Positions 1 through 64,000 of a stretch of DNA of 64,000 bases are shown in pieces. Below the pieces are notes generated by a model. That model saw only the letters and a list, made by a program, of their open reading frames with translations. It ran no database searches and was not told the origin of the DNA. The stretch spans positions 4,155,001 to 4,219,000 of the forward strand of contig NC_015510.1 in assembly GCF_000212735.1 (NCBI RefSeq), written 5' to 3'. The stretch comes from Haliscomenobacter hydrossis DSM 1100 (GTDB lineage Bacteria; Bacteroidota; Bacteroidia; Chitinophagales; Saprospiraceae). The position numbers were made by a program, and so were the translations under genes. Numbering within the stretch: position 1 is the first letter of the stretch; each line of letters begins with the position of its first letter.

Positions 1-2217
1 ATTGGCGCGTTCCCATTTCAAAGCGGTATTGAACAAGGCACCCGAAGCAAACCCGGGATTGCCCGCGTAAGTACCTACATTGCCGTACACGGCGGTGGTT
101 GCAAAGTCACCCAGAGGATCCAGACTCCCGTTTTCGCCCCAACTGATGCGGGGCTTGAGGGTGCGGATGTACTTGTCGAGTCCAGATTGGGTGAAGAAGT
201 TTTCGCGGTGCAGGTTCCAGCCCAGCGATACCCCTGGGAAAATGCCGTAGCGATTTTCAGTTAACTTGGAAGTGCCATCGTAGCGCAAGTTGACGGTGGC
301 CAAAAAGCGAGTATCAAAATCGTAATTGATCCGACCAATGGCGGATGCCAGGCGGTTCCAGGAGGAAAAAGAAGAACTTGGCACGCCCACTGCCGTGGAA
401 GCGGCATTCAGGTAGGTGATGAAATCGGTAGCCGCACCGTTGGCCGCAGCGCTGTAATCGTAGGTTTTAAAGTCGTAGAATTCTCCCCCACCCAATACGG
501 AAAGGGCATGTTTGTCAAAAGTTTTGTCATACTGCAAAAATCCGTTGTAGGTGTATTGGTAAACCCGCTGGTTGCCGAATGAAGAGGCTCTGGTACTGTT
601 GATGGCTCCACCTGTTCCATTTTGGAATTGTTTGGTAAAACTCTCCGCCGTACTGTAACGCATGAAACCGGAGCCCGATGCCAAAAATTTTAGCGAAGGC
701 AAGATGGAATACTCCAGGTTGATGCCTCCGGAAAAACGCTGTTCTTCATTGCGGTTGATGAACTTGTCTTGCAGGTATTCGGGATTACCCAAAGTGCCGC
801 CATCTACCCCGGGTAGGATTTCGCCCGTAATGTCGTGCGAAAGGCGTACGGTTGGAGCAATGCCCACAAAACGCTGCATCAAACCACCGCCCACGCCGCC
901 ACCGCCGTCAGCAGTGAGGTAGGAAGGCGTATTTTTATCGCTGTAGCCCGATGCGTTGAGGCTGATTTTAAGGTCTTTGTTAACATTGAGGCCGCCGTTA
1001 AAGTTAAAACTCAAACGTTTGAGTGAGGAACCCACTACCATTCCTACATCTTGCAGGGCGCCCAAACCCAGGGCAAAACTTCCCATGTCATTGGCCCCTG
1101 AAAAATTGATGTAATGGTCTTCCAGTTTGCTTTGTTGTAAAATCAAATCCTCCAATTCCTGTTGCGATACTGAGCGGAAAAGGATGCTGTCAATTTTATT
1201 GGGATTGAAAGGATTTTTGTCTACCAAAAGGCTCCATTCAGGATTGCTCAACAATTGCCGATTGCTACCGGATACCAGTTGGGTGGAATAGCGGCCATTG
1301 GCAGCGGTCCAACCTGAATTCACCCCCCAGCCCCAGGCACCAGTCAGCTGGTTTTTGGTACTCGTCGTATCTCCATCGCGCCCGGCTTTGCCCAACTCGT
1401 AGCGACTTCCGATGCCCCGACGGTTCCACAGGATGTAGTCGCGGGCACTCATGTAGTCGATGGGGCTGCGGCGTACGTAGTTGGTGGCGTTTTTGTAGCT
1501 ATAGTTTACCTGGGTACGGCCTTTTTTACCTTTTTTGGTGGTGATCAGTACTACCCCATTCGATGCTCGGGCACCGTAGATCGCCGTTGAGGCTGCGTCT
1601 TTCAGCAAGTCGATGGTTTCTACGTCGGCCATATTGATGCCATACAAAGAAGGTACAATGACCCCATCCAATACAATCAATGGACTTCCGGAGCCGTTAA
1701 AATTGGTACCTCCCCGGAAACTGATGGTCGGGGTAGCGCCGGGCTGTCCGGTATTTTGTTGCACCCGCAAACCCGTTACCGTTCCCTGTAACACTGTGCC
1801 AACATTGGTGCGTGGTGCCGATTTCAGGGCTTCCGCACCTACGGTTGAGACCGATCCTGATAAGGTTCTCCGAGATTGTTTGCCATAACCCACCACGACA
1901 ACTTCATCGAGATTACCCGCCAGTTCCATCCGCACATTAATCGGGGTAGCGCTCTCGGCATTTATTTCCAAGGTTTTGTAACCCACAAAGCTGAATACCA
2001 GAACCGTAGCCGTAGTGGGTGCGTTGAGGCTAAATCCACCATCGGCACCAGTGCTCATTCCAATATCACTTCCTTTTACCAGAACCGTTACAAACTCCAT
2101 CGGTTTGCCCGTTTCATCCGTAACCGTCCCGCTAAGGGTTTTATGCTGAGCGTAAGCCTGTTGTGCCATCAGCACCAACACCAACAAGATTAGCCGCAAA
2201 AGTATCCTTCTCATCAT
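1..2217 (-). CDS. SusC/RagA family TonB-linked outer-membrane receptor (3' end beyond window)
   Basis: About 739 codons are open to the window edge, so the C-terminal barrel strands are missing. The protein starts with two adjacent Met codons (2215-2217, 2212-2214) and a hydrophobic signal peptide ending AYAQ. Next comes a carboxypeptidase-regulatory-like domain (about residues 25-100), a TonB-box-like DEVVVVGYG, and a plug domain with the SusC signature (GSPLIVLDGV and YGARASNGVVLITTKKGKKG). The rest is aromatic-rich beta-barrel sequence. Family members import glycans or peptides together with a SusD lipoprotein, which would be expected beyond position 1. The substrate cannot be read from the sequence. 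Confidence 0.95.
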   Translation of the reverse strand, partial: MMRRILLRLILLVLVLMAQQAYAQHKTLSGTVTDETGKPMEFVTVLVKGSDIGMSTGADGGFSLNAPTTATVLVFSFVGYKTLEINAESATPINVRMELAGNLDEVVVVGYGKQSRRTLSGSVSTVGAEALKSAPRTNVGTVLQGTVTGLRVQQNTGQPGATPTISFRGGTNFNGSGSPLIVLDGVIVPSLYGINMADVETIDLLKDAASTAIYGARASNGVVLITTKKGKKGRTQVNYSYKNATNYVRRSPIDYMSARDYILWNRRGIGSRYELGKAGRDGDTTSTKNQLTGAWGWGVNSGWTAANGRYSTQLVSGSNRQLLSNPEWSLLVDKNPFNPNKIDSILFRSVSQQELEDLILQQSKLEDHYINFSGANDMGSFALGLGALQDVGMVVGSSLKRLSFNFNGGLNVNKDLKISLNASGYSDKNTPSYLTADGGGGVGGGLMQRFVGIAPTVRLSHDITGEILPGVDGGTLGNPEYLQDKFINRNEEQRFSGGINLEYSILPSLKFLASGSGFMRYSTAESFTKQFQNGTGGAINSTRASSFGNQRVYQYTYNGFLQYDKTFDKHALSVLGGGEFYDFKTYDYSAAANGAATDFITYLNAASTAVGVPSSSFSSWNRLASAIGRINYDFDTRFLATVNLRYDGTSKLTENRYGIFPGVSLGWNLHRENFFTQSGLDKYIRTLKPRISWGENGSLDPLGDFATTAVYGNVGTYAGNPGFASGALFNTALKWERAN

Positions 2218-2262
2218 TTGGATTGTTTGGTTGTTGCGAAATTAATTATGTCATACATAATG

Positions 2263-2294
2263 CAATATTAGAATTGATTTTTGAATCCACCAAA
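2263..2294 (-). promoter_or_regulatory. Bacteroidota-type promoter of the susC-like gene
   Basis: On the minus strand TTTG (2291-2294) is followed after 20 nt by TAATATTG (2263-2270), one mismatch from TAnnTTTG. It lies about 45 nt upstream of the start codon. The gap 2218-2394 holds nothing else recognisable. Confidence 0.5.
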
Positions 2295-2394
2295 TTTTTA
2301 CAGGAAAATTGTAAAAAAGTCCCTACGGCATTTCAGTACAGCGTGGAGAAATGAACCATTATTTGGCTAAAAAAGCCTTGAAATGATTGGCGTT

Positions 2395-3510
2395 TCAGGA
2401 AGGATAAAAAGCCTGGATGGCTGCTGAAATTTTTTCGACCTGTTCCATGGGCATCCCGGGATACAAAGGCAAACTCAGGCATTTTTGGGCCAATGCCTCA
2501 GCAATCGGGAACTGCCCTGGCTGAAACCCCAGCCCGGAATAGGCTTTTTGCAAGTGCGGTGGGAGAGGGTAATGGATGAGGGTGGCAATGCCCTGATTGG
2601 CCAGGTAGGCTTTGAGTGCATCGCGTCGTTCGGCCAAAATGACAAACAGGTGCCAGACGTGGGTACAACCTTTCCCTAGGGTAGGCAAAATGATTGGTTC
2701 AATTCCTTCTAAATGGGCAAAATACTCCTGGGCAAGCTCAGCGCGCATTAGGTTCCACTGGGTAAGGAAGGGAAGTTTAATCCGCAAAATCCCTGCTTGA
2801 ATGGCGTCCAAACGAGAGTTTAGGCCGGGAGTTTCATTAAAATAGCGCTCTTTTGAGCCATAGTTGCGGTACATGCGGGCAAAATTGGCCAGTGCGGGAT
2901 CGTCGGTCGTCACCGCCCCGGCGTCACCCAGTGCTCCCAGGTTTTTGGTGGGGTAAAAACTCACCCCATTGATGTGACCAAAACTCCCGGTGAGTTTACC
3001 TTGCCAGGCCGCGCCGTGGGCTTGGGCGTTGTCCTCCACCACACGTAGTTGGTGGTGGTTGGCCACATCCATGATAGGACCCATTTCACAAGCTTGGCCA
3101 TAAAGGTGAACGGGCATGATGGCCCTGGTGCGGGGAGTGATTGCGGCTTCAATGCGGTCGGGGTCGATGTTCCAGGTATAGGGATTGGGTTCTACGGGTA
3201 CGGGCTTTGCCCCTACCTGAGATACACCCAACCAGGAGGCAATGTACGTATTGGAGGGTACGATTACTTCGTCGCCTGGGCCAATGCCCAGTGCCTTCAA
3301 AGAGATGTGTAGGGCATCCAACCCATTGGCGACGCCGATACAATACCGGCTTTGATTAAAATTGGCGTAAGCCTGTTCAAACGCCTCTACCTCTGGCCCC
3401 AGGACGTACCAGTTGGAGTCGTAAAATCGCTGCCAAAAAGCATCGATCTCTGTCTTTAAGGCCGTATGCATCGGCGCTGAGGAGAAAAAAGGGATGGACA
3501 TAACAATCAA
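2395..3510 (-). CDS. DegT/DnrJ/EryC1/StrS family PLP-dependent sugar aminotransferase
   Basis: 371 residues, the usual family length. It contains the cofactor-contacting EDNAQAHGA segment (about 159-167) and the Schiff-base lysine in [15 protein letters not shown] (Lys189). The family transfers an amino group from glutamate to a keto sugar nucleotide. Its partner is probably the FdtA/QdtA-type 3,4-ketoisomerase at 5332-5757, so an FdtB/QdtB-like role making dTDP-3-amino-3,6-dideoxyhexose is inferred. Translation may start at Met1 or at Met4 (codon ending 3501). It is divergent from the membrane glycosyltransferase across a 90-bp gap. Confidence 0.9.
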
Positions 3511-3599
3511 TGGGTTTGGTCTTCCCTAAAAGGTTCAGGGTAATTATTTAACTTGGCCCCAAAATAAGGCTTCATTTTTAAAAAAACACCTACGCTCTA

Positions 3600-5321
3600 A
3601 TGGATAAAAATTACCAAAAGAAAAAGCGCACGGGCAATCTGCCCCCCAAGTCCAAAACGGTTCCAAAAACAAATGCGCCGGTAATCAGTGAAAAACCCGC
3701 TATCCCTTGGAATTCAACGGTAGTGTTGGGAATTCATGCGGGGATCATCGTTGCCTTTCTTTTGATTTTGCGGCTCAATCTGATGGATCTCCCCCTGGAG
3801 CGCGACGAAAGCGCCTACGCTTACCTGGGGCAAAGAGCAGGGGAGGGTTTGGCTCCATATCGGGATTTTTATGAAATGAAACCACCTTTTTTGTTCTATG
3901 GTTATGCCTTGTTGAATGCGGTGTTTGGTTACAGTGCCTGGGGCTTGCGCCTCACTGCGTGGTTTTTATCCCTTTTGATTTGTGGCGGCGTTTACCTGAC
4001 CGCGCGGGCTTTATTTGGTGCCAAATACGGTTTATTGGCAGCTTTGACCATGGCGTTGATCAGCGCCAGCCCTTACGTGATGATGACCTTTGCTGAATCT
4101 GAGCTGTTGGTGATGAGCCTGGCGATCTATGGGGTGTGGCTATTGTGTTTGCTGCTGAGCAAACCCGGCAGCAGTGTGCGGCAGGAACGGATAAGGCTCG
4201 TTGGGGCGGGTGTCTTGATTGGGAGTGCGGTCATGGTCAAACAATCCGCAATTTTTTTCCTGGGTTTTGCTGCGGTTGTGCTGGTATTGTTGGCTGAAGG
4301 TAACAATTTCAAAGCGCGTTTGGGGAAACTCATTACAAGTGGATTATGGTTTTCGCTGGGGGCGATTGCACCCGTTTTGGTTTGTTTGGGCATTGTCTGG
4401 GGCTTTGGGGTATGGGAAGATTTTGCCTTCTGGAATTTTGAATATCCGCAGCTGTATACAGAGAGGAAGGAGACATTAACCTGGCAAACATTGCTCAGTG
4501 TAAATTTCCAGCAACTCATCCAAGATCAAGTCTTCTTGTGGGTATTAGGTGGTTTAGGGCTACTGGCCTTGCTGCTGCGGCTGAATGAAAAACGGAGTAT
4601 TGCTTTACTGGCATTGACGGTTTTTTCTTTTTTGACTGTAGTTCCAGGCCAAAGATTTTACCTGCATTATTGGATTCAGTTTGTACCCATAGTCGCTATA
4701 CTGTTGGCTCATTTGTTTTTCCAACTGGAAAAACTGGGGCAAAATGTACGTTTTTCAAGCCTAAAAAGTTTGAGTACGCCGCTAGGTTTCGTTGTGCTTT
4801 TTATGGTTACCGGATTGTCTGCTCCAGTTTGGCTCCAGGGGGAATCTGCCGCCATTATGCGCAAAATGTTTGGAAGTAATCCCTTTGTTGAAGACGAACT
4901 TGTTGCGCGCCTGATTGACTCTAGCATTCAGCCCAATGAAACAGTTGCAGTGCTGGGTTCGGAGCCCCAAATTTATGTGTACCTCAAACGCAAGGCGCCG
5001 AGTCGGCATTTTTACACCGCTTTTTTGTCGCGACAGCACCGCCTTACCCGCAGCTGGCATGACGAAGCATTACAGGGTTTAACGACACAAAAGCCAGATT
5101 ACGTGGTTTTTGTGCTTATGCCACTTTCCTGGATGCTCCGACCGGATTCCAATCAAGGTTTTTATCAAAACGCCTATCGCTGGGTGATGGCAAACTACAG
5201 CCCCATTGCTTGGGCAGATTATGAAGATGTCAACAATCCCACCATTGTGACCGATGCCGCGGCCAGCACTTATCAGCCGCGCAGCAGTAGTTACATTATG
5301 GTGATGAAAAGAAAAAACTAA
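3600..5321 (+). CDS. Membrane glycosyltransferase, GT39/ArnT-PMT-like
   Basis: 573 residues: a basic cytoplasmic N-terminus (about 40 residues), then many hydrophobic segments and a soluble C-terminal part from about residue 430. The first luminal loop carries LERDESAYAYLGQRAGEG and APYRDFYEMKPP. An acidic pair followed by such a loop is typical of PMT/ArnT-type enzymes that use polyprenyl-phosphate sugars outside the membrane. Only 10 bp separate it from the downstream ketoisomerase gene, so the two are probably co-transcribed. This suggests transfer of an unusual sugar to a cell-surface acceptor, but donor and acceptor are unknown. Confidence 0.85.
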   Translation: MDKNYQKKKRTGNLPPKSKTVPKTNAPVISEKPAIPWNSTVVLGIHAGIIVAFLLILRLNLMDLPLERDESAYAYLGQRAGEGLAPYRDFYEMKPPFLFYGYALLNAVFGYSAWGLRLTAWFLSLLICGGVYLTARALFGAKYGLLAALTMALISASPYVMMTFAESELLVMSLAIYGVWLLCLLLSKPGSSVRQERIRLVGAGVLIGSAVMVKQSAIFFLGFAAVVLVLLAEGNNFKARLGKLITSGLWFSLGAIAPVLVCLGIVWGFGVWEDFAFWNFEYPQLYTERKETLTWQTLLSVNFQQLIQDQVFLWVLGGLGLLALLLRLNEKRSIALLALTVFSFLTVVPGQRFYLHYWIQFVPIVAILLAHLFFQLEKLGQNVRFSSLKSLSTPLGFVVLFMVTGLSAPVWLQGESAAIMRKMFGSNPFVEDELVARLIDSSIQPNETVAVLGSEPQIYVYLKRKAPSRHFYTAFLSRQHRLTRSWHDEALQGLTTQKPDYVVFVLMPLSWMLRPDSNQGFYQNAYRWVMANYSPIAWADYEDVNNPTIVTDAAASTYQPRSSSYIMVMKRKN

Positions 5322-5331
5322 AGGGAGGGTC

Positions 5332-5757
5332 ATGGTAAAAACGCAGTTCAATCCAGGTGCGCCACAATTGATCGAATTCCCCACCCACGGAGAATCAGCC
5401 ATTGGTTATTTGGCGGTTGCCCAAATGCAGCAGGACATTCCCTTTGTGGTGAAGCGCATTTTTTGGACCTATTTCACGCCGCAGAGTGTCATCAGGGGTC
5501 GACATGCCCACCACGCTACCTCCATGGTGCTGATTGCCGTACACGGGCGAATTGAGGTGCAGGTTGAAATGTTGGATGGGCACAAAAGCAACTTTTTACT
5601 GGATCGACCGGATCACGGGGTCTTCCTGCCGCCACTGACCTGGCACACCATGCAGTACAGCCACGACGCGGTGCAAGTGGTGCTGACGGATACGGAGTAT
5701 ACGTCGGAGGATTATATTCGGAGTTATGAGGAGTTTGTGGGATTGCGAAGAATCTAA
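5332..5757 (+). CDS. FdtA/QdtA-type sugar 3,4-ketoisomerase (WxcM-like cupin)
   Basis: 141 residues forming one cupin domain. RGRHAHH (about 58-64) is the His-rich segment typical of dTDP-4-dehydro-6-deoxyglucose ketoisomerases, and VFLPPLTWHTMQYS is the second conserved stretch. These enzymes convert the 4-keto to a 3-keto sugar, which an aminotransferase such as the one at 2395-3510 then aminates. Whether the product is of the Fuc3N (FdtA) or Qui3N (QdtA) series cannot be decided here. It lies 10 bp behind the glycosyltransferase gene. Confidence 0.85.
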   Translation: MVKTQFNPGAPQLIEFPTHGESAIGYLAVAQMQQDIPFVVKRIFWTYFTPQSVIRGRHAHHATSMVLIAVHGRIEVQVEMLDGHKSNFLLDRPDHGVFLPPLTWHTMQYSHDAVQVVLTDTEYTSEDYIRSYEEFVGLRRI

Positions 5758-5787
5758 ATTCCCCATCCATTTCCCCAAAAAATCCAC

Positions 5788-5795
5788 TACTTTTG
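5788..5795 (+). promoter_or_regulatory. -7 element TACTTTTG upstream of gatA
   Basis: Exact TAnnTTTG match 28 nt upstream of the gatA ATG. No clear -33 TTTG was found at the right distance. Confidence 0.45.
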
Positions 5796-5823
5796 CCTCC
5801 CGAAACCAACTTTCCACAGCACT

Positions 5824-7260
5824 ATGCCGCGCTTTTCCACGCTTACCCAAGTTCAAGACGCCATTCAGAGCGGAGCAACTACCCTGGTAGAAGTAGTAGA
5901 CCATTACCTGGAGAAGATCCATGAGTATCAGGCACTGAACATTTATGTAGAAGTATTTGCGGAAGAAGCGCTGGAAAAAGCCCATCAGCTGGAGCAAAAA
6001 TACCGTGAAAATCCGGCACAAGTTGGGCGATTGTTCGGCGCGGTGGTTTCGATCAAAGACGTCATTTGTTACCAGGGGCATACCGTGACGGCGGGTTCCA
6101 AAATTTTGGAGGGTTTTCAATCCCTGTTTTCCGCTACGGCTGTGGAACGCTTGCTGGCCGAAGACGCCATCATCATTGGACGCACCAATTGTGACGAGTT
6201 TGCGATGGGTTCTACCAACGAAACTTCTTATTACGGCCCGGTGCGCAATGCCGCCGACCCCACGAAAGTACCCGGTGGTTCATCCGGGGGTGCAGCGGTG
6301 GCGGTACAAGCCGATACTTGTTTGATCTCCTTGGGAACAGATACGGGTGGCTCCGTGCGGCAACCCGCAGCCTTGTGCGGGGTGATTGGTATGAAACCCA
6401 GCTACGGGCGCATTTCCCGCCATGGACTGCTGGCTTATGGTTCTTCATTTGATCAAGTGGGCATTCTGGGGCACAGCGTGCAAGACATTGCCCTTACCCT
6501 GGAGATTGTGGCGGGTAAAGACGATTTTGATGCCACCACTACGCAGGGGCTTGTCCCACCGTACAGTCAAATGCTCGAGTTTAAAGGCCCGGTAAAAGTG
6601 GCCTATTTTGATACCGCTGTCAATCATCCGAGTTTGGACCCCGGCATCCGGGCGCATTGCCTGCGCATGATCGAGTGGCTGAAGGCCCAGGGCCATACCG
6701 TAGAAAGTGTACCTTTTGATTACCTCGATTACATTATCCCGGCCTATTACGTGCTGACTACCGCCGAGGCCTCATCCAATCTGTCGCGCTACGATGGCAT
6801 ACGTTTTGGCTACCGCAGCCCCAATACCCAAACCCTGGAAGAAACCTACAAAAAATCGCGCACCGAAGGTTTTGGGCGCGAGGTAAAACGCCGCATCATG
6901 CTGGGTGCTTTTGTACTCAGTTCGGGTTATTACGATGCCTATTACACCAAGGCGCAAAAAGTACGCCGCCTCATTTCCGATCAAACCAACGCCATTTTTG
7001 CCGAATACGACTTTTTGCTGATGCCCGCTGCGCCTACTCCAGCCTGGGGTTTGGGCGAGTCTTTGGAAGACCCGGTGGCGATGTATTTGGCCGATATTTT
7101 TACCGTGCAAGCCAATATGGTGGGTATTCCGGGGATTGCACTGCCCGTGGGAACCCACGAAACCGGACTTCCGGTGGGCTTGCAGTTTATGGCCGGTAAA
7201 CTGAAGGAGGCAGAATTGCTCGCTTTTGCGCAGCAAATCAGTTCAAACTACCCGCAATAA
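5824..7260 (+). CDS. gatA: Asp-tRNA(Asn)/Glu-tRNA(Gln) amidotransferase subunit A
   Basis: 478 residues, standard GatA length. The amidase-signature triad is present: Lys78 in VVSIKDV, the cis-Ser in GGSSGG (151-156) and Ser177 in GTDTGGSVRQPAA. GatA releases ammonia from glutamine, which the GatB partner uses to convert mischarged Glu-tRNA(Gln) or Asp-tRNA(Asn). gatB and gatC are not in this window, so the genes are split, as is common in Bacteroidota. Assignment to GatA rather than a generic amidase rests on the TNCDEFAMGSTNETSYYGP stretch and on length. Confidence 0.93.
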   Translation: MPRFSTLTQVQDAIQSGATTLVEVVDHYLEKIHEYQALNIYVEVFAEEALEKAHQLEQKYRENPAQVGRLFGAVVSIKDVICYQGHTVTAGSKILEGFQSLFSATAVERLLAEDAIIIGRTNCDEFAMGSTNETSYYGPVRNAADPTKVPGGSSGGAAVAVQADTCLISLGTDTGGSVRQPAALCGVIGMKPSYGRISRHGLLAYGSSFDQVGILGHSVQDIALTLEIVAGKDDFDATTTQGLVPPYSQMLEFKGPVKVAYFDTAVNHPSLDPGIRAHCLRMIEWLKAQGHTVESVPFDYLDYIIPAYYVLTTAEASSNLSRYDGIRFGYRSPNTQTLEETYKKSRTEGFGREVKRRIMLGAFVLSSGYYDAYYTKAQKVRRLISDQTNAIFAEYDFLLMPAAPTPAWGLGESLEDPVAMYLADIFTVQANMVGIPGIALPVGTHETGLPVGLQFMAGKLKEAELLAFAQQISSNYPQ

Positions 7261-7408
7261 ACGGGTGGTTATTTTTTTTCGGCTTCTTTCGACACATTTT
7301 TTTCAGGCTTCTGATCAAATCCCCATCGGATGTTTGATAATAATTTCTATATTTCAAGCGCAAATTTGCATCCTATCAATAGGGTTCCAGCACTTAAACC
7401 ATCATGCG

Positions 7409-7849
7409 ATGAAAAAAATTTTATTGCTCTGTGTGCTTTGTTTCACTGCATTCCAATTCCAGGCACTTGCTCAAAGCGGGATGAGTGACAAGGAAAAGAA
7501 AGAAGCGGCTAAAATGGCTGCTGAAGAAAAAGAAGAAGCGGCTAAAATGGCGGCTAAAGAGAAAGAAGCCGCAGCTAAAGCCAAGGCCGATGCAGCCAAA
7601 GATGCAGCTAAAGCCAAAGCCGTAGCGGCCAAAGAAAAGGAGAAGGCCAAAAAAGAAACGGCCAAGGCCAAAGAGAAGGCTAAAAAGGAAGCCGCTAAAG
7701 CCAAGGAAATGGCCAAAAGAGATGCGATGGACGCGAAGGAAGACGCAGCCAGAGAAAAGGAAGACGCCAAAAGGGAAGCCGAAAAGGCCAAGCAATTGGA
7801 GATGAAAGCGAAGGAGAAGGCAGCCAAAGAGGCGAAGAAAAATAATTGA
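7409..7849 (+). CDS. Secreted Lys/Ala/Glu-rich helical protein
   Basis: 146 residues. The start is the ATG followed by a lysine-rich, hydrophobic signal peptide ending ALAQ; the reading frame is open further upstream without signal character. The mature part is almost only K, A, E, D, M and R in KEKEAAKAKA-type repeats with no proline and only two glycines (in the leader junction), so it should be one long charged helix or coiled coil. No enzymatic motif is visible. It could be a periplasmic spacer or a cell-wall or nucleic-acid-binding protein; no function is assigned. The 148 bp upstream hold no recognised promoter. Confidence 0.75.
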   Translation: MKKILLLCVLCFTAFQFQALAQSGMSDKEKKEAAKMAAEEKEEAAKMAAKEKEAAAKAKADAAKDAAKAKAVAAKEKEKAKKETAKAKEKAKKEAAKAKEMAKRDAMDAKEDAAREKEDAKREAEKAKQLEMKAKEKAAKEAKKNN

Positions 7850-7862
7850 TCCCGTCGGGCAT

Positions 7863-7896
7863 TTGTAGGGGCATCCACACAGGGATGCCCCTACAA
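7863..7896. repeat. GTAGGGGCATCC inverted repeat overlapping a stop codon
   Basis: Perfect 14-bp arms (7863-7876 and 7883-7896) around a 6-nt loop. The right arm contains CTA (7891-7893), the TAG stop of the minus-strand OmpA-family gene. The same GTAGGGGC word occurs at 22238-22311. It sits between convergent genes and could act as a bidirectional terminator or be a small repetitive element. Confidence 0.8.
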
Positions 7897-10287
7897 CAAG
7901 GGTATAAACGTAATTTCCACGCGCTGATTGGCCAAACGCCCGGTCAGCGTAGCATTACTGACCAAAGGCTGCTCTTTTCCCGACCCCCGATGCCGAATGC
8001 GTTCCGCCGCAATTTGTGCGTCAATAAGCAATTCGGCTATTTTTTCGGCTCGTCGGGCAGTCAGATCAGCGGCAAAGTTGTAGGTGCAGTTGTTGTTGGT
8101 ATGCGCTACAATTTCTACGCCTAGTTGTGGGTTGGCATTCAAAAAAGAGGCCAAACGATGGATTTCTGAATAGGCAGAAGAATCCAATTCAGCCTGATTG
8201 GATAGGAAAATGATGTTTTCCAGAATAATGGTTTTTTCAACAATGGGGTCAAAAAGCTGGATGTCTTGTTCCAGTTCATTGCCAGCAATCACCATCAATG
8301 TATCCAAGGTATACGAAGGCTCGATTTCGAGGCTGTTGACCGGCCGATTTTGAAAATTGCGCTCAATGCGCCGCTGCCCTTCTACCTTTGTGCTGATTTC
8401 ATCCTTAATGTGCAAGGACTGAGCAACCAACAAGCGGTAGTCCAGCAAAGCCCGCAAATAATTGCGCACATCGTTTTTGATCAAAGTGGTCAGTTCTGCC
8501 TGGTTTTTTTGCAAATAGAGATTTGAAATATCGCGTGAAAAAACCTCTTGCCATTCGAAGCAGGGACTAAATACACCTTGCCACTTGGCCAATGCAGCTT
8601 CCGGTAGCAGCAAGATGGAGGGATTGTTGAGGATGCGCTCCTTTTCTCCCCGCCAGAGTGAGCGGTTTTCGGGCGCTATTTCTTTGTCTTGTCTCTTGAT
8701 TTCTTCACCCAACATTTGCAAAATGAGGGATTGAGTCGTTGTGGGCAAAATCTCCCAGCGTTGCTGGATGACAATGAGCCGCAGAAAGTCGTCAAAATCA
8801 GTAGGAATGGCTTGGGCCGGTGATTCGGCTTGTGTGGATGATGTACTTGTAGGGGGGCGGATTGGAACATCGTGGAAGAGCAGTAATTGTTGTTTTTGAG
8901 AAGCTTCGTAGTCGTCTTTCAATTTTTTCAGCCCCAATTCAGCCGTTTTGATCGAAAAATTGCCAGGGATGGTGTCATCTCTCAATTGAATGATGGCGTC
9001 CACGAATTTTACCCGTTCTTTCTCCAAAACTTTGATTTCAAGCGTTTTTTGGTTAAATGCCAATTGCAGTGCCTCAATTTCACCTTCTACTTGTCGGTAA
9101 GTAGGGTTAGCCGTCAAAAGCGCCATCTGCTCACTTCCCTTGTCTTCAGCTTCAATCTCCAGGGTTCCTTTGCGCAGTAAGTTGTAGGTAGGTGAAAAAA
9201 ATTGCTCTGATAACGCGTTGATGCTCATCGCCGCGTTGCGTGGCAGCAACAATTGATATTTGCCCTGCTGGTTGCTGATCCCGATGCGATTGACCCTACG
9301 GTTGTTCATCGGATCAAAATAATTCAGGTTTACGCTGACATTGGCGGCAGGGGCCTTCGATTGGGGTAAATACACCTGACCCTTGATGAGAATGACGGAC
9401 TGAGGCCTTAAGGTGGCGGGTATATTCGTTGAGCGAATGACGGGATTTTTGTTTTCCATGGTGCTCCACCAAGCTTTAGCCCCCAATACAGAAGTTGTAA
9501 AGCCCCAGTCATCGTTGCGCGTATTAAAATTTTCACCCAGGTTTACAGGGGGAGTCCACTCCGACCAGGAATTGGCTGTGCGGCGGCTCATGAACAAGTC
9601 TTGGCCGCCAAACCCTGGATGACCATTGGAAGAAAAATAGAGGGTTTGACCATCCGCAGCTAAAAAAACACTACTTTCCCGGCCATTGGTGTTGATGCCT
9701 GGACCCAGACTTTGCAGGTTTTTCCAGGACAGTGGGCCTTCGCGTTGCGCGACGTAAATATCGATTTGTTGCTGGGAACTATCGGGGTGAAAAATGCACA
9801 GCAGCAGGGTTTGGCCATCATTGCTCACAAAGCCGTGGTGGATTTGAAACAAAGAGTCCCAGGGTTCGATGCGCATGATTTGTGGTACCGACCAACTTCG
9901 AAAATTGAGGCTGGATTGGGCGATGTTTTTTTTTCCCTCTTCATCTTCCAGCAACAGGAACATTTCGTTTTCGTCCAGATTAATGGCTAAACATTGGTCA
10001 GCCAGATCGGAGTTGATGGGCATACCTGCGTTGACCGGGCGACTCCATTGGTTGTCACCCAAATATTGGCAGATCCAAATATCTGCCAGATCCTCTCGTC
10101 CATAATTGGCGTGATTACCCGTTTCACTGTACAACAAGAGGCTACCATCCGGGCTGAGTACGGGGCCGTAATGGGGGTAAGTATGGAGATAATCTACACC
10201 CATACGTCGGATATCTTGTGCATATAGCCCGGTTTGACCGAGCCACAAACACAAAATAAGCGACGAGATATGGGTATAGAATGACAT
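7891..10287 (-). CDS. PD40 (TolB-like) / OmpA-C domain outer-membrane-associated protein
   Basis: 798 residues with an N-terminal signal peptide ending YAQ. Residues about 30-270 hold WD40-like PD40 repeats (GPVLSPDGSLLLYSE, VFLAADGQTLYFSSNG). Next is a carboxypeptidase-regulatory-like segment (about 300-370), a long helical middle with coiled-coil character, and a C-terminal OmpA peptidoglycan-binding domain (about 690-798; DLTARRAEKIAELL with the conserved Asp and Arg). The architecture is common in Bacteroidota, including proteins near gliding and type IX secretion genes, but none of those lie here. It is 27 bp downstream of the ferredoxin reductase gene and could be co-transcribed. Its stop codon lies in an inverted repeat. 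Confidence 0.88.
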   Translation of the reverse strand: MSFYTHISSLILCLWLGQTGLYAQDIRRMGVDYLHTYPHYGPVLSPDGSLLLYSETGNHANYGREDLADIWICQYLGDNQWSRPVNAGMPINSDLADQCLAINLDENEMFLLLEDEEGKKNIAQSSLNFRSWSVPQIMRIEPWDSLFQIHHGFVSNDGQTLLLCIFHPDSSQQQIDIYVAQREGPLSWKNLQSLGPGINTNGRESSVFLAADGQTLYFSSNGHPGFGGQDLFMSRRTANSWSEWTPPVNLGENFNTRNDDWGFTTSVLGAKAWWSTMENKNPVIRSTNIPATLRPQSVILIKGQVYLPQSKAPAANVSVNLNYFDPMNNRRVNRIGISNQQGKYQLLLPRNAAMSINALSEQFFSPTYNLLRKGTLEIEAEDKGSEQMALLTANPTYRQVEGEIEALQLAFNQKTLEIKVLEKERVKFVDAIIQLRDDTIPGNFSIKTAELGLKKLKDDYEASQKQQLLLFHDVPIRPPTSTSSTQAESPAQAIPTDFDDFLRLIVIQQRWEILPTTTQSLILQMLGEEIKRQDKEIAPENRSLWRGEKERILNNPSILLLPEAALAKWQGVFSPCFEWQEVFSRDISNLYLQKNQAELTTLIKNDVRNYLRALLDYRLLVAQSLHIKDEISTKVEGQRRIERNFQNRPVNSLEIEPSYTLDTLMVIAGNELEQDIQLFDPIVEKTIILENIIFLSNQAELDSSAYSEIHRLASFLNANPQLGVEIVAHTNNNCTYNFAADLTARRAEKIAELLIDAQIAAERIRHRGSGKEQPLVSNATLTGRLANQRVEITFIPLL

Positions 10288-10314
10288 ATACGGTTGTTTT
10301 CTCTCAGTGCTTGT

Positions 10315-11415
10315 CTAAACGTCATAGGTGATTTCCACTTCGGGGGAAGTCGGGTGGGACTGGCAGGTTAAGATAAAACCATTGCTTACTTCTTCATCGT
10401 CCAGTGCATAACAGGCATCCATTTTCACCGAGCCTTTGAGCACTTTGGCCATACAACTGGAACAAGCGCCCGAAGTACAAGAATAAGGAGGATCGAGCTT
10501 TTGGTCGAGTAAGGCATCCAAAATGGTTTTGTTGGGCGGAACCGGAGCAGTATGGACTTTTCCATTCAGCGTGGCAATGACCTGAGCACCACTTACGCCT
10601 ACCACATGAGGAGCACCGGGGTCGATATTGGCGGTAAAATGCTCTACGTGAATGTGCTTTTTATCAATACCCAAGGTATGGACTGCTTTTTCAACAGCAT
10701 CAATCATCGGACCCGGGCCACAAATGAAATAGTCGGCTTCACGGGCATTATTGGGGTGATCCAGTAAAAAGCGATTGATGGAATTGGCATCGATGCGGCC
10801 AGTTAATCCCTCCCAGGAAACGGTACCTTTGGCAAAAAGACCCGACAATCCTTTGGGTTTTTCCCGTTTGGGCTGGCTGAGGGTATGCGTAACGCTCAAT
10901 TGGCCTTCATAACGCTTCAGTAGCTGATCCAGCAGGTCTTTAAAAAGAATCGACTCTTCGTTGCGATTGCCATAAAGAAGATGTACCGCACTTTGTGGTT
11001 CTTCCTCCAAAATGGTTTGTAAAATCGACATTAAAGGTGTGATGCCACTGCCCGCCCCAAACAGGTAATAGGTCTTGCGCTGATCAGGATTCAGCGCGGG
11101 TGTAAACCGACCATCCGGCTGCATCACGTCTACGGTTTGTCCGACCTCGAGATTTTCATTGATGTAGGTGGACACCACCCCCTTTTTTACCTTTTTTACC
11201 GTTACCGCAATGTCTTGCTCTAAAGGGCTGCTGCACATGGAATAAGCCCGGCGCACTTCCTTACCGTTGATCGAAAATTTTAAGGTGAGGTATTGTCCGG
11301 CTTTGTAGGCAAACTCAGATTTTATATCTTCGGGAATGTTAAAGAAAACGGTAACTGCATCGCTCGTTTCCGGGCGAATTTCCTTGACCGTTAACGTAAA
11401 GAATTTCTTGCTCAT
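10315..11415 (-). CDS. PaaE-type NAD(P)H-ferredoxin reductase, FAD/NAD domains fused to a 2Fe-2S ferredoxin
   Basis: 366 residues. The order is an FAD-binding domain ([10 protein letters not shown], about 55-64), an NAD-binding domain ([28 protein letters not shown]) and a C-terminal plant-type ferredoxin with [13 protein letters not shown] plus a distal Cys in ILTCQSHP, giving four cluster cysteines. Such proteins pass electrons from NAD(P)H to oxygenases. The divergent neighbour is an AlkB-type hydroxylase, so this is its probable electron donor in place of rubredoxin and rubredoxin reductase; that pairing is inferred. PaaE itself is excluded as a confident call because no paaABCD genes are present. 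Confidence 0.9.
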
Positions 11416-11433
11416 GTATTATCGATAGTTGAA

Positions 11434-11527
11434 GAGTTGAAAAGTTTATGATTGAAAAGTTGAATAAAAGATGCCGCTCCGCGCTGTGACTTTCTATTCA
11501 ACTCTTCAACCATAAACTTTTCAACTC
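11434..11527. repeat. AGTTGAAA-word inverted repeat
   Basis: Arms of about 34 bp (11434-11469 and 11494-11527) differ at about three positions. They are built of GTTGAAAAG/GTTGAAGAG words. It lies in the 208-bp gap between the divergent reductase and alkB genes, inside the probable 5' leader of the reductase (promoter at 11561-11568). Confidence 0.75.
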
Positions 11528-11560
11528 TAACATTCATTATTGGTTTCGGTTTTGAGGAGG

Positions 11561-11568
11561 CAAAAATA
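11561..11568 (-). promoter_or_regulatory. -7 element TATTTTTG for the reductase gene
   Basis: Exact TAnnTTTG on the minus strand about 146 nt upstream of the reductase start. The transcript would include the whole inverted repeat in its leader. Confidence 0.35.
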
Positions 11569-11623
11569 ATTAAATGTTCGGAGTTAGCGAGGAACAAAAG
11601 TCAGTACGTACAAGTATTTACCT

Positions 11624-12703
11624 ATGAAATGGAGCAATTGGAAGTACCTTATCGCTTATTTGGCCCCCTTGGCTACCTTATGGGGCTTGTTCGAACAAGG
11701 ACATTGGTCCTTTGCGGGAATCTACGTCGGCTTTGTGATGATTCCATTGTTGGAAATAGTCAGCCCACAATCTGCCTATAATTTGACGCCAGTGGAAGAA
11801 GGACAAAAGAGCAAGATGTGGATTTTTGACCTCTTGTTGTACCTCAACATTCCTTTGCTTTACGTCATCCTGCACGTTTATTTTCAACAAGTATTTGTGG
11901 GTACCGCACAAACCTACGAATTGGTGGGCATGACCTGTAGCGTCGGGTTAATTGCCGGAACAATTGGCATCAATGTGGCGCATGAGTTGGGGCACCGCAG
12001 CAAGCCGATTGAACAATGGATGGCTAAAGTGCTACTTCTGAGTGCCTTGTATATGCATTTTTTCATTGAACACAATCGGGGACACCATAAGCATGTGAGT
12101 ACCGATGCTGATCCCGCTTCGGCCCGTTATGGAGAAAGCCTCTACGCTTTTTGGGTGCGTTCGGTATTGGGGTCCTGGCGCAATGCCTGGAAACTGGAAG
12201 CTGAACGTCTACAGAAAGCGGGTCAAGTCAATTGGTTCAGCTGGCGCAATGAAATGCTACGGTTTCAGGTATTTCAGATAGGATACTTGCTCAGTGTTGG
12301 TCTTATTTACGCCTGGTGGATGGTGGGTTACGCAGTGGCAGTTGCCGTTTTTGGCTTTTTATTGCTCGAATGTGTCAACTACATCGAACATTATGGCTTG
12401 CGCCGCGCCCTGTTGCCCAATGGCCGTCCAGAACCCGTGCAACCCTGGCATTCCTGGAATTCTGACCACGAACTGGGGCGCATTTTTTTGTATGAACTGA
12501 CCCGGCATTCCGATCATCACTTTAAAGCCAGCCGCAAGTACCAGGTTTTGCGTCATTTTGACCAAAGCCCCCAATTGCCATTTGGCTATCCAACTTCTAT
12601 CATCATTGCTTTGTTTCCTCCTTTGTGGTTCTCGTTGATGAATCCACGCGTCAACAAAGAACAGGCCCGGCAAAAACCACCGGAATCCGCAATTCATTTG
12701 TGA
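11624..12703 (+). CDS. alkB: AlkB-type alkane 1-monooxygenase (membrane non-haem di-iron)
   Basis: 359 residues with several membrane segments. The di-iron histidine motifs are all present: HELGH (120-124), HNRGHHKHV (150-158), the EHYGLRR block typical of alkane hydroxylases, and RHSDHH (294-299). The enzyme hydroxylates the terminal carbon of alkanes using O2 and reductant. NSDHELGRIFLYELTRHSDHH supports AlkB over the related xylene monooxygenase or fatty-acid desaturases. It is divergent from the ferredoxin reductase and 19 bp ahead of the RsmI-like gene. Confidence 0.92.
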   Translation: MKWSNWKYLIAYLAPLATLWGLFEQGHWSFAGIYVGFVMIPLLEIVSPQSAYNLTPVEEGQKSKMWIFDLLLYLNIPLLYVILHVYFQQVFVGTAQTYELVGMTCSVGLIAGTIGINVAHELGHRSKPIEQWMAKVLLLSALYMHFFIEHNRGHHKHVSTDADPASARYGESLYAFWVRSVLGSWRNAWKLEAERLQKAGQVNWFSWRNEMLRFQVFQIGYLLSVGLIYAWWMVGYAVAVAVFGFLLLECVNYIEHYGLRRALLPNGRPEPVQPWHSWNSDHELGRIFLYELTRHSDHHFKASRKYQVLRHFDQSPQLPFGYPTSIIIALFPPLWFSLMNPRVNKEQARQKPPESAIHL

Positions 12704-12722
12704 CCAACCGCAGATCTACCTT

Positions 12723-13433
12723 ATGCAACAGCAATACGGCAAACTTTTTTTGATTCCGGTACCTTTGGGCGAAAACGCCCCCCAAACCATTCCAATCTAT
12801 GTGACCGAAATCATTCGGCAACTGGACTACTTTATTGTAGAACGAGCCAAAACGGCCCGTTTTTTCATCAAAGCCGCGCAGCACCCCCGTCCGCTACCGG
12901 AATTGGAATTGGTGGAATTGAGTGAACACACCAAAGAAAGTGAATACCGCCAGTTTTTGGCTCCGGCTACCCAGGGGCGCAACATTGGACTCATGTCGGA
13001 AGCGGGTTGCCCAGGTGTGGCTGACCCTGGTGCGGTTGTGGTGGAATTGGCTCATCGACAGGGCATTCAGGTCGTTCCTCTAGTGGGGCCATCTTCGATC
13101 TTACTGGCCTTGATGGGTTCGGGGATGAATGGGCAAAAGTTTAGTTTTCAGGGTTATTTGAGCGCCAAAAAACAGGATTTGGGTCAACAACTCAAACGTT
13201 TGGAACAATTGGCTCAAAAGGAAAACAGCACCCAAATTTTCATCGAAGTGCCTTACCGCAACCAGCAGATTGTGGAGGCTGCGCTTAAAAACCTGGCACC
13301 GCAAACCCGCCTTTGTATCGCGGTGGACTTGACCTTGCCCACTGAATTCATTCAAACCCGCAAGATTGAGGAGTGGAAGCGCAATCCTCCGGTGGATTTA
13401 CACAAGCGGCCAGCGATTTTTTTGCTGGGTTGA
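12723..13433 (+). CDS. RsmI/YraL-like tetrapyrrole-methylase-fold SAM methyltransferase
   Basis: 236 residues, shorter than the usual RsmI of about 280. It carries LMSEAGCPGVADPGA and VVPLVGPSSILLALMGSGMNGQKFSFQGYL, the conserved middle of the RsmI family (16S rRNA C1402 2'-O-methylation). The N-terminal glycine-rich loop is altered to LIPVPLGENAP and the region around residue 50 differs from classic RsmI. It is probably one of the two RsmI-like paralogues often found in Bacteroidota; the exact substrate is uncertain. It starts 19 bp after alkB, and its stop faces the ABC exporter stop 7 bp away. Confidence 0.8.
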   Translation: MQQQYGKLFLIPVPLGENAPQTIPIYVTEIIRQLDYFIVERAKTARFFIKAAQHPRPLPELELVELSEHTKESEYRQFLAPATQGRNIGLMSEAGCPGVADPGAVVVELAHRQGIQVVPLVGPSSILLALMGSGMNGQKFSFQGYLSAKKQDLGQQLKRLEQLAQKENSTQIFIEVPYRNQQIVEAALKNLAPQTRLCIAVDLTLPTEFIQTRKIEEWKRNPPVDLHKRPAIFLLG

Positions 13434-13440
13434 CCACTAG

Positions 13441-15234
13441 TTACGTCATCCCCACCTGCTCCTGATGTTTCCACATCTCCTGGAACGCCGAGCTATTTTC
13501 CCGGAGGTACTCAAAGGTACCCTCGTCCACGACCCGTCCATTATCCATGACGTAAACGTAGTCGAAATGCACCAATAAATGGAGGCGGTGCAAAGCCGAA
13601 ACGATGGCCTTATCGGCAAAATCATGGAACATGCGCTCGTAAATCAGCAATTCCGTTTTGGGATCTACGCTACTCGTTGGTTCGTCGAGCAGGATGATGT
13701 CGCTGTCTTTGGCCGCCAATACACCCCGAGCCAGGGCCAGGCGTTGTTTTTGCCCACCGGAAAGGTTTACTCCTTTTTCTCGGATGTTGGATTGTAAACC
13801 CGAAGGTAATTGTTCCACCACTTCGGTAAAATGAGCGGTTTCACAAACCTTCATGACTTCTTCGTTGCTAAAGGGCAGGCCAAGGGTAATGTTGTACTCA
13901 ATGGTATTTTCAAAAATTTCGGGTTCTTGGGGAAAAAGGGTGATGTAATCGGCCAAAACGTCCATTTTATCGTAGTTTTTACTGTCAACTGCCAATTGCA
14001 GACCTGGTTTGGGAGGATACAGGCCCCTTAGTATGGCCAACAAGGTGCTTTTACCACTGCCACTTTCGCCGATCAGGGCGATGCGTTTGCCTCGTTCAAT
14101 TTGGATGTTTACATCAAATAATCCTGGGCGGTACTGGCCTTCAGCGGGTGTTTCATCCAGTTCGTGGACGTAATTGAGGTCGCGGAGCTGGATGGTTTTC
14201 CAGCGTTGAGGCAAGCTTTCCGGCGATTCTGGCAGGTGTTGTTGATCGTAAGCCTCAAAGATATTTTTGGCAGTTTGTACATCGGTATGGTGGTTCACAA
14301 TCTGATTGTACTGCCAGGCAATGTCGTGAAATACACTGGTAAATCTTTGCACATAGCCGGTCAAGGTAACCAGCCCCCCGATCAAAAAAAGTTGGCCGGG
14401 AACATAATTTTGGTAGATGTAACCCAACATGATGGTACAATAAATCACGACAACGATGCTGTCCACCACAAACCATTTGAGTTCGTTGACCACAATTTTT
14501 TTTCGAAAAGGGAAAAAGATATCGGTCACTTTTTGCAAGAGGCCACTCTCCATGCGCTTTTCCAGGCGCAGCGTGATGACCGTAATGATGTTGGAGAGGC
14601 TATCGAAAAGGGTGGCCGACACCACGTGCTCTTTCTCGTTGGTTTCTTTTTGGTAGCGGATATAGGGTTTGTCAAACACAAAAATAATGTACAAGGCAAC
14701 CACGCCCAGTAAAATAGCAATCGAACCAAACAGTGGAGAAAAATAAAGCATGGCTGCAAAAGAAAAAACAAACTTGGCAAAAGCATGAATGTACATGTGC
14801 CCATCTTGGAAAAACTCCTTCAATGCCTCGTAAGCCTTGCGTACGCGGTTGATGGTAGATCCGCTGTGATTGTCCTGGTGCCATTTGACGGGCAAGCGCA
14901 GGGCTTTGTGGTAGAGTTCCTGCAAAAAATTTCGACTTAAATTGAAGGCTAAGCTTTGTTCCTTGATCCGGGCAAAGCCATGAAATCCCCAATCGCTGAA
15001 ATGCAGAATCAGGTACGCCCCAACGTACAACCAGGTTACGTGCAGCACGTCGGTACCTTTTTGTTGCAGCTCGTTGATCAACCAACCCCAAATAATCGGT
15101 GTTCCCGCATTGATGATGTTGCTGGCCGCAAACATGCTGTAAATCACCAGGTATCGACCACGTTCCTGTTTGGCATATTTCCAGGCGGTAATCATCAAAG
15201 AGACGTAGGGATTGTGGGCAATAGAACGGAACAT
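13441..15234 (-). CDS. ABC exporter, fused permease and ATPase
   Basis: About 597 residues from the chosen ATG (15232-15234, MFRSIAHNPYVSL). The frame is open 45 codons further but that stretch has no family character. The N-terminal half has six-helix exporter membrane segments. The C-terminal ATPase has Walker A GESGSGKSTLL, signature LSGGQKQRLALARG, Walker B IILLDEPTSSVD and the H-loop SALHRLH. This is a type IV (MsbA-like) half-transporter that works as a dimer. The substrate is unknown. It is divergent from groEL across 200 bp. Confidence 0.9.
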   Translation of the reverse strand: MFRSIAHNPYVSLMITAWKYAKQERGRYLVIYSMFAASNIINAGTPIIWGWLINELQQKGTDVLHVTWLYVGAYLILHFSDWGFHGFARIKEQSLAFNLSRNFLQELYHKALRLPVKWHQDNHSGSTINRVRKAYEALKEFFQDGHMYIHAFAKFVFSFAAMLYFSPLFGSIAILLGVVALYIIFVFDKPYIRYQKETNEKEHVVSATLFDSLSNIITVITLRLEKRMESGLLQKVTDIFFPFRKKIVVNELKWFVVDSIVVVIYCTIMLGYIYQNYVPGQLFLIGGLVTLTGYVQRFTSVFHDIAWQYNQIVNHHTDVQTAKNIFEAYDQQHLPESPESLPQRWKTIQLRDLNYVHELDETPAEGQYRPGLFDVNIQIERGKRIALIGESGSGKSTLLAILRGLYPPKPGLQLAVDSKNYDKMDVLADYITLFPQEPEIFENTIEYNITLGLPFSNEEVMKVCETAHFTEVVEQLPSGLQSNIREKGVNLSGGQKQRLALARGVLAAKDSDIILLDEPTSSVDPKTELLIYERMFHDFADKAIVSALHRLHLLVHFDYVYVMDNGRVVDEGTFEYLRENSSAFQEMWKHQEQVGMT

Positions 15235-15350
15235 GGCAAGAGTGATTTCGCAGCGATTAATGGAGACTTTCGCCCCAATGAACCAGATCTTTTCAGAAAA
15301 AGTTTCCGCCCAACCACTTACTTTGTCTGCCAAATTGACACCTGCACCGA

Positions 15351-15377
15351 TTTGCAGCAGCCTTGGCACAACCTTTG
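15351..15377 (+). promoter_or_regulatory. Possible groEL promoter
   Basis: TTTG (15351-15354) and AACCTTTG (15370-15377) lie 15 nt apart, about 58 nt before the groEL ATG. The spacing is short and the -7 box has one mismatch, so this is weak. No HrcA-type CIRCE inverted repeat was seen in the 200-bp gap. Confidence 0.3.
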
Positions 15378-15434
15378 ACTAAAGGAGCTGTACACAAGCC
15401 TATTTTTTCCAGAAATATAAAAATCAAAACCATT

Positions 15435-17072
15435 ATGGCAGCAAAGGAAATTACCCTCAGCAGTGTGGCTCAGGAAAAGCTCAAAAACGGCATCGACAAA
15501 CTCGCCAATGCCGTTAAAGTCACCTTGGGTCCTAAAGGCCGCAACGTAGTCATCGAGAAAAAATTCGGTGCACCTCAAGTCACCAAGGACGGGGTAACCG
15601 TAGCCAAAGAAATAGAATTGGAAGACACCCTGGAAAACATGGGTGCCCAAATACTCAAGGAAGTAGCGTCAAAAACCGCCAGCTTGGCTGGGGATGGAAC
15701 CACCACCGCCACGGTATTGGCTCAAGCCATCATCACGGCTGGGATGAAAAGTGTAACTTCTGGTGCCAATCCAATGGACCTCAAGCGCGGCATCGACAAA
15801 GCGGTTAAAGCAGTCGTTGCCAACATCAAAGAGCAGGCGGAATTGGTTGGAGATGATTACAGTAAAATCAAGCAGGTTGCGGCGATTTCAGCCAACAACG
15901 ATGAAGAAATTGGCGAATTGATCGCCGATGCCATGAAGCGCGTAAGCAAAGATGGCGTCATCACCATCGAAGAAGCGAAAGGAATGGAAACTTTCGTGAA
16001 AGAGGTGAGTGGCATGCAGTTCGATCGGGGATATCTTTCGCCCTACTTTGTCACCGATCCGGAAAATATGCTGGCCGAATACGATAACCCCTTCATCCTG
16101 ATCCACGATAAAAAAATCTCCAACGTCAAGGATATTCTGCCCATTCTGGAAAAAACTTCCCAAATGGGTCGCCCTCTGGTGATCATTGCCGAAGATGTGG
16201 ATGGCTCTGCCTTGAGTACCTTGGTGGTCAACCGCCTGCGTTCTGTATTGAATGTTGTAGCGGTAAAAGCACCTGGGTTTGGTGATCGCCGTAAAGCCAT
16301 GTTGGAAGACATCGCCATTCTTACCGGAGGAACCGTGGTGAGTGACGAGCAGGGTTATATGTTGGAGAATACCGACATCACCATGTTGGGCCAGGCCGAA
16401 AGAGTGTCGATCGACAAAGACAATACGACCATCGTGAATGGTAAAGGTCTTGAAGATGGGGTTAAAGCTCGGGTAAGCCAGATCCGCTCACAAATTGAGT
16501 TGACCACTTCTGACTATGATAAGGAGAAGTTGCAAGAACGTCTGGCCAAACTGGCCGGTGGCGTAGCTGTGTTGAACATCGGTGCGACCACCGAGATGGA
16601 AATGAAAGAAAAGAAAGACCGCGTTGACGACGCTTTGCACGCCACTCGCGCTGCGGTGGAAGAAGGCATCGTTGCGGGAGGTGGAGTAGCCCTGGTTCGC
16701 GCCATCAAAGCGTTGGTCAATTTGAAAGGGGTCAATGAAGACGAAAATACCGGCATCGACATTGTGCGTAAAGCCCTGGAATCTCCGCTGCGCATCATTG
16801 CTGAAAACGCCGGGGTGGAAGGCTCCGTGGTACTCCAAAAAGTGCTGAATGGCAAAAAAAGCTACGGCTATAATGCCCGCACCGATGTATTCGAAGATTT
16901 GATGGCGGCCGGGGTAATTGACCCCGCCAAAGTTACTCGGGTCGCGTTGGAAAACGCAGCTTCGATTGCTGCTATGGTGCTGACTACGGAAGCAACCATC
17001 AGTGATAAACCCGAGAAGAAAAGTGCGGGTGGTGCTGGGCATCACCACCATCATGATGATTACGGGATGTAG
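15435..17072 (+). CDS. groEL: Chaperonin GroEL (60 kDa), with His-rich C-terminus
   Basis: 545 residues from ATG 15435; the frame is open 24 codons upstream but MAAKEITLS matches the normal GroEL start. Signature regions include [27 protein letters not shown] (with the ATPase Asp) and [16 protein letters not shown]. The protein folds other proteins in a double ring with GroES. The tail ends [14 protein letters not shown] in place of the usual GGM repeats, giving five consecutive His. No groES gene lies directly upstream, where it is normally found; the adjacent gene is a divergent ABC exporter. A terminator follows. Confidence 0.97.
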
Positions 17073-17094
17073 TCCCGTTGAAATAGAGCTAGTG

Positions 17095-17137
17095 AAGAGT
17101 CGGTTCGGGATGTCCTGGATCGGCTCTTTTTGTTTTT
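17095..17137 (+). terminator. Intrinsic terminator after groEL
   Basis: A 12-bp stem including G-U pairs (17095-17106 with 17117-17128), a 10-nt loop and a following T-rich tract. It separates groEL from the metallopeptidase gene. Confidence 0.75.
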
Positions 17138-17201
17138 AGACTGTGCTTGCGATAATAATTCGAGCCTTTTACACGTCCAAGACAATACAAATCCGATCGC
17201 A

Positions 17202-19265
17202 ATGGATAAGAAACCAAAAAAACAAACGCCCCCGTACCGGAAACTCCGTGGCTATGCATTTGATCCTTCCCTTTCCCAACGCATCGACACGGCCTTTATC
17301 AACGATATTGTGTATAGAGTGCCCTGGGAGGATGATTTGGCTTTGGGCCCTTGTGGGGAGTACCTGGAAGTGGTGGATTACGACCCCAGCGTGGATCAGT
17401 TTTACGAGCCAGTCAATTTGCAAGACCCCTTTGTTTTGGCCCAGGACGGCCTCAATCCCAGTGAAAGTAACCCCAAGTTTCACCAACAGATGGTGTATGC
17501 GGTGGCGATGACCACGATTAAAAATTTCGAAAAATCACTGGGCAGAAAAATTCTCTGGAGTTTTCGTCAAATTCAGCCCTCTTTAACCCAACGGCGAGGC
17601 GACGGCTACCTGGCGTCTGAAAGTGCAACCGAAAAGTATGGGTACGTCAAGGCACTCAGGGTGTATCCACATGCCTTTAGAGGGGCCAATGCCTATTACA
17701 GCCCCTTGAAAAAAGCCCTGTTGTTTGGTTATTTTTCTGCCCAACCCGCCGACGTGACTTTGCAGATGCCCAATGCGTTGGTGTTCACCTGTCTGAGTCA
17801 CGACATCATTGCCCACGAAACGACCCACGCCATTCTGGATGGGATTCACAGCCAATTTACCGAAAACAGCAATAAAGACACCCTCGCTTTTCACGAAGCA
17901 TTTGCCGATATCGTGGCTTTGTTTCAACACTTTACTTTCCCGGAAGTACTCAAACACCAGGTGGCCAAAACCAAAGGCAATCTTTCGGGCGAAAACTTGT
18001 TGGGACAGTTGGCGCAGGAGTTTGGCTCTTCCATCGGACGATATGGTGCACTACGCGATGCCTTGGGCGAGGTGGATCCATTGACCCGCGAGTGGAAACC
18101 CCGGGTACCGGATGGCAACGAGTACCAAAAAATTGTCGAGCCGCACGAACGAGGTAGTATTTTAGTTTCCGCAGTTTTTGAAGCGTTTATCAACATTTAC
18201 AACCGGCGCACGGCGGATTTGCTGCGTATTGCTACCTCCGGTACTGGCATTTTGCCCGAAGGGCAGTTGCATCCTGATTTGGTCAACCGCCTGGCGGAAC
18301 AAGCGACAAAATCGGCCAAACACATTTTGCAGATGTGTATTCGGGCACTGGATTATTGCCCGCCTTTGGACATCAATTTCGGCGATTTTTTGCGCGCGGT
18401 CATCACTGCCGACCGGGATTTGATCCCTGAAGATAACCGCGATTACCGCCTGGCTTTTATTGCAGCTTTTCGGCGACGGGGCATTTATCCACTGGGCATC
18501 AAATCACTTTCCGAAGAAAGTTTGTCCCACCCGATGGTCAATTTTTACCACCTGGGCAAAGAACAAGAGATGTTTCAGCGCTTGCGGGACTTTTTCCGCG
18601 AGTTTAAAAATGAAATTTCCTATTTGGAAAACCGCGAAGAAATTTTTGGGAAGACCAAAAATTATATCGTTGGAAACCAGGACATCAAAGACGGTCCCTT
18701 GTTTGATGGCATTCGCAAAACCCTTTATGAAAAGATTGAAAACTCGCTTGAGTTTGAAAAATTGACCGGGCTGGTTTTTTCCAAAAACTGTGAAGCCGTG
18801 GGGGTACGGAGGTCCAGTTCCTATTCTGGAGACGGCCCTTCTTTTTTTGTTCACACCATGAACCTTTCGTCCAGGGTAGGCCCGGATGGAGAAAAAAGCA
18901 ACCAGATCATCCTGACTCTTACCCAGCGCGCTGGGATTAAAGTAGGGAGCAACGGGCAAATTGAACCCTTTGTGTTGAACAAAGAAAATCCCTATAAAAA
19001 CCTGGAGGGGGGATTCATCATGCGCGGTGGAGTAACCCTGATTTTTGATTTGGACGATTTCCGACTCAAGTACATCATCAGCAAACCCTTGCTGGATGTA
19101 AAAAAACTGGAAAAAAACGAGTATCAAATTGACGAAAAACGTGCCTTGCAGCTGTACAACTACTACCGGGAGGACGGAAATGGCGCAGATGTGTACAAAG
19201 CTTATTTTGAACGCAGCAATCTGTTTCCCTCTTTTGAACCCTTTGCCTTCCTTCACAATCATTAA
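17202..19265 (+). CDS. Cytosolic gluzincin-like (HExxH) metallopeptidase of unknown role
   Basis: 687 residues from ATG 17202; an in-frame extension of 24 codons upstream lacks support. There is no signal peptide. The zinc motif HETTH (205-209) is followed 22 residues later by HEAFADIVAL (231-240), which fits the third-ligand glutamate helix of thermolysin-type gluzincins. EPHERGSILVSAVFEAF resembles the conserved distal histidine region of that clan. Residues from about 440 to the end have no fold I recognise. The MBL-fold gene starts 11 bp later, so the two form a pair. The substrate is unknown; cytosolic location suggests an intracellular target. Confidence 0.75.
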   Translation: MDKKPKKQTPPYRKLRGYAFDPSLSQRIDTAFINDIVYRVPWEDDLALGPCGEYLEVVDYDPSVDQFYEPVNLQDPFVLAQDGLNPSESNPKFHQQMVYAVAMTTIKNFEKSLGRKILWSFRQIQPSLTQRRGDGYLASESATEKYGYVKALRVYPHAFRGANAYYSPLKKALLFGYFSAQPADVTLQMPNALVFTCLSHDIIAHETTHAILDGIHSQFTENSNKDTLAFHEAFADIVALFQHFTFPEVLKHQVAKTKGNLSGENLLGQLAQEFGSSIGRYGALRDALGEVDPLTREWKPRVPDGNEYQKIVEPHERGSILVSAVFEAFINIYNRRTADLLRIATSGTGILPEGQLHPDLVNRLAEQATKSAKHILQMCIRALDYCPPLDINFGDFLRAVITADRDLIPEDNRDYRLAFIAAFRRRGIYPLGIKSLSEESLSHPMVNFYHLGKEQEMFQRLRDFFREFKNEISYLENREEIFGKTKNYIVGNQDIKDGPLFDGIRKTLYEKIENSLEFEKLTGLVFSKNCEAVGVRRSSSYSGDGPSFFVHTMNLSSRVGPDGEKSNQIILTLTQRAGIKVGSNGQIEPFVLNKENPYKNLEGGFIMRGGVTLIFDLDDFRLKYIISKPLLDVKKLEKNEYQIDEKRALQLYNYYREDGNGADVYKAYFERSNLFPSFEPFAFLHNH

Positions 19266-19276
19266 CAAGTCCACGC

Positions 19277-20758
19277 ATGGCAACTCAACATGTCAATAAA
19301 ATAACGGTGTTCATGTACCGCCCTGGTGGAACTGGCGATTGTTTTCTCCTGCAATTTAAAAAGGGCAATCAGGTGAGTTTCAACCTGATGATTGATTGTG
19401 GCTGTATCACGGGAGGCAAACAAAACTTTGAACCGATCTTAGATGACCTTACGGCCAAAACCAAAGGCAAAATTGACTTATTGGTGCTTACCCACGAGCA
19501 TGCTGACCACATCAATGGGTTTACCAGTGTGGCCGAAAAATTTGTAAACCTTACCATTGCCAAGGTTTGGTTTGCCTGGACCGAAAACAAGGATGACCCC
19601 GAAGCCAATAATTACCGGGAGTACCATACCGAGCAAAAAATGGCACTGGCTCAAGCCACCGCAAAATTGAATAAATTAGAACGCGACCACTACTTTCACA
19701 AACTGCTGGAACTTGAAAACCAGGGCGCGGAACTGGCGGATGGGATCCACCATTTTATCGAGTCATTGAATGGGCTCAATGGCTTAAACGAAGCGACGAT
19801 GGCCGCCAATGGCACTACACCGGAAACGATGGAAGACATCCTGAGGCGATTAAAGATTATCGACAACAACACCGTGGTGGAGTACCGTTATCCTGGCCAA
19901 ACCCTGGAAGACGTGCTGGGCGCCGAAGGCATTCGTTTTTTTATCCTCGGCCCGCCCAAAAGCCTGGATTTGTTGAGCAAGGAAGAGGGTAAAAATGAGG
20001 GGTATGAAAAAAGGGAAAACAAAAGCACCACCAATCTAGCCTTTATTGAAGCCTTGTCGGTCAGCGAAGACAATGCCCAGGATCAAATTCCGTTTGAGTC
20101 GGACTTCTTTTTTGCGGCAACGCCCACCGAAGCTTTTGTTGAATTTAAGGAAAAATACCATGCCGAGGAGCAGGCCTGGCGCAAAATTGACCACGACTGG
20201 CTCTTTGGCGGGGCGGAACTGGCGCTGAGACTGGAACAAAGCATCAACAACACCAGTTTGGTCATGGCCATCCAGTTCAAAGACAGTGAAAAAATTCTGC
20301 TGTTTCCCGGAGATGCGGAATACGGGAACTGGTTGAGTTGGCACGACCCGCAGCTAAACTGGTCTTTTGTCAAAAACAACGTGCTACAAACCGTCAAGGT
20401 GGATTATATTTTTAAAAATACTGTCTTATACAAAGTAGGCCACCACCTTTCGCAAAATGGTACGGGCAAGGAAATTGGTCTGGAACAAATCAAACACCCA
20501 GAGCTAGCGGCAATGGTAACGCTGGATTTCAAAAAAATTCTCCCCGGTTGGCTCAATACCATGCCAAATGACTTCATCGGTGCCGAACTCATCAATAAAA
20601 CCAAAGGGAAACTGTTTTTTTCCGGTGCCTACGAGCCGATTCTGAAAAACATTCAAACCCCGCGTGTGTCCATCAATGCCAATCACCTCAAAGAAACGGT
20701 GAAGAACAACAAAAAATTTGTGGGCAAAATTGCGGTGGAGTACAGTGTGAAAGGCTAA
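19277..20758 (+). CDS. Large metallo-beta-lactamase-fold hydrolase paired with the metallopeptidase
   Basis: 493 residues. The MBL zinc motif HEHADH (73-78) follows IDLLVLT. A later aspartate lies in ILLFPGDAEYG and a late His in KVGHHLSQNGTGKE, as in ComEC-like or RNase J-like MBL domains. Residues about 100-250 are an inserted helical region. There is no signal peptide or membrane segment, so it is not a full ComEC. The gene is 11 bp behind the metallopeptidase and ends at a bidirectional terminator. The reaction is unknown; phosphodiester or peptide/amide hydrolysis are possible. Confidence 0.8.
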   Translation: MATQHVNKITVFMYRPGGTGDCFLLQFKKGNQVSFNLMIDCGCITGGKQNFEPILDDLTAKTKGKIDLLVLTHEHADHINGFTSVAEKFVNLTIAKVWFAWTENKDDPEANNYREYHTEQKMALAQATAKLNKLERDHYFHKLLELENQGAELADGIHHFIESLNGLNGLNEATMAANGTTPETMEDILRRLKIIDNNTVVEYRYPGQTLEDVLGAEGIRFFILGPPKSLDLLSKEEGKNEGYEKRENKSTTNLAFIEALSVSEDNAQDQIPFESDFFFAATPTEAFVEFKEKYHAEEQAWRKIDHDWLFGGAELALRLEQSINNTSLVMAIQFKDSEKILLFPGDAEYGNWLSWHDPQLNWSFVKNNVLQTVKVDYIFKNTVLYKVGHHLSQNGTGKEIGLEQIKHPELAAMVTLDFKKILPGWLNTMPNDFIGAELINKTKGKLFFSGAYEPILKNIQTPRVSINANHLKETVKNNKKFVGKIAVEYSVKG

Positions 20759-20779
20759 GTCTTATCATGCTGCAAACGA

Positions 20780-20820
20780 AAAAGCCGCCTCACCAAAAAC
20801 ATGGAGAGACGGCTTTTTTA
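20780..20820. terminator. Bidirectional terminator between the MBL gene and rplI
   Basis: AAAAGCCGCCTC pairs with GAGACGGCTTTT (20780-20791 and 20805-20816) with a T tract on each strand. It serves the convergent MBL gene and the rpsF-rpsR-rplI operon. Confidence 0.85.
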
Positions 20821-20856
20821 TGTTCCAGTGCACTCGAAAGGTGCAGTGCTGTAAGC

Positions 20857-21303
20857 TTATTCAGCTACTACTTCGAAAGTAACCTGGCCTACTACCTCAC
20901 GAGAAAGCTGAACTTGAGCTGTATAAGTGCCCAGTTCTTTAATCTCTTCGGTGAAAGTTACTTTGCGGCGCTCAATTTCCAGATCCAATTGCTCCTTAAT
21001 GGCCGCAATGATTTGTACGTTGGTAACGCTACCGAAAATTTTACCACTTTGACCAGCTTTAGCACCAATTTTGATGGTTTGGCTAGCCAATTGAGTAGCA
21101 ATGGCTTCGAATTCGGCGCGGCGTGCGGCCTCTTCTTCTTCTTCAACGCGCTTAATGTCGTCGATAGAAGCCACGTTGGTTTTGTTGGCTACCCGAGCCA
21201 AACCCTGTGGAATCAAGTAGTTGCGTCCGTAACCATTTTTTACGGAAACTACTTCAAAACGATCCCCCAGTTTATCAATATCCTTAAGCAGAATAACTTG
21301 CAT
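20857..21303 (-). CDS. rplI: 50S ribosomal protein L9
   Basis: 148 residues, the normal length. The N-terminal domain MQVILLKDIDKLGD...VKNGYGRNYLIP is diagnostic of L9, followed by the long connecting helix and the C-terminal RNA-binding domain (GKIFGSVTNVQIIAAI). It is last in rpsF-rpsR-rplI, 72 bp after rpsR. Confidence 0.98.
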   Translation of the reverse strand: MQVILLKDIDKLGDRFEVVSVKNGYGRNYLIPQGLARVANKTNVASIDDIKRVEEEEEAARRAEFEAIATQLASQTIKIGAKAGQSGKIFGSVTNVQIIAAIKEQLDLEIERRKVTFTEEIKELGTYTAQVQLSREVVGQVTFEVVAE

Positions 21304-21375
21304 GATTGATGATGATTTTGAGTTGTTGAATACCCAAGGGTATTCTTAAATCAAATCGCTGTAGACCGAAACGAA

Positions 21376-21642
21376 TTATTTCAGCAAATCGGCTACATAG
21401 GGCAGCAATGCCAGGTGACGTGCACGTTTAACCGCAGTAGCCACTTTGCGTTGGTACTTCAAGGAGTTGCCCGTGATGCGGCGAGGCAGAATTTTGCCTT
21501 GCTCGTTGATGAATTGGAGCAGAAAGTCGCCATCTTTGTAATCGATGTACTTGATGCCAAACTTGCGGAACCGGCAGTATTTCTTGCGGTTCTGTCCAAT
21601 TTTTGGATTGCTCAGGAACTTGATATCGTCCTTATTTGCCAT
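21376..21642 (-). CDS. rpsR: 30S ribosomal protein S18
   Basis: 88 residues. [18 protein letters not shown] and [17 protein letters not shown], then [14 protein letters not shown], are classic S18 blocks. S18 binds S6 on the 30S platform, which fits the neighbouring rpsF, 34 bp upstream. No ssb gene lies between them, unlike in Firmicutes. Confidence 0.98.
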
Positions 21643-21676
21643 TGGTTGTTGTCTTTTAGAAGGTTAGCAATGTGGA

Positions 21677-22159
21677 TTACTCTGCTTTTGGTTCAGTAGC
21701 AACTGCAGGTTCCTGATCCGCCGGAGCTGGATTTGGGCGGCGTGGGCCGCTGTTGTTCCCTCTACGGTCGTTGCGATCATTTCTGTCGTCACGTCTTTCC
21801 TCAACCACCTTCTTCTTTTTCACAGTACCAATCAAGCCTTTACGCTTGTCTTCATTGTACTTTACGCCGTACTTGTCAAGTGCTACGGTCAAAAAGCGAA
21901 TGATGCGCTCGTCGCGGCGGAACGCAAGTTCAAAATCGTTGATCATGCTGCCATCAACAGCTTTGAATTCAACACAATAGTAGGCCCCGGAATGACGCTT
22001 GCCAATGGCGAAAGCCAATTGACGCAAGCCCATCTCGTTAATATGCACGATCTCGCAGCCTTTGCTTTTGAGGAGATCGACATATGTCTGAGCAGTCGCC
22101 TTGATTTCTTCAGACGCCAGCACGGGGTCAACGATGAATGTTACTTCGTAATTTCTCAT
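21677..22159 (-). CDS. rpsF: 30S ribosomal protein S6 with charged C-terminal extension
   Basis: 160 residues. Residues 1-100 are the S6 fold (MRNYEVTFIVDP, GLRQLAFAIGKRHSGAYY). The last about 55 residues are a low-complexity Arg/Asp/Asn then Pro/Ala/Glu tail (ERRDDRNDRNDRRGNN), longer than the tail of E. coli S6 and probably disordered. It is first gene of the operon, with a well-formed promoter upstream. Confidence 0.97.
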   Translation of the reverse strand: MRNYEVTFIVDPVLASEEIKATAQTYVDLLKSKGCEIVHINEMGLRQLAFAIGKRHSGAYYCVEFKAVDGSMINDFELAFRRDERIIRFLTVALDKYGVKYNEDKRKGLIGTVKKKKVVEERRDDRNDRNDRRGNNSGPRRPNPAPADQEPAVATEPKAE

Positions 22160-22197
22160 CGGATTCAGACATATTTGGTTATCAAAAATTTGGGCTG

Positions 22198-22228
22198 CAA
22201 AGGTAAAAATTGTTTTTATAAAAACAAA
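22198..22228 (-). promoter_or_regulatory. Promoter of the rpsF-rpsR-rplI operon
   Basis: On the minus strand TTTG (22225-22228), a 19-nt spacer and TACCTTTG (22198-22205) match the Bacteroidota consensus exactly. It lies about 39 nt upstream of the rpsF ATG. This is one of the two best promoters in the window. Confidence 0.8.
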
Positions 22229-22237
22229 TAAAAAATC

Positions 22238-22311
22238 CGTAGGGGCATCCCTACGTGGATGTCCTCTATGTGGATGCCCGCAGGGGCGACCACGCAGGAT
22301 CGCCCCTACGG
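22238..22311. repeat. GTAGGGGC composite inverted repeat overlapping a stop codon
   Basis: Outer arms CCGTAGGGGC (22238-22247) and GCCCCTACGG (22302-22311) are perfect. Inner pairs include GGCATCC/GGATGCC (22244-22250, 22272-22278) and GGGGCGA/TCGCCCC (22283-22289, 22300-22306). The right arm supplies CTA (22306-22308), the TAG stop of the MORN-caspase gene. It is related to the repeat at 7863-7896. Confidence 0.8.
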
Positions 22312-23991
22312 GCGTTCTACCGCTGAAACAATCATCGAATGATCGTAATCTCCCCGAATGATCGGCGATTGCAGATTACCCGTAAACGAACGCACATTGC
22401 TGTACACAAAATCAAATAGCTCTTGAATGGTTACTTTTTTATCGCGGTTGGAATCTGCCTCACCTTTTAAGCCCCGGATGAGGAAATGGCTGAATACGCC
22501 TTGACGCAGGCCGCTGGCTTCCAAAGAGGTCTCTTCAGATTTAGAAGACATGATCAACGCTGTACCCGCCTGAGCCTGAGCCAACTGATTGTAAAATCCT
22601 ACGATGGTATTTTGGGTAGACTGCACCGAGCGTGCCGCCAACATACTTCCGGAATGACAAGCATCGGCAATACAGAGTTTGTACTTGGCCGGGCTTTTTT
22701 TGAGCATGTCGTTGATTTCCTGGTGGAAGATTTTGTTGTCTACCCCATTGTAATCGATGGGCAGAAAAGCACCGGGCAGGCCGTGGCCAGAAAAATAAAG
22801 CAGCACAAAGTCATTCGGGCCAGCCTTGTGAAAAACCTCGCGCATAGCGTTGAGGATATTTTGACGGGTAGCTGCTTCATCAATCAGAAGCTTAATTTGT
22901 TCATCGGCAACAGCACCACCTTCCGGGCTTTTCAGGAACGCGTAGATGCGGTAGGCATCGTCGTCAGTAAAGCGCAAGGTAGGCATGTCTTTGTAAGAAG
23001 CGACCCCGATGATGACCGACCAGATTTTGATACCAGGGCCAGCAAGACTGGGCTGGCTGGTGGGGTTGGCAATTTCTGATTCCAGGGTTTGTACCAGTTT
23101 ACCTTCTTTCCAAAAGCCTACTTTTTTACGGCCATCGGCATAGGTATAGGTACCCCGACCTTGTGCATTGCCTTTTTCGAACATCCCTTCGTAACGGGTG
23201 GAGGTGCCGTCTTTATGTTGATTGATCAATACCCCTTGACCATGCGAAAGACTATCTTTAAACGGGCCGATGTACCGGCTTCCATCCATGTATACATACG
23301 TCCCGTAACCATTGATGCAATCGCCGGAAATGCAACCAGTCTGTCGCAAGGGAGTTTTACTGGCTAAGCCAGGGACAGCAACCGGATTTGTTCCCGAACT
23401 TATATAATTGTTTTCTTTCCAGACTCCGGTTTTTTTCACGCCATTTTCGTCGATGAACATTCCAGAGCCGTCCATTTTGTTGTTTACCCAACGACCTTCG
23501 TAAATCGATTTGTCGGGATTGTATACTTTGCCAAAACCATTGCGGTTGCCATTTTTAAAATCGCCCAGATAAATCATGCCATCGGGGTACAATTTGATGC
23601 CATTGCCTTCAAAACAATTGCCCGATATACACCCTGGTTTGAACTTGATGGCGTTGCCATCCAAACGCAAATTCAGGTTGGCCATGGGTTTGATCAATTG
23701 CCCCTCTTTCCAAATGCCTTGTTCTACCTTGCCATCTCCCATCAGACGAACACCTTCGCCTTCATAACGGTTGTTTTTCCAATAACCCGTGTAATTGCCA
23801 TCATTGGGCAAGTACAAAAAGCCAAACCCCTCCCGTCTGCCACTTTTAAATTCACCGACGTAGCGCGAACTACTACTGGGGTAGTACATCACACCACTAC
23901 CGTCGATACAATTGCCCGTAATGCACTGGGCCATACCTATTTGTAGGCTTAAGGCTACTATTGATGATAAGCAGAAAATGAGTTTCTTCAT
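22306..23991 (-). CDS. Secreted MORN-repeat caspase-family (C14) protein, copy 1
   Basis: 561 residues from the ATG at 23989-23991 (MKKLIFCLSS); an upstream in-frame Met would only add a stretch without signal character. A signal peptide ends GMAQ. About ten MORN repeats follow (GEFKSGRREGFGFLYLPN and similar), in two blocks each preceded by a C-x3-NC or C-x3-DC motif. The C-terminal caspase p20-like domain (about 335-561) has the catalytic dyad His403 in YFSGHG and Cys445 in DACHSGS. MORN arrays bind lipids or proteins; the caspase part is probably a cysteine peptidase in the periplasm or outside. It is the second gene of a tandem pair, 59 bp behind copy 2. Confidence 0.88.
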   Translation of the reverse strand: MKKLIFCLSSIVALSLQIGMAQCITGNCIDGSGVMYYPSSSSRYVGEFKSGRREGFGFLYLPNDGNYTGYWKNNRYEGEGVRLMGDGKVEQGIWKEGQLIKPMANLNLRLDGNAIKFKPGCISGNCFEGNGIKLYPDGMIYLGDFKNGNRNGFGKVYNPDKSIYEGRWVNNKMDGSGMFIDENGVKKTGVWKENNYISSGTNPVAVPGLASKTPLRQTGCISGDCINGYGTYVYMDGSRYIGPFKDSLSHGQGVLINQHKDGTSTRYEGMFEKGNAQGRGTYTYADGRKKVGFWKEGKLVQTLESEIANPTSQPSLAGPGIKIWSVIIGVASYKDMPTLRFTDDDAYRIYAFLKSPEGGAVADEQIKLLIDEAATRQNILNAMREVFHKAGPNDFVLLYFSGHGLPGAFLPIDYNGVDNKIFHQEINDMLKKSPAKYKLCIADACHSGSMLAARSVQSTQNTIVGFYNQLAQAQAGTALIMSSKSEETSLEASGLRQGVFSHFLIRGLKGEADSNRDKKVTIQELFDFVYSNVRSFTGNLQSPIIRGDYDHSMIVSAVERP

Positions 23992-24050
23992 GGTGGAAAT
24001 AATTTGTGGGGTATAGTTTTTTACCAAATATTTAAACAACTATTAGGTCG

Positions 24051-25721
24051 TTATTCTCGAATCAATGCAAAAGGCATGGCCTGGTCAAAAGTGCCAAACA
24101 ACAAAGGTGTTTGTACATTGGCCGTATAGGTACGCACGTTGCGTTGTACATAGTCAAATGCTTCCTTGATGGTTATCAGGTTGTTATGGTCTTGATCAGC
24201 AGGACCTTTTAAGCCCTTGATTAAAAAGTGGCTGAATACTCCTGATCGCAAACCATTGTCTTCAAGTGAATATTCTTCACTTTTTGAAGACATGAACAGT
24301 GCAGTACCACCTTTGGTACTTACAAATGCCCGATAAAACTTTTCAAGTTCGAGGTGAACAGGAGTCCGAGGATTGCCAATACTACCTGCATGACAGGCGT
24401 CAGCGATTATGATTTTGTGCTTAGCGCGGCTTTTTTCGATGATATTTTTTAATTCCTCGTGTTGAATGCCATTGTTGTAACCATCGTAATCAATGGGCAA
24501 AAATGAGCCTTCAATGCCGTGGCCGGAAAAATAGAAAAAAATCACATCATTATCATCCGCTTTTTGATAAAGTGTGTTCATGGCCGAGAGAATTCCACTG
24601 CGGGTAGCATCTTCATCAATCAAGAGCCGAATCTGACTTTCGGGTACGGCACCACCTTCGGGGCTGCGCAAAAAAGCATATACCAGGTAAGCATCATCAT
24701 CGGTAAAACGCAAGGAAACCAGGTGATTGTATTGTGCGGCACCAACTACTACTGCCCATATTTTTACATCTGAAGTAGGTTTGGCGGAAGGCGGTTTTGT
24801 TCCGGCATTGGGTTTTTGGGTCTCTTCAAATATTTTTTGCACGGGCAGCCCTTTTTCCCATAATGCGGTGAGGATGCGGCCATCGCGATAGTACATGATC
24901 CCACGTCCTTGAGGATTGTTGCTTTTCCAGCCACCCTCGTACCGATCACCCGAGGTGTAAAAAGTTTTTCCCAAACCCTCCGGGTTCCCATTGGCAAAAT
25001 AACCGACGTAACGGGTTCCATTCCGGTAAACAAACTGTCCCAGGCCAGTAGCGCAATACTCTACATTACAATTGCGGTACTGGAGGGTATCTTCGGGAAG
25101 GGCCACCTGATTCTGTAGAATTTCCAGTCGACTAGCCCCTAAAAAACGGCCTTGATCCCAGATGCCCGCCATCGGTGCTCCGGTTGTTTTGCTGAGGGTA
25201 CCACTACCATGCGGCTTGCCCTCTTTCCAGTCGCCCACGTATTTATCCCCATTGGCATAAACCATGGTTCCTTTTCCTCCGAATTTGCCCAGCTGAAAAT
25301 CACCATCGTAGCGGTCCTTATTGGCTAACGTGAGTACCCCTTTGCCTTGTGGCTGGCTGTTGTACCATTGGCCCTCGTATTTCGAGCCGTCGATGTAGGT
25401 CATGGTGCCCGTGCCCTGGATTACATTGGATTGGAATTCGCCCAGGTATTCGTCGCCAGTGGCAAATTTGTAACGGCCTCTACCGTGGCGTATCTGGTTG
25501 CGCCATTCACCGCTATACCGGTCTCGATTGGGGAAGTCCATCGTTCCCAAGCCATGGATTTTTCCAGCTTGAAAACCTCCTTCGTAAACAGATCCATTGG
25601 GAAGTACACACTTCCCAAACCCGTTCTCGCAATTGCCTTTAATGCACTTAAAAGACGGATTTTGAGCATTTAACACCAGGGTGACCCACAGTAGGCTCCA
25701 CACGCAGCACAACATCTTCAT
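24051..25721 (-). CDS. Secreted MORN-repeat caspase-family (C14) protein, copy 2
   Basis: 556 residues with a signal peptide ending VLNAQ. MORN repeats occupy about residues 30-185 and 220-300 (GTMTYIDGSKYEGQWYNSQP). The caspase domain from about 325 has His401 in YFSGHG and Cys443 in DACHAGS, so both catalytic residues are kept. The phrase RFTDDDAYLVYAFLRSPEGG is nearly the same as in copy 1 (RFTDDDAYRIYAFLKSPEGG), while the MORN parts differ more; the pair is a diverged tandem duplication. It is transcribed first. The 244 bp upstream show no clear promoter. Confidence 0.88.
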   Translation of the reverse strand: MKMLCCVWSLLWVTLVLNAQNPSFKCIKGNCENGFGKCVLPNGSVYEGGFQAGKIHGLGTMDFPNRDRYSGEWRNQIRHGRGRYKFATGDEYLGEFQSNVIQGTGTMTYIDGSKYEGQWYNSQPQGKGVLTLANKDRYDGDFQLGKFGGKGTMVYANGDKYVGDWKEGKPHGSGTLSKTTGAPMAGIWDQGRFLGASRLEILQNQVALPEDTLQYRNCNVEYCATGLGQFVYRNGTRYVGYFANGNPEGLGKTFYTSGDRYEGGWKSNNPQGRGIMYYRDGRILTALWEKGLPVQKIFEETQKPNAGTKPPSAKPTSDVKIWAVVVGAAQYNHLVSLRFTDDDAYLVYAFLRSPEGGAVPESQIRLLIDEDATRSGILSAMNTLYQKADDNDVIFFYFSGHGIEGSFLPIDYDGYNNGIQHEELKNIIEKSRAKHKIIIADACHAGSIGNPRTPVHLELEKFYRAFVSTKGGTALFMSSKSEEYSLEDNGLRSGVFSHFLIKGLKGPADQDHNNLITIKEAFDYVQRNVRTYTANVQTPLLFGTFDQAMPFALIRE

Positions 25722-25909
25722 ACCTGAACGGAGTTAATTGTATCAATCAAAGCGATTCTCCAAAAAAACTATAGAGTAAGGTTCATCCAGATTGTCGTGT
25801 TTTTTATTGAGGATTGAATAATTTTATTAACCTGTAATGGGTTATTCATATTGCTCGTTTTTTTGGCTTTAAAGAAATTTTAAGCCAAATGTAATCCCTT
25901 ATCATTTTT

Positions 25910-25943
25910 TTTGATCACACACTGATCAGGAATATTAATTTTG
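25910..25943 (+). promoter_or_regulatory. Promoter of the DUF4920 lipoprotein gene
   Basis: TTTG (25910-25913), 22-nt spacer, TAATTTTG (25936-25943), 22 nt before the ATG. Confidence 0.6.
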
Positions 25944-25965
25944 CAGAAAAAAATAACTGAAGGTT

Positions 25966-26448
25966 ATGAAAAGATTCTTTCTCTTCCTAGTGGTGGCTAC
26001 AACCATATTTGCTTGTAACAGCACCAAAAACAGCGTAAGTGACAAAGGTGATGGCAAACACTTTGGCGCAAAAATAAAGCCAACTGGTGCTATTTCTTAC
26101 GATGCCTTGCTTGCGGAGCTTGATGCCAAAGATTCACTGAAAGTAAAAGTGGTGGGAAAAGTAGAAGGGGTATGCCAGGTTAAGGGCTGTTGGATGAACA
26201 TCATCTCCGATGCCGAGGGTAAGCCCAAAATGTTTGTCAAATTTAAGGATTACGCTTTTTTTATGCCTAAAGACATTTCCGGCCGCAAAGTCGTGATGCA
26301 GGGCATGGCCTATCGTGAAGTGACTCCCGTAGATGAACTGCGCCACTACGCTGAAGACGCGGGTAAATCCGCTGCAGAGATCGCCTTGATCACCAAGCCT
26401 AAAGAAGAATTGAAGTTTATGGCTTCTGGTGTTGTTCTTTTGGATTGA
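25966..26448 (+). CDS. DUF4920-type lipoprotein
   Basis: 160 residues. The N-terminus MKRFFLFLVVATTIFACNS has a lipobox-like end with Cys17, so it is probably lipid-anchored. The domain (about 35-155) contains GVCQVKGCWMNII with two further cysteines and KPKMFVKFKDYAFFMPKDISG, the pattern I associate with DUF4920. The two cysteines near Trp and Met could bind a metal or be redox-active; this is inference. It stands alone with its own promoter. Confidence 0.8.
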   Translation: MKRFFLFLVVATTIFACNSTKNSVSDKGDGKHFGAKIKPTGAISYDALLAELDAKDSLKVKVVGKVEGVCQVKGCWMNIISDAEGKPKMFVKFKDYAFFMPKDISGRKVVMQGMAYREVTPVDELRHYAEDAGKSAAEIALITKPKEELKFMASGVVLLD

Positions 26449-26487
26449 TTTTAATTTTCTTGTTTATATTTGTCAAGTAAGTCGGTG

Positions 26488-26555
26488 CTTGTTTGAAATT
26501 TTGCTGTTTGGGTGAAAACTGATTGCGCTTACCCAATGGCAAAATTTCAAACAAG
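26488..26555. repeat. Inverted repeat between DUF4920 and HD genes
   Basis: Perfect 17-bp arms (26488-26504 and 26539-26555), with an inner TTGGGT/ACCCAA pair (26508-26513, 26531-26536). It lies in the leader of the HD-domain gene or behind the lipoprotein gene, without a T tract. Confidence 0.75.
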
Positions 26556-26587
26556 TGTCCACTTAGCGCTCACCTTCAATTGCAGGA

Positions 26588-27181
26588 ATGGATTACAATG
26601 CAGCCAAGGATTTTATCGTCGATAAGCTCAAGCGCGAACTCTCCGCTGATTTGACTTATCATGGTTTGCACCATACTTTGGACGTCTTTGACATTACCAA
26701 AGAACTCTGCAACATTGAAGCAGTGACCCTTAAAGAAGCAGTGTTGCTCAAGACGGCTGCCCTTTTCCACGATTCAGGGTTTACCATCAACAACAAAGAC
26801 CATGAATTGCTGGGTTGTCAGATTGCCCGTCTCGAATTGCCCAAGTTTGGGTACGACGATGATGAGGTTGAGCAAATTTGTGGCATGATCATGGCCACGA
26901 AAATCCCGCAAAATCCAAAAAATCCCCTGGAAGCCATTCTTTGTGATGCAGATCTGGATTATTTAGGTCGGGATGACTTTTATAGCATCGGTGCCACCTT
27001 GTACCAAGAGTTAAAATCCTATAATGTGCTGCAAAATGAAGAGGCCTGGAACCGCCTACAGGTGTCCTTCCTAGAAAAACATACCTTTTTCACACCCACC
27101 AGTATTGAGCGTCGAGCACCGAAAAAAGCCGCCTATCTGACAGAATTGCGCGATTTGGTGGCTTCCTACGAAAAAAAATAA
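26588..27181 (+). CDS. HD-domain metal-dependent phosphohydrolase
   Basis: 197 residues. The HD ligands are readable as His in LTYHGLHHTLDV, the HD pair in ALFHDSGFTINN (about 61-62) and an Asp in ILCDADLDYLGRDD. HD proteins of this size often hydrolyse nucleotides or cyclic dinucleotides; nothing here identifies the substrate. It stands alone, followed by a terminator-like hairpin at 27244-27315. Confidence 0.85.
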   Translation: MDYNAAKDFIVDKLKRELSADLTYHGLHHTLDVFDITKELCNIEAVTLKEAVLLKTAALFHDSGFTINNKDHELLGCQIARLELPKFGYDDDEVEQICGMIMATKIPQNPKNPLEAILCDADLDYLGRDDFYSIGATLYQELKSYNVLQNEEAWNRLQVSFLEKHTFFTPTSIERRAPKKAAYLTELRDLVASYEKK

Positions 27182-27243
27182 TTTTCCAGGCAGCGAAGAA
27201 ACAACCCTGTGCGTATATGCATCAGTTAAGGTTACAATTCGCT

Positions 27244-27315
27244 AGGCAACCTCGGCTTACACTCACTAGTTGCATTCAAGCAAAACCATTCTCAGCCCGA
27301 GGTTGCCTTTTTTTC
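27244..27315 (+). terminator. Terminator-like hairpin with long loop
   Basis: AGGCAACCTCGG (27244-27255) pairs perfectly with CCGAGGTTGCCT (27297-27308), followed by a seven-T tract. The 41-nt loop is long for a simple terminator, so a small structured RNA ending here is possible. The rest of 27182-27609 shows only the minus-strand terminator at 27433-27479. Confidence 0.6.
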
Positions 27316-27432
27316 TCTCCTTCTATTTGCCTGTGTTCACTACCTAATCCACAACAACAAAAACGCCAAACACACGCTCAGTGAGAAACATGAGGTGCCA
27401 TTTGCGTTTACCCAAACTTGTTTTTGGAAAAA

Positions 27433-27479
27433 GAAAAAAGGGGTATCAAGCTTCTTTGCCCGGAAATGCTCGATACCCC
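27433..27479 (-). terminator. Intrinsic terminator of the small minus-strand gene
   Basis: On the minus strand GGGGTATC and GATACCCC (27472-27479 and 27440-27447) pair, and six T follow. It lies about 130 nt downstream of the small gene at 27610-27807. Confidence 0.7.
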
Positions 27480-27609
27480 GCAGCGCTTTAATTACAGCGT
27501 TCTAACCAATAATATTCTAATGTACAACAGGTAATGCAAAAATCCAAAAAAGCGCTGAAAGAAGTTAGTGGTACTAATAAACCGTATGTCTTTGTGTGTG
27601 GGGTTGGAG

Positions 27610-27807
27610 CTACATGCCATCAAGATCGATACTAGTCATTTTTCCACCGGATGAACACTCTACCGTATTGTCATCATAAAGTGGTGCAGATTGATCTTGA
27701 TACCCCGAAGTTTGCTCCGCTACACTATTGTTGCTTTGGTTAAGTTGCCCCAAAGAAAAGTCTGCGTTGCTGAAGAACAGCAACAAGCTGATGATAATTG
27801 CCTCCAT
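27610..27807 (-). CDS. Small hypothetical peptide with hydrophobic N-terminus
   Basis: 65 residues: MEAIIISLLLFFSNADFSLG, then a polar Asn/Ser/Gln-rich stretch and a C-terminal ECSSGGKMTSIDLDGM. The N-terminus is hydrophobic but lacks a basic start, so it is a poor signal peptide. Support for a real gene comes from its surroundings: a consensus promoter 22 nt upstream (27829-27860) and a minus-strand terminator downstream. It is divergent from the helical-repeat protein at 28001. No family recognised. Confidence 0.5.
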   Translation of the reverse strand: MEAIIISLLLFFSNADFSLGQLNQSNNSVAEQTSGYQDQSAPLYDDNTVECSSGGKMTSIDLDGM

Positions 27808-27828
27808 AAGTCATTGATTTTGTTACAA

Positions 27829-27860
27829 CAAAGGTAGGGTGGCCATAGAGGGGCAGCAAT
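27829..27860 (-). promoter_or_regulatory. Promoter of the small peptide gene
   Basis: Minus strand ATTG (27857-27860), 20-nt spacer, TACCTTTG (27829-27836). The -7 box is an exact match and sits 22 nt before the start codon. Confidence 0.6.
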
Positions 27861-28000
27861 TTCGTTTTACAGCGAAATGCGATAGGAAAGATTTTTCATT
27901 TTATTGTAAAAATATTTAGCAATAGACTGTTAAAGAATGAGTTGGTTTTTATATTTTTAAGAGATTTTAACAGATTATTAAAAATAAATTATTTGCGCCA

Positions 28001-29524
28001 ATGACCCATCTGATCGATTTGGTTCGCCTACTCAACAAAAATAAGTTCAAACACCTGGAAGTTTTTGTGGAAAACTCCAAGCTCAAAATCTTCTACGAAA
28101 AACTGGCCGACGGCTCTTTAACCAGCGAACAAGCAGCCCAGGATTTTTTTTTTCCTAAAAACAAAAACGCCAAATTATACTACTATCGTTTGGCCCAGCA
28201 ATTGGAAGAACGTTTGCTCAACCTGCTTTTTTTGATCGATTTTCACAAAACGGCAGCCAATCAGCTACAAAAAGAAGCCTTGACCTGTTACCGCAATTAT
28301 GCTGCAGTCAATTCCCTCTTGGTCAGGTTCATGCGGGCACCCGCGATCAAATTGGCCGAGGAAACCATCAAAATCTCCCTTAAACATGAATTCACCGACA
28401 TCACTCTCCCCTTGGCTCGTCATTTGGCTGTGCATTATGGGTCAATTGAAAAAGTCAAAAAAAAATACCTTTATTACACCAAAATTGTAGAAACCTCACA
28501 AGAAATTTTGTACGCAGAAATTCTTGCGGAAAAATATTACCTCGAATTTTCTTGGCATTACAATGATAAACGCTCATCAGATTTAAAATTTGCATTAAAA
28601 ATTGCTCAATATTCAGAAGAACTAAAAACCTACACCAATCGGTTTTCTTCATACCGGCTAAATCTTCTTGCTCACAGTATTTTTGTACTTCGGTATCAAG
28701 CAGCGGGCGACTATGAAAATATGGTTGTAGCATGCCAAAAGGCTTTATTGTTTTTTGAGAATAAGCAGCAAGAACGATCAAGGCCGCAAATTCTATTCTT
28801 CTCCAATAAAATGGTCTCTGCCTACTGCATGCTTAGAGATTATGTGAATGGAGCTGAAATTGGAAAAAAAAACTTAGTTCTGTCTCCAAAAGGGAGCTTC
28901 AATTGGTTTCAAAATTGTGACAGCCTCCTACAACTTTATCTCCACGCCCAAGAATACAATACTGCTTTAGAATGCTTTTTGGAAGTGGTCAACAATTCTA
29001 TGTTCTCAAAACAACCACCCATCACTCAGGAAAGATGGCGCATCTTCGAAGCTTTGGTGTTTTATTTGATCCGTACGGGCAGAGTGACCAACCCCCCAGA
29101 ACTCAACATCAAGTTTCGCAGCAAAAAATTCATCAATGAGTTCAGGTTGTCCAACCAGGACAAAACGGGCGAAAACATCAATCTGATTACGATTCAAATC
29201 CTTTTCCTGCTTTTGGACAAAGATTATGACAGCATCATTGATAAAATGGACGCCCTCAACTCTTATTCCCACCGCCATTTACGGCGCGACGAGAGTTACC
29301 GCAGCAACTGCTTCATCAAAATGCTCTTACAATTGGACAAAGGCCACTTCAACCGCATCGCCGTGCAGCGCAAAGCCGAACCCTATTATCAAAAGCTCCT
29401 GCAAGTGCCGCTCAGTAAAGCCAAACAAGATTACGATTTGGAGATTATTCCTTACGAGACCCTTTGGGAGTTTGCATTGGAGAGTCTTTCCCCTTCCAAT
29501 ACCACAAAAGTAAGGGACAATTAA
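28001..29524 (+). CDS. Cytosolic helical-repeat (TPR-like) protein of unknown function
   Basis: 507 residues, no signal peptide or membrane segment. The sequence is alpha-helical throughout, with regularly spaced aromatic and Ala/Leu positions (NCDSLLQLYLHAQEYNTALE, YQAAGDYENMVVACQKALLF) resembling degenerate TPR units from about residue 120. No catalytic motif is visible. The start MTHLIDLVRLLNKNKF is chosen as the only Met near the beginning. Its divergent neighbour is a small peptide gene 193 bp away. Confidence 0.7.
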   Translation: MTHLIDLVRLLNKNKFKHLEVFVENSKLKIFYEKLADGSLTSEQAAQDFFFPKNKNAKLYYYRLAQQLEERLLNLLFLIDFHKTAANQLQKEALTCYRNYAAVNSLLVRFMRAPAIKLAEETIKISLKHEFTDITLPLARHLAVHYGSIEKVKKKYLYYTKIVETSQEILYAEILAEKYYLEFSWHYNDKRSSDLKFALKIAQYSEELKTYTNRFSSYRLNLLAHSIFVLRYQAAGDYENMVVACQKALLFFENKQQERSRPQILFFSNKMVSAYCMLRDYVNGAEIGKKNLVLSPKGSFNWFQNCDSLLQLYLHAQEYNTALECFLEVVNNSMFSKQPPITQERWRIFEALVFYLIRTGRVTNPPELNIKFRSKKFINEFRLSNQDKTGENINLITIQILFLLLDKDYDSIIDKMDALNSYSHRHLRRDESYRSNCFIKMLLQLDKGHFNRIAVQRKAEPYYQKLLQVPLSKAKQDYDLEIIPYETLWEFALESLSPSNTTKVRDN

Positions 29525-29566
29525 AGAAAAATCAGTTGCGTTTTTCAACTAAAAAAAAGAGGTGAG

Positions 29567-29630
29567 AATCTTATAAATGATAAGATTTAGGATCATAAAA
29601 AATTCATTATGAATTTTTTATGATCCTAAA
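29567..29630. repeat. Overlapping hairpins between convergent genes
   Basis: A 22-bp perfect inverted repeat with a single central base (29586-29607, 29609-29630) overlaps a shorter one (29567-29574, 29580-29587), so only one can form at a time. It lies between the helical-repeat gene and the convergent bestrophin gene and is probably a bidirectional terminator. Confidence 0.8.
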
Positions 29631-29655
29631 TAAGCTAATAAAATTACATTTTTAC

Positions 29656-30534
29656 CTAAATCAACTCCCCGATATGCATCTGGATGTTGCGGCTGATCAT
29701 ACCCAGGGGCAAATCATTCTCATCCGCGCCGAAGGGTTCTTCAATTTCCTCGGCAATAATTTCCAAACTGGCCAGTACATAAAAGATAAAGGCCACAATG
29801 GGGATGACGTAGTACCCAAGGCTAAACACGTAACCAAAAGGCAGGGTCATGATGTAAAAAAAGATAAACTTTTTGATGAACACGCTATAGGAATAGGGAA
29901 TGGGGGTGTTTTTGATGCGTTCACAAGCCCCACATACTTCCGTAAATGATTGCAACTCCAGGTTGAGGAAAAAGAGGTGTTCCGCTTTGAGTTTGCCTTG
30001 TTCAGCAAGCAAGAGTACCCGGTTGTACAACAAAGCTGCAATTTGGTTGGGGATGTGTTTTTCCAGGTCCATCTTTTGTTGTACACCAGCAGGCAATTTG
30101 TCAAACAATTCAATGCGGGTTTCCTCGCTGCGCAGGTGCCGCTGCAAAGCCGCTGCGTAGGCAGGGATCATGGCCCGGAAAAAATCGCGCTCTTCGGCTT
30201 CAGCATGGAGCAAGGCCGCAAGCTTCATGGCCAGGTTGCGGCTGTTGTTGACCAGTGTGCCCCACAAACGCCTTCCTTCCCACCAGCGTTCGTAAGCGGT
30301 ATTCGTCCGAAAAACCAGCAAAAAAGAAATGACAAAGCCCAGCAAGGTGTGCATGACCGAAATATTGCGCACATAACTTTTGGCGCTCAGTTGCCAGATC
30401 TCCAATTCTAAATAGGCTATCCCGGCAGAATATAGCGAAATAAGCACGATCATGGGGAACAGTCGCCGCACCGTATCCGAACGATGAAAGCGAAAGATGA
30501 AAGTGATCCAGTCTTTTGGGTTGTAACTTATCAT
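29656..30534 (-). CDS. Bestrophin-family anion channel protein
   Basis: 292 residues starting at MISYNPKDWITFIFRFH (ATG 30532-30534). The open frame continues 194 codons upstream, but that part is antisense to the xylulokinase gene and lacks family features. LLVFRTNTAYERWWEGRRLWGTLVNNSRN is the bestrophin/YneE signature. Four hydrophobic segments and EPFGADENDLPL near the C-terminus fit pentameric bacterial bestrophins. It probably conducts ions across the inner membrane. Confidence 0.9.
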   Translation of the reverse strand: MISYNPKDWITFIFRFHRSDTVRRLFPMIVLISLYSAGIAYLELEIWQLSAKSYVRNISVMHTLLGFVISFLLVFRTNTAYERWWEGRRLWGTLVNNSRNLAMKLAALLHAEAEERDFFRAMIPAYAAALQRHLRSEETRIELFDKLPAGVQQKMDLEKHIPNQIAALLYNRVLLLAEQGKLKAEHLFFLNLELQSFTEVCGACERIKNTPIPYSYSVFIKKFIFFYIMTLPFGYVFSLGYYVIPIVAFIFYVLASLEIIAEEIEEPFGADENDLPLGMISRNIQMHIGELI

Positions 30535-30648
30535 GGCCTTTTTTTGGTTAATTCGTTTTTGAGCTTGTTTAAGTATTTTTGTTTTAGGCGAAAATACCTT
30601 TCTTTGTTTCGAACTATACAACAAACAAATAAATAAACGCACAAATTT

Positions 30649-32136
30649 ATGTACCTCATTGGATATGACATAGGCAGTTCTTCGGTAAAAGCGGCATTGG
30701 TCGATGCTGAAAGCGGCAAAACTTTGGTGCGCACGCAATATCCGGATCGCGAGATGGATATGCAAGCCCCTCGTGCCGGTTGGGCAGAACAACATCCTGA
30801 CCAATGGTGGGAGGGGATTGTGCAGGCTACCCAGCGCTTGTTGAAAAGCCATTCCTTCAATCCTCAATCCGTAAAAGCCATCGGGATTTCTTACCAGATG
30901 CACGGTCTGGTGCTGGTGGATGCGGCGGATCAGGTGCTGCGACCGTCCATCATTTGGTGTGATGGTCGGGCAGTAGACATTGGTGCTGCTGCATTCGAAC
31001 GCATCGGGCAACAAAAAGCCCTGGCGCACTTGCTCAACTCTCCAGGCAATTTCACCGCTTCCAAACTGCGTTGGGTACAAGAGAACGAACCCGAGCTGTA
31101 TCGGCGCATCAAACACTTTATGCTTCCCGGCGACTACATTGCCCTCAAAATGACCGGAGAAACCTGCTCAACCATTTCTGGACTTTCTGAAGGCATATTT
31201 TGGGATTTTTTGGAGCAAAAGCCTGCCGATCTGGTTTTCCAGGATTACGGGATCGATCCAGCTTTAATGCCTGCCCTGCAACCCACTTTTGGCATCCAGG
31301 GCGCATTGCGGGCAGAGGCGGCGGCTGAGTTGGGCCTGGTTGCGGGTATTCCGGTGGCTTACCGGGCAGGAGATCAGCCCAATAATGCCCTTTCCCTCAA
31401 CGTGCTTGATCCAGGTGAAGTGGCGGCTACCGGGGGTACTTCCGGGGTAGTATATGCCATTACAGACCAGGCGGTGTACGATCCTCTGTCCCGAGTCAAT
31501 GGTTTTGCCCACGTCAATTATACCCTGGAGCACCCTTCCATCGGGGTGTTGATGTGCATCAATGGTGCAGGCATTACTTATAGCTGGTTGCGGCAAAACA
31601 TGGGTGCAGCGGGAGTGTCTTACCCCGAATTGGAAGAACGCGCCGCGCAGGTTCCTATTGGCGCCGATGGCTTGTCGATCCTGCCCTTCGGAAATAGCGC
31701 CGAACGCATCCTGAACAATGTCGATTTGGGTGCTCAAATCCAGGGACTCAACTTCAACCGCCACGGACAAGCGCACTTGATTCGCGCAGGGCTGGAAGGT
31801 ATTGCGTTTGCGTTTGTGTATGGCATGAGCATCCTGCAAGAAATGGGGCTCGACCTGAAAGTAATGCGGGTGGGCAATGACAACTTGTTTCAATCGCGTA
31901 TCTTTGCCGAAACCATTGCTACCTTGTGCAACAGCCACATTGAAATGCTGGATACCACCGGGGCAGTAGGTGCAGCTAAAGGAGCGGGATTTGGGGCAGG
32001 CGTTTATTCATCTTTGCGCGAAGCGCTGGGCAGTACGCCCAAAGTGGGAGCTTATGAGCCTTTATCCAATGCTGATGCGCATACCGCCGCGTACAGTGTT
32101 TGGTTAAACCAATTGCATAAACTATCAAACAAATAG
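30649..32136 (+). CDS. xylB: Xylulokinase
   Basis: 495 residues, FGGY kinase. The N-terminal phosphate-binding [13 protein letters not shown], the substrate region [11 protein letters not shown] and [11 protein letters not shown], and the C-terminal ATP-binding [13 protein letters not shown] are all present. It phosphorylates D-xylulose to xylulose 5-phosphate after xylose isomerase. The xylA gene begins 5 bp later, which fixes the role. The first part of the transcript is divergent from the bestrophin gene across 114 bp. No XylR or transporter gene is adjacent. Confidence 0.95.
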
Positions 32137-32141
32137 AAATC

Positions 32142-33476
32142 ATGAGTAATTCTGTTGTATTGGGGAATCGCGAGTATTTTCCCGGGATTGGGAAAATACA
32201 GTTTGAAGGAGCTGGCTCCGACAATCCGCTGGCCTTTAAATACTACGATGAAAATCGGGTAGTGGCGGGCAAAACCATGAAAGAGCATTTTCGCTTTGCT
32301 ACGGCTTATTGGCATACTTTCTGTGGTACAGGTGGAGATCCCTTTGGCCCGGGCACTAAAAAGTTCCCCTGGTTGGAGGCAAGTGACGCGGTACAGTCTG
32401 CCAAGGACAAAATGGATGCCGCATTTGAGTTTTTTACCAAAATTGGCACGCCCTATTTTTGTTTCCACGATGTGGATTTGGTAGACGAAGGCCCCAGCCT
32501 CGCTGAAAGCGAGCGACGGTTAAGCGCCATCGTTGACTACGCCAAAGAAAAGATTGCTGCTTCAGGGGTAAAGGTGCTGTGGGGAACGGCCAATTTGTTT
32601 TCCAATCCCCGCTACATGAATGGCGCGGCCACCAGCCCGGATTTTAGTGTAGCAGCATATGCTGGAGCGCAGCTCAAAAATGCCATCGATGCCACCATTG
32701 CACTCAATGGAGAAAACTACGTATTCTGGGGTGGTCGTGAAGGTTACATGTCTTTGCTGAATACTGACATGAAGCGGGAGCAAGAGCACTTGGCCCGTAT
32801 GTTGAGCATGTCGCGGGATTATGCCCGCAGCCAAGGCTTCAAAGGGGTGTTTTTTATCGAACCCAAACCCATGGAGCCCAGTAAGCACCAGTACGATTTT
32901 GACTGTGCTACGGTGGTTGGTTTCCTCAACCGTTATGGTCTGGCTGATGATTTTAAAATCAACATCGAAGTAAACCACGCCACTTTGGCGCTGCATACTT
33001 TCCAGCACGAGCTACAAGTGGCCGCCGATGCGGGCATGTTGGGCAGCATTGACGCCAACCGTGGCGATTACCAAAATGGCTGGGATACCGACCAGTTCCC
33101 CAACAACGTTATGGAATTGACGGAGTCGATGTTGGTGATCCTGCAAGCTGGTGGTTTACAAGGCGGTGGGGTGAATTTTGATGCCAAAACCCGCCGTAAC
33201 TCCACCGATCTGATCGATATCTTCTACGCCCACATTGGTGGTATGGATGTGTTTGCCCGGGCTTTGATTGCTGCCGACGCGGTTTTGAGCAAGTCGAAAT
33301 TTTTGGCCATGCGCAAAGAGCGTTATGCTAGTTACGACAGCGGCAAAGGCAAGGAGTTTGAAGATGGAAAACTCAGCCTGCAAGATCTGCATGCTTTGGC
33401 CCACGCCAATCCTGAGCCGGGATTGAGCAGCGGAAGACAGGAGTTGTACGAGAACATCCTGACTCAGTACACATAG
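32142..33476 (+). CDS. xylA: Xylose isomerase
   Basis: 444 residues, the class II length. FCFHDVDL carries the catalytic His-Asp, [19 protein letters not shown] the substrate region, [16 protein letters not shown] the metal glutamate, and [20 protein letters not shown] the metal aspartates. It converts xylose to xylulose. It follows xylB by 5 bp and ends at an inverted repeat. Confidence 0.98.
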
Positions 33477-33482
33477 TTGGCT

Positions 33483-33572
33483 AATGACGAATAAAGAATG
33501 ACGATTGACGAATTTGTCAGTCACTGAGCGAAGCCTAAGTGCCGATAAATTCGTCATTCTTTATTCGTTATT
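33483..33572. repeat. TGACGAAT-word inverted repeat
   Basis: 22-bp arms with one mismatch (33483-33504 and 33551-33572). The loop holds CACTGAGCGAAG (33522-33533), also found in the loop of the element at 37157-37251. It lies between the convergent xylA and glpF. Confidence 0.8.
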
Positions 33573-33578
33573 TTTTAA

Positions 33579-34292
33579 TCAAAAGCCAAACCCATTCAAA
33601 ATGCCACCAGCAATCAACGCTGCTACAATCGGCCCAACGACTGGCACCCAGGCATAGCCCCAGTCGCTCCCTCCTTTTCCGGCAATGGGCAGAATGGTAT
33701 GTGCAATCCGGGGACCCAAATCCCGGGCGGGATTGATGGCATAACCCGTCGTGCCGCCTAAACTCAGGCCAATGGCCCAGACCAAAACACCGACCAACAG
33801 CGGTGCCATACCCGAACCAGCCTCCGCATACAAAGCAATTACACCAATGAGCAGCACCAGTGTACCAATGATTTCACTGATCAGGTTGGCTGGAGCGTTG
33901 GGAATAGCTGGACTCGTACTGAAAGCCGCCAGCTTAGCACCCTGATCATTGGTCGCTCCCCAATGTGGCAGGTGGTGTAGCCACACCAACGTAGCCCCCA
34001 ATATGGCCCCCAACAGCTGGGCACTGATGAATGGAAGGACGTTGCTGAAGTTGTTGTCTTTGACCGCCATGGCAATGGTGACCGCCGGATTGAGGTGGGC
34101 ACCAGGACTACCAAATTTTTGGGCGATAAAGATGCCCATGGTCACTGCAAAGCCCCAGCCCGCCGTTATGGCAATCAAACCGCCGTTGTTTCCTTTGGTT
34201 TTGCTGAGTAAAACGTTGGCAACTACACCATTGCCCAGCAGGATGAGCACCATAGTGCCAATGAGCTCACCCAAAAAAGGAGAAGTAATCAT
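33579..34292 (-). CDS. glpF: Glycerol facilitator / aquaglyceroporin (MIP family)
   Basis: 237 residues, six membrane segments. Both NPA boxes are intact: HLNPAVT and AINPARDLGPR. The Asp after the second NPAR favours glycerol-type over strict water channels. No glycerol kinase or regulator gene is nearby, so the substrate range is inferred. Confidence 0.92.
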   Translation of the reverse strand: MITSPFLGELIGTMVLILLGNGVVANVLLSKTKGNNGGLIAITAGWGFAVTMGIFIAQKFGSPGAHLNPAVTIAMAVKDNNFSNVLPFISAQLLGAILGATLVWLHHLPHWGATNDQGAKLAAFSTSPAIPNAPANLISEIIGTLVLLIGVIALYAEAGSGMAPLLVGVLVWAIGLSLGGTTGYAINPARDLGPRIAHTILPIAGKGGSDWGYAWVPVVGPIVAALIAGGILNGFGF

Positions 34293-34319
34293 TCGAGAAG
34301 GGTTTTAAGCGTGTGTTTA

Positions 34320-34327
34320 CAAATTTA
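34320..34327 (-). promoter_or_regulatory. -7 element TAAATTTG upstream of glpF
   Basis: Exact TAnnTTTG on the minus strand 27 nt before the glpF start. The -33 box is unclear. Confidence 0.4.
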
Positions 34328-34372
34328 CTTTGTGCTTGACTTGTACATCAATAAATAGACCAGTTTTTTTTA

Positions 34373-34398
34373 GACATGCGTAAGTTTTTATGCATGTC
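34373..34398. repeat. Short hairpin overlapping the rsmA stop
   Basis: GACATGC (34373-34379) and GCATGTC (34392-34398) pair around 12 nt. The right arm covers the first two bases of the rsmA stop codon (34397-34399). It has no T tract in the rsmA direction. Confidence 0.4.
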
Positions 34399-35179
34399 AA
34401 TGGTTGTTAAGGTTTTGCAGCTTACGGGTTATTTCAATGAAATCGTTTAAGGCCAGTTGTTCCGGACGTTGCTGATAAAAAACATCCTCCAATATTTCGA
34501 CACTTTCTGCGAACAAGGGCTTCAATGTATTGCGCAGCATCTTGCGCCGTTGGTTAAACGACGTTTTGACCACTTGCCGAAAAAGTGCTTCATCACAGCC
34601 AAGGTCTTGATTTTCTTTGCGCAGCAAACGAATTACTGCCGATTGTACCTTGGGTGGAGGTGAAAAACAACTTTTGTCAACATTGAACAAGGTTTTACCC
34701 TCATAATAAGCCTGAGTCAAAACACTGATCACCCCATAATCTTTGCCACCCGGTTTGGCAATGATCCGATCCGCCATTTCTTTTTGAAACATCCCGACCA
34801 TTTCCGGCACATAAGGCCGGAATTTGATCATGTGAAAAACAATTTGTGAAGAGATGTTGTAGGGGAAGTTGCCAATCAAGCCAAAGGCCTGGCCGTTAAA
34901 TACCGCCGCGAGGTCAACTTTAAGAAAATCCCCGGAAATAATGTTGTCCTGCAATTGTGGATAGTATTTTTGGAGGTAGTTGACCATGTCCACGTCTGCT
35001 TCAACCACTTTTAGTGAAGCGGTTTTTGCCAGTAAATATTTGGTCAGCATACCTTTTCCAGGACCTACTTCCAAAACAAGAGGAGCCAATTCGGTGTTGG
35101 TTGTTAAACTATTGGCGATGCGTTCGGCAATTTCTTCCCGGTTGAGAAAGTGCTGCCCAAAGGATTTTTTAGCTTTCAA
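34397..35179 (-). CDS. rsmA: 16S rRNA (adenine1518-N6/adenine1519-N6)-dimethyltransferase
   Basis: 260 residues. KKSFGQHFLN is the KsgA/RsmA start, VLEVGPGKGMLTKYL the SAM-binding motif and IGNFPYNISSQIVF the NLPY-type catalytic motif (here NFPY). It dimethylates two adjacent adenines near the 3' end of 16S rRNA. It is divergent from pdxA across 72 bp. Confidence 0.97.
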   Translation of the reverse strand: MKAKKSFGQHFLNREEIAERIANSLTTNTELAPLVLEVGPGKGMLTKYLLAKTASLKVVEADVDMVNYLQKYYPQLQDNIISGDFLKVDLAAVFNGQAFGLIGNFPYNISSQIVFHMIKFRPYVPEMVGMFQKEMADRIIAKPGGKDYGVISVLTQAYYEGKTLFNVDKSCFSPPPKVQSAVIRLLRKENQDLGCDEALFRQVVKTSFNQRRKMLRNTLKPLFAESVEILEDVFYQQRPEQLALNDFIEITRKLQNLNNH

Positions 35180-35211
35180 AACAATTTTCTGCTTTTTTTA
35201 CCATTACTTTG

Positions 35212-35219
35212 CAAAACTA
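35212..35219 (-). promoter_or_regulatory. -7 element TAGTTTTG upstream of rsmA
   Basis: Exact TAnnTTTG on the minus strand 32 nt before the rsmA ATG. The -33 box is unclear. Confidence 0.45.
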
Positions 35220-35251
35220 TCAAAATTAAATACAACCCGTAGGATTTAACT

Positions 35252-36439
35252 GTGATGAATGAACAAGCAGTAGGCCAGGAAAAACTGGACAAACTTAAAA
35301 TCGGCATCAGCATCGGTGATATCAATGGAATTGGGTTAGAGGTAATCATAAAAACGCTGTCCAATCCTAAAATAATCAACTTTTGCGTACCTGTGTTGTA
35401 CGGATCCTCTAAGATCGTTTCGTACCACAAAAATATCGTTGGCCTAGATTTGCTTTTCCAGCAAATCCGCAACGCAGAACGTGTATTTCCCGATCGCGTC
35501 AACGTAGTGAACTGCTGGCAGGAAAACGTCAATATCGTCCTCGGTAAACCGACCGACGTTAGTGGAAAATACGCCTATCAGGCCTTGGAATGGGCGGTCA
35601 AAGAGCTCAAGGCAGGATACATCGATGCACTCGTTACCGCTCCGATCAATAAGGAGGCCATGCAGATGGCCAACTTTCCCTTCCCTGGGCACACTGAGTA
35701 CCTGACTCAGGAACTGGCCAATGGTAAGGAAAGTCTCATGTTGATGGTGAGCGATACCCTGCGCATTGGGGTAGCTACGAACCACCTGCCCTTGCGCGAG
35801 GTAGCAGGCAAGGTGAGCAAAGAACTCATCGCACGCAAGTTGAAGACCTTTGAAGAAACCTTGCGGATAGATTTTGGCATTGACCGGCCCATCATTGCGG
35901 TACTGGGAATGAATCCACACGCCGGTGATGGGGGGGTATTGGGTGATGAAGACGACCGGATTATCCGGCCAGCCATTATCGAATGCAAAAAGAACGGCAT
36001 GTTGGCCATGGGGCCATTCCCGGCAGATGGGTTCTTTGGCTCGGGTTACTACAAAAAATTCGATGGCATTTTGGCCATTTATCATGATCAAGGTTTAATC
36101 CCATTTAAACTTTTGGCGTTTGGAAGTGGTATTAATTATACGGCGGGATTAAGCGCGATTCGTACTTCTCCTGATCATGGCACGGCCTATGATATTGCCG
36201 GAAAAAACGAGGCAGACCCCGATTCTTTCCGAGAAGCTTTGTTCATGGCCATTGAACTGGCTAAAAACCGCAAGGAGTATTTTGGCGATCGTGCCAATGC
36301 CCTGGTGCGCCGCAGCAAGATCAAATCGGAGAACGGGATTGAGGAGGAAGAAGAGGAGGATCTGGAAGATGAAATCGACGACGTGCTCGAAGAAGATCAA
36401 GCTTACGAGGAAGAAGGTTATGATGAGGAGGAACAATAA
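35252..36439 (+). CDS. pdxA: 4-hydroxythreonine-4-phosphate dehydrogenase with acidic C-terminal tail
   Basis: 395 residues, longer than the usual about 330. GISIGDINGIGLEV starts the domain, FPGHTEYLTQEL and NPHAGDGG are conserved, and YHDQGLIPFKLLAF with SPDHGTAYDIAG gives metal and substrate residues. It acts in the DXP-independent pyridoxal-phosphate route (PdxA then PdxJ). The last about 40 residues are almost all Glu and Asp, absent in standard PdxA. lspA follows 14 bp later, so they share a transcript. Confidence 0.95.
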   Translation: MMNEQAVGQEKLDKLKIGISIGDINGIGLEVIIKTLSNPKIINFCVPVLYGSSKIVSYHKNIVGLDLLFQQIRNAERVFPDRVNVVNCWQENVNIVLGKPTDVSGKYAYQALEWAVKELKAGYIDALVTAPINKEAMQMANFPFPGHTEYLTQELANGKESLMLMVSDTLRIGVATNHLPLREVAGKVSKELIARKLKTFEETLRIDFGIDRPIIAVLGMNPHAGDGGVLGDEDDRIIRPAIIECKKNGMLAMGPFPADGFFGSGYYKKFDGILAIYHDQGLIPFKLLAFGSGINYTAGLSAIRTSPDHGTAYDIAGKNEADPDSFREALFMAIELAKNRKEYFGDRANALVRRSKIKSENGIEEEEEEDLEDEIDDVLEEDQAYEEEGYDEEEQ

Positions 36440-36453
36440 AAAAACATACGCTC

Positions 36454-37152
36454 TTGAAGCCATCAGTTAAAGTAGGAATACTGGTTTTTTTGGTTTTACT
36501 GGCTGATCAAGCCTTGAAGATTGGGGTAAAAACCCACATGGAGTATGGTGCAGAAATCAAAATCCTGGGCTTGGATTGGGCGCTGTTGCATTTTGTAGAA
36601 AACAATGGCATGGCCTTTGGCTGGGATTTGGGTGGTGAATACGGCAAGCTGGCCTTGAGCCTCTTTCGCATTGCTGCCGTCATTTTCCTGATTCTTTTTA
36701 TTCGTCAGCTCATTCGTGAAAACATTCGCTTTGGGGTATTGGCCAGTTTTGGACTCATCCTGGCTGGTGCCATTGGCAACATTCTGGACAGCGCTTTTTA
36801 CGGGCTCATCTTTTCACCTTCTTATTATCATGGAGGACTGGCTACCTTATTTCCACCGGAAGGCGGTTATGCAGGTTTTTTACATGGAAAGGTAGTCGAT
36901 ATGCTATATTTTCCCATTTGGCAAGGCATTTACCCCACTTGGGTGCCATTTCTCGGGGGGAGTGAATATTTTTTCTTCAAGCCCGTATTCAACATTGCGG
37001 ATGTTTCGATCACCACGGGGGTACTGAATATCCTGATTTTTCAACGCGATTTTTTTCGCTATTACCAGAAAGAGGAGGAAGTGGCAGCTGCTCCTGCTCC
37101 GGTAATACCCGAAAGTAGTAATCAAGATTTGCCAGAAGTGCAAGATCAGTAA
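36454..37152 (+). CDS. lspA: Lipoprotein signal peptidase II (TTG start)
   Basis: 232 residues, longer than E. coli LspA (164). The start codon is TTG at 36454, because there is no in-frame ATG before the first membrane helix. Catalytic aspartates lie in GNILDSAFYG (Asp112) and FNIADVSI (Asp183). VENNGMAFG is the conserved early motif. An insert between them (about 118-160) and a Pro/Ala/Glu tail account for the extra length, as in other Bacteroidota. It cleaves prolipoprotein signal peptides at the inner membrane. Confidence 0.95.
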   Translation: MKPSVKVGILVFLVLLADQALKIGVKTHMEYGAEIKILGLDWALLHFVENNGMAFGWDLGGEYGKLALSLFRIAAVIFLILFIRQLIRENIRFGVLASFGLILAGAIGNILDSAFYGLIFSPSYYHGGLATLFPPEGGYAGFLHGKVVDMLYFPIWQGIYPTWVPFLGGSEYFFFKPVFNIADVSITTGVLNILIFQRDFFRYYQKEEEVAAAPAPVIPESSNQDLPEVQDQ

Positions 37153-37156
37153 GTAG

Positions 37157-37251
37157 TGACGAATTTTTCGAATGACGAGTGACGAATATCCGGTCACTGA
37201 GCGAAGTCGAAGTGCCGGATATTCGTCACTCGTCATTCGAAAAATTCGTCA
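37157..37251. repeat. 37-bp perfect inverted repeat of TGACGA words
   Basis: Arms 37157-37193 and 37215-37251 match at all 37 positions. The 21-nt spacer starts TCACTGAGCGAAG and can itself pair CACT with AGTG. It lies between convergent lspA and the amidohydrolase gene, 4 bp from the latter's stop. Confidence 0.92.
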
Positions 37252-37254
37252 TTT

Positions 37255-38595
37255 TTACTTATACCGTTTGCCGTGTTTGATCACCATGTCCACATCTTGC
37301 AATAGGCTGATGTAGCGCAATACATCTCCGCGCACCGCGATGATATCTGCGTATTTTCCTTCCGTAATGGTTCCTACCTGATCCGCTACGCCGTGAAACA
37401 ATGCTGGCCAGTATGTTGCGGCCCGAATCGCGTACATCGGATCTACGCCCAGGTGGTTCACCCATACATCCAGTTCGTTCCAGGTCGACTGGCTGTGAAA
37501 TTTCATGGGAATACCACTATCGGTACCAATCAGCAGCACCACACCAGCCTCTTTGAGTTGTTGAAATTTTTTAGCCAGCGTAGGCTGACGCAGCGGCGTG
37601 AGTTGAAAATAAGCCAAACGATCGGGGTGCTCGATCGACTGTCGGATATCGGCAATGATGGAGTCAGGAAGTCCCACCTGCCAGGAAGGATCATCCAGTT
37701 TTTCCCGGTTGTCGCGGTTGTAGGTGTAATTGTACAAACCTTCAATGGTGGGCGTCCAGTACAAGGGCCCCAGGTTCATTTGCGCTGTTCGCTCTTTGAT
37801 TTGGTTGAGGATGTCGTTGGGGTAATCGGGTGAAGAGGACAACCCGGTGTGTTCAAAGCAATCGACCCCCAATTTAAGCCCTCTACGGATTTCTTCGGGA
37901 CGGTGGGCGTGCCCAACTACCTTTAATTTCAGTTTATGTGCTTCATCTACTACTGCGCTCACTTCCTCCATTGTCATCTGGTCGTGATCAATGAGTTTGA
38001 TACAATCCACTCCGGCTTTGGCCAGTTTGCGCACCTTATTGCGGGCATCTTCGGCACCTTCAACTCCCCAACGGAACTGTTCGGTGCCTGGATAAGGCTT
38101 TTTTTGAATAAAAGGTCCGGAAACATATAGGGTAGGCCCATCCAAAGTGCCCTTGTTGATGGCATCGCGTACGGCAATGGATTCTTCCAGCGGCGCCCCG
38201 AGGTCGCGGGCGGAGGTCACACCCGCCATCAAAAGCTGTTTTGCAGAGGAGGGCATAATGACACTGCCAAACAGCTTGGGATACGTTTTGTCCCAGTGCG
38301 TGTAATCGCTGTGCCCATTGATCATCAGGTGAACGTGCATGTCCCAAAGACCGGGCAAAAGGCTCATGCCTTCGGTAGAGATAATTTCGGCATCCTTGGG
38401 AATCTCAATTTGCCCCACTTGCCCCACTTTGGCAATTTTTTCACCTTCAATGATGATGACACTATTGCGAATCGGATGACTGCCGTAGCCGTCAATGAGC
38501 GTTCCGCCCACCAGGGCTTTTACATTTTTTTGCTGCGCAAAAACCAGGCTTCCACCCAATAGCAGCAGGGCAGAAAAAAGAAGCGTTTTTTTCAT
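37255..38595 (-). CDS. Secreted amidohydrolase-family protein
   Basis: 446 residues. A signal peptide ends LVFAQ. The metal motif MHVHL (about 86-90) follows GLWD, then a probable bridging Lys in GVDCIKLIDHD, two His in KVVGHAHRP and CFEHTGL, and a catalytic Asp in LIGTDSGIP. This is the imidazolonepropionase/prolidase-like branch of amidohydrolases and it is probably periplasmic. The substrate is unknown; a cyclic amide or Xaa-Pro dipeptide is possible. Confidence 0.88.
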   Translation of the reverse strand: MKKTLLFSALLLLGGSLVFAQQKNVKALVGGTLIDGYGSHPIRNSVIIIEGEKIAKVGQVGQIEIPKDAEIISTEGMSLLPGLWDMHVHLMINGHSDYTHWDKTYPKLFGSVIMPSSAKQLLMAGVTSARDLGAPLEESIAVRDAINKGTLDGPTLYVSGPFIQKKPYPGTEQFRWGVEGAEDARNKVRKLAKAGVDCIKLIDHDQMTMEEVSAVVDEAHKLKLKVVGHAHRPEEIRRGLKLGVDCFEHTGLSSSPDYPNDILNQIKERTAQMNLGPLYWTPTIEGLYNYTYNRDNREKLDDPSWQVGLPDSIIADIRQSIEHPDRLAYFQLTPLRQPTLAKKFQQLKEAGVVLLIGTDSGIPMKFHSQSTWNELDVWVNHLGVDPMYAIRAATYWPALFHGVADQVGTITEGKYADIIAVRGDVLRYISLLQDVDMVIKHGKRYK

Positions 38596-38601
38596 ACTAA
38601 T

Positions 38602-38721
38602 TTAAGTTGAAAAGTTTAGGGTTGAAGCGTTGAAAAGTGGGTTACAGCGTTTAAAGTCATCTTCCCAATCTTGCATTGCCGACAACTTTTCAACTCTAAA
38701 CTTTTCAACTTTTCAACTTAA
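38602..38721. repeat. AGTTGAAA-word inverted repeat covering the mqnC stop
   Basis: Outer arms TTAAGTTGAAAAGTT and its complement pair across 120 bp, with further GTTGAAAAGT pairs inside but small gaps. The right end includes TTA 38718-38720, the mqnC stop. Word content matches the elements at 11434-11527 and 54985-55064. Confidence 0.7.
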
Positions 38722-39860
38722 TCGACAATCATTTCTACCCGATTCAACTCCTGCTGCCGGATGTTGCCGGGCAAGTCGCGGAATTCGTATTGCTGATTGC
38801 GCAATTTTGGCTCGAACCCCGCTTCCCGAATGGCATCCTGAATGCCTTGCGCGGTAAAACGGAAACGTGCCCCAGCGGCGGACACCACGTTTTCTTCAAT
38901 CATGATGCTCCCAAAATCATTGGCACCCGCGTGCAAACAGATTTGTGCCACCTGTTTACCTACGGTTAGCCAGGAGGCCTGGATGTTGATGACGTTGGGC
39001 AGCATGATCCTGCTCAAGGCAATCATGCGCACGTATTCGTCTCCCGTAACGGTGTTACGGGCACGTTTCAGTTTTTTGAGAATGGTGTCTTCATCCTGGA
39101 ATGGCCAGGGAATAAAGGCCAGGAAGCCCTTGGCATCGGCGGGTTTTTCGGATTGTACTTCTCGAATTTTCACCAAATGTTCCATGCGCTCCAGGTTGGT
39201 TTCGATGTGGCCAAACATCATGGTGGCTGAAGTGGTCAAGTGCAGTTGGTGAGCCGCCCGCATGATGTCTAGCCATTCTTGTGCACCACATTTTCCTTTG
39301 GAGATGAGGCGACGTACGCGATCATCCAAAATCTCTGCGCCAGCACCGGGCAAACTATCAAGTCCGGATTCCTTTAGAGCCTTGAGTACCTCATAATGGG
39401 TAGATTTGGCCAGTTTGGTGATGTGCGCTACTTCGGGTGGCCCTAAGGCATGTAACTTGAGGTGGGGGTACAGGGTTTTTAATTCCCGAAACAAGCCCGT
39501 ATAATATTCCAGCCCTAAATCAGGGTGGTGCCCCCCTTGCAGCAGTAGTTGTTCACCGCCATAAGCAAAGGTTTCTTCAATTTTTTGCTTGTACTCCTCA
39601 ATTGAAGTAATGTACGCCTCACCGTGCCCTGGACGGCGGTAAAAATTACAAAACTTGCAATTGGCCAGGCACACATTGGTCGTATTGGAATTGCGGTCGA
39701 TGATCCAGGTTACGTGATTACCGGGTACTTGTTTGCGCCGCAGTTGATGGGCAACGTACATTAAATCAGCAGTAGGGGCTTGTTCCAATAAGAATTGGCC
39801 TTCTTCTGCCGATAAAAACTCGAGCTGAAGTGCTCTTTGCAATAAATCTTCAGTATGCAT
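38718..39860 (-). CDS. mqnC: Cyclic dehypoxanthinyl futalosine synthase (radical SAM)
   Basis: 380 residues from ATG 39858-39860; the frame is open 21 codons more without support. The radical-SAM cysteines lie in TNVCLANCKFCNFYR (C-x3-C-x2-C), with DRNSN before and GEAYITSIEEY after, which separates MqnC from the related MqnE. The reaction cyclises dehypoxanthinyl futalosine in the futalosine route to menaquinone. No other mqn gene is near. Confidence 0.93.
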   Translation of the reverse strand: MHTEDLLQRALQLEFLSAEEGQFLLEQAPTADLMYVAHQLRRKQVPGNHVTWIIDRNSNTTNVCLANCKFCNFYRRPGHGEAYITSIEEYKQKIEETFAYGGEQLLLQGGHHPDLGLEYYTGLFRELKTLYPHLKLHALGPPEVAHITKLAKSTHYEVLKALKESGLDSLPGAGAEILDDRVRRLISKGKCGAQEWLDIMRAAHQLHLTTSATMMFGHIETNLERMEHLVKIREVQSEKPADAKGFLAFIPWPFQDEDTILKKLKRARNTVTGDEYVRMIALSRIMLPNVINIQASWLTVGKQVAQICLHAGANDFGSIMIEENVVSAAGARFRFTAQGIQDAIREAGFEPKLRNQQYEFRDLPGNIRQQELNRVEMIVD

Positions 39861-39920
39861 GGACAATGAATTAAATCGTTTACGACAGATTGGTGCTAAC
39901 CAATCAACACAACCTGAAAA

Positions 39921-39948
39921 CAAAATTACAAAACGCAGGTTTTACAAA
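39921..39948 (-). promoter_or_regulatory. Promoter of mqnC
   Basis: Minus strand TTTG (39945-39948), 16-nt spacer, TAATTTTG (39921-39928), 60 nt before the start. Confidence 0.5.
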
Positions 39949-39954
39949 GCATGA

Positions 39955-39993
39955 TTTATTTTTCATTATTTTCTGAAAGCAATGAAAAATAAA
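39955..39993. repeat. 13-bp perfect hairpin between divergent mqnC and rimP
   Basis: Arms 39955-39967 and 39981-39993 pair perfectly around 13 nt. The sequence is A/T-rich. Its role is unknown. Confidence 0.55.
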
Positions 39994-40043
39994 AAAAATA
40001 AACCAAGCCTGCACAAAAGCTGTTCAAAATCAAAAACATTGCG

Positions 40044-40051
40044 TATATTTG
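40044..40051 (+). promoter_or_regulatory. -7 element TATATTTG of the rimP-nusA-infB operon
   Basis: Exact TAnnTTTG, giving a transcript start near 40058 and a leader of about 97 nt that contains the hairpin at 40076-40107. The -33 box is unclear. Confidence 0.55.
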
Positions 40052-40075
40052 CACCCAAGTTGGAAAAAGCACTAC

Positions 40076-40107
40076 AAAAGAGGGAATCGAAAACGGTTCC
40101 CTCTTTT
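40076..40107 (+). promoter_or_regulatory. Terminator-like hairpin in the rimP leader (possible attenuator)
   Basis: AAAAGAGGGAA (40076-40086) pairs perfectly with TTCCCTCTTTT (40097-40107) around 10 nt, ending in TTTT. It starts about 25 nt after the -7 box and ends 47 nt before the rimP ATG. A short T run makes it a weak terminator, which fits attenuation. Confidence 0.5.
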
Positions 40108-40154
40108 GCGTGTTAATCCTTCTTTACCTTGCACAAGGAAAACGAGCACAACAC

Positions 40155-40631
40155 ATGATTACGGAGAAAATCGAAGCACTGCTACAGGAAAAATACCAGG
40201 AACCTGAATTTGCCGACTGTTTCACGATTGAAATCAAACAGGAGGGTGGCAATCGTTTGGAAGTATTCGTTGACAGTGATTCTGGAATGCAATTTGAAAA
40301 ATGCCAACGCATCAGCCGTTTTTTGGAGGCGCACCTCGATACCAATGGCTGGTTGGGAGAAGTTTACACCTTGGAGGTTTCTTCACCCGGTATTGAACGA
40401 CCCTTGAAGTTTGCACGGCAATATCTGCGCAACATCGGTCGTACTTTTGAGGTAAGACTCAGTGCCGGAGAAACCAAAACGGGCGTATTAAAAGCGGTGA
40501 ATCCCGAATCCATTGTTCTGGAAGAAGAAATCAAATGGAAAGAAGGGAAAAAGAACATGAAAGGAACGGTGCAAACGGTCATTCCTTTCGAGCACATTGC
40601 TAAAGCAATTGTAAAGATTAGTTTTTCATAA
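40155..40631 (+). CDS. rimP: Ribosome maturation factor RimP
   Basis: 158 residues from ATG 40155; an in-frame Met 15 codons earlier is less likely because it lies close to the leader hairpin. EVSSPGIERPLKFARQY is the RimP signature, and GWLGEVYTLEV precedes it. RimP assists 30S maturation. It is first of rimP-nusA-infB, the conserved order. Confidence 0.95.
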   Translation: MITEKIEALLQEKYQEPEFADCFTIEIKQEGGNRLEVFVDSDSGMQFEKCQRISRFLEAHLDTNGWLGEVYTLEVSSPGIERPLKFARQYLRNIGRTFEVRLSAGETKTGVLKAVNPESIVLEEEIKWKEGKKNMKGTVQTVIPFEHIAKAIVKISFS

Positions 40632-40632
40632 A

Positions 40633-40713
40633 AGTTGTACCTCGGCTTCGCTCGGTAACCCGCACCTCGGCTTCGCTCGGTGACCGGTTGCCGAGCGAAG
40701 CCGAGGCACAACT
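40633..40713. repeat. CCTCGGCTTCGCTCGG inverted and direct repeat in the rimP-nusA gap
   Basis: Outer arms AGTTGT/ACAACT (40633-40638, 40708-40713) enclose CTCGGCTTCGCTCGG paired with CCGAGCGAAGCCGAG; a second direct copy of the CTCGGCTTCGCTCGG word fills the loop. It starts 2 bp after the rimP stop. The GAGCGAAG core is shared with the elements at 33483 and 37157. Confidence 0.8.
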
Positions 40714-40728
40714 ATAAACTTTTTTGCG

Positions 40729-41979
40729 ATGAATCTGGTGGACACTTTCTCGGAATTCAAAGCTGGGAAAAATATTGACCGCCCTACGATGGCGCGGGTA
40801 CTGGAAGACGTTTTTCGTACCCTGATCAAAAAGAAATTTGGATCAGACGATAACTTCAACGTAATTGTCAATACACAAAACGGTGACTTGGAACTCTGGC
40901 GGGTACGCGAAATTGTACCCGATGGAGAAGTTACCGACGATCGGGCACAAATTTCAATTTCTGAAGCCCTCGCCATTGACGAGGACTACGAAATTGGCGA
41001 GGAGTGCTACGAGCGCTTACAGCTGGAGGATTTTGGACGCCGAGCCATTATGGCTGCGCGCCAAACGTTGATCTCCAGAATCATGGAACTGGAGAAAGAC
41101 GAAGTATACAAGAGTTACTCGGAAAGAGTAGGGGAAGTAATCGTAGGGGAGATTCACCAAATCCTGAAAAAGGAATTTTTGGTGGTCGACGATGCTACGG
41201 GCAATGAATTGGTGCTGCCACGCACCGAAACCATCAAAGCCGACTTCTTCCGCAAAGGTGATATGGTCAAAGGCATCATTCGCCGGGTGGAATTGCGCAA
41301 CAATACCCCGATTGTGGTCATGTCGCGCACCGACAACGCTTTCCTGGAAAAATTACTGGAAGCAGAAGTGCCGGAAATTGAAGATGGGTTGATCAGCATC
41401 AAAAAAATCGTACGCCTGCCCGGAGAACGAGCCAAAGTAGCCGTAGAATCTTATGATGACCGCATCGATCCAGTGGGGGCTTGTGTAGGGATGAAAGGCT
41501 CACGGATACACGGAATTGTGCGGGAATTGAACAATGAAAACATCGACATTGTCAACTACACCAACAATGCCAGCCTGTACATTCAGCGCGCACTGACTCC
41601 AGCAAAAGTGACGCGTATTGAGCTGAATACCGAAACGAACCACGCTGATGTTTACCTCGAACCGGAACAAGTGTCATTGGCGATTGGCAAGAGTGGAACC
41701 AATATCAAATTGGCCAGCCAACTTACCGGATACGAAATAGACGTTTACCGCAACAATACCGAAGAATATGAAATTGATGACGTCGATCTCGACGAATTTG
41801 GTGATGAAATTGAAGACTGGATCATCGATGCCCTCCAGGCCATTGGTTGCGATACTGCCCGCAGTGTGCTCAATTTGAGCAAAGCGGAATTGTTGCGCCG
41901 TACCGACCTCGAGGAAGAAACCATTGATGATGTACTCCGGGTGCTTAGTGCCGAATTTGAAGAAGGTGAAAATAATTGA
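40729..41979 (+). CDS. nusA: Transcription termination/antitermination factor NusA
   Basis: 416 residues. An N-terminal RNAP-binding domain (1-125), an S1 domain (about 130-200), two KH domains (GACVGMKGSRIHGIVREL; LAIGKSGTNIKLASQL) and a C-terminal helix-hairpin-helix part with acidic linker (EIDDVDLDEFGDEIED). It binds the polymerase and nascent RNA. A terminator follows at 41999. Confidence 0.97.
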   Translation: MNLVDTFSEFKAGKNIDRPTMARVLEDVFRTLIKKKFGSDDNFNVIVNTQNGDLELWRVREIVPDGEVTDDRAQISISEALAIDEDYEIGEECYERLQLEDFGRRAIMAARQTLISRIMELEKDEVYKSYSERVGEVIVGEIHQILKKEFLVVDDATGNELVLPRTETIKADFFRKGDMVKGIIRRVELRNNTPIVVMSRTDNAFLEKLLEAEVPEIEDGLISIKKIVRLPGERAKVAVESYDDRIDPVGACVGMKGSRIHGIVRELNNENIDIVNYTNNASLYIQRALTPAKVTRIELNTETNHADVYLEPEQVSLAIGKSGTNIKLASQLTGYEIDVYRNNTEEYEIDDVDLDEFGDEIEDWIIDALQAIGCDTARSVLNLSKAELLRRTDLEEETIDDVLRVLSAEFEEGENN

Positions 41980-41998
41980 TTTCTGAGGAACTATTTTT

Positions 41999-42037
41999 AA
42001 AAACGAACTCTTATGAATGAGTTAGAGTCCGTTTTTT
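41999..42037 (+). terminator. Intrinsic terminator between nusA and infB
   Basis: A 13-bp stem with one mismatch (41999-42011 with 42024-42036) and a six-T end. Together with the promoter at 42092 it implies that infB can be transcribed separately. Confidence 0.65.
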
Positions 42038-42091
42038 CAGGGAGAACCATGTAAAAATATTTTTTCTAAGATAATCTGTGGAAAAATCGGA

Positions 42092-42126
42092 TTTGCTTTA
42101 CTTTCAATGGTTTTCCCTTATCTTTG
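42092..42126 (+). promoter_or_regulatory. Internal promoter of infB
   Basis: TTTG (42092-42095), 23-nt spacer, TATCTTTG (42119-42126), 24 nt before the infB ATG. The -7 box is an exact match. Confidence 0.6.
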
Positions 42127-42149
42127 TGCCAGTTTTCTAAATCTTTCGA

Positions 42150-45100
42150 ATGTCAAGAGTTTTAGTCAAGATTGCTAGGGACTTGAATGTCGGTACAGCT
42201 ACTATTGTGGACCACCTCAATAGTAAGGGCTTTGATATTGAAAATAAGCCCAACGCCAAGATTACCGATCCGATGTATGATGAATTGCTAAAACAGTTCC
42301 AAAAGTCAATCGAAATCAAAGACGCCGCTAAAAATGTCAACATTGGTTCTGTCCGGCCCAAGCCGGAAGTAGCGGAGGTAGTAGTACCCACTAAAGAAAA
42401 GCCAACCAACGAAGAAGACAGCGTGCAAAAAAATGAAGCGGAAAGTGAAAGCTACCGCGTCAAACTGCAAAAGCCAACCGTGCTAGGCAAAATTGACCTG
42501 AGCGAACGCTTGAAGCAGCGCATTGAAAAAACGAGCAATGAATCCGCTAATAAGCGCAAGGAAGAAACCCCTGCGCCAATCGAGGAGAAGACCGCTTCCC
42601 GTGAAGATGTTGCTGCTCCAGTAGTTGAAGAACAGCGAACACCAGAGCCAGTCAAAGAAAAACCCCTCGAACCACAAGCGACCGTGATCAGTAGTACTCC
42701 TCCTAGCGAAACACCTGTTAGTACAACCACTACCGGAGATTCAAATGTGCCGCAAGTTGTAGAAGGTGACCAACAAGGCCCCCCAGAAAATAACTTTTTG
42801 CGTGCAGAAACGCCCGAATTACGTGGTCTCAAAATTTTAGGGAAAATTGATACCGACAAATTTGAGCGCCCTCGTAAAAAAGAAAAACCGAAGGAACAAC
42901 CTCGGGGCAAAGCAGGAGGCCAACCTGGTCAACAAAATCGCGGCAATGCGCCACAGCAAGGTCAGGGAACTGGTCAAGGAACAGGCAATGCTGGCGGAGG
43001 CAACCCCAATAGAGAGGGTCAAAATAGAGACAACCGAGGGGACAACCGGAATAGACCCAATAATGGTCAACCCAACCCCAACCAACCCAATACCGGGGAC
43101 AACCGCAACCGTCCCAATACCGGGGACAACCGCAATCGACCCAGTACGGGCCAACCCAATACGGGCGACAACCGCAACCGCCCCGCAACTGGCCAACCCA
43201 ATACCGGTGGTGAAGGACAAAATCGTCGGCCACAAACCGAAGGTGGAGCACCATTAAGTGGTTCTGCTGCCGAGGATGCTAAGAAAAAACGCAAACGCAA
43301 ACGTAAAAAAGTATCCCCTGGCCAGGAAGGCCAACAAGGTCAAGGCCCAGGCCAAGGTCAGGGCAATAACCAGGGTGGCGGCAACAACCAGAATCAGGGT
43401 AATAACCAGGGCAGCAACCAGGGTGGCGGAGGCCAAGGTGGTCAGCGCCCCAACTACCAGGGTGGTGGAGGAGGATACAACAATAACAACAACAGCAACA
43501 ATCAACGTCCACGGCCTCAAAGCCAAACCCAGGGCGGCGGCAACCGACCAGCTGGAGGACAAGAGAGTACTGAAGTTTCACAACGCCAGATAGAAGAAAA
43601 AATCAAAGCAACCATGGCGCGTCTTTCCGGTGGTGGAAAGAAAAAGCGTCAGAAATTGCAACGGGATAAACGCGATCGTTTCCGCGAACGTCAGGAAATT
43701 CTCGAACAAGAAGCCGAAGGCGGCAAACTGCAGGTAACCGAGTTCATCTCGGTGTCTGAATTGGCCAGCGTGATGAACGTAGCCGTTACCGAGGTAATCA
43801 CTACCTGTTTAAGCTTGGGTGTAATCGTATCCATCAACCAACGCCTCGATGCCGAAATCATTGAATTGGTAGCCGGTGAGTTTGGACACGAAGTTGAATT
43901 CATCTCGGTAGAAGAGCAAGTTGGTGAAGAAATTGAAGCACCAGATGCGCCAGAGAATCTGCGCGACCGGGCTCCAATTGTAACCGTGATGGGTCACGTA
44001 GACCACGGTAAAACTTCGCTGCTCGATTATATTCGTAAAGCTAAAGTAGTAGAAGGTGAAGCTGGTGGGATTACCCAGCACATCGGTGCCTACGAAGTTG
44101 AATTAGAAGAGGGTCGCAAAATCACTTTCCTCGATACACCGGGTCACGAAGCCTTTACGGCGATGCGCGCACGGGGTGCCAAGGTAACCGACATCGCGAT
44201 CATCATCATCGCTGCGGACGATAGCATCATGCCTCAAACCCGGGAAGCCATCAGTCACGCACAAGCGGCTGGGGTTCCGATGGTGTTTGCCATCAACAAG
44301 GTGGACAAAGCGGGTGCTCGTCCTGAAAAGATTAAAGAAGAATTGGCGGGGATGAATATATTGGTGGAAGACTGGGGAGGTAAATTCCAATCCCAGGACA
44401 TTTCAGCCAAAACCGGTTTAGGCATCCCTGAGCTGATGGAAAAAATTCTGCTTGAAGCAGAATTGCTGGAACTTAAAGCCAATCCAAATCGCAAGGCCAC
44501 GGGCACAGTGCTGGAAGCAACCTTGGACAAAGGCCGTGGCTACGTCACCAAAATGCTGATTCAAAATGGTAGCCTGAAAGTGGGTGACACTTTTGTAGCG
44601 GGCGAATTTTCGGGTAAAGTACGAGCCATGCTCAACGAGCGCGGCAAACGTTTGACTACTTCTGGCCCGGCCACTCCGGTCATGGTACTCGGTTTGAGCG
44701 GTGCTCCCCAAGCGGGAGACCTGTTTAAGGTATACGAGAATGACCAGGAAGCACGCCAAATTGCAACCAAACGTTCGCAAATTGCCCGTGAGCAAGCCAA
44801 CAGAGCCACCAAGCGGATTTCGCTCGACGAAATTGGACGCCGTTTGGCCTTGGGCAGCTTCAAGGAATTGAACCTGATTGTGAAAGGGGACGTGGATGGC
44901 TCGGTAGAAGCCTTGGCCGACTCCTTAATCAAATTGTCGATCGAATCTGTACAGGTGAACGTGATCCACAAAGCAGTGGGTCAGATCATCGAATCAGATA
45001 TTCTTTTGGCTTCGGCTTCGGATGCCATCATCATTGGCTTCCAGGTTCGCCCATCCTCTACGGCACGCAAACTTGCCGAGCGTGAAGGAGTAGAAGTAAA

Positions 45101-45494
45101 AACTTACTCCATTATCTACGAGGCCATCGAAGAGGTCAGAGCCGCCATTGAAGGGATGCTTGAACCGACCAAGGAAGAAAAAATCACTGGTTTGGTGGAA
45201 ATCCGCGAAGTGTACAAAATCAGCAAAGTGGGCACCATTGCCGGTTGTTTGGTTTCAGAGGGAAAAATCGCCCGGAACAGCCACATCCGTGTGGTTCGCG
45301 ACGGCATCGTAGTCTTCCCCACACGCGAAGGAGCACACGGGGAAGTAGCTTCACTCAAGCGCTTCAAAGAAGACCAGCGTGAGGTAAAAGCGGGTCTGGA
45401 ATGCGGTTTGTCGATTAAAAACTACAACGACATCAAAGAAAATGATGTCATCGAAGTATACGAAATTATTGAGATCAAGCAGAAGTTGAGTTAA
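42150..45494 (+). CDS. infB: Translation initiation factor IF-2 with long low-complexity linker
   Basis: 1114 residues, longer than E. coli IF-2 (890). An N-terminal IF2N domain (1-50, [20 protein letters not shown]) is followed by a disordered stretch (about 60-500). Within it, repeats of NTGDNRNRP type (about 300-350) and [13 protein letters not shown] type (about 395-470) dominate. The GTPase domain has GHVDHGKTS (about 615), DTPGHEAF and NKVDKA. Domains C1 and C2 end the protein. It brings initiator tRNA to the 30S subunit. The repeat part is encoded by near-tandem DNA and could vary in length between strains. Confidence 0.98.
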
Positions 45495-45518
45495 ACTTGC
45501 TTTGTTTGGATTCAAACC

Positions 45519-45567
45519 AATGGGTTGCTGCCTGGAATAATCGCCGGGCCGCAACCCATTTTTTTTG
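45519..45567 (+). terminator. Intrinsic terminator after infB
   Basis: AATGGGTTGC (45519-45528) pairs perfectly with GCAACCCATT (45551-45560) and eight T follow within the last arm and tail. Confidence 0.85.
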
Positions 45568-45593
45568 CTGAAAAACAAGGGATGGTTTTGGAC

Positions 45594-45629
45594 AAAAAAA
45601 AGCTGGGTAAGTCCAAATGACTTCCCAGC
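45594..45629 (-). terminator. Intrinsic terminator after the response regulator
   Basis: On the minus strand GCTGGG and CCCAGC pair with an inner AAGTC/GACTT extension, followed by eight T. Confidence 0.85.
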
Positions 45630-45654
45630 CGTAATCATAATCCCAAAAACTATT

Positions 45655-46374
45655 TTATGCTTCTTGATCCGACTTCACGAGCAATTGAAACCCATTGCCG
45701 TGAATGTTAACGATTTCGATATTGTCATCTCTACGTAAGTATTTGCGCAACTTGGTCACAAATACATCCATAGAACGGGCGGTGAAATAATTGTCTTCAC
45801 CCCAAATTTTGGATAGAGCTTCGGAACGTGGGAGGATGTCATTGACGTTTTGAGCAAACATTTTTAACAACGAAGCTTCCTTCGGGGAGAGCTTATGTTT
45901 CTCTTCCTCACCACTTTCTGCAAATGTAAGAATTCTTAATGGAAAATTAAAGTGATATTTACCGATAGAAAATTCTTTCACTTCATCTTTGAGTTCTGCC
46001 TTGGTTTGGCTCCGCTTTAAAATGGCGTGAATGCGGAAAAGCAACTCTTCAGAATTGAAGGGTTTGGAGATGTAGTCATCGGCACCGATGCGGAAACCTT
46101 CCAATACATCATCCTTCATCGTTTTTGCCGTGAGGAACACGATCGGCATTTCCCGGTCTTTCTCCCGAATTTCTCTAGCCAGGGTAAAACCATCCTTTTT
46201 GGGCATCATCACGTCGAAGATGCACAAGTCGTAGTGCCCTTTTTTGTAACTCTCCAGTCCTTCTACCCCATCTTTGGCCAATGTTACATCATAGTCGTGC
46301 ATTTCCAGATAGGAACGCAATACGTCACCAAAGTTTTGATCATCTTCTACGAGTAAAATTCTATTGTTTGCCAT
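45655..46374 (-). CDS. OmpR/RprY-like response regulator
   Basis: 239 residues. The receiver domain (5-118) has ILLVEDD, the phospho-acceptor Asp in LCIFDVMMPKKDG and the conserved Lys in YISKPF. The C-terminal winged-helix DNA-binding domain (about 140-232) contains LSPKEASLLKMFAQN and VDVFVTKLR-like residues. It is downstream of the kinase gene in the same direction and separated by a long hairpin (46391-46507). Resemblance to Bacteroides RprY is from memory of that family. Confidence 0.92.
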   Translation of the reverse strand: MANNRILLVEDDQNFGDVLRSYLEMHDYDVTLAKDGVEGLESYKKGHYDLCIFDVMMPKKDGFTLAREIREKDREMPIVFLTAKTMKDDVLEGFRIGADDYISKPFNSEELLFRIHAILKRSQTKAELKDEVKEFSIGKYHFNFPLRILTFAESGEEEKHKLSPKEASLLKMFAQNVNDILPRSEALSKIWGEDNYFTARSMDVFVTKLRKYLRRDDNIEIVNIHGNGFQLLVKSDQEA

Positions 46375-46390
46375 AAGCGTTTATTTTGGG

Positions 46391-46507
46391 GTTCGGGGGT
46401 TCGGGGGTTTGAGGGTTCGGGGTTCGAAGGTTCGAGGGTTGGAGCTTTAATCTCCTGAACCCTCGAACCCCCGAACCCCGAACCCTCAAACCCCCGAACC
46501 CCCGAAC
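46391..46507. repeat. GGTTCGGG-word inverted repeat with 50-bp arms
   Basis: Arms 46391-46440 and 46458-46507 match at 48 of 50 positions. The 17-nt loop can pair GGAG with CTCC and lengthen the stem. It lies between the kinase stop (46510) and the response regulator start (46374) within one likely transcript. Confidence 0.93.
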
Positions 46508-46509
46508 TT

Positions 46510-48003
46510 TCATGCTTCAACTTGAAATGGAAAAGTCAGTACAAAACTACTGCCCTTTCCGGGTTCACTTTTTACTTCTACCGAACCTTTGTGCGCGGTC
46601 ATCATCGCTTTTACATAGCTCAGACCCAGGCCAAAGCCCTTGACGTCGTGCAAATTACCCGTAGGTACGCGGTAAAATTTATCAAAAATTTGTTTTCTCG
46701 CCTCTTTACTGATGCCAATCCCGTTGTCTTGTACGGTAACCTCTACCCCATTGGAAATGTTGCGGGTTATGACGGTGATTTCCGGTTTGTCAGGCGAGTA
46801 CTTATCCGCGTTGTCCAAGAGATTGTTGATCACATTGGCCACATGGGTAAGGTCTCCTTCAATGGATGGTCTACTGGCATTGAGTAGGGTTTTTACAACC
46901 CCATCCCGTTTTTCTACCCGCAAGGAAATGTTTTCAACCGCCGCTTGAATGATCTCGTGCAAGTTCAGCTCAGTCAGCTTCAGGGAGAAATCTCGCTTGT
47001 CGAGCAAGGCCATTTGCAAGACTTTCTCTACCTGACTATTCATACGCTTATTTTCCTGTTTTATTATGTTGGCAAAGCGTTGTACTTTCTCCGGGTTGCT
47101 CAAGATCATTGGGGAAACTATCGAATCGGAAGCCAAAGAGATGGTTGCAATTGGTGTCTTGAACTCGTGCGTCATGTTGTTGATAAAATCGGTCTTCATT
47201 TCCGACAATTTCTTTTGGCGGAAAATAACCGTAAGGGTATACGCAAAACAGGATAAAATGATGGCGGCGAATAAAGCGGTTCCGGTAGCGTTTTTCCACA
47301 AGGAGCTCAGGATGATGTTGGTACGATTGGGAAAGTAAACCCTAAGTTCGCCCGGTGGCACTTTGGCGTTGTGAAAAACAGGCACCGAATTATCGGGGTT
47401 GTACAAACTGGAAGTGTTGTAGGTTGGAACGGGGGTTTTGTTGTCAAAATCATCATACACATAATGGCCATCTTCAATGATCATGACGTTTTTTTCATTG
47501 GACCAAATGCCATAGTGAAATTTGAATTTGCTATTTTTTGGATTAATGCCCCGTTTTTCAAATTCTTGATGGATAAGCAGGTCAAGATCTCCCACTTTTA
47601 TTCGTTCTTCCAGGGAGCGCATGCTTTTATTTTGATCAAAAAATGATTTTACCCCGGGATTATCCATCATTATTTTTACATAAAATTGCCGATCGGCATT
47701 GGGCATTCTATCCCAATCTTCCGGTTTGAAATTTTTGGACGAATTTTTCTGTTGGTCATTTGAACCGATAATTTGTTTTTCCTGATAGGCCAATGTAAAT
47801 CCATTGACGGATTCAATAAAATAGGTTTCCTCAAAATCCTCCAGGCGATCACTCACCTTTACCAGTGCCTCTTGGACGTTTTTATTGAATCGTTCCTCAT
47901 TCACGGACATGGAAGTACGGATCAGATCGATCTGAACCAAAATGACCCCCAGTACCGCTGCACTCATCAAACCAATGATTAACCAAATTGCTTTTTTGTT
48001 CAT
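46510..48003 (-). CDS. Sensor histidine kinase, RprX-like
   Basis: 497 residues. TM1 is at residues 5-27, a periplasmic sensor region extends to about 230, and TM2 lies around 235-260. The HisKA phospho-acceptor is in MTHEFKTPIATISL. The HATPase domain has NNLLDNADKYSPDKPE (N box), DNGIGIS (G1) and GFGLGLSYV (G2). It phosphorylates the regulator encoded just downstream. The sensed signal is unknown. Confidence 0.92.
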   Translation of the reverse strand: MNKKAIWLIIGLMSAAVLGVILVQIDLIRTSMSVNEERFNKNVQEALVKVSDRLEDFEETYFIESVNGFTLAYQEKQIIGSNDQQKNSSKNFKPEDWDRMPNADRQFYVKIMMDNPGVKSFFDQNKSMRSLEERIKVGDLDLLIHQEFEKRGINPKNSKFKFHYGIWSNEKNVMIIEDGHYVYDDFDNKTPVPTYNTSSLYNPDNSVPVFHNAKVPPGELRVYFPNRTNIILSSLWKNATGTALFAAIILSCFAYTLTVIFRQKKLSEMKTDFINNMTHEFKTPIATISLASDSIVSPMILSNPEKVQRFANIIKQENKRMNSQVEKVLQMALLDKRDFSLKLTELNLHEIIQAAVENISLRVEKRDGVVKTLLNASRPSIEGDLTHVANVINNLLDNADKYSPDKPEITVITRNISNGVEVTVQDNGIGISKEARKQIFDKFYRVPTGNLHDVKGFGLGLSYVKAMMTAHKGSVEVKSEPGKGSSFVLTFPFQVEA

Positions 48004-48167
48004 CCTGAGTATAAACTATAGTAGCCTGAGCACTTTCTCAGCTACAAGATACGAAGCACTTTATATTTGTGTAGTCTGGTTTATTAACAAAAGTTAAAAT
48101 AAACCTGTTGCAAAATTAGCCGATTTGTAACGGAGGCGCTTTACTTTAACGTAGAATTAACCTATGC

Positions 48168-48283
48168 GGGGCGATGAAAAAATAAGTGTTCATTATGCCA
48201 GAGGATCAGCTAAGTAAACGGTTCATTTCAAGTGTCTTAGCTAATCCTTTGACCTAACAAAAATGAACACTTATTTTTGCCCC
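48168..48283. repeat. 116-bp inverted repeat whose right arm encodes a protein C-terminus
   Basis: GGGGC plus AAAATAAGTGTTCATT on the left pairs with AATGAACACTTATTTT plus GCCCC on the right; an inner CAGCTAAG/CTTAGCTA pair is visible. The right arm is in frame with the DUF5691 gene and codes for its last residues and stop. Confidence 0.85.
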
Positions 48284-49810
48284 ACTACGATGTGAAAATG
48301 TTTTAATCATTTTTGCCCTAAACTGGATTACGGTAAGCATCCGGTCTATTTCGGCTTGCCAGCGTTGGCCGAGTGCAGCTTCAATGTTCCAGTCGCTGTT
48401 GAGTTGATTAAAAAGCCCTGGGTTGCATTGGTAAGCCAAGGCTTTGAGCAAGCGGGCATAATGCCAGATGTTCCAAAATGGATTTTCTCCGCCGGCTAAA
48501 AAACGTTTGAATGGATGGAGCAGCGCCAGGGTTAGTTCATCACTCCAGGTATGCGCATTGGCGCAAAGCACAAAGGTCGCCGCCTGGTCATCCTCCAGTA
48601 AATATTGCCTTTTTTGCAGCAAAGGAACCATTAATTTGTGCAAAGACGCTTCCGGCAATTGTTGCAACAGGTGTCGGCCAGCGGTAGTTTTCCAACTGCT
48701 GGCGTTTTCGTTATTGAGCCACCAATCGGCCAGTGCTTCTTGCCAGCTGAGATCATGATGCAACAAACAAGCATCGGTCAAGGCTTGTACCCAACTTTCT
48801 TCCCGGTCTTGTTGCGCAAATAGGGAGATGGTCGTTTCGGGAGAAAGTCCCCAATACCATTGCCAATCCTGTGGGGGCAAGCGCCGGATGAGTTGAAACA
48901 GCCATGCACTGCGCTGGTTGAGGGTAAAAGGGCTTTTGCCACTGATTTCCACGCCATCTTTGCGCCACGGTTCAGGGGCTTCAGCGGGCAAATTCAAACT
49001 TAATTTTTGCCCGCTTACCACAATACAAGCAGAGAGATAATCGCGATAACGCCCCAGCAACGCCGAGTTGGGAATACAAGCCAGCAATTCTGCGGCCATT
49101 TGTCGGGTTTCTTTGCGGCGCTCTTGTAAACATTCTTCTAAAAAAGCTTCATCCGCTGAACCCAAACCTGGGCTTAGTGCGGCCAGGAGTTGGGCTTTTT
49201 GTGCGGGGTCTTCCTCTGCCCAGGTTGACTGTAATAAGCGAAGCCCCAGCGCAGCATCCTGGGTACGCAGTTTGCGCAGCAAATCCGGACGTAGTACTCC
49301 GGGCGTTGTGTTCCATGCTCCAGGTTCTGCGGGTTCGTCAGCCAATTTTCGCCACTCCGGGTGTTGTTTTAGCAACCAGGTTCCCCGTGCGCCAATAGCC
49401 GTTTGGATGGTCTCCCAAAGGGATGGATCTTGCAAGCATTTTTGCAACAAAAGGGGCAAGGTTTGTCTGGGCAGTACCTGTTGGGCTTGCTGTAACCAGC
49501 GAACCCATTCTGGTAAAGCGTCCGGGTATTTTCCATCTAAAATATCCTGCAAGCAACGGGCAGATTCGGCGCTGCATTCTGGTTCGATTTCTTGAGTAGG
49601 GGGAGGAAGCAATTGCGCAGTCCAAACGGGTAAAGGAAAACCCGCACGTTGCCATTGTCGATGGAAAACCAGGGCTTGCGCCACAACTTTTTCAGGCAAT
49701 TCGGAGTTATTCAATCCTTGTTCTTGCCAATACATCAGCAAGCCGTCGGAGACAGGCGCTCGATCCGTTCCCAAAAGTACCAGCGTTTGTAGCTCTGCTA
49801 AATGGTTCAT
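48254..49810 (-). CDS. DUF5691-like helical-repeat protein
   Basis: 518 residues, no signal peptide. GARGTWLLKQHPEWRKL, a Trp-Gly-type stretch, and LRTQDAALGLRLLQSTWAEEDPAQKAQLLAALSPGL followed by ADEAFLEECLQERRKETRQMAAELLACIPNS is the pattern I know for DUF5691. In many bacteria such genes neighbour a SWIM zinc-finger protein, a MoxR-type AAA ATPase and a VWA protein; none is in this window. The last about nine residues (GAKISVHFC) come from an inverted-repeat arm, so the ancestral end may differ. The family assignment is from memory. Confidence 0.7.
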   Translation of the reverse strand: MNHLAELQTLVLLGTDRAPVSDGLLMYWQEQGLNNSELPEKVVAQALVFHRQWQRAGFPLPVWTAQLLPPPTQEIEPECSAESARCLQDILDGKYPDALPEWVRWLQQAQQVLPRQTLPLLLQKCLQDPSLWETIQTAIGARGTWLLKQHPEWRKLADEPAEPGAWNTTPGVLRPDLLRKLRTQDAALGLRLLQSTWAEEDPAQKAQLLAALSPGLGSADEAFLEECLQERRKETRQMAAELLACIPNSALLGRYRDYLSACIVVSGQKLSLNLPAEAPEPWRKDGVEISGKSPFTLNQRSAWLFQLIRRLPPQDWQWYWGLSPETTISLFAQQDREESWVQALTDACLLHHDLSWQEALADWWLNNENASSWKTTAGRHLLQQLPEASLHKLMVPLLQKRQYLLEDDQAATFVLCANAHTWSDELTLALLHPFKRFLAGGENPFWNIWHYARLLKALAYQCNPGLFNQLNSDWNIEAALGQRWQAEIDRMLTVIQFRAKMIKTFSHRSGAKISVHFC

Positions 49811-49901
49811 TTTTAGCGCAAGTTGGTTTTATGTTCAATTTAGTCTTATTTTGTAAGCACAAGCACTGTTTTTGTACCTACTCATTTCTATAACACTCAA
49901 G

Positions 49902-51683
49902 ATGGATTACCGTCGCCTTTTTGACCTCTTCGGATATCAGGAAGCTCGTTTCTCCAACGAGACTGCCCTCGCCTACAAACGACAAGGGCAGAGCATGGTG
50001 TTTTCTACCCGCGATTGCCAACACAAGATAAATCAAGTTAGCGCATTTTTGTTGAGAATGGGGTTGCGTCGGGGTGAACGGGTAGCGATCATGGCCAAAC
50101 ATGGTAGTCCTTTCTGGAATTTTTTGGATTTTGGCATGCAACAAATTGGGCTCATTGTGGTGCCGCTTCATGCTACTTCCGGCGTGGAAGAGCTGCGGTT
50201 TATTTTGCAAGATGCCGCCATTCGCGCTTGTTTTACGGATACGGAAGAGCTGTATGCCACCATTCATAACCTGCAAACCGAAAGTCCAGACCTGGAGTGG
50301 GTAGTTCCTTTTTATCCACTTGCTGGTGTAAATCCGTGTTTGTTGGATTTACTGGCGGAGCCATCAAGTGAAGAGCTGGAAACGATAAAAATCCTTCGGG
50401 AGAGTGTGGTCGAAAACGATTTGGCCACCATCATTTACACTTCCGGCACCACTGGGAGGCCCAAAGGAGTCATGCTTTCGCACCAAAACATCATCAGCAA
50501 CATTAAGTCTACTATTGCTCTCCTTCCGGTCAATTGTGACAAAAAGACGCTTAGTTTTTTGCCCTTGAGCCACATTTTTGAACGAATGGTGATTTATACT
50601 TATGTTGCAGTAGGTGCAAGTGTAACTTATGCCGAGGGGCAAGAGCAACTCTTGAGCAACTTGCGCGAAGTCCGTCCTCACTACATCACTGCGGTACCTT
50701 TGATTATTGAACGATTGGTTGAACAAATCATGGCCAATTCAAAGAAGGGGTCTTTTTTACGGAAAAGAATCATAAAATGGGCCATTGAATTGGGCAAAAA
50801 TTATTACGACAGCAAGCGGCAACCTCTGGCTTATTGGCTGCGTCTTAGCTTGGCGAGAATTTTGGTGTTTAACCGCTGGCGAAAGATGTTTGGTGGTCGT
50901 GTGGAGGGAATAGTAGTGGGTGCAGCGGCGTTAAACCCTGTATTGGGGCGCTTGTTTTCTGCGGCAGGGCTTAAAGTCAGAGAGGGGTATGGGCTGACCG
51001 AAACATCACCCGTCATCGCGTTCAATCGTTTTGAACCCGGTGGCTCACGGTTTGGTACAGTGGGTATGCCCATTCCGGGGGTAGAGGTACGCATCGTTAA
51101 TCCAGATGAAGAGGGTGCCGGAGAAGTGCAAGTTAAAGGCCCGAATGTCATGTTGGGTTACTACCAACAGCCCGAAGCCAGCCGTGAGGTCATGACCGAG
51201 GACGGGTGGTTTCGTACTGGTGATGTGGGCATGTGGGTCCACAAACGCTTTTTGAAACTCAAAGGGCGACAAGACGACATGTTCAAAACGGGTGCTGGCA
51301 AGTTTATTGCTCCAGAAGCGGTTGAAAAACAATTGCTTCACTCTGAATACATCAGTCAGTGCCTGGTTGCTGGAGCTAGTCGCCCGGCGCCCTATGCATT
51401 GATTGTACCCCGGTTTGATAAATTGGAAGAATGGTGTAAAGCTCAAAAAGTACACTGGACTGCGCCTCAGTTTATGGTGCTTAATCCACGAGTGCAGCGT
51501 TTTTTTGAACAAGAACTGGCGCGACTCAATCAAGATTTACCCCCCTACCAGCAAGTTCAACAGTTTTTGCTGCTGCATGAACCTTGGACAGAGCACAGTG
51601 GGGAGATGACCGCAACGATGAAATTACGCCGTAAACGGATTTTGGAAACCCACGTTAAAGCCATTAATGAACTTTATTCATAA
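49902..51683 (+). CDS. Long-chain acyl-CoA ligase (AMP-forming), copy 1
   Basis: 593 residues from ATG 49902 (MDYRRLFDLFG); the frame is open 10 codons earlier. The AMP-binding motif TIIYTSGTTGRPKGVMLSH, the fatty-acyl ligase motif GYGLTETSPVIAFN and DGWFRTGDVGMWV followed by LKLKGRQDDMFKTGAGKFI are all intact. It activates fatty acids to acyl-CoA through acyl-AMP. It is followed closely by the CotH-like gene and resembles the ligase at 52883. Confidence 0.92.
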   Translation: MDYRRLFDLFGYQEARFSNETALAYKRQGQSMVFSTRDCQHKINQVSAFLLRMGLRRGERVAIMAKHGSPFWNFLDFGMQQIGLIVVPLHATSGVEELRFILQDAAIRACFTDTEELYATIHNLQTESPDLEWVVPFYPLAGVNPCLLDLLAEPSSEELETIKILRESVVENDLATIIYTSGTTGRPKGVMLSHQNIISNIKSTIALLPVNCDKKTLSFLPLSHIFERMVIYTYVAVGASVTYAEGQEQLLSNLREVRPHYITAVPLIIERLVEQIMANSKKGSFLRKRIIKWAIELGKNYYDSKRQPLAYWLRLSLARILVFNRWRKMFGGRVEGIVVGAAALNPVLGRLFSAAGLKVREGYGLTETSPVIAFNRFEPGGSRFGTVGMPIPGVEVRIVNPDEEGAGEVQVKGPNVMLGYYQQPEASREVMTEDGWFRTGDVGMWVHKRFLKLKGRQDDMFKTGAGKFIAPEAVEKQLLHSEYISQCLVAGASRPAPYALIVPRFDKLEEWCKAQKVHWTAPQFMVLNPRVQRFFEQELARLNQDLPPYQQVQQFLLLHEPWTEHSGEMTATMKLRRKRILETHVKAINELYS

Positions 51684-51690
51684 CTTAATC

Positions 51691-52755
51691 ATGAGAAATC
51701 TACACCTTACAGCCCTTTGGTGCGGCTTATCAACCTTATTGCTTGCACCATTTTTGATATTTTCTCAAGCTACTACTACCCAGGTGGCAGCTACCAGTAC
51801 GGCAATCAGTTGGTTCGACCAACTTTTGCAAGAAGACAGCGTCGGCGCTTTGGAAATTCGCCTTGAGACGGATCTGAAATTATTGATGCGTGGCAAGACG
51901 GATGAAAAATACCAGGCCGCAGTGATCAAGTACAAAAATAAAGCCGGAGAAGAAAAAACCTACAATGCGGAGGTAAAAGCACGGGGAAAAACGCGCAAAG
52001 ACATATGTTTGCATCCACCGATTAAACTGAAAATCAAAAAAGCTGTCCTTACTGCAGAAGGATATTCGACACACAACGAGATGAAGATTGTGTGGGAATG
52101 CAAACCCTCCGGAGCTTTTGAGCAATTCATCTACAAAGAGTACCTGGCTTACCGTTTGTACAACTTGATTTCTCCGGCCAGCTTCCGGGCCAAGTTGGTA
52201 AAAATTAATTTGGTAGACTCCAACAATCCGGATAAAATCACCGAGAAAATTGGCTTTATCGTAGAAGATGAAGAACAAGTTGCCGAGCGTTTGGAAACCA
52301 CCATGATGGAAGAAAGACCCAAAGATACCAAACAATTTGCCCGTCAACATTTTTTGAACTTCGTGCTTTACGAATACATGATTGGCAATACAGACTGGGC
52401 CTTTGGCAACAGCCACAATGCCCGTTTCTTTGAGCTCAATACCACCAAAAAAGTGATCCCAGTGCCATACGATTTTGACTATTCGGGTTTGGTCAACGCA
52501 CCTTATGCGGTGCCTCATGAATCTATACCGATCGCAAATGTGCGGGAACGTTACTTTAAAGGAGGGACCGTCAACCAGCCAGAAGGCATGATTTTGCGCA
52601 AAAAATTCCTGGAGTCCAAAACCGCAGTACTTAATTTTATCAAAAACTTTTCACTTTTGGACAAGTTCAACCGAGAAGACGCCTTGTCGTACATCGAAGA
52701 TTTTTACAAGGAAATAGAGGATGAAAAACGCTTTCTCCGGGTGATTAATCCCTGA
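51691..52755 (+). CDS. Secreted CotH-like atypical kinase-related protein
   Basis: 354 residues from ATG 51691; an earlier in-frame ATG at 51667 overlaps the ligase gene. A signal peptide ends FLIFSQA. The core LYEYMIGNTDWAFGNSHNARFF and VPVPYDFDYSG resembles the catalytic and metal-binding segments of CotH protein kinases (GNxD...N and DxD). EVKARGKTRKDICLHPPIKLKI could be the N-lobe. Activity is unproven. It lies 7 bp after ligase 1 and about 127 bp before ligase 2. Confidence 0.65.
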   Translation: MRNLHLTALWCGLSTLLLAPFLIFSQATTTQVAATSTAISWFDQLLQEDSVGALEIRLETDLKLLMRGKTDEKYQAAVIKYKNKAGEEKTYNAEVKARGKTRKDICLHPPIKLKIKKAVLTAEGYSTHNEMKIVWECKPSGAFEQFIYKEYLAYRLYNLISPASFRAKLVKINLVDSNNPDKITEKIGFIVEDEEQVAERLETTMMEERPKDTKQFARQHFLNFVLYEYMIGNTDWAFGNSHNARFFELNTTKKVIPVPYDFDYSGLVNAPYAVPHESIPIANVRERYFKGGTVNQPEGMILRKKFLESKTAVLNFIKNFSLLDKFNREDALSYIEDFYKEIEDEKRFLRVINP

Positions 52756-52822
52756 TTTTTTAGTTGACTACGGGGTGCTGCCTGATAAATCGAAATAATT
52801 TAGCTGGTTCCAAACAATCTTT

Positions 52823-52830
52823 TAATTTTG
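52823..52830 (+). promoter_or_regulatory. -7 element TAATTTTG of acyl-CoA ligase copy 2
   Basis: Exact TAnnTTTG; TTTA at 52799-52802 with a 20-nt spacer is a one-mismatch -33 box. The start codon is 53 nt downstream. Confidence 0.5.
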
Positions 52831-52882
52831 GGTTTATATTAGAGGATAATTCTGCCAAACATCCGAATAAACCAACTTTTTT

Positions 52883-54706
52883 ATGGAGCCAACCAGATTA
52901 TGTGACCTGATTCACTATCAGGCAGCACAATTCCCCTTGGAGCGTGCTTTTGGACACCGCGTTGACGGGCAATGGAAATATTACAGCACCCAGGAAATTA
53001 TAGACCTGGGCAATAAAGTCAGCCGTGGTTTGCTAAAATTGGGCGTTAAAAAAGGCGATCGAATTGGGGTAGCAGTCACCCAAAACCGTACGGAATGGAC
53101 CATCCTTGATGTGGGTATTCAACAAATTGGAGCGATCAACGTTCCGGTATATCCAACCATTACCTCGGAGGATTATACGTACATTTTTAATGATTCTGAA
53201 ACTCGTTTCTGCTTTGTCGGCGGTGGTGATTTGTATGAAAAAGTGAAAAAAGCCCAAGCTGGGGTTCCTACCCTGCAAGAGGTATATTCATTTGACAAAA
53301 AAGAAGGCCAACCTTATTGGGAGAGCATTTTTTCAGACGAAGGCCAAGCCGATGTGGATGCACGAATGGCGTTGATCAAGCCTGAAGAACTGGCTACCAT
53401 CATTTATACCTCCGGTACAACGGGGGTGCCCAAGGGGGTGATGTTGTCCAACCACAACATCATCAGCAACATCATGGCCGGGCGCCATGCTTTTCCTTTT
53501 TCCACGGGAGATACCGCATTGAGTTTTCTGCCCATCTGTCACGTCTATGAGCGCGTGGTCATTTATCTCTACATGCTCAACGGAATTTCGGCAGTCTATA
53601 CGGGTACGGATAACCTGGGTGGCGAAAGTGGCGACCTCATGGCGGTTAAGCCCCACTTTTTCACGACCGTACCTCGCCTGCTGGAAAAAGTATACGAGCG
53701 CATTTACAACAAGGGTCTTGAGTTGACGGGTATCAAAAAGAAGCTGTTTTTTTGGGCCTTAAAACTTACTGAAGAATACCATTTTGAATACAAACCCACG
53801 GGTTGGAAGGCCATTCAGTGGAAAATTGCTGATAAACTGATTTTTAGCAAATGGCGTGCAGCCCTCGGTGGCCAGCTCAAGGGCATTACGACTGGTGCCG
53901 CTGCTTGCCCACGTAGAATAGCTCAGGTGTTTTCTGCCGCTGGTATCCCCATTCGTGAAGGCTATGGCCTGACCGAAACCTCGCCCGTACTCACCCTCAA
54001 TCTTTTTCAACCCAATGGCGCCATGTTGGGTACGGTTGGTCCAATCATCGAAAAAGTGGAATTGTACATTGACGAGTCGGATGGCATTTACCGCCCCGGT
54101 GAGGGGGAAATCCTCGCTTATGGCCCCAATGTCATGATGGGTTATTACAAAAAACCCGAAGCCACAGCCGCAGTCATGAAAACGATTAACGGCAAAACCT
54201 GGTTTTGTACGGGCGACGTAGGCAAATTGGTGGATGGCCCGGGTGGAAAAAAATACTTGCAAATCACCGACCGCAAAAAAGAATTGCTCAAAACCTCCGG
54301 TGGCAAGTACGTAGCACCCACCCCGATTGAAAGTAAATTCCGGGAAAATTTCCTGATCGAACAAATGATGGTCGTCGGGGAACAACGCAAATTTGTGTCC
54401 GCCCTGATTGTGCCTGCCGAGCCAGCTTTAAAAGACTGGTGCCAGGAGCATCAGGTTGAATGGTCTACCTTCGCCGAAATGATTCATCACCCCAAAGTGA
54501 TTGCCAAGTTTCAGGAAATAGTAGACGAGATGAATCCAAGCTTCAGCCACATTGACCAAATCAAGCAGTTCCGTTTGCTGGACAAAGTATGGGAACCCGT
54601 CAAGTCCGATGGCTCCGAAGCCGAACTGACGCCTACCATGAAACTAAAAAGAAGGGTGATTTTAGAGAAATACAGTGGCGTGATTGAAGAGATTTACGCA
54701 GAGTAG
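52883..54706 (+). CDS. Long-chain acyl-CoA ligase (AMP-forming), copy 2
   Basis: 607 residues. TIIYTSGTTGVPKGVMLSN, GYGLTETSPVLTLN, TWFCTGDVGKLVDG and QITDRKKELLKTSGGKYVAP mark the family, closer to typical FadD15-like ligases than copy 1. Both keep the catalytic lysine region. It has its own promoter, so expression may differ from copy 1. Confidence 0.93.
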   Translation: MEPTRLCDLIHYQAAQFPLERAFGHRVDGQWKYYSTQEIIDLGNKVSRGLLKLGVKKGDRIGVAVTQNRTEWTILDVGIQQIGAINVPVYPTITSEDYTYIFNDSETRFCFVGGGDLYEKVKKAQAGVPTLQEVYSFDKKEGQPYWESIFSDEGQADVDARMALIKPEELATIIYTSGTTGVPKGVMLSNHNIISNIMAGRHAFPFSTGDTALSFLPICHVYERVVIYLYMLNGISAVYTGTDNLGGESGDLMAVKPHFFTTVPRLLEKVYERIYNKGLELTGIKKKLFFWALKLTEEYHFEYKPTGWKAIQWKIADKLIFSKWRAALGGQLKGITTGAAACPRRIAQVFSAAGIPIREGYGLTETSPVLTLNLFQPNGAMLGTVGPIIEKVELYIDESDGIYRPGEGEILAYGPNVMMGYYKKPEATAAVMKTINGKTWFCTGDVGKLVDGPGGKKYLQITDRKKELLKTSGGKYVAPTPIESKFRENFLIEQMMVVGEQRKFVSALIVPAEPALKDWCQEHQVEWSTFAEMIHHPKVIAKFQEIVDEMNPSFSHIDQIKQFRLLDKVWEPVKSDGSEAELTPTMKLKRRVILEKYSGVIEEIYAE

Positions 54707-54710
54707 TTGA

Positions 54711-54802
54711 AAGCGAATAGCGAATAGCGAATAGCGAAAGCCAACTGAATGTAAACCTGTTGAGTTTTTCACTTTTCACTTTTCGCTATTCGCTATTCGC
54801 TT
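54711..54802. repeat. CGAATAGC-word inverted repeat
   Basis: Perfect 21-bp arms (54711-54731 and 54782-54802), built of repeated CGAATAG units. It starts 5 bp after the ligase stop and its right arm ends inside the stop codon (54801-54803) of the small membrane-protein gene. Confidence 0.85.
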
Positions 54803-54929
54803 ACTGCGGCGGCAGCAAATCACCATTGCGGTTGTACAGATAAACCAACAACGAAATAAACAAGATAAAAAAGATAAAGAAATACATTACACAGTATCCC
54901 TTTCGTCCAACGTTTTCTATTTCAGACAT
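54801..54929 (-). CDS. 42-residue single-pass membrane peptide
   Basis: Reading the minus strand from ATG 54927-54929 gives MSEIENVGRKGYCVMYFFIF, a hydrophobic segment (residues about 14-32) and a polar end NRNGDLLPPQ with TAA. The positive-to-hydrophobic order and clean stop suggest a real small inner-membrane protein. A near-consensus -7 box (CATCTTTG, minus strand, 54968-54975) lies about 39 nt upstream. No family recognised. Its stop codon overlaps the inverted repeat at 54711-54802. Confidence 0.6.
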   Translation of the reverse strand: MSEIENVGRKGYCVMYFFIFFILFISLLVYLYNRNGDLLPPQ

Positions 54930-54984
54930 TGTTTAGGCAGTTTTGAGTGAATGAAAACTTGCGCTTGCAAAGATGAGTAAAATA

Positions 54985-55064
54985 GTTGAAGAGTTGAAAA
55001 GTTGAAGAGTTGAAAGTTTTTAGACCTCACTTTTCAACTGTTCAATCCTTTAACTTTTCACCTG
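54985..55064. repeat. AGTTGAAG-word imperfect inverted repeat
   Basis: Left half is GTTGAAGAGTTGAAAAG words, right half the complementary TTTTCAACTGTTCAATC words, with several mismatches. It lies just upstream of the rpsA promoter. Words match the elements at 11434 and 38602. Confidence 0.55.
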
Positions 55065-55070
55065 ATTCCT

Positions 55071-55100
55071 TTTGATTCTCAATTCAAAATCCTACCTTTG
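55071..55100 (+). promoter_or_regulatory. Promoter of rpsA
   Basis: TTTG (55071-55074), 18-nt spacer, TACCTTTG (55093-55100), 48 nt before the ATG. Both boxes match the consensus exactly. Confidence 0.8.
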
Positions 55101-55148
55101 CGGCTCAATTTTTAATTCATAACCAAATCTCACCTTTCGTGAGAAGAA

Positions 55149-57494
55149 ATGCATTGTATGATAGACGAAAAAGACGACATCGAGCAACAAGAAGCACCAC
55201 TCGATGCCGAAGCGCAAGTTGAAGAAACTGCGCCAGAAACCAGCAACGAAATCACCGCGGCAGTAGAAGAAACTGAAGCAGAGGTAGAAGCCGTAGCTGA
55301 ACCAGTTGTGGAAGCTGCCGTTGAGGTAGTGGAAGAAACTGCGGATGTTGCTGACGAAGTAGCTGAGCCAGTTGCTGAAGCCGCCATTGAGGCAGTGGAA
55401 GAAACCGAGGCTGTTGCGGAAGAAGCAGCTGAAACTGTTGTTGATGCCGTGGAAGAAGTGGAGCTGGAAGAAGAAGCTGCTCCTGCTGAAGTGATCATCA
55501 TCAAAAACGTCGACCTGATTCCTGAAGTGCCCAGCGCTGGCGGTGACGATGACGACGAGGACGAATTGGACATCGAATTGCTGTTTGTCAGTGGCTTCGA
55601 TCCCAATACCGCACACGATGAATTTGACTGGAGCATCACCAACAAAGGTGGCGCCGTTTATTCTGCGGATACCACCAAAGAATACCTGACCCAGTACGAA
55701 TCTACCATGAACGCTGTGGTAGAAAGCGAAATCGTCAAAGGACGCGTAACCTCCGTAAATGGTGGCGACGTGGTTTTGGACATCAACTACAAGTCGGATG
55801 GTTTGGTACCGCTTTCTGAATTCCGCGACACACCGGACCTCCAGATTGGAGACCTGGTTGAAGTGTACGTAGAACAACAGGAAGACTTGCGGGGTCAATT
55901 GGTACTTTCTCGCCGTAAAGCTAAATTGCTGCGCGCCTGGGAAAGCATCGTGGATTCGTACGAAAATGGTACAGTGATCAAAGGTACGGTGATCAGCAAA
56001 ACCAAAGGTGGTCTGATTGTAGACTGCAGTGGTTTGGAGACCTTCTTGCCTGGTTCACAAATCGACATCAAGCCAATCATCGATTACGATTCATACGTTG
56101 GCAAAAACATGGAGTTCAAGGTGGTTAAGATCAACGAAACCATCAAAAACGCCGTGGTATCTCACAAGGCACTCATCGAAAGCGACCTCGCCGAGCAACG
56201 CGAAGCCATCATTGCCAGCCTCGAAAAAGGCCAGGTATTGGAAGGTATCGTCAAGAACATCACCGACTTTGGTGCGTTCCTCGACTTGGGCGGCGTAGAC
56301 GGTCTGCTCTACATCACCGATATCTCTTGGGGCCGCATCAGCCACCCCAGCGAAGTATTGTCGCTTAATCAGAAGATCAGCGTAGTAGTACTCGATTTCG
56401 ACGAGAACAAAAAACGTATCTCTCTGGGCTTGAAGCAATTGCAACCACATCCATGGGAAGTACTCGACAACACCATCTCCGAGAATTCTATCGTTAAAGG
56501 TAAAATTGTCAACATCGAAGATTACGGCGCATTCCTGGAAATTCAACCGGGCGTAGAAGGTTTGATCCACGTTTCTGAAGTAAGCTGGAGCAACCAACCG
56601 ATCAACGCACGCGAATTCTTCAAGTTGGGCCAGGAATACTCCGCAAAAGTAGTTACCGTTGACCGCGATGAGCGCAAGATGTCTCTCTCCCTCAAGCAGA
56701 TGGCGCAAGACCCTTGGAGCGAAATCGAAAACCAATTCCCACTCAACAGCCGCCACACGGGCGAGGTGAAAAACCTTACTCCTTATGGTGTGTTCATCGA
56801 GCTGGAAGAAGGTATCGGCGGCATGGTACACATCTCCGATTTGAGCTGGACCAAACGTTATGGTCACCCATCCGAGTTTACGAAGGTTGGTGAAAAAATT
56901 GACGTGGCAATCCTCGATATCGATAAAGACAACCGCAAACTGTCACTGGGCCACAAGCAATTGGAAGAAAACCCATGGGATACTTTCGAAAACGTATTCC
57001 CTGTAGGTTCTTACCACGAAGCTACCGTATTGCGTCGTGACGACCGCGGTGCCATCGTGCAATTGCCTTATGGTCTGGAAGCTTTCGCTCCGATCAAGCA
57101 CATCCGCAAAGAAGACAATAACCTCGCCGAAGTCGATGAAGTATTGACGGTGAAGGTGATTGAATTCAACCGCGATGACAAGCGCATCTTGGTTTCTCAC
57201 TTGCGTTACCTCGAAGACATCCGTCGCGAGGCCGATGAACAAGTGAAGAAAGTAAAAGATGACGAGCGCAAAGTAACCCGCGTTGCCGTGAAAAAGCAAC
57301 AGGATAGCATCGAACGTTCTACCCTTGGTGACCTGGAAGGACTAGCTGCGTTGAAAGAACAATTCGAACAGCAACAGCAGACCATCAAGGAAGTCAAAGA
57401 AGCGAAAGAAGCTAAGGACGCGAAAGAAGCTAAGGACGCGGAAGCTACCGAAGCCACTGAAGTTAACGACGTTACCGAAGACAAGGAAGATTAG
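55149..57494 (+). CDS. rpsA: 30S ribosomal protein S1 with acidic N-terminal and helical C-terminal extensions
   Basis: 781 residues against about 557 in E. coli. Residues 1-130 are an acidic Glu/Ala/Val repeat region (VEAVAEPVVEAAVEVVEE). Six S1 domains follow from about 190 to 690, the third to fifth with the best motifs (DFGAFLDLGGVDGLLYITDI, DYGAFLEIQPGVEGLIHVSE, PYGVFIELEEGIGGMVHISD). The tail has KEAKEAKDAKEAKDAEATEA. S1 helps recruit mRNA to the 30S subunit; with no Shine-Dalgarno use in this group its role may be larger. A terminator follows. Confidence 0.95.
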   Translation: MHCMIDEKDDIEQQEAPLDAEAQVEETAPETSNEITAAVEETEAEVEAVAEPVVEAAVEVVEETADVADEVAEPVAEAAIEAVEETEAVAEEAAETVVDAVEEVELEEEAAPAEVIIIKNVDLIPEVPSAGGDDDDEDELDIELLFVSGFDPNTAHDEFDWSITNKGGAVYSADTTKEYLTQYESTMNAVVESEIVKGRVTSVNGGDVVLDINYKSDGLVPLSEFRDTPDLQIGDLVEVYVEQQEDLRGQLVLSRRKAKLLRAWESIVDSYENGTVIKGTVISKTKGGLIVDCSGLETFLPGSQIDIKPIIDYDSYVGKNMEFKVVKINETIKNAVVSHKALIESDLAEQREAIIASLEKGQVLEGIVKNITDFGAFLDLGGVDGLLYITDISWGRISHPSEVLSLNQKISVVVLDFDENKKRISLGLKQLQPHPWEVLDNTISENSIVKGKIVNIEDYGAFLEIQPGVEGLIHVSEVSWSNQPINAREFFKLGQEYSAKVVTVDRDERKMSLSLKQMAQDPWSEIENQFPLNSRHTGEVKNLTPYGVFIELEEGIGGMVHISDLSWTKRYGHPSEFTKVGEKIDVAILDIDKDNRKLSLGHKQLEENPWDTFENVFPVGSYHEATVLRRDDRGAIVQLPYGLEAFAPIKHIRKEDNNLAEVDEVLTVKVIEFNRDDKRILVSHLRYLEDIRREADEQVKKVKDDERKVTRVAVKKQQDSIERSTLGDLEGLAALKEQFEQQQQTIKEVKEAKEAKDAKEAKDAEATEATEVNDVTEDKED

Positions 57495-57517
57495 GAATAA
57501 TCATTCCTGATGGAAAT

Positions 57518-57558
57518 AAAAAAAAGCCCTGCCCGGTGATCCGTGGTGGGGCTTTTTT
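57518..57558 (+). terminator. Intrinsic terminator after rpsA
   Basis: AAAAAAGCCC pairs with GGGGCTTTTTT (arms about 57518-57529 and 57547-57558), with six T. Confidence 0.75.
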
Positions 57559-57601
57559 GTTTCCAAAAAGTTAATCTCCAGCATCTAAACCGACGAACCT
57601 T

Positions 57602-57609
57602 TAGTTTTG
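57602..57609 (+). promoter_or_regulatory. -7 element TAGTTTTG abutting the GHMP kinase start
   Basis: Exact TAnnTTTG ending 6 nt before ATG 57616, so the transcript would start at or next to the start codon and be leaderless. The -33 box is unclear. Confidence 0.45.
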
Positions 57610-57615
57610 CAGCAT

Positions 57616-58512
57616 ATGACCTTTTCCAGCAAACTCCTCCTCTTCGGTGAACACACTGTCCTCCAAGGCTCTGCCGCACTCGCTTTGCCCCTACCTTTGT
57701 TTCAGGGGGAATGGGCTTGGGCGGAAGCAGAAAATGTGGCTTCCCTGCAACGCAACTTGCCTGCATGGTGTCAGTATCTGACCGAACAGCAAGCGGAAGG
57801 GAAGTTGGAAACAAAACTGGATTTGCCCCGCTTTACTGCGGATCTGAAGCTAGGGCTATACTTCCGCAGCAACATTCCAGATGGGTACGGAACGGGTAGC
57901 TCGGGAGCAGTTTGCGCGGCACTCTATGCCCGGTACGCCTTACCGCCCATTGACCGGGAGGACGCTGCCCGCTATCCGGAATTGAAACGTATCCTGGGGC
58001 AAATGGAAAGTTTTTTCCACGGTGCCAGTTCGGGCACTGACCCCTTGATCATTTACCTGGATCGCCCCGTTTTGTTGAGTGAAGGTGGAAAGATTGAGTC
58101 CATCTCGCTACCCGCCTGGCCGCAAGCCGCAAGTGGCTGGCAGTTTTTTTTGCTGGATACGGGCCAGAGTCGCAGTACCAGCCAATGGGTGAACCTGTTT
58201 TTGGAGCGCTGCAAACTCCCCGCTTATCAAGAACAAGTCAAAACCCAATTGATCCCGGTTACGGAGGAGGCGATTCGGTTGTTTCAACAGGCGCAATGGC
58301 CCGAATTGTATGCCAATTGGCAACAAATCAGCGCTTTGCAACAACAATTGCTGGAACCGATGATCCCCGCTGCGTTCAAAAAACTGTGGGAACAAGGACT
58401 CGAAGAAGGCCATTTTGCCCTCAAACTCTGCGGCGCGGGTGGCGGCGGCTTTTTGCTAGGCATGGGCAAAACTGGCTTTTTACCCCAAAATGCAATCGTT
58501 TTGAATGAATAA
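57616..58512 (+). CDS. GHMP kinase, mevalonate kinase-like
   Basis: 298 residues from ATG 57616; a TTG three codons earlier lies inside the promoter. Motif 1 is KLLLFGEHTVLQGSAALALP, motif 2 (ATP loop) PDGYGTGSSGAVCAALYARY, and motif 3 KLCGAGGGGFLLG. SFFHGASSGTDPLIIYLDRPV resembles mevalonate kinases. It would phosphorylate mevalonate if the host uses that isoprenoid route; no other pathway gene is near, so a different small-molecule kinase is possible. Confidence 0.75.
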   Translation: MTFSSKLLLFGEHTVLQGSAALALPLPLFQGEWAWAEAENVASLQRNLPAWCQYLTEQQAEGKLETKLDLPRFTADLKLGLYFRSNIPDGYGTGSSGAVCAALYARYALPPIDREDAARYPELKRILGQMESFFHGASSGTDPLIIYLDRPVLLSEGGKIESISLPAWPQAASGWQFFLLDTGQSRSTSQWVNLFLERCKLPAYQEQVKTQLIPVTEEAIRLFQQAQWPELYANWQQISALQQQLLEPMIPAAFKKLWEQGLEEGHFALKLCGAGGGGFLLGMGKTGFLPQNAIVLNE

Positions 58513-58513
58513 A

Positions 58514-58865
58514 CTCACATTACGCATTTTTCACCGCAGAGTGAAGGAGTACACGCGGAGTTCCGCGGAGTTTTAGTTTTAAGGAGTTTGCCACCTGCGG
58601 TGGCTGGAGTTCGGGCTCTAGGAAGATTTGCAGATTAAGTCAAGAATAATGGGACTTGAGGGTAACGAACCAACTTTTGGCAAAAGCGACCTCCGTTGCC
58701 TCTATGCACCGCAGGTGCCCCTAAAAAACTCCGCGGAACTCCGCGTGTACTCCTTTACTCTGCGGTGAAAAAAACTACGGTTAAGTTGAAGTCGCTGTGT
58801 ACAGCAGTAATACTCACTATTACTTGCACCAGATGAGGACTAAGAATAGGCCTGCGTAATGTGAG
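58514..58865. repeat. Nested 352-bp inverted-repeat element
   Basis: An outer perfect 13-bp pair (58514-58526, 58853-58865) flanks a second pair of about 50-bp arms (from 58527 and up to 58772) built of GCGGAGTT and CACCGCAGAG words with one mismatch and one small gap. CACCTGCGGTG-type hairpins lie near the inner ends. It fills most of the 416-bp gap between the GHMP kinase gene and the small secreted protein; no gene was found in it. Confidence 0.85.
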
Positions 58866-58928
58866 TGAATAATGAAAACGTGCATGATTTTTGTAATTTA
58901 CAACTCATAAACATACAAACGCTTTACA

Positions 58929-59312
58929 ATGAAAAAAACATCATTCATCCTTGGCTTGGCCCTCTTGGCAATCATCCCGATGTTCATGGCCCTAAGCCCC
59001 AAAGCAGAAAAACCCGCTGAAACCCAATGGCGCGTAGTCACCGTCATTGAATCTGTAGTACCCGGCAACCTGGGCCGCTCCAAAATTGCCACGATGGACA
59101 GCAACGGAACCGCGACCGAGGTGGAGATCAAAAACCTCTTCAGCCTCACCGGGGTTAACTTCAAAAACGTGCAGGACAACAACCGGGGTATCACCGATTT
59201 CCTGGCCAAAAATACCGCTGAAGGGTATGAATTGGTGGAGGTGATTCCCGGGAATTTTGGAGACAATAACTCGCAGGGGATTTTTATGACGCGGTTTATT
59301 TTTAAGAAGTAG
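58929..59312 (+). CDS. Small secreted protein, DUF4177-like pattern
   Basis: 127 residues. The N-terminus MKKTSFILGLALLAIIPMFM is a signal peptide or anchor. The mature part has WRVVTVIESVVPGN at the start and AEGYELVEVIPGN near the end, the spacing seen in DUF4177-like small domains. Assignment is weak. Function unknown. A hairpin follows at 59333. Confidence 0.6.
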   Translation: MKKTSFILGLALLAIIPMFMALSPKAEKPAETQWRVVTVIESVVPGNLGRSKIATMDSNGTATEVEIKNLFSLTGVNFKNVQDNNRGITDFLAKNTAEGYELVEVIPGNFGDNNSQGIFMTRFIFKK

Positions 59313-59332
59313 GTCGGAGATTAAACTTATCG

Positions 59333-59398
59333 ACAGGTTTTGGATAACGCCAGCAACTGTAGTGAAAGTTGGGGTCTCTGGCGTCGTTCAAAACCTGT
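59333..59398. repeat. Three-part hairpin upstream of the transporter gene
   Basis: ACAGGTTTTG/CAAAACCTGT (59333-59342, 59389-59398), ACGCCAG/CTGGCGT (59347-59353, 59378-59384) and CAACT/AGTTG (59354-59358, 59367-59371) nest in order. It ends 25 nt before the GTG start of the transporter gene and may act as a leader structure or terminator. Confidence 0.75.
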
Positions 59399-59423
59399 TG
59401 GTTACTAACGCAAAACACCAACC

Positions 59424-60605
59424 GTGCAAACCACCCTCTACTTCCGCCTTGCCCTTTTCCAGTTCCTCCAATTTTTCATTTGGGGCTCCTGGACGGTAAC
59501 CACTGGAACTTACCTTTTACAAACCCTGCACTTCAGTGGTCGCGAAGTCGGGCTGGTGTACGGCACTACCGCCATTGCCGCCATGGTTTCTCCCTTTTGG
59601 GCGGGTCGTTTGGCCGATCAGCACTTTCGTTTGGAGCGCATTTTGGCCGCCTTGCACTTTACGGGCGGTTTACTCATGTTTGCCCTCAGTACGGTGGATA
59701 CCTTTGCTTTTTTTTACCCGGTCATGTTGTTGTACGCCATTTGCTACATGCCCACTTTTGCGTTGTCTACGGCCATGACTTTTCACAACATCCCCGAGCC
59801 TGCGCGTGATTATCCGCGCTTGCGGGTATGGGGCACTTTGGGCTGGATTGCGACGGGCTTGTGTGTAGGGGGGCTGGATTTGGAAACCACGACCTTGCCC
59901 ATGCGCTTGTCGGCCACCGCGTCTATTTTTCAAAGCATTTATGTATTGAGCTTGCCGTCGACCCCTCCGCCCGGCAAAAAGGAAACCAACAGTTTATGGA
60001 TCACGGGCAAAGATTTGCTGCGCGACCGCAGTTTTTTGGTCTTGCTCATTGCCTTGACCTTGATTTGTATCCCCAACGCCTTTTATTACAGCTTTGTCAA
60101 TGCTTATTTGAAGGATCAGGGTTTTAAAAATGCCGCCGCCATGATGTCGATCGGGCAGGCCACCGAAATTGCTTTTGTCTTGCTGTTGCCTTATGCCCGC
60201 CGCTATTTTGGCCTCAAGCCGGTCATTTTAATGGGTGTTTCCGCCTGGGGCATTCGGTATTTGCTGCTTTCCTGGGGTGGAGTCGATCTGCCCATATTGG
60301 TTTGGATCGGTTTGGCCATGCACGGCTTGGCCTGGGCATTTACCGCTTTGGCCGGGCAGATTTACATCGATGAAAAAGTTCCGGTATCTTTGCGTAGCAC
60401 CGCGCAGGGCTTTATCGCTTTGATCATTTCGGGGGTTGGCGCGTTTTTCGGTTCTTTGATTGCTGGGGAAGTCGTAAATTGGCATACGGCGGGCACCAAA
60501 ATTTTGTGGCCCTATGTTTGGCTGGTACCGGGAGGGGTCGGGATATTTACGGCGCTGTTTTTTGCGTTATTGTTCCGTAGCCCCAAGCATGTGAAAAAGA
60601 ATTAA
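59424..60605 (+). CDS. NupG-like nucleoside:H+ symporter (MFS), GTG start
   Basis: 393 residues, twelve membrane segments. LALFQFLQFFIWGSWTVTTG at the N-terminus is the family hallmark. RVWGTLGWIATGL and STAQGFIALIISGVGAFFGS are further conserved stretches. The start is GTG 59424; no ATG occurs before the first helix. It probably takes up nucleosides with protons. Confidence 0.88.
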   Translation: MQTTLYFRLALFQFLQFFIWGSWTVTTGTYLLQTLHFSGREVGLVYGTTAIAAMVSPFWAGRLADQHFRLERILAALHFTGGLLMFALSTVDTFAFFYPVMLLYAICYMPTFALSTAMTFHNIPEPARDYPRLRVWGTLGWIATGLCVGGLDLETTTLPMRLSATASIFQSIYVLSLPSTPPPGKKETNSLWITGKDLLRDRSFLVLLIALTLICIPNAFYYSFVNAYLKDQGFKNAAAMMSIGQATEIAFVLLLPYARRYFGLKPVILMGVSAWGIRYLLLSWGGVDLPILVWIGLAMHGLAWAFTALAGQIYIDEKVPVSLRSTAQGFIALIISGVGAFFGSLIAGEVVNWHTAGTKILWPYVWLVPGGVGIFTALFFALLFRSPKHVKKN

Positions 60606-60646
60606 ACATTTAGCGCCTGCCTGCGCCGGACGGGGTGTAAAGGGAA

Positions 60647-60720
60647 TTTCACCACAGATTCCACAGATTTGCACAGATTTTTTAAAAAATCTGTGCAAAT
60701 CTGTGGAATCTGTGGTGAAA
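60647..60720. repeat. 74-bp perfect palindrome without spacer
   Basis: Positions 60647-60683 are exactly complementary to 60684-60720 with no loop. The arm contains CACAGATT three times (CACAGATTCCACAGATTTGC and again). It ends 12 bp before the ATG at 60733, so it lies in or just upstream of that gene's leader. Confidence 0.95.
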
Positions 60721-60732
60721 AAATACAATCCA

Positions 60733-61059
60733 ATGGAACAAGATCAACTGGAACAAACCACCGCACTTATTGCCCAGGACTTCGGATTGGCCAATGCCAG
60801 TAGCCCCTTTACCGAAGCCGAGTTGCTCGAAGCCATTGCCAATCGGGTGGCGGAAATGCTAACGGAGAACAAAGACCTCCTCCTCAGCTACATGTACCGT
60901 TTGGACATTGACGAGGGGAAAATTCGCTTTGCTCTCAGCCCATTGGCCAATGAACCTGCCTATCTGGCTTTGGCGCGACTGATCTTGAATCGGCAAAAAC
61001 AACGCGCCATCACCAAGCTGAGTTATAAACCACCTAAACTGGATGAATGGGAATTTTAA
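60733..61059 (+). CDS. Conserved hypothetical protein upstream of mutL
   Basis: 108 residues from ATG 60733; a GTG ten codons earlier falls inside the palindrome and is less likely. It is acidic and helical with AELLEAIANRVAEMLTENKD and ALARLILNRQKQRAI, and no signal peptide. I do not recognise a named family. It lies 86 bp upstream of mutL and may share its transcript. Confidence 0.7.
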   Translation: MEQDQLEQTTALIAQDFGLANASSPFTEAELLEAIANRVAEMLTENKDLLLSYMYRLDIDEGKIRFALSPLANEPAYLALARLILNRQKQRAITKLSYKPPKLDEWEF

Positions 61060-61145
61060 ATTCTAATTCATCCGAACCTTTTCCTTGCCAAAAATTGTTT
61101 AAATTTATCCTTGTATTGTACCACGAAGTAAAAGACTAAAAACAT

Positions 61146-63050
61146 ATGGCTGATGTGATTCAGCTACTGCCCGACTCAATTGCCAATCAAATCGCTGCTG
61201 GTGAGGTCATTCAACGCCCTGCTTCGGTAGTCAAAGAGTTGATGGAGAATTCGGTAGACGCAGGCAGCAAGAACATCAAGTTGATTGTAAAGGATGCTGG
61301 ACGAACCCTGATTCAGGTGATCGATGATGGCTGTGGCATGTCTGAAACCGACGCCCGGATGTCTTTTGAGCGCCATGCAACCTCCAAAATCCGCAGTGCC
61401 GATGATTTGTTTGCCATTCGCACCATGGGCTTTCGTGGAGAGGCGCTGGCTTCCATTGCTTCCGTTGCCCAGGTTGAATTGCGAACCCGCCGCCACGCCA
61501 GCGAAGTGGGCACCCTTATCCAGGCCGAAGGCTCCAAAGTAAAATCACAGGAACCTTGCCAAACGGCAGCCGGGACGAGTTTTGCCGTCAAAAACCTATT
61601 TTTCAACGTACCCGCCCGGCGCAATTTTCTCAAAGCCAACACCGTAGAATTTCGACATATTCTGGATGAGTTCGAACGCATCGTGCTGGCCAATGCCGAT
61701 GTTTTTTTCTCGTTGCACCACAATGGTTCCGAAGTTTTCCATTTACCGCCCGGCAACTTGCGTCAGCGCATTCTGGGGGTTTTTGGCAATGCCGTCAACA
61801 CCCGTCTGGTGCCCGTGGTGGAAGAAACCGACATCATCCAAATCAAAGGATTTGTGGGCAAACCCGAGTTTGCCAAAAAGGTACGGGGAGAACAGTATTT
61901 TTTTGTCAACAGTCGCTTCATCAAAAGCAGCTATTTGCACCACGCCGTGATGAGCGCTTACGAAGAAGTATTGCCCAAAGAAATGTACCCCTTTTATTTG
62001 CTCTTTTTGGACATTGATCCGGCCAGAATTGATGTCAATGTACACCCCACCAAGCAGGAGATCAAATTTGAAGACGATCGGCTGGTGTACAATTACCTCA
62101 AAGTAGCTGTGCGGCACGGCCTGGGTCAACACGGGGTGATGCCTTCGCTCGATTTTGAACAAGAAACCAGCTTACAACTGCCTTATCTATCCTCCAAGAT
62201 GGATCAGGACAAACCCTTCACTACGCCGCCACGCAACAGCAGTGCCTGGCAAAGTGATGAACCCAAAGCCTTCAATTCGGGTAAAGAAGATCATGCTGAA
62301 CAACACCGGGAGGAAAACAACTTGCGCAATTGGCAATTGTTGTACAAAGATTTGGGCGGAGCCTCCGAAGGTGATGGTATGGGAGAAGGGGATGACGCAA
62401 GTGGAATGCAAACCATGACCATCGGCAGCTCATGGGCACAAGACGAAGCCACCACTGGTCCCAGTACTGAGGAACCGTTTGGCAAACAACAAAAAGTGCC
62501 TTACCAAATTCATGGCACCTACATCGTCAGCCAAATCAAGTCGGGGTACATGCTCATCGACCAGCAAGCCGCACATGAACGCATCTTGTATGAAAATTAC
62601 CTCAGCATGATGAATGAAAATCGAGCGGCTACTCAGCAACAATTGTTTCCAATCACCCTGAATTTTAGCCCCAACGATGCCGAGATCCTTAAAGACTTGC
62701 TGCCCGATATTCAGCTTTTGGGGTTTGATGTGCAAGAGTTTGGGGGAAACTCTTTTGTGGTCAATGGTTTGCCTGTAGAATTGGCTGGAAAACAAAACGA
62801 ACGCAGCGTAATGGAAACACTGCTCGAACAACATAAAATTGGCCTGGAATTGCAGCTGAATACCCGCGAAAGCCTGGCTCGCTCCATGGCGCGCAGTGCT
62901 GCGGTCAAACGCGGGCAATTGCTCAATGAAGTGGAAATGCAAGCCCTCATGGATCAATTGTTTGCATGTTCAATGCCTTACCGCAGCCCTTTTGGGAAAA
63001 AGTGTTTTGTTACCTACGAATTAGAAGATTTGCAAAAACATTTTGAATAA
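61146..63050 (+). CDS. mutL: DNA mismatch repair protein MutL
   Basis: 634 residues. The N-terminal GHKL ATPase has VVKELMENSVDAG, DDGCGM and TMGFRGEALASIASV. A linker (about 330-445) is Glu/Asn/Gly-rich. In the C-terminal domain DQQAAHERILYE (from Asp472) matches the endonuclease motif, but ACR-type and CPHGRP-type motifs appear as MARSAAVKRG and MPYRSPFGKK, without the zinc-ligand Cys and His. MutL couples MutS recognition to strand incision. Confidence 0.97.
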   Translation: MADVIQLLPDSIANQIAAGEVIQRPASVVKELMENSVDAGSKNIKLIVKDAGRTLIQVIDDGCGMSETDARMSFERHATSKIRSADDLFAIRTMGFRGEALASIASVAQVELRTRRHASEVGTLIQAEGSKVKSQEPCQTAAGTSFAVKNLFFNVPARRNFLKANTVEFRHILDEFERIVLANADVFFSLHHNGSEVFHLPPGNLRQRILGVFGNAVNTRLVPVVEETDIIQIKGFVGKPEFAKKVRGEQYFFVNSRFIKSSYLHHAVMSAYEEVLPKEMYPFYLLFLDIDPARIDVNVHPTKQEIKFEDDRLVYNYLKVAVRHGLGQHGVMPSLDFEQETSLQLPYLSSKMDQDKPFTTPPRNSSAWQSDEPKAFNSGKEDHAEQHREENNLRNWQLLYKDLGGASEGDGMGEGDDASGMQTMTIGSSWAQDEATTGPSTEEPFGKQQKVPYQIHGTYIVSQIKSGYMLIDQQAAHERILYENYLSMMNENRAATQQQLFPITLNFSPNDAEILKDLLPDIQLLGFDVQEFGGNSFVVNGLPVELAGKQNERSVMETLLEQHKIGLELQLNTRESLARSMARSAAVKRGQLLNEVEMQALMDQLFACSMPYRSPFGKKCFVTYELEDLQKHFE

Positions 63051-63128
63051 CTCTAACGGAACCAGCCACTTTGAGCACAGATCACCTGACTGGCGATAAC
63101 TTGGCATGGCCCTTGAAGCTTTTACATC

Positions 63129-63821
63129 ATGACGCGCATTACCGATGTGGTTAAACATTTGTTGATCATCAACGTTTTAGTATTCTTCGCTACTTTGTTG
63201 GCCTGGGGTAATCCTGCTCCTGAGTTGATGGGGCCATTGTTGGGCGGCACGGGAGATTTTGCCAATTGGGAACGCTATCAGTTGGCTTTGTTTTTTCCAA
63301 GCTCCCCGTATTTTCGGCCTTATCAACTGGTGAGCCACATGTTTATGCATGCTGACATTAGGCATCTACTCCTGAACATGCTCGGGTTGTACATGTTCGG
63401 TAGCGCTTTGGAAACCTTTTGGGGGGAGCGAAAGTTTTTGTTTTATTACCTGTTTAGTGGTCTTGGAGGGATGTTGCTGTATTTGTTCGTCAAATATTTG
63501 GAAATAAGCTCGGGAAATGTGGAGGACCAAGTCATGAAGTACTACCTCCAAAATGTTCCGATGCTGGGGGCCTCGGGGGCTATCTTCGGCCTGATGGTCG
63601 GATACGGTATGCAGTTTCCGGACAACGTCATCAGTTTGCTGTTTCCACCAATTTCACTTAAAGCCAAATATTTTGTGCTCATATTTGCAGGCCTCGAATT
63701 GTTTTTTGGCCTGGGTATTGTGAACATCAGCAGCGGGGTAGCACATTTTGCCCACTTGGGTGGTGCATTATTTGGCTTTTTATTGATCCTTTATTGGCGT
63801 AAATACGGCAGTCGGCTATAA
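63129..63821 (+). CDS. Rhomboid family intramembrane serine protease
   Basis: 230 residues, six membrane segments. The nucleophile is Ser149 in LGASGAIFGLM and the base is one of the His in AHFAHLGGALFGF (His209 best placed). HMFMHADIRHLLLNMLGLYMFG gives the conserved His/Asn segment. It cleaves membrane proteins within the bilayer. It is followed by a second rhomboid-like gene, a tandem arrangement common in Bacteroidota. Confidence 0.92.
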   Translation: MTRITDVVKHLLIINVLVFFATLLAWGNPAPELMGPLLGGTGDFANWERYQLALFFPSSPYFRPYQLVSHMFMHADIRHLLLNMLGLYMFGSALETFWGERKFLFYYLFSGLGGMLLYLFVKYLEISSGNVEDQVMKYYLQNVPMLGASGAIFGLMVGYGMQFPDNVISLLFPPISLKAKYFVLIFAGLELFFGLGIVNISSGVAHFAHLGGALFGFLLILYWRKYGSRL

Positions 63822-63870
63822 TATAGTACGAATGCCAGAGGCTGGCCTTTCAAATGACGACAAAACGTTT

Positions 63871-63878
63871 TATTTTTG
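63871..63878 (+). promoter_or_regulatory. -7 element TATTTTTG upstream of the last gene
   Basis: Exact TAnnTTTG 28 nt before the ATG at 63907. The -33 box is unclear. Confidence 0.4.
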
Positions 63879-63906
63879 AATTAAATTCGCATAAGCACGA
63901 TACAAC

Positions 63907-64000
63907 ATGTTAAGGTCGATCTGGGAGGATTTAAAACGGGAATTCAACTACGGGAACGCGGTAACACGCATTATCCTGGTCAACGTTGCGGTGTTTGTAG
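63907..64000 (+). CDS. Start of a second rhomboid-like protein (cut by window end)
   Basis: 31 codons are visible: MLRSIWEDLKREFNYGNAVT, then RIILVNVAVFV. The charged amphipathic start followed by an R-I-I-L-x-N-V helix resembles the beginning of the second rhomboid often found next to the first in Bacteroidota. The rest lies beyond the window, so the call rests on context. Confidence 0.6.
   Translation, partial: MLRSIWEDLKREFNYGNAVTRIILVNVAVFV

Follow-up and report, generated by a model that had tools for sequence, protein, structure and literature searches.

The present locus raises the question of what produces and maintains a set of long inverted repeats lying between the genes of a 64,000-nt stretch of the Haliscomenobacter hydrossis genome, referred to here as the window. 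The arms of these elements consist of tandem 7–10-nt words, and there are many word families. A sequence-only reading of this DNA had proposed a possible class of elements that carry no gene of their own, and our analysis agreed with it, as dispersed copies were found, together with presence/absence and word swaps in the congeners. We consider it probable, with some reserve, that they are non-autonomous palindromic elements dispersed in Haliscomenobacter, mostly at gene 3′ ends, and that their arms are cross-copied via replication template switching.

Inverted repeats of the window and the genome

All of the sites named in the earlier reading are present as inverted repeats in the window sequence, although the one placed at 58514 in fact extends from 58527 to 58772. 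Long inverted repeats, defined by a score of 17 or more, are not limited to the window. A 464-kb sample of the genome contained 94 of them, while one realisation of a second-order Markov model of this sample contained none at this score, and chance therefore fails to account for them. Folding of eight window elements as single-stranded DNA also gave a stability far above that of dinucleotide shuffles, with z values from −5.2 to −14.9. An Rfam search of the window returned no matches.

The word had been described as changing from site to site. Many words are indeed used, but most of them belong to dispersed families and few are confined to one site. A word family was present in 67 of the 94 inverted repeats, and the search for arms in the whole genome showed that the families are repeated throughout it; for example, the AGTTGAAAAGTT pattern gave 83 matches against 38 for the reversed control (up to 3 mismatches). 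Single-copy arms acting as ordinary terminators, the picture against which the element class had been set, were not what we found. As the families are common to many sites, local word making, in which a site copies its own flank, was ruled out. Two-armed elements occupy 101 intergenic sites, versus 29 intergenic sites with one-armed arrays. The idea that the 5′ arm is as a rule purine-rich was dropped, as a few families drive the result (122 of 160 decided elements were purine-rich and 9 were even). At a few sites, a stop codon was seen by eye within the first word.

Turnover in orthologous gaps

The H. hydrossis genome (G000) was compared with those of Haliscomenobacter congeners (G001, G002, G003 and G004), and draft assemblies are involved both here and in the loop comparison below. 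The density of inverted repeats is similar in G000, G001, G002 and G004, at 20–28 per 100 kb; in 31 kb of G003, no inverted repeat reached a score of 17, yet 4 GTTGAA word-pair sites were present there. The GTTCG pattern matched 916 times in G000, 4 times in G004, once in G002 and never in G001, and the GTTCC pattern matched once in G000, 245 times in G004, 18 times in G002 and 6 times in G001. The species are thus shown to differ in their expanded word families, with elements gained, lost and swapped at orthologous gaps. Some of these gaps hold other words, some are clean empty sites and some hold remnants, so that the comparison which the sequence-only reading had called for revealed both presence/absence and word swaps.

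In the window, where the elements are given without a strand, the AGTTGAAA-word palindrome at 11433..11528 lies in a divergent gap (arms matching at 92% over 37), and its word family is repeated genome-wide. Another AGTTGAAA-word palindrome, at 38602..38721 (78% over 37, rising to 90% over 29 after a shift), is located 3′ of a CofH/MqnC-type gene; its gap has GTTGAG words and core A in G001 and G004, and CACAAAG words farther away in G002. Palindromes of TGACGAAT words surround core B at two sites. One, at 33483..33572 (95% over 22), is in a convergent gap, and the orthologous gap has GTTGAG words and core A in G002 and G004. The other, at 37157..37251 (37/37 pairs), is flanked by the genes of a signal peptidase II and an amidohydrolase; 3′ of the latter gene, GTTGAG and core A were found in G001, and GTGAAAAG and core A2 in G002 and G004, the gene on the opposite side not being the same in the congeners.

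The doubled CTCGGCTTCG palindrome at 40633..40713 (93% over 28), a relative of core B, is inserted at the tight operon joint between rimP and nusA, a gap that measures 17 nt in G002 and G004 and lacks the palindrome there; another insertion is found at a stop-CG-ATG joint. The GGTTCGGG-word palindrome at 46391..46507 has 50-nt arms (96% over 50 nt) and separates the gene of a histidine kinase from that of a response regulator, in a gap whose content is different in each of G001, G002 and G004. At 54711..54802, a CGAATAGC-word palindrome (93% over 29) starts 4 nt past the stop codon. Its gap has CGAATAGC words also in G001, TCAGC words in G002 and GTTCC words in G004, and because two genomes share a word and the others each have another one, the occupied gap after 54706 was probably rewritten. 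A weaker AGTTGAA-word palindrome (78–80%) follows at 54986..55045, with arrays spanning approximately 54981–55063. The GCGGAGTT element at 58527..58772 has two 48-nt arms and a 150-nt loop, and its gap is occupied instead by one-armed CTTTTCAC arrays in G001 and G002. The CACAGATT-word palindrome at 60647..60720 has no spacer (37/37 pairs), and its gap holds CTTAGATG words in G002 and a single CTTAAGG arm in G001 and G004.

In three comparisons at 94–96% amino-acid identity, the element was confined to a single genome in 10 of 59, 11 of 52 and 6 of 46 gaps. Different sequences occupied the two genomes in 2, 4 and 4 gaps, respectively, by an edit-distance call of 0.30 that was wrong for at least one pair (L038 18505, G000–G002), and in 1, 3 and 1 of these both sides were clearly word-built by eye. 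GTTCG gaps in G000 paired with GTTCC gaps in G004 in 5 of 5 cases (table 30/1/0/5), with a p-value of 1.6e-5 that is optimistic, as 3 of the 5 lie within one 20-kb stretch. Presence in the same gap was associated among G001, G002 and G004 (p from 3e-5 to 1e-3), and the association with G000 was weak or absent (p 0.04, 0.12 and 0.58). That close relatives often show different words, or no element, in the corresponding gaps suggests that these repeats can move and correct themselves.

Proposed arm copying and the origin of the elements

Hairpin-templated copying, one of the explanations offered in the earlier reading, agreed with our results on mirrored word order, loop inversions and stem mismatches without G-U excess. 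The identity of the arms was 0.94 in register versus 0.65 one word off and was higher in register in 61 of 64 elements, a value partly built in, since the elements were found by arm symmetry. When loci were fetched via one arm, the opposite partner was found within 250 nt in 25/25 GTTCG, 11/12 GTTCC and 10/10 GTTGAA loci, which overlap and represent approximately 17, 7 and 9 sites; for CACAGATT, a poor search pattern, it was found in 1/4. Double changes numbered 5 in 270 pairs, where about 0.6 were expected, and all were Watson–Crick, although 2 of the 5 were counted twice, leaving 3 events. One-sided arm changes (13) outnumber the two-sided ones (5), which indicates that copying between the arms is incomplete. 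Also counting against the favoured reading, the second arm of the same site was the nearest match at only 10 of 23 GTTCC and 6 of 20 GTTCG sites, although a mean of only 15–16% of other sites were equally close or closer. Template switching is reported to leave arm homogenisation and spacer inversion as its footprint (PMC8604942), and both were found here between relatives, alongside the one-sided changes. The loop appears inverted between species at 3 of the 4 sites with alignable loops, in one case over 31/31 nt, one of the three being a weak match with differing arms (scores 40 vs 25). These inverted loops measure 31–46 nt, while the inverted spacers described in PMC8604942 are of 2–5 bp, in yeast genes.

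Under the favoured reading, the strand would fold into a hairpin during replication and one arm would serve as the template of the other, a step that our data support without proving it. A change in one arm could be mirrored in the other by template switching, and the loop could occasionally be flipped. The arms may lengthen through slippage of the 7–10-nt words. New sites may arise by a single-stranded DNA route, by a transposase acting in trans or by ectopic template switching, all of which are candidates, and 3′ ends would be favoured as insertions are presumably tolerated there.

Ordinary MITEs, in which insertion sequences now lost or unseen would have left their terminal inverted repeats and replication slippage would have produced the words in these ends, are an unlikely source of the class as a whole. 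In favour of such an origin, the polarity of the family is kept at 101 of 101 two-armed sites between genes, which is what descent of each family from one palindrome would give; clean empty sites exist, and some CACGACG loops have common stretches by eye. The GCGGAGTT family looks MITE-like, as its matches of approximately 220–360 nt in G001 and G004 take in loop sequence. However, the GTTCG and GTTCC families have similar arms and loops that are mostly unrelated by eye. The computed loop similarity is less clear-cut, at 0.41–0.61 within families (GTTCG 0.55) versus 0.47 (sd 0.06) between families. Constant flanking letters are absent around 28 GTTCC elements, and no target duplications were seen by eye in empty/filled pairs from species 4–18% diverged in protein. 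Some GTTCC loops have CGGCGT in common, and given this, the loops may have decayed fast after transposition of whole elements.

It is equally doubtful that these are REPs or REPINs moved in trans by RAYT (Y1) transposases, in which case the words would be local variants of the REP stem. The scale, extragenic location, hairpin shape and species-specific expansion are the same, and the elements are repetitive, palindromic and of high copy number. The H. hydrossis genome harbors seven PF01797 genes, and loop cores A and B look REP-like and recur with differing arms. Of the Y1 genes, L045 has a short core-B-like match at a distance of approximately 640 nt, and L046 has two CTACCGC 7-mers no more than 300 nt away. 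Nevertheless, none of the seven genes has a word array within 700 nt, while other REPs stand beside at least 3 of them, and a GTAG/CGTC tag was found at the stem foot in 7 of 94 elements. Y1 counts are also uncoupled from palindrome density (G001, 3 genes at 28 per 100 kb; G002, 13 at 21 per 100 kb; G003, 9 at 0 in 31 kb), Y1 genes occur in 46 of the 60 genomes searched, and no word palindrome was present at the one Y1 locus of a congener examined (L324 of G002, 2.3 kb). The search for a TnpA-REP-like gene, advised by the sequence-only reading, yielded Y1 genes without word arrays beside them, and its Y1 route is not supported. Its statement that no transposase is encoded in the window held, as Pfam assigned no transposase or reverse-transcriptase family to the 47 window ORFs scanned, 11 of which had no family at all. 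A mobilising enzyme was found neither among the window ORFs nor in the genome-wide search for Y1 transposases.

Self-writing hairpins that need no transposase appear slightly less plausible still. A stalled strand would copy word arrays from another hairpin, words would travel without the loop, the vocabulary would be homogenised, and one family could write over an existing palindrome of another where it stands, in some cases keeping its core.

The least likely of these accounts is that of transcript-end structures (bidirectional terminators or 3′-end stabilisers) kept by RNA selection while the words drift freely. Of the strong transcript ends suggested earlier, only the position was borne out. 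In four congeners, 42 elements were counted for 86 convergent, 91 for 367 co-directional and 16 for 88 divergent gaps, and they lie a median of 11 nt from the stop versus 42 nt from the next start, with the stop nearer in 68 of 91. T-tracts (at least 5 T of 8), on the other hand, followed 23 of 175 sense sides versus 13 of 91 antisense sides, without enrichment, so the hairpin followed by a sense T-tract that marks an intrinsic terminator was not the rule; a promoter/terminator consensus scan of 44500–61500 gave 29 terminator-like hits versus 22.8 (sd 4.0) in shuffles, a difference that carries little information. Stem mismatches in co-directional gaps were G-U in 59 and A-C in 74 cases (p = 0.22), and the G-U excess expected from RNA selection is missing. 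The insertions at tight operon joints also disagree with this account, as does the scarcity of such repeats outside the genus (6 in approximately 384 kb of 20 genomes).

Comparison with known repeat systems

If the favoured reading is right, these elements offer a natural system in which to watch DNA-level arm copying at hundreds of sites per genome, and whether the pairing of long hairpins is kept by RNA selection or template switching could be tested with congeners and growth experiments. The replacement of 3′ intergenic repeats between species 94–96% identical in protein calls for caution in reading such repeats as conserved terminators. No earlier description of such elements was found in the literature, within an incomplete coverage of journals. 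The STRR repeats of cyanobacteria are intergenic tandem words of approximately 7 nt that run in one direction, for the most part immediately 5′ of start codons.

Heptamer direct repeats such as TAACTGA, reported in Beggiatoaceae, cyanobacteria and a few Bacteroidetes (PMC4679880), likewise consist of tandem words of this length between genes. They are described as one-directional, the 170 sets of the main genome including one inverted repeat, and as mostly placed just before start codons, whereas the arms here are opposite, paired and mostly located after stop codons. A survey of bacterial inverted repeats (PMC10434271) does not name the genus in its main text.

The palindromic, abundant and extragenic REPs tagged by GTAG or CGTC (PMC3733652) resemble our elements, whose loop cores look REP-like, but 87 of the 94 elements here lack both tags at the foot, and whole elements are mostly longer than the 20–40 bp stated for REPs in that report. 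REPINs are REP doublets forming hairpins, with REP arms found beside a RAYT gene (PMC3116915). They share with our elements the character of non-autonomous, extragenic, high-copy inverted pairs with compensatory arm changes. In contrast to the REPINs of that report, the present elements have tandem 7–10-nt words, many families, few GTAG/CGTC tags, no RAYT linkage that we could find, and poorly conserved, sometimes inverted loops. The template-switched inverted repeats described in PMC8604942 and PMC8794818 are from yeast genes and RNA genes rather than from a dispersed class with species vocabularies, but they agree with our elements in arm homogenisation, paired changes and spacer inversion.

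Abundance and species vocabularies

Haliscomenobacter genomes carry a dispersed class of word-built palindromes, long inverted repeats whose arms are tandem words of 7–10 nt, with vocabularies skewed by species. The inverted repeats named in the window by the sequence-only reading were all present on re-check; at 58514 the palindrome itself stood but not its position, the actual span being 58527–58772 with a 150-nt loop. The DNA-fold z-scores of eight window elements ranged from -5.2 to -14.9. The H. hydrossis genome (G000) has 8,771,651 bases in 4 contigs, 8,371,686 of them in the chromosome. A 464-kb sample of it, consisting of the window (G000:C1:4155001-4219000) and 20 evenly spaced 20-kb stretches, held 94 inverted repeats whose ungapped score reached 17 or more, and one second-order Markov realisation of equal length held none. 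Of the 94, 67 carried words of some family for which a pattern had been written; nine had a REP-like core or REP alone, and 18 had neither. A pattern-free test (arm period 6–11, self-match at least 55%) picked out 50 of the 94, versus 8 with the arms shuffled. By extrapolation, the chromosome would hold roughly 1,700 inverted repeats, about 1,200 of them with word families.

The density was alike in the congeners G001 (29 in 103 kb), G002 (29 in 136 kb) and G004 (24 in 112 kb), in stretches picked as orthologues of G000 loci. In the more distant congener G003, the 31 kb examined held no inverted repeat scoring at least 17 and four GTTGAA word-pair sites. In 20 genomes belonging to the same family or order, twenty stretches (~384 kb) yielded six inverted repeats, none matching a G000 word family, and one of these, in genome G027, looks word-built. 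A set of 80 loci around one gene (1.16 Mb, mostly Bacteroidota) gave 20, half of them in L049 and L050, contigs of G002 and G001, respectively. Elsewhere in this set, word-like inverted repeats were seen in Chloracidobacterium sp. UBA7656 (locus L053, 14772) and a Cyclobacteriaceae MAG (locus L100, 11320), so the form may be spread more widely than the genus.

The GTTGAG and GTGAAAA families were common to G000, G001, G002 and G004; others were skewed. Overlapping matches to a three-word GTTCG pattern numbered 916 in G000, 4 in G004, 1 in G002 and 0 in G001 (reversed control 0), and those to a GTTCC pattern 1, 245, 18 and 6 in the same order (control 0). Arrays of CACGACG and CGCGGAGTT were found in G000 only, within the stretches compared; GCGGAGTT-type matches do occur elsewhere in G001 and G004. 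A tree of 42 proteins gave (((G002,G004),G001),G000),G003. At the amino-acid level G002 and G004 are 96% identical, either is 94% identical to G001, and identity to G000 is 82%.

Turnover at orthologous gaps

Word palindromes are gained, lost and exchanged at orthologous 3' gaps. Gaps with both neighbours orthologous were scored as same, different, one only or neither, in raw counts that include palindromes not built of words: 5/2/10/42 of 59 for G002–G004, 4/4/11/33 of 52 for G002–G001, 5/4/6/31 of 46 for G004–G001, 1/5/14/21 of 41 for G000–G002, 2/6/11/17 of 36 for G000–G004 and 0/2/10/14 of 26 for G000–G001. Gaps clearly word-built on both sides and yet different, judged by eye, numbered one, three and one in the first three comparisons. 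After 54706, where the right flank is conserved, G000 and G001 carry AAGCGAATAGCG, G002 carries TCAGC and G004 carries GTTCC. Between the histidine kinase and response regulator genes (46374–46509), G000 has GTTCG, G001 has a CTGCGGCTTTGC palindrome around core B (one of two REP-like loop sequences, A and B, that recur with different arms), G002 seems to keep a remnant of the G001 form left by a deletion, and G004 has GTTCC arms with a core-B-like loop in reversed orientation. Clean empty sites were found at rimP–nusA, spaced 97 nt in G000 with its element versus 17 nt in G002 and G004, and at 19426 of locus L029, filled in G000 and G004 and a stop-CG-ATG joint in G001 and G002.

Other palindromes were also observed. 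Near 1078 of locus L221, G001 has a long nested palindromic insert with GGAGGACATGAATTGCC ends upstream of a start codon, and G002 and G004 lack it. A GAGACGCACGGCCGTGCGTCTC palindrome follows the signal peptidase II orthologue in G001 and recurs, altered by single changes, in G002 and G004 (loci L160, L158 and L159).

Relation between the two arms

In-register arm identity averaged 0.942 versus 0.652 one word off, and was the higher in 61 of 64 elements, a value to which the finding of elements by symmetry contributes. Loci fetched by one arm only had a partner in the opposite direction no more than 250 nt away in 25/25 cases for GTTCG, 11/12 for GTTCC and 10/10 for GTTGAA, representing about 17, 7 and 9 sites after overlap; for CACAGATT, a poor pattern, it was 1/4. 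Across 12 families, the usual polarity was kept in all 101 intergenic two-armed sites (six inside called ORFs were left out), and 29 intergenic sites were one-armed. Perfect arms were found in 12 of 28 GTTCC elements of G004, and in the 23 longer ones every left arm was distinct. Their loops looked mostly unrelated, with CGGCGT common to a few; computed loop similarity was 0.41–0.61 within families versus 0.47 (sd 0.06) between them. On average, 15–16% of other sites were as close to an arm as its own second arm or closer, and the own arm was the closest of all in 10/23 GTTCC and 6/20 GTTCG sites. Since it beats most other sites yet is the very closest at fewer than half of them, the two arms of a site are linked, although drawn from a narrow lexicon. 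Of the word arrays seen, the longest is a one-sided run of about 30 GTTCG words spanning roughly 250 nt (~960–1219 of L293, G000:C1:3630000-3633000), with shorter opposite arrays beyond.

If pairing were kept for RNA, G-U should exceed A-C among sense-direction mismatches. Co-directional gaps showed no such excess (59 G-U, 74 A-C, 85 others; G-U versus A-C p=0.22), and no sense-side T-tract enrichment was found (23/175 sense versus 13/91 antisense). In stretches of the four congeners, elements numbered 42 for 86 convergent, 91 for 367 co-directional and 16 for 88 divergent gaps, with gene ends from simple ORF calls; in co-directional gaps they lay a median of 11 nt from the upstream stop and 42 nt from the downstream start. 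This placement is compatible both with a role at 3' ends and with simple tolerance of insertions there. Elements inserted in tight operon joints, one of them within rimP-nusA-infB, argue against strong terminators.

The data support the copying of one arm onto the other at the DNA level. Of eight alignments of orthologous same-word palindromes tried, seven were usable (one hand-cut stretch had no palindrome), giving 270 pairs with 12 left-arm and 11 right-arm changes. Thirteen changes were one-sided; five were two-sided, all Watson-Crick, versus about 0.6 expected, and these represent three events, two of which recur across two comparisons. The 22 loop comparisons gave five clear inversions, three direct matches and 14 undecided cases; the alignable loops come from four sites. 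The loop at 3808 of locus L162 is inverted over 31/31 nt between G002 and G004, and that at L221 1775 is inverted in G001 against G002 and G004. The signal at 46374 was weak (score 40 versus 25, with differing arms), and the loop at 4968 of locus L171, in a palindrome not word-built, showed no inversion. The arms may grow via slippage.

Mobile genes and comparison with known systems

A Pfam scan of the 47 window ORFs gave no transposase or reverse-transcriptase family, and 11 had no family at all. The G000 genome has seven Y1 genes (PF01797, RAYT-like), none with a word array within 700 nt; other REPs lie beside at least three of them and short core-like matches near two. Y1 genes were present in 46 of the 60 genomes searched, Haliscomenobacter included. 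Three RAYT-like Y1 genes, at loci L044, L045 and L046, have their own flanking REPs (CGACTTCGGAGAAGTCG; CCAAGAGAAACCCCGAAGGGG).

Other features were noted in passing. A dispersed repeat of ~121 bp with AAAAATAAGTGTTCATT inverted ends (window 48168–48288) has dozens of copies in G001, G002 and G004, mostly 85–91% identical, and is better conserved than the word palindromes. A ~200-bp repeat that includes a CCCCGAAGGGG REP (7859–8061 of locus L022) occurs at 88–94% identity in G001 and G004, with 10 places listed. Two adjacent genes at 22306–25721 of the window encode MORN repeats and a caspase-like (Peptidase_C14) domain.

When a polymerase switches template between inverted repeats, it leaves homogenised arms and inverted spacers as its published marks (PMC8604942), and PMC8794818 argues that template switching creates and maintains RNA hairpins. 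The spacers in PMC8604942 are 2–5 bp, in contrast to the inverted loops of 31–46 nt here. Because neither of two REPIN features looked for characterises these elements (a GTAG/CGTC tag stands at the foot of 7 of the 94, and no RAYT linkage was found), we class the word-built palindromes among palindromic interspersed repeats and not among REPINs.
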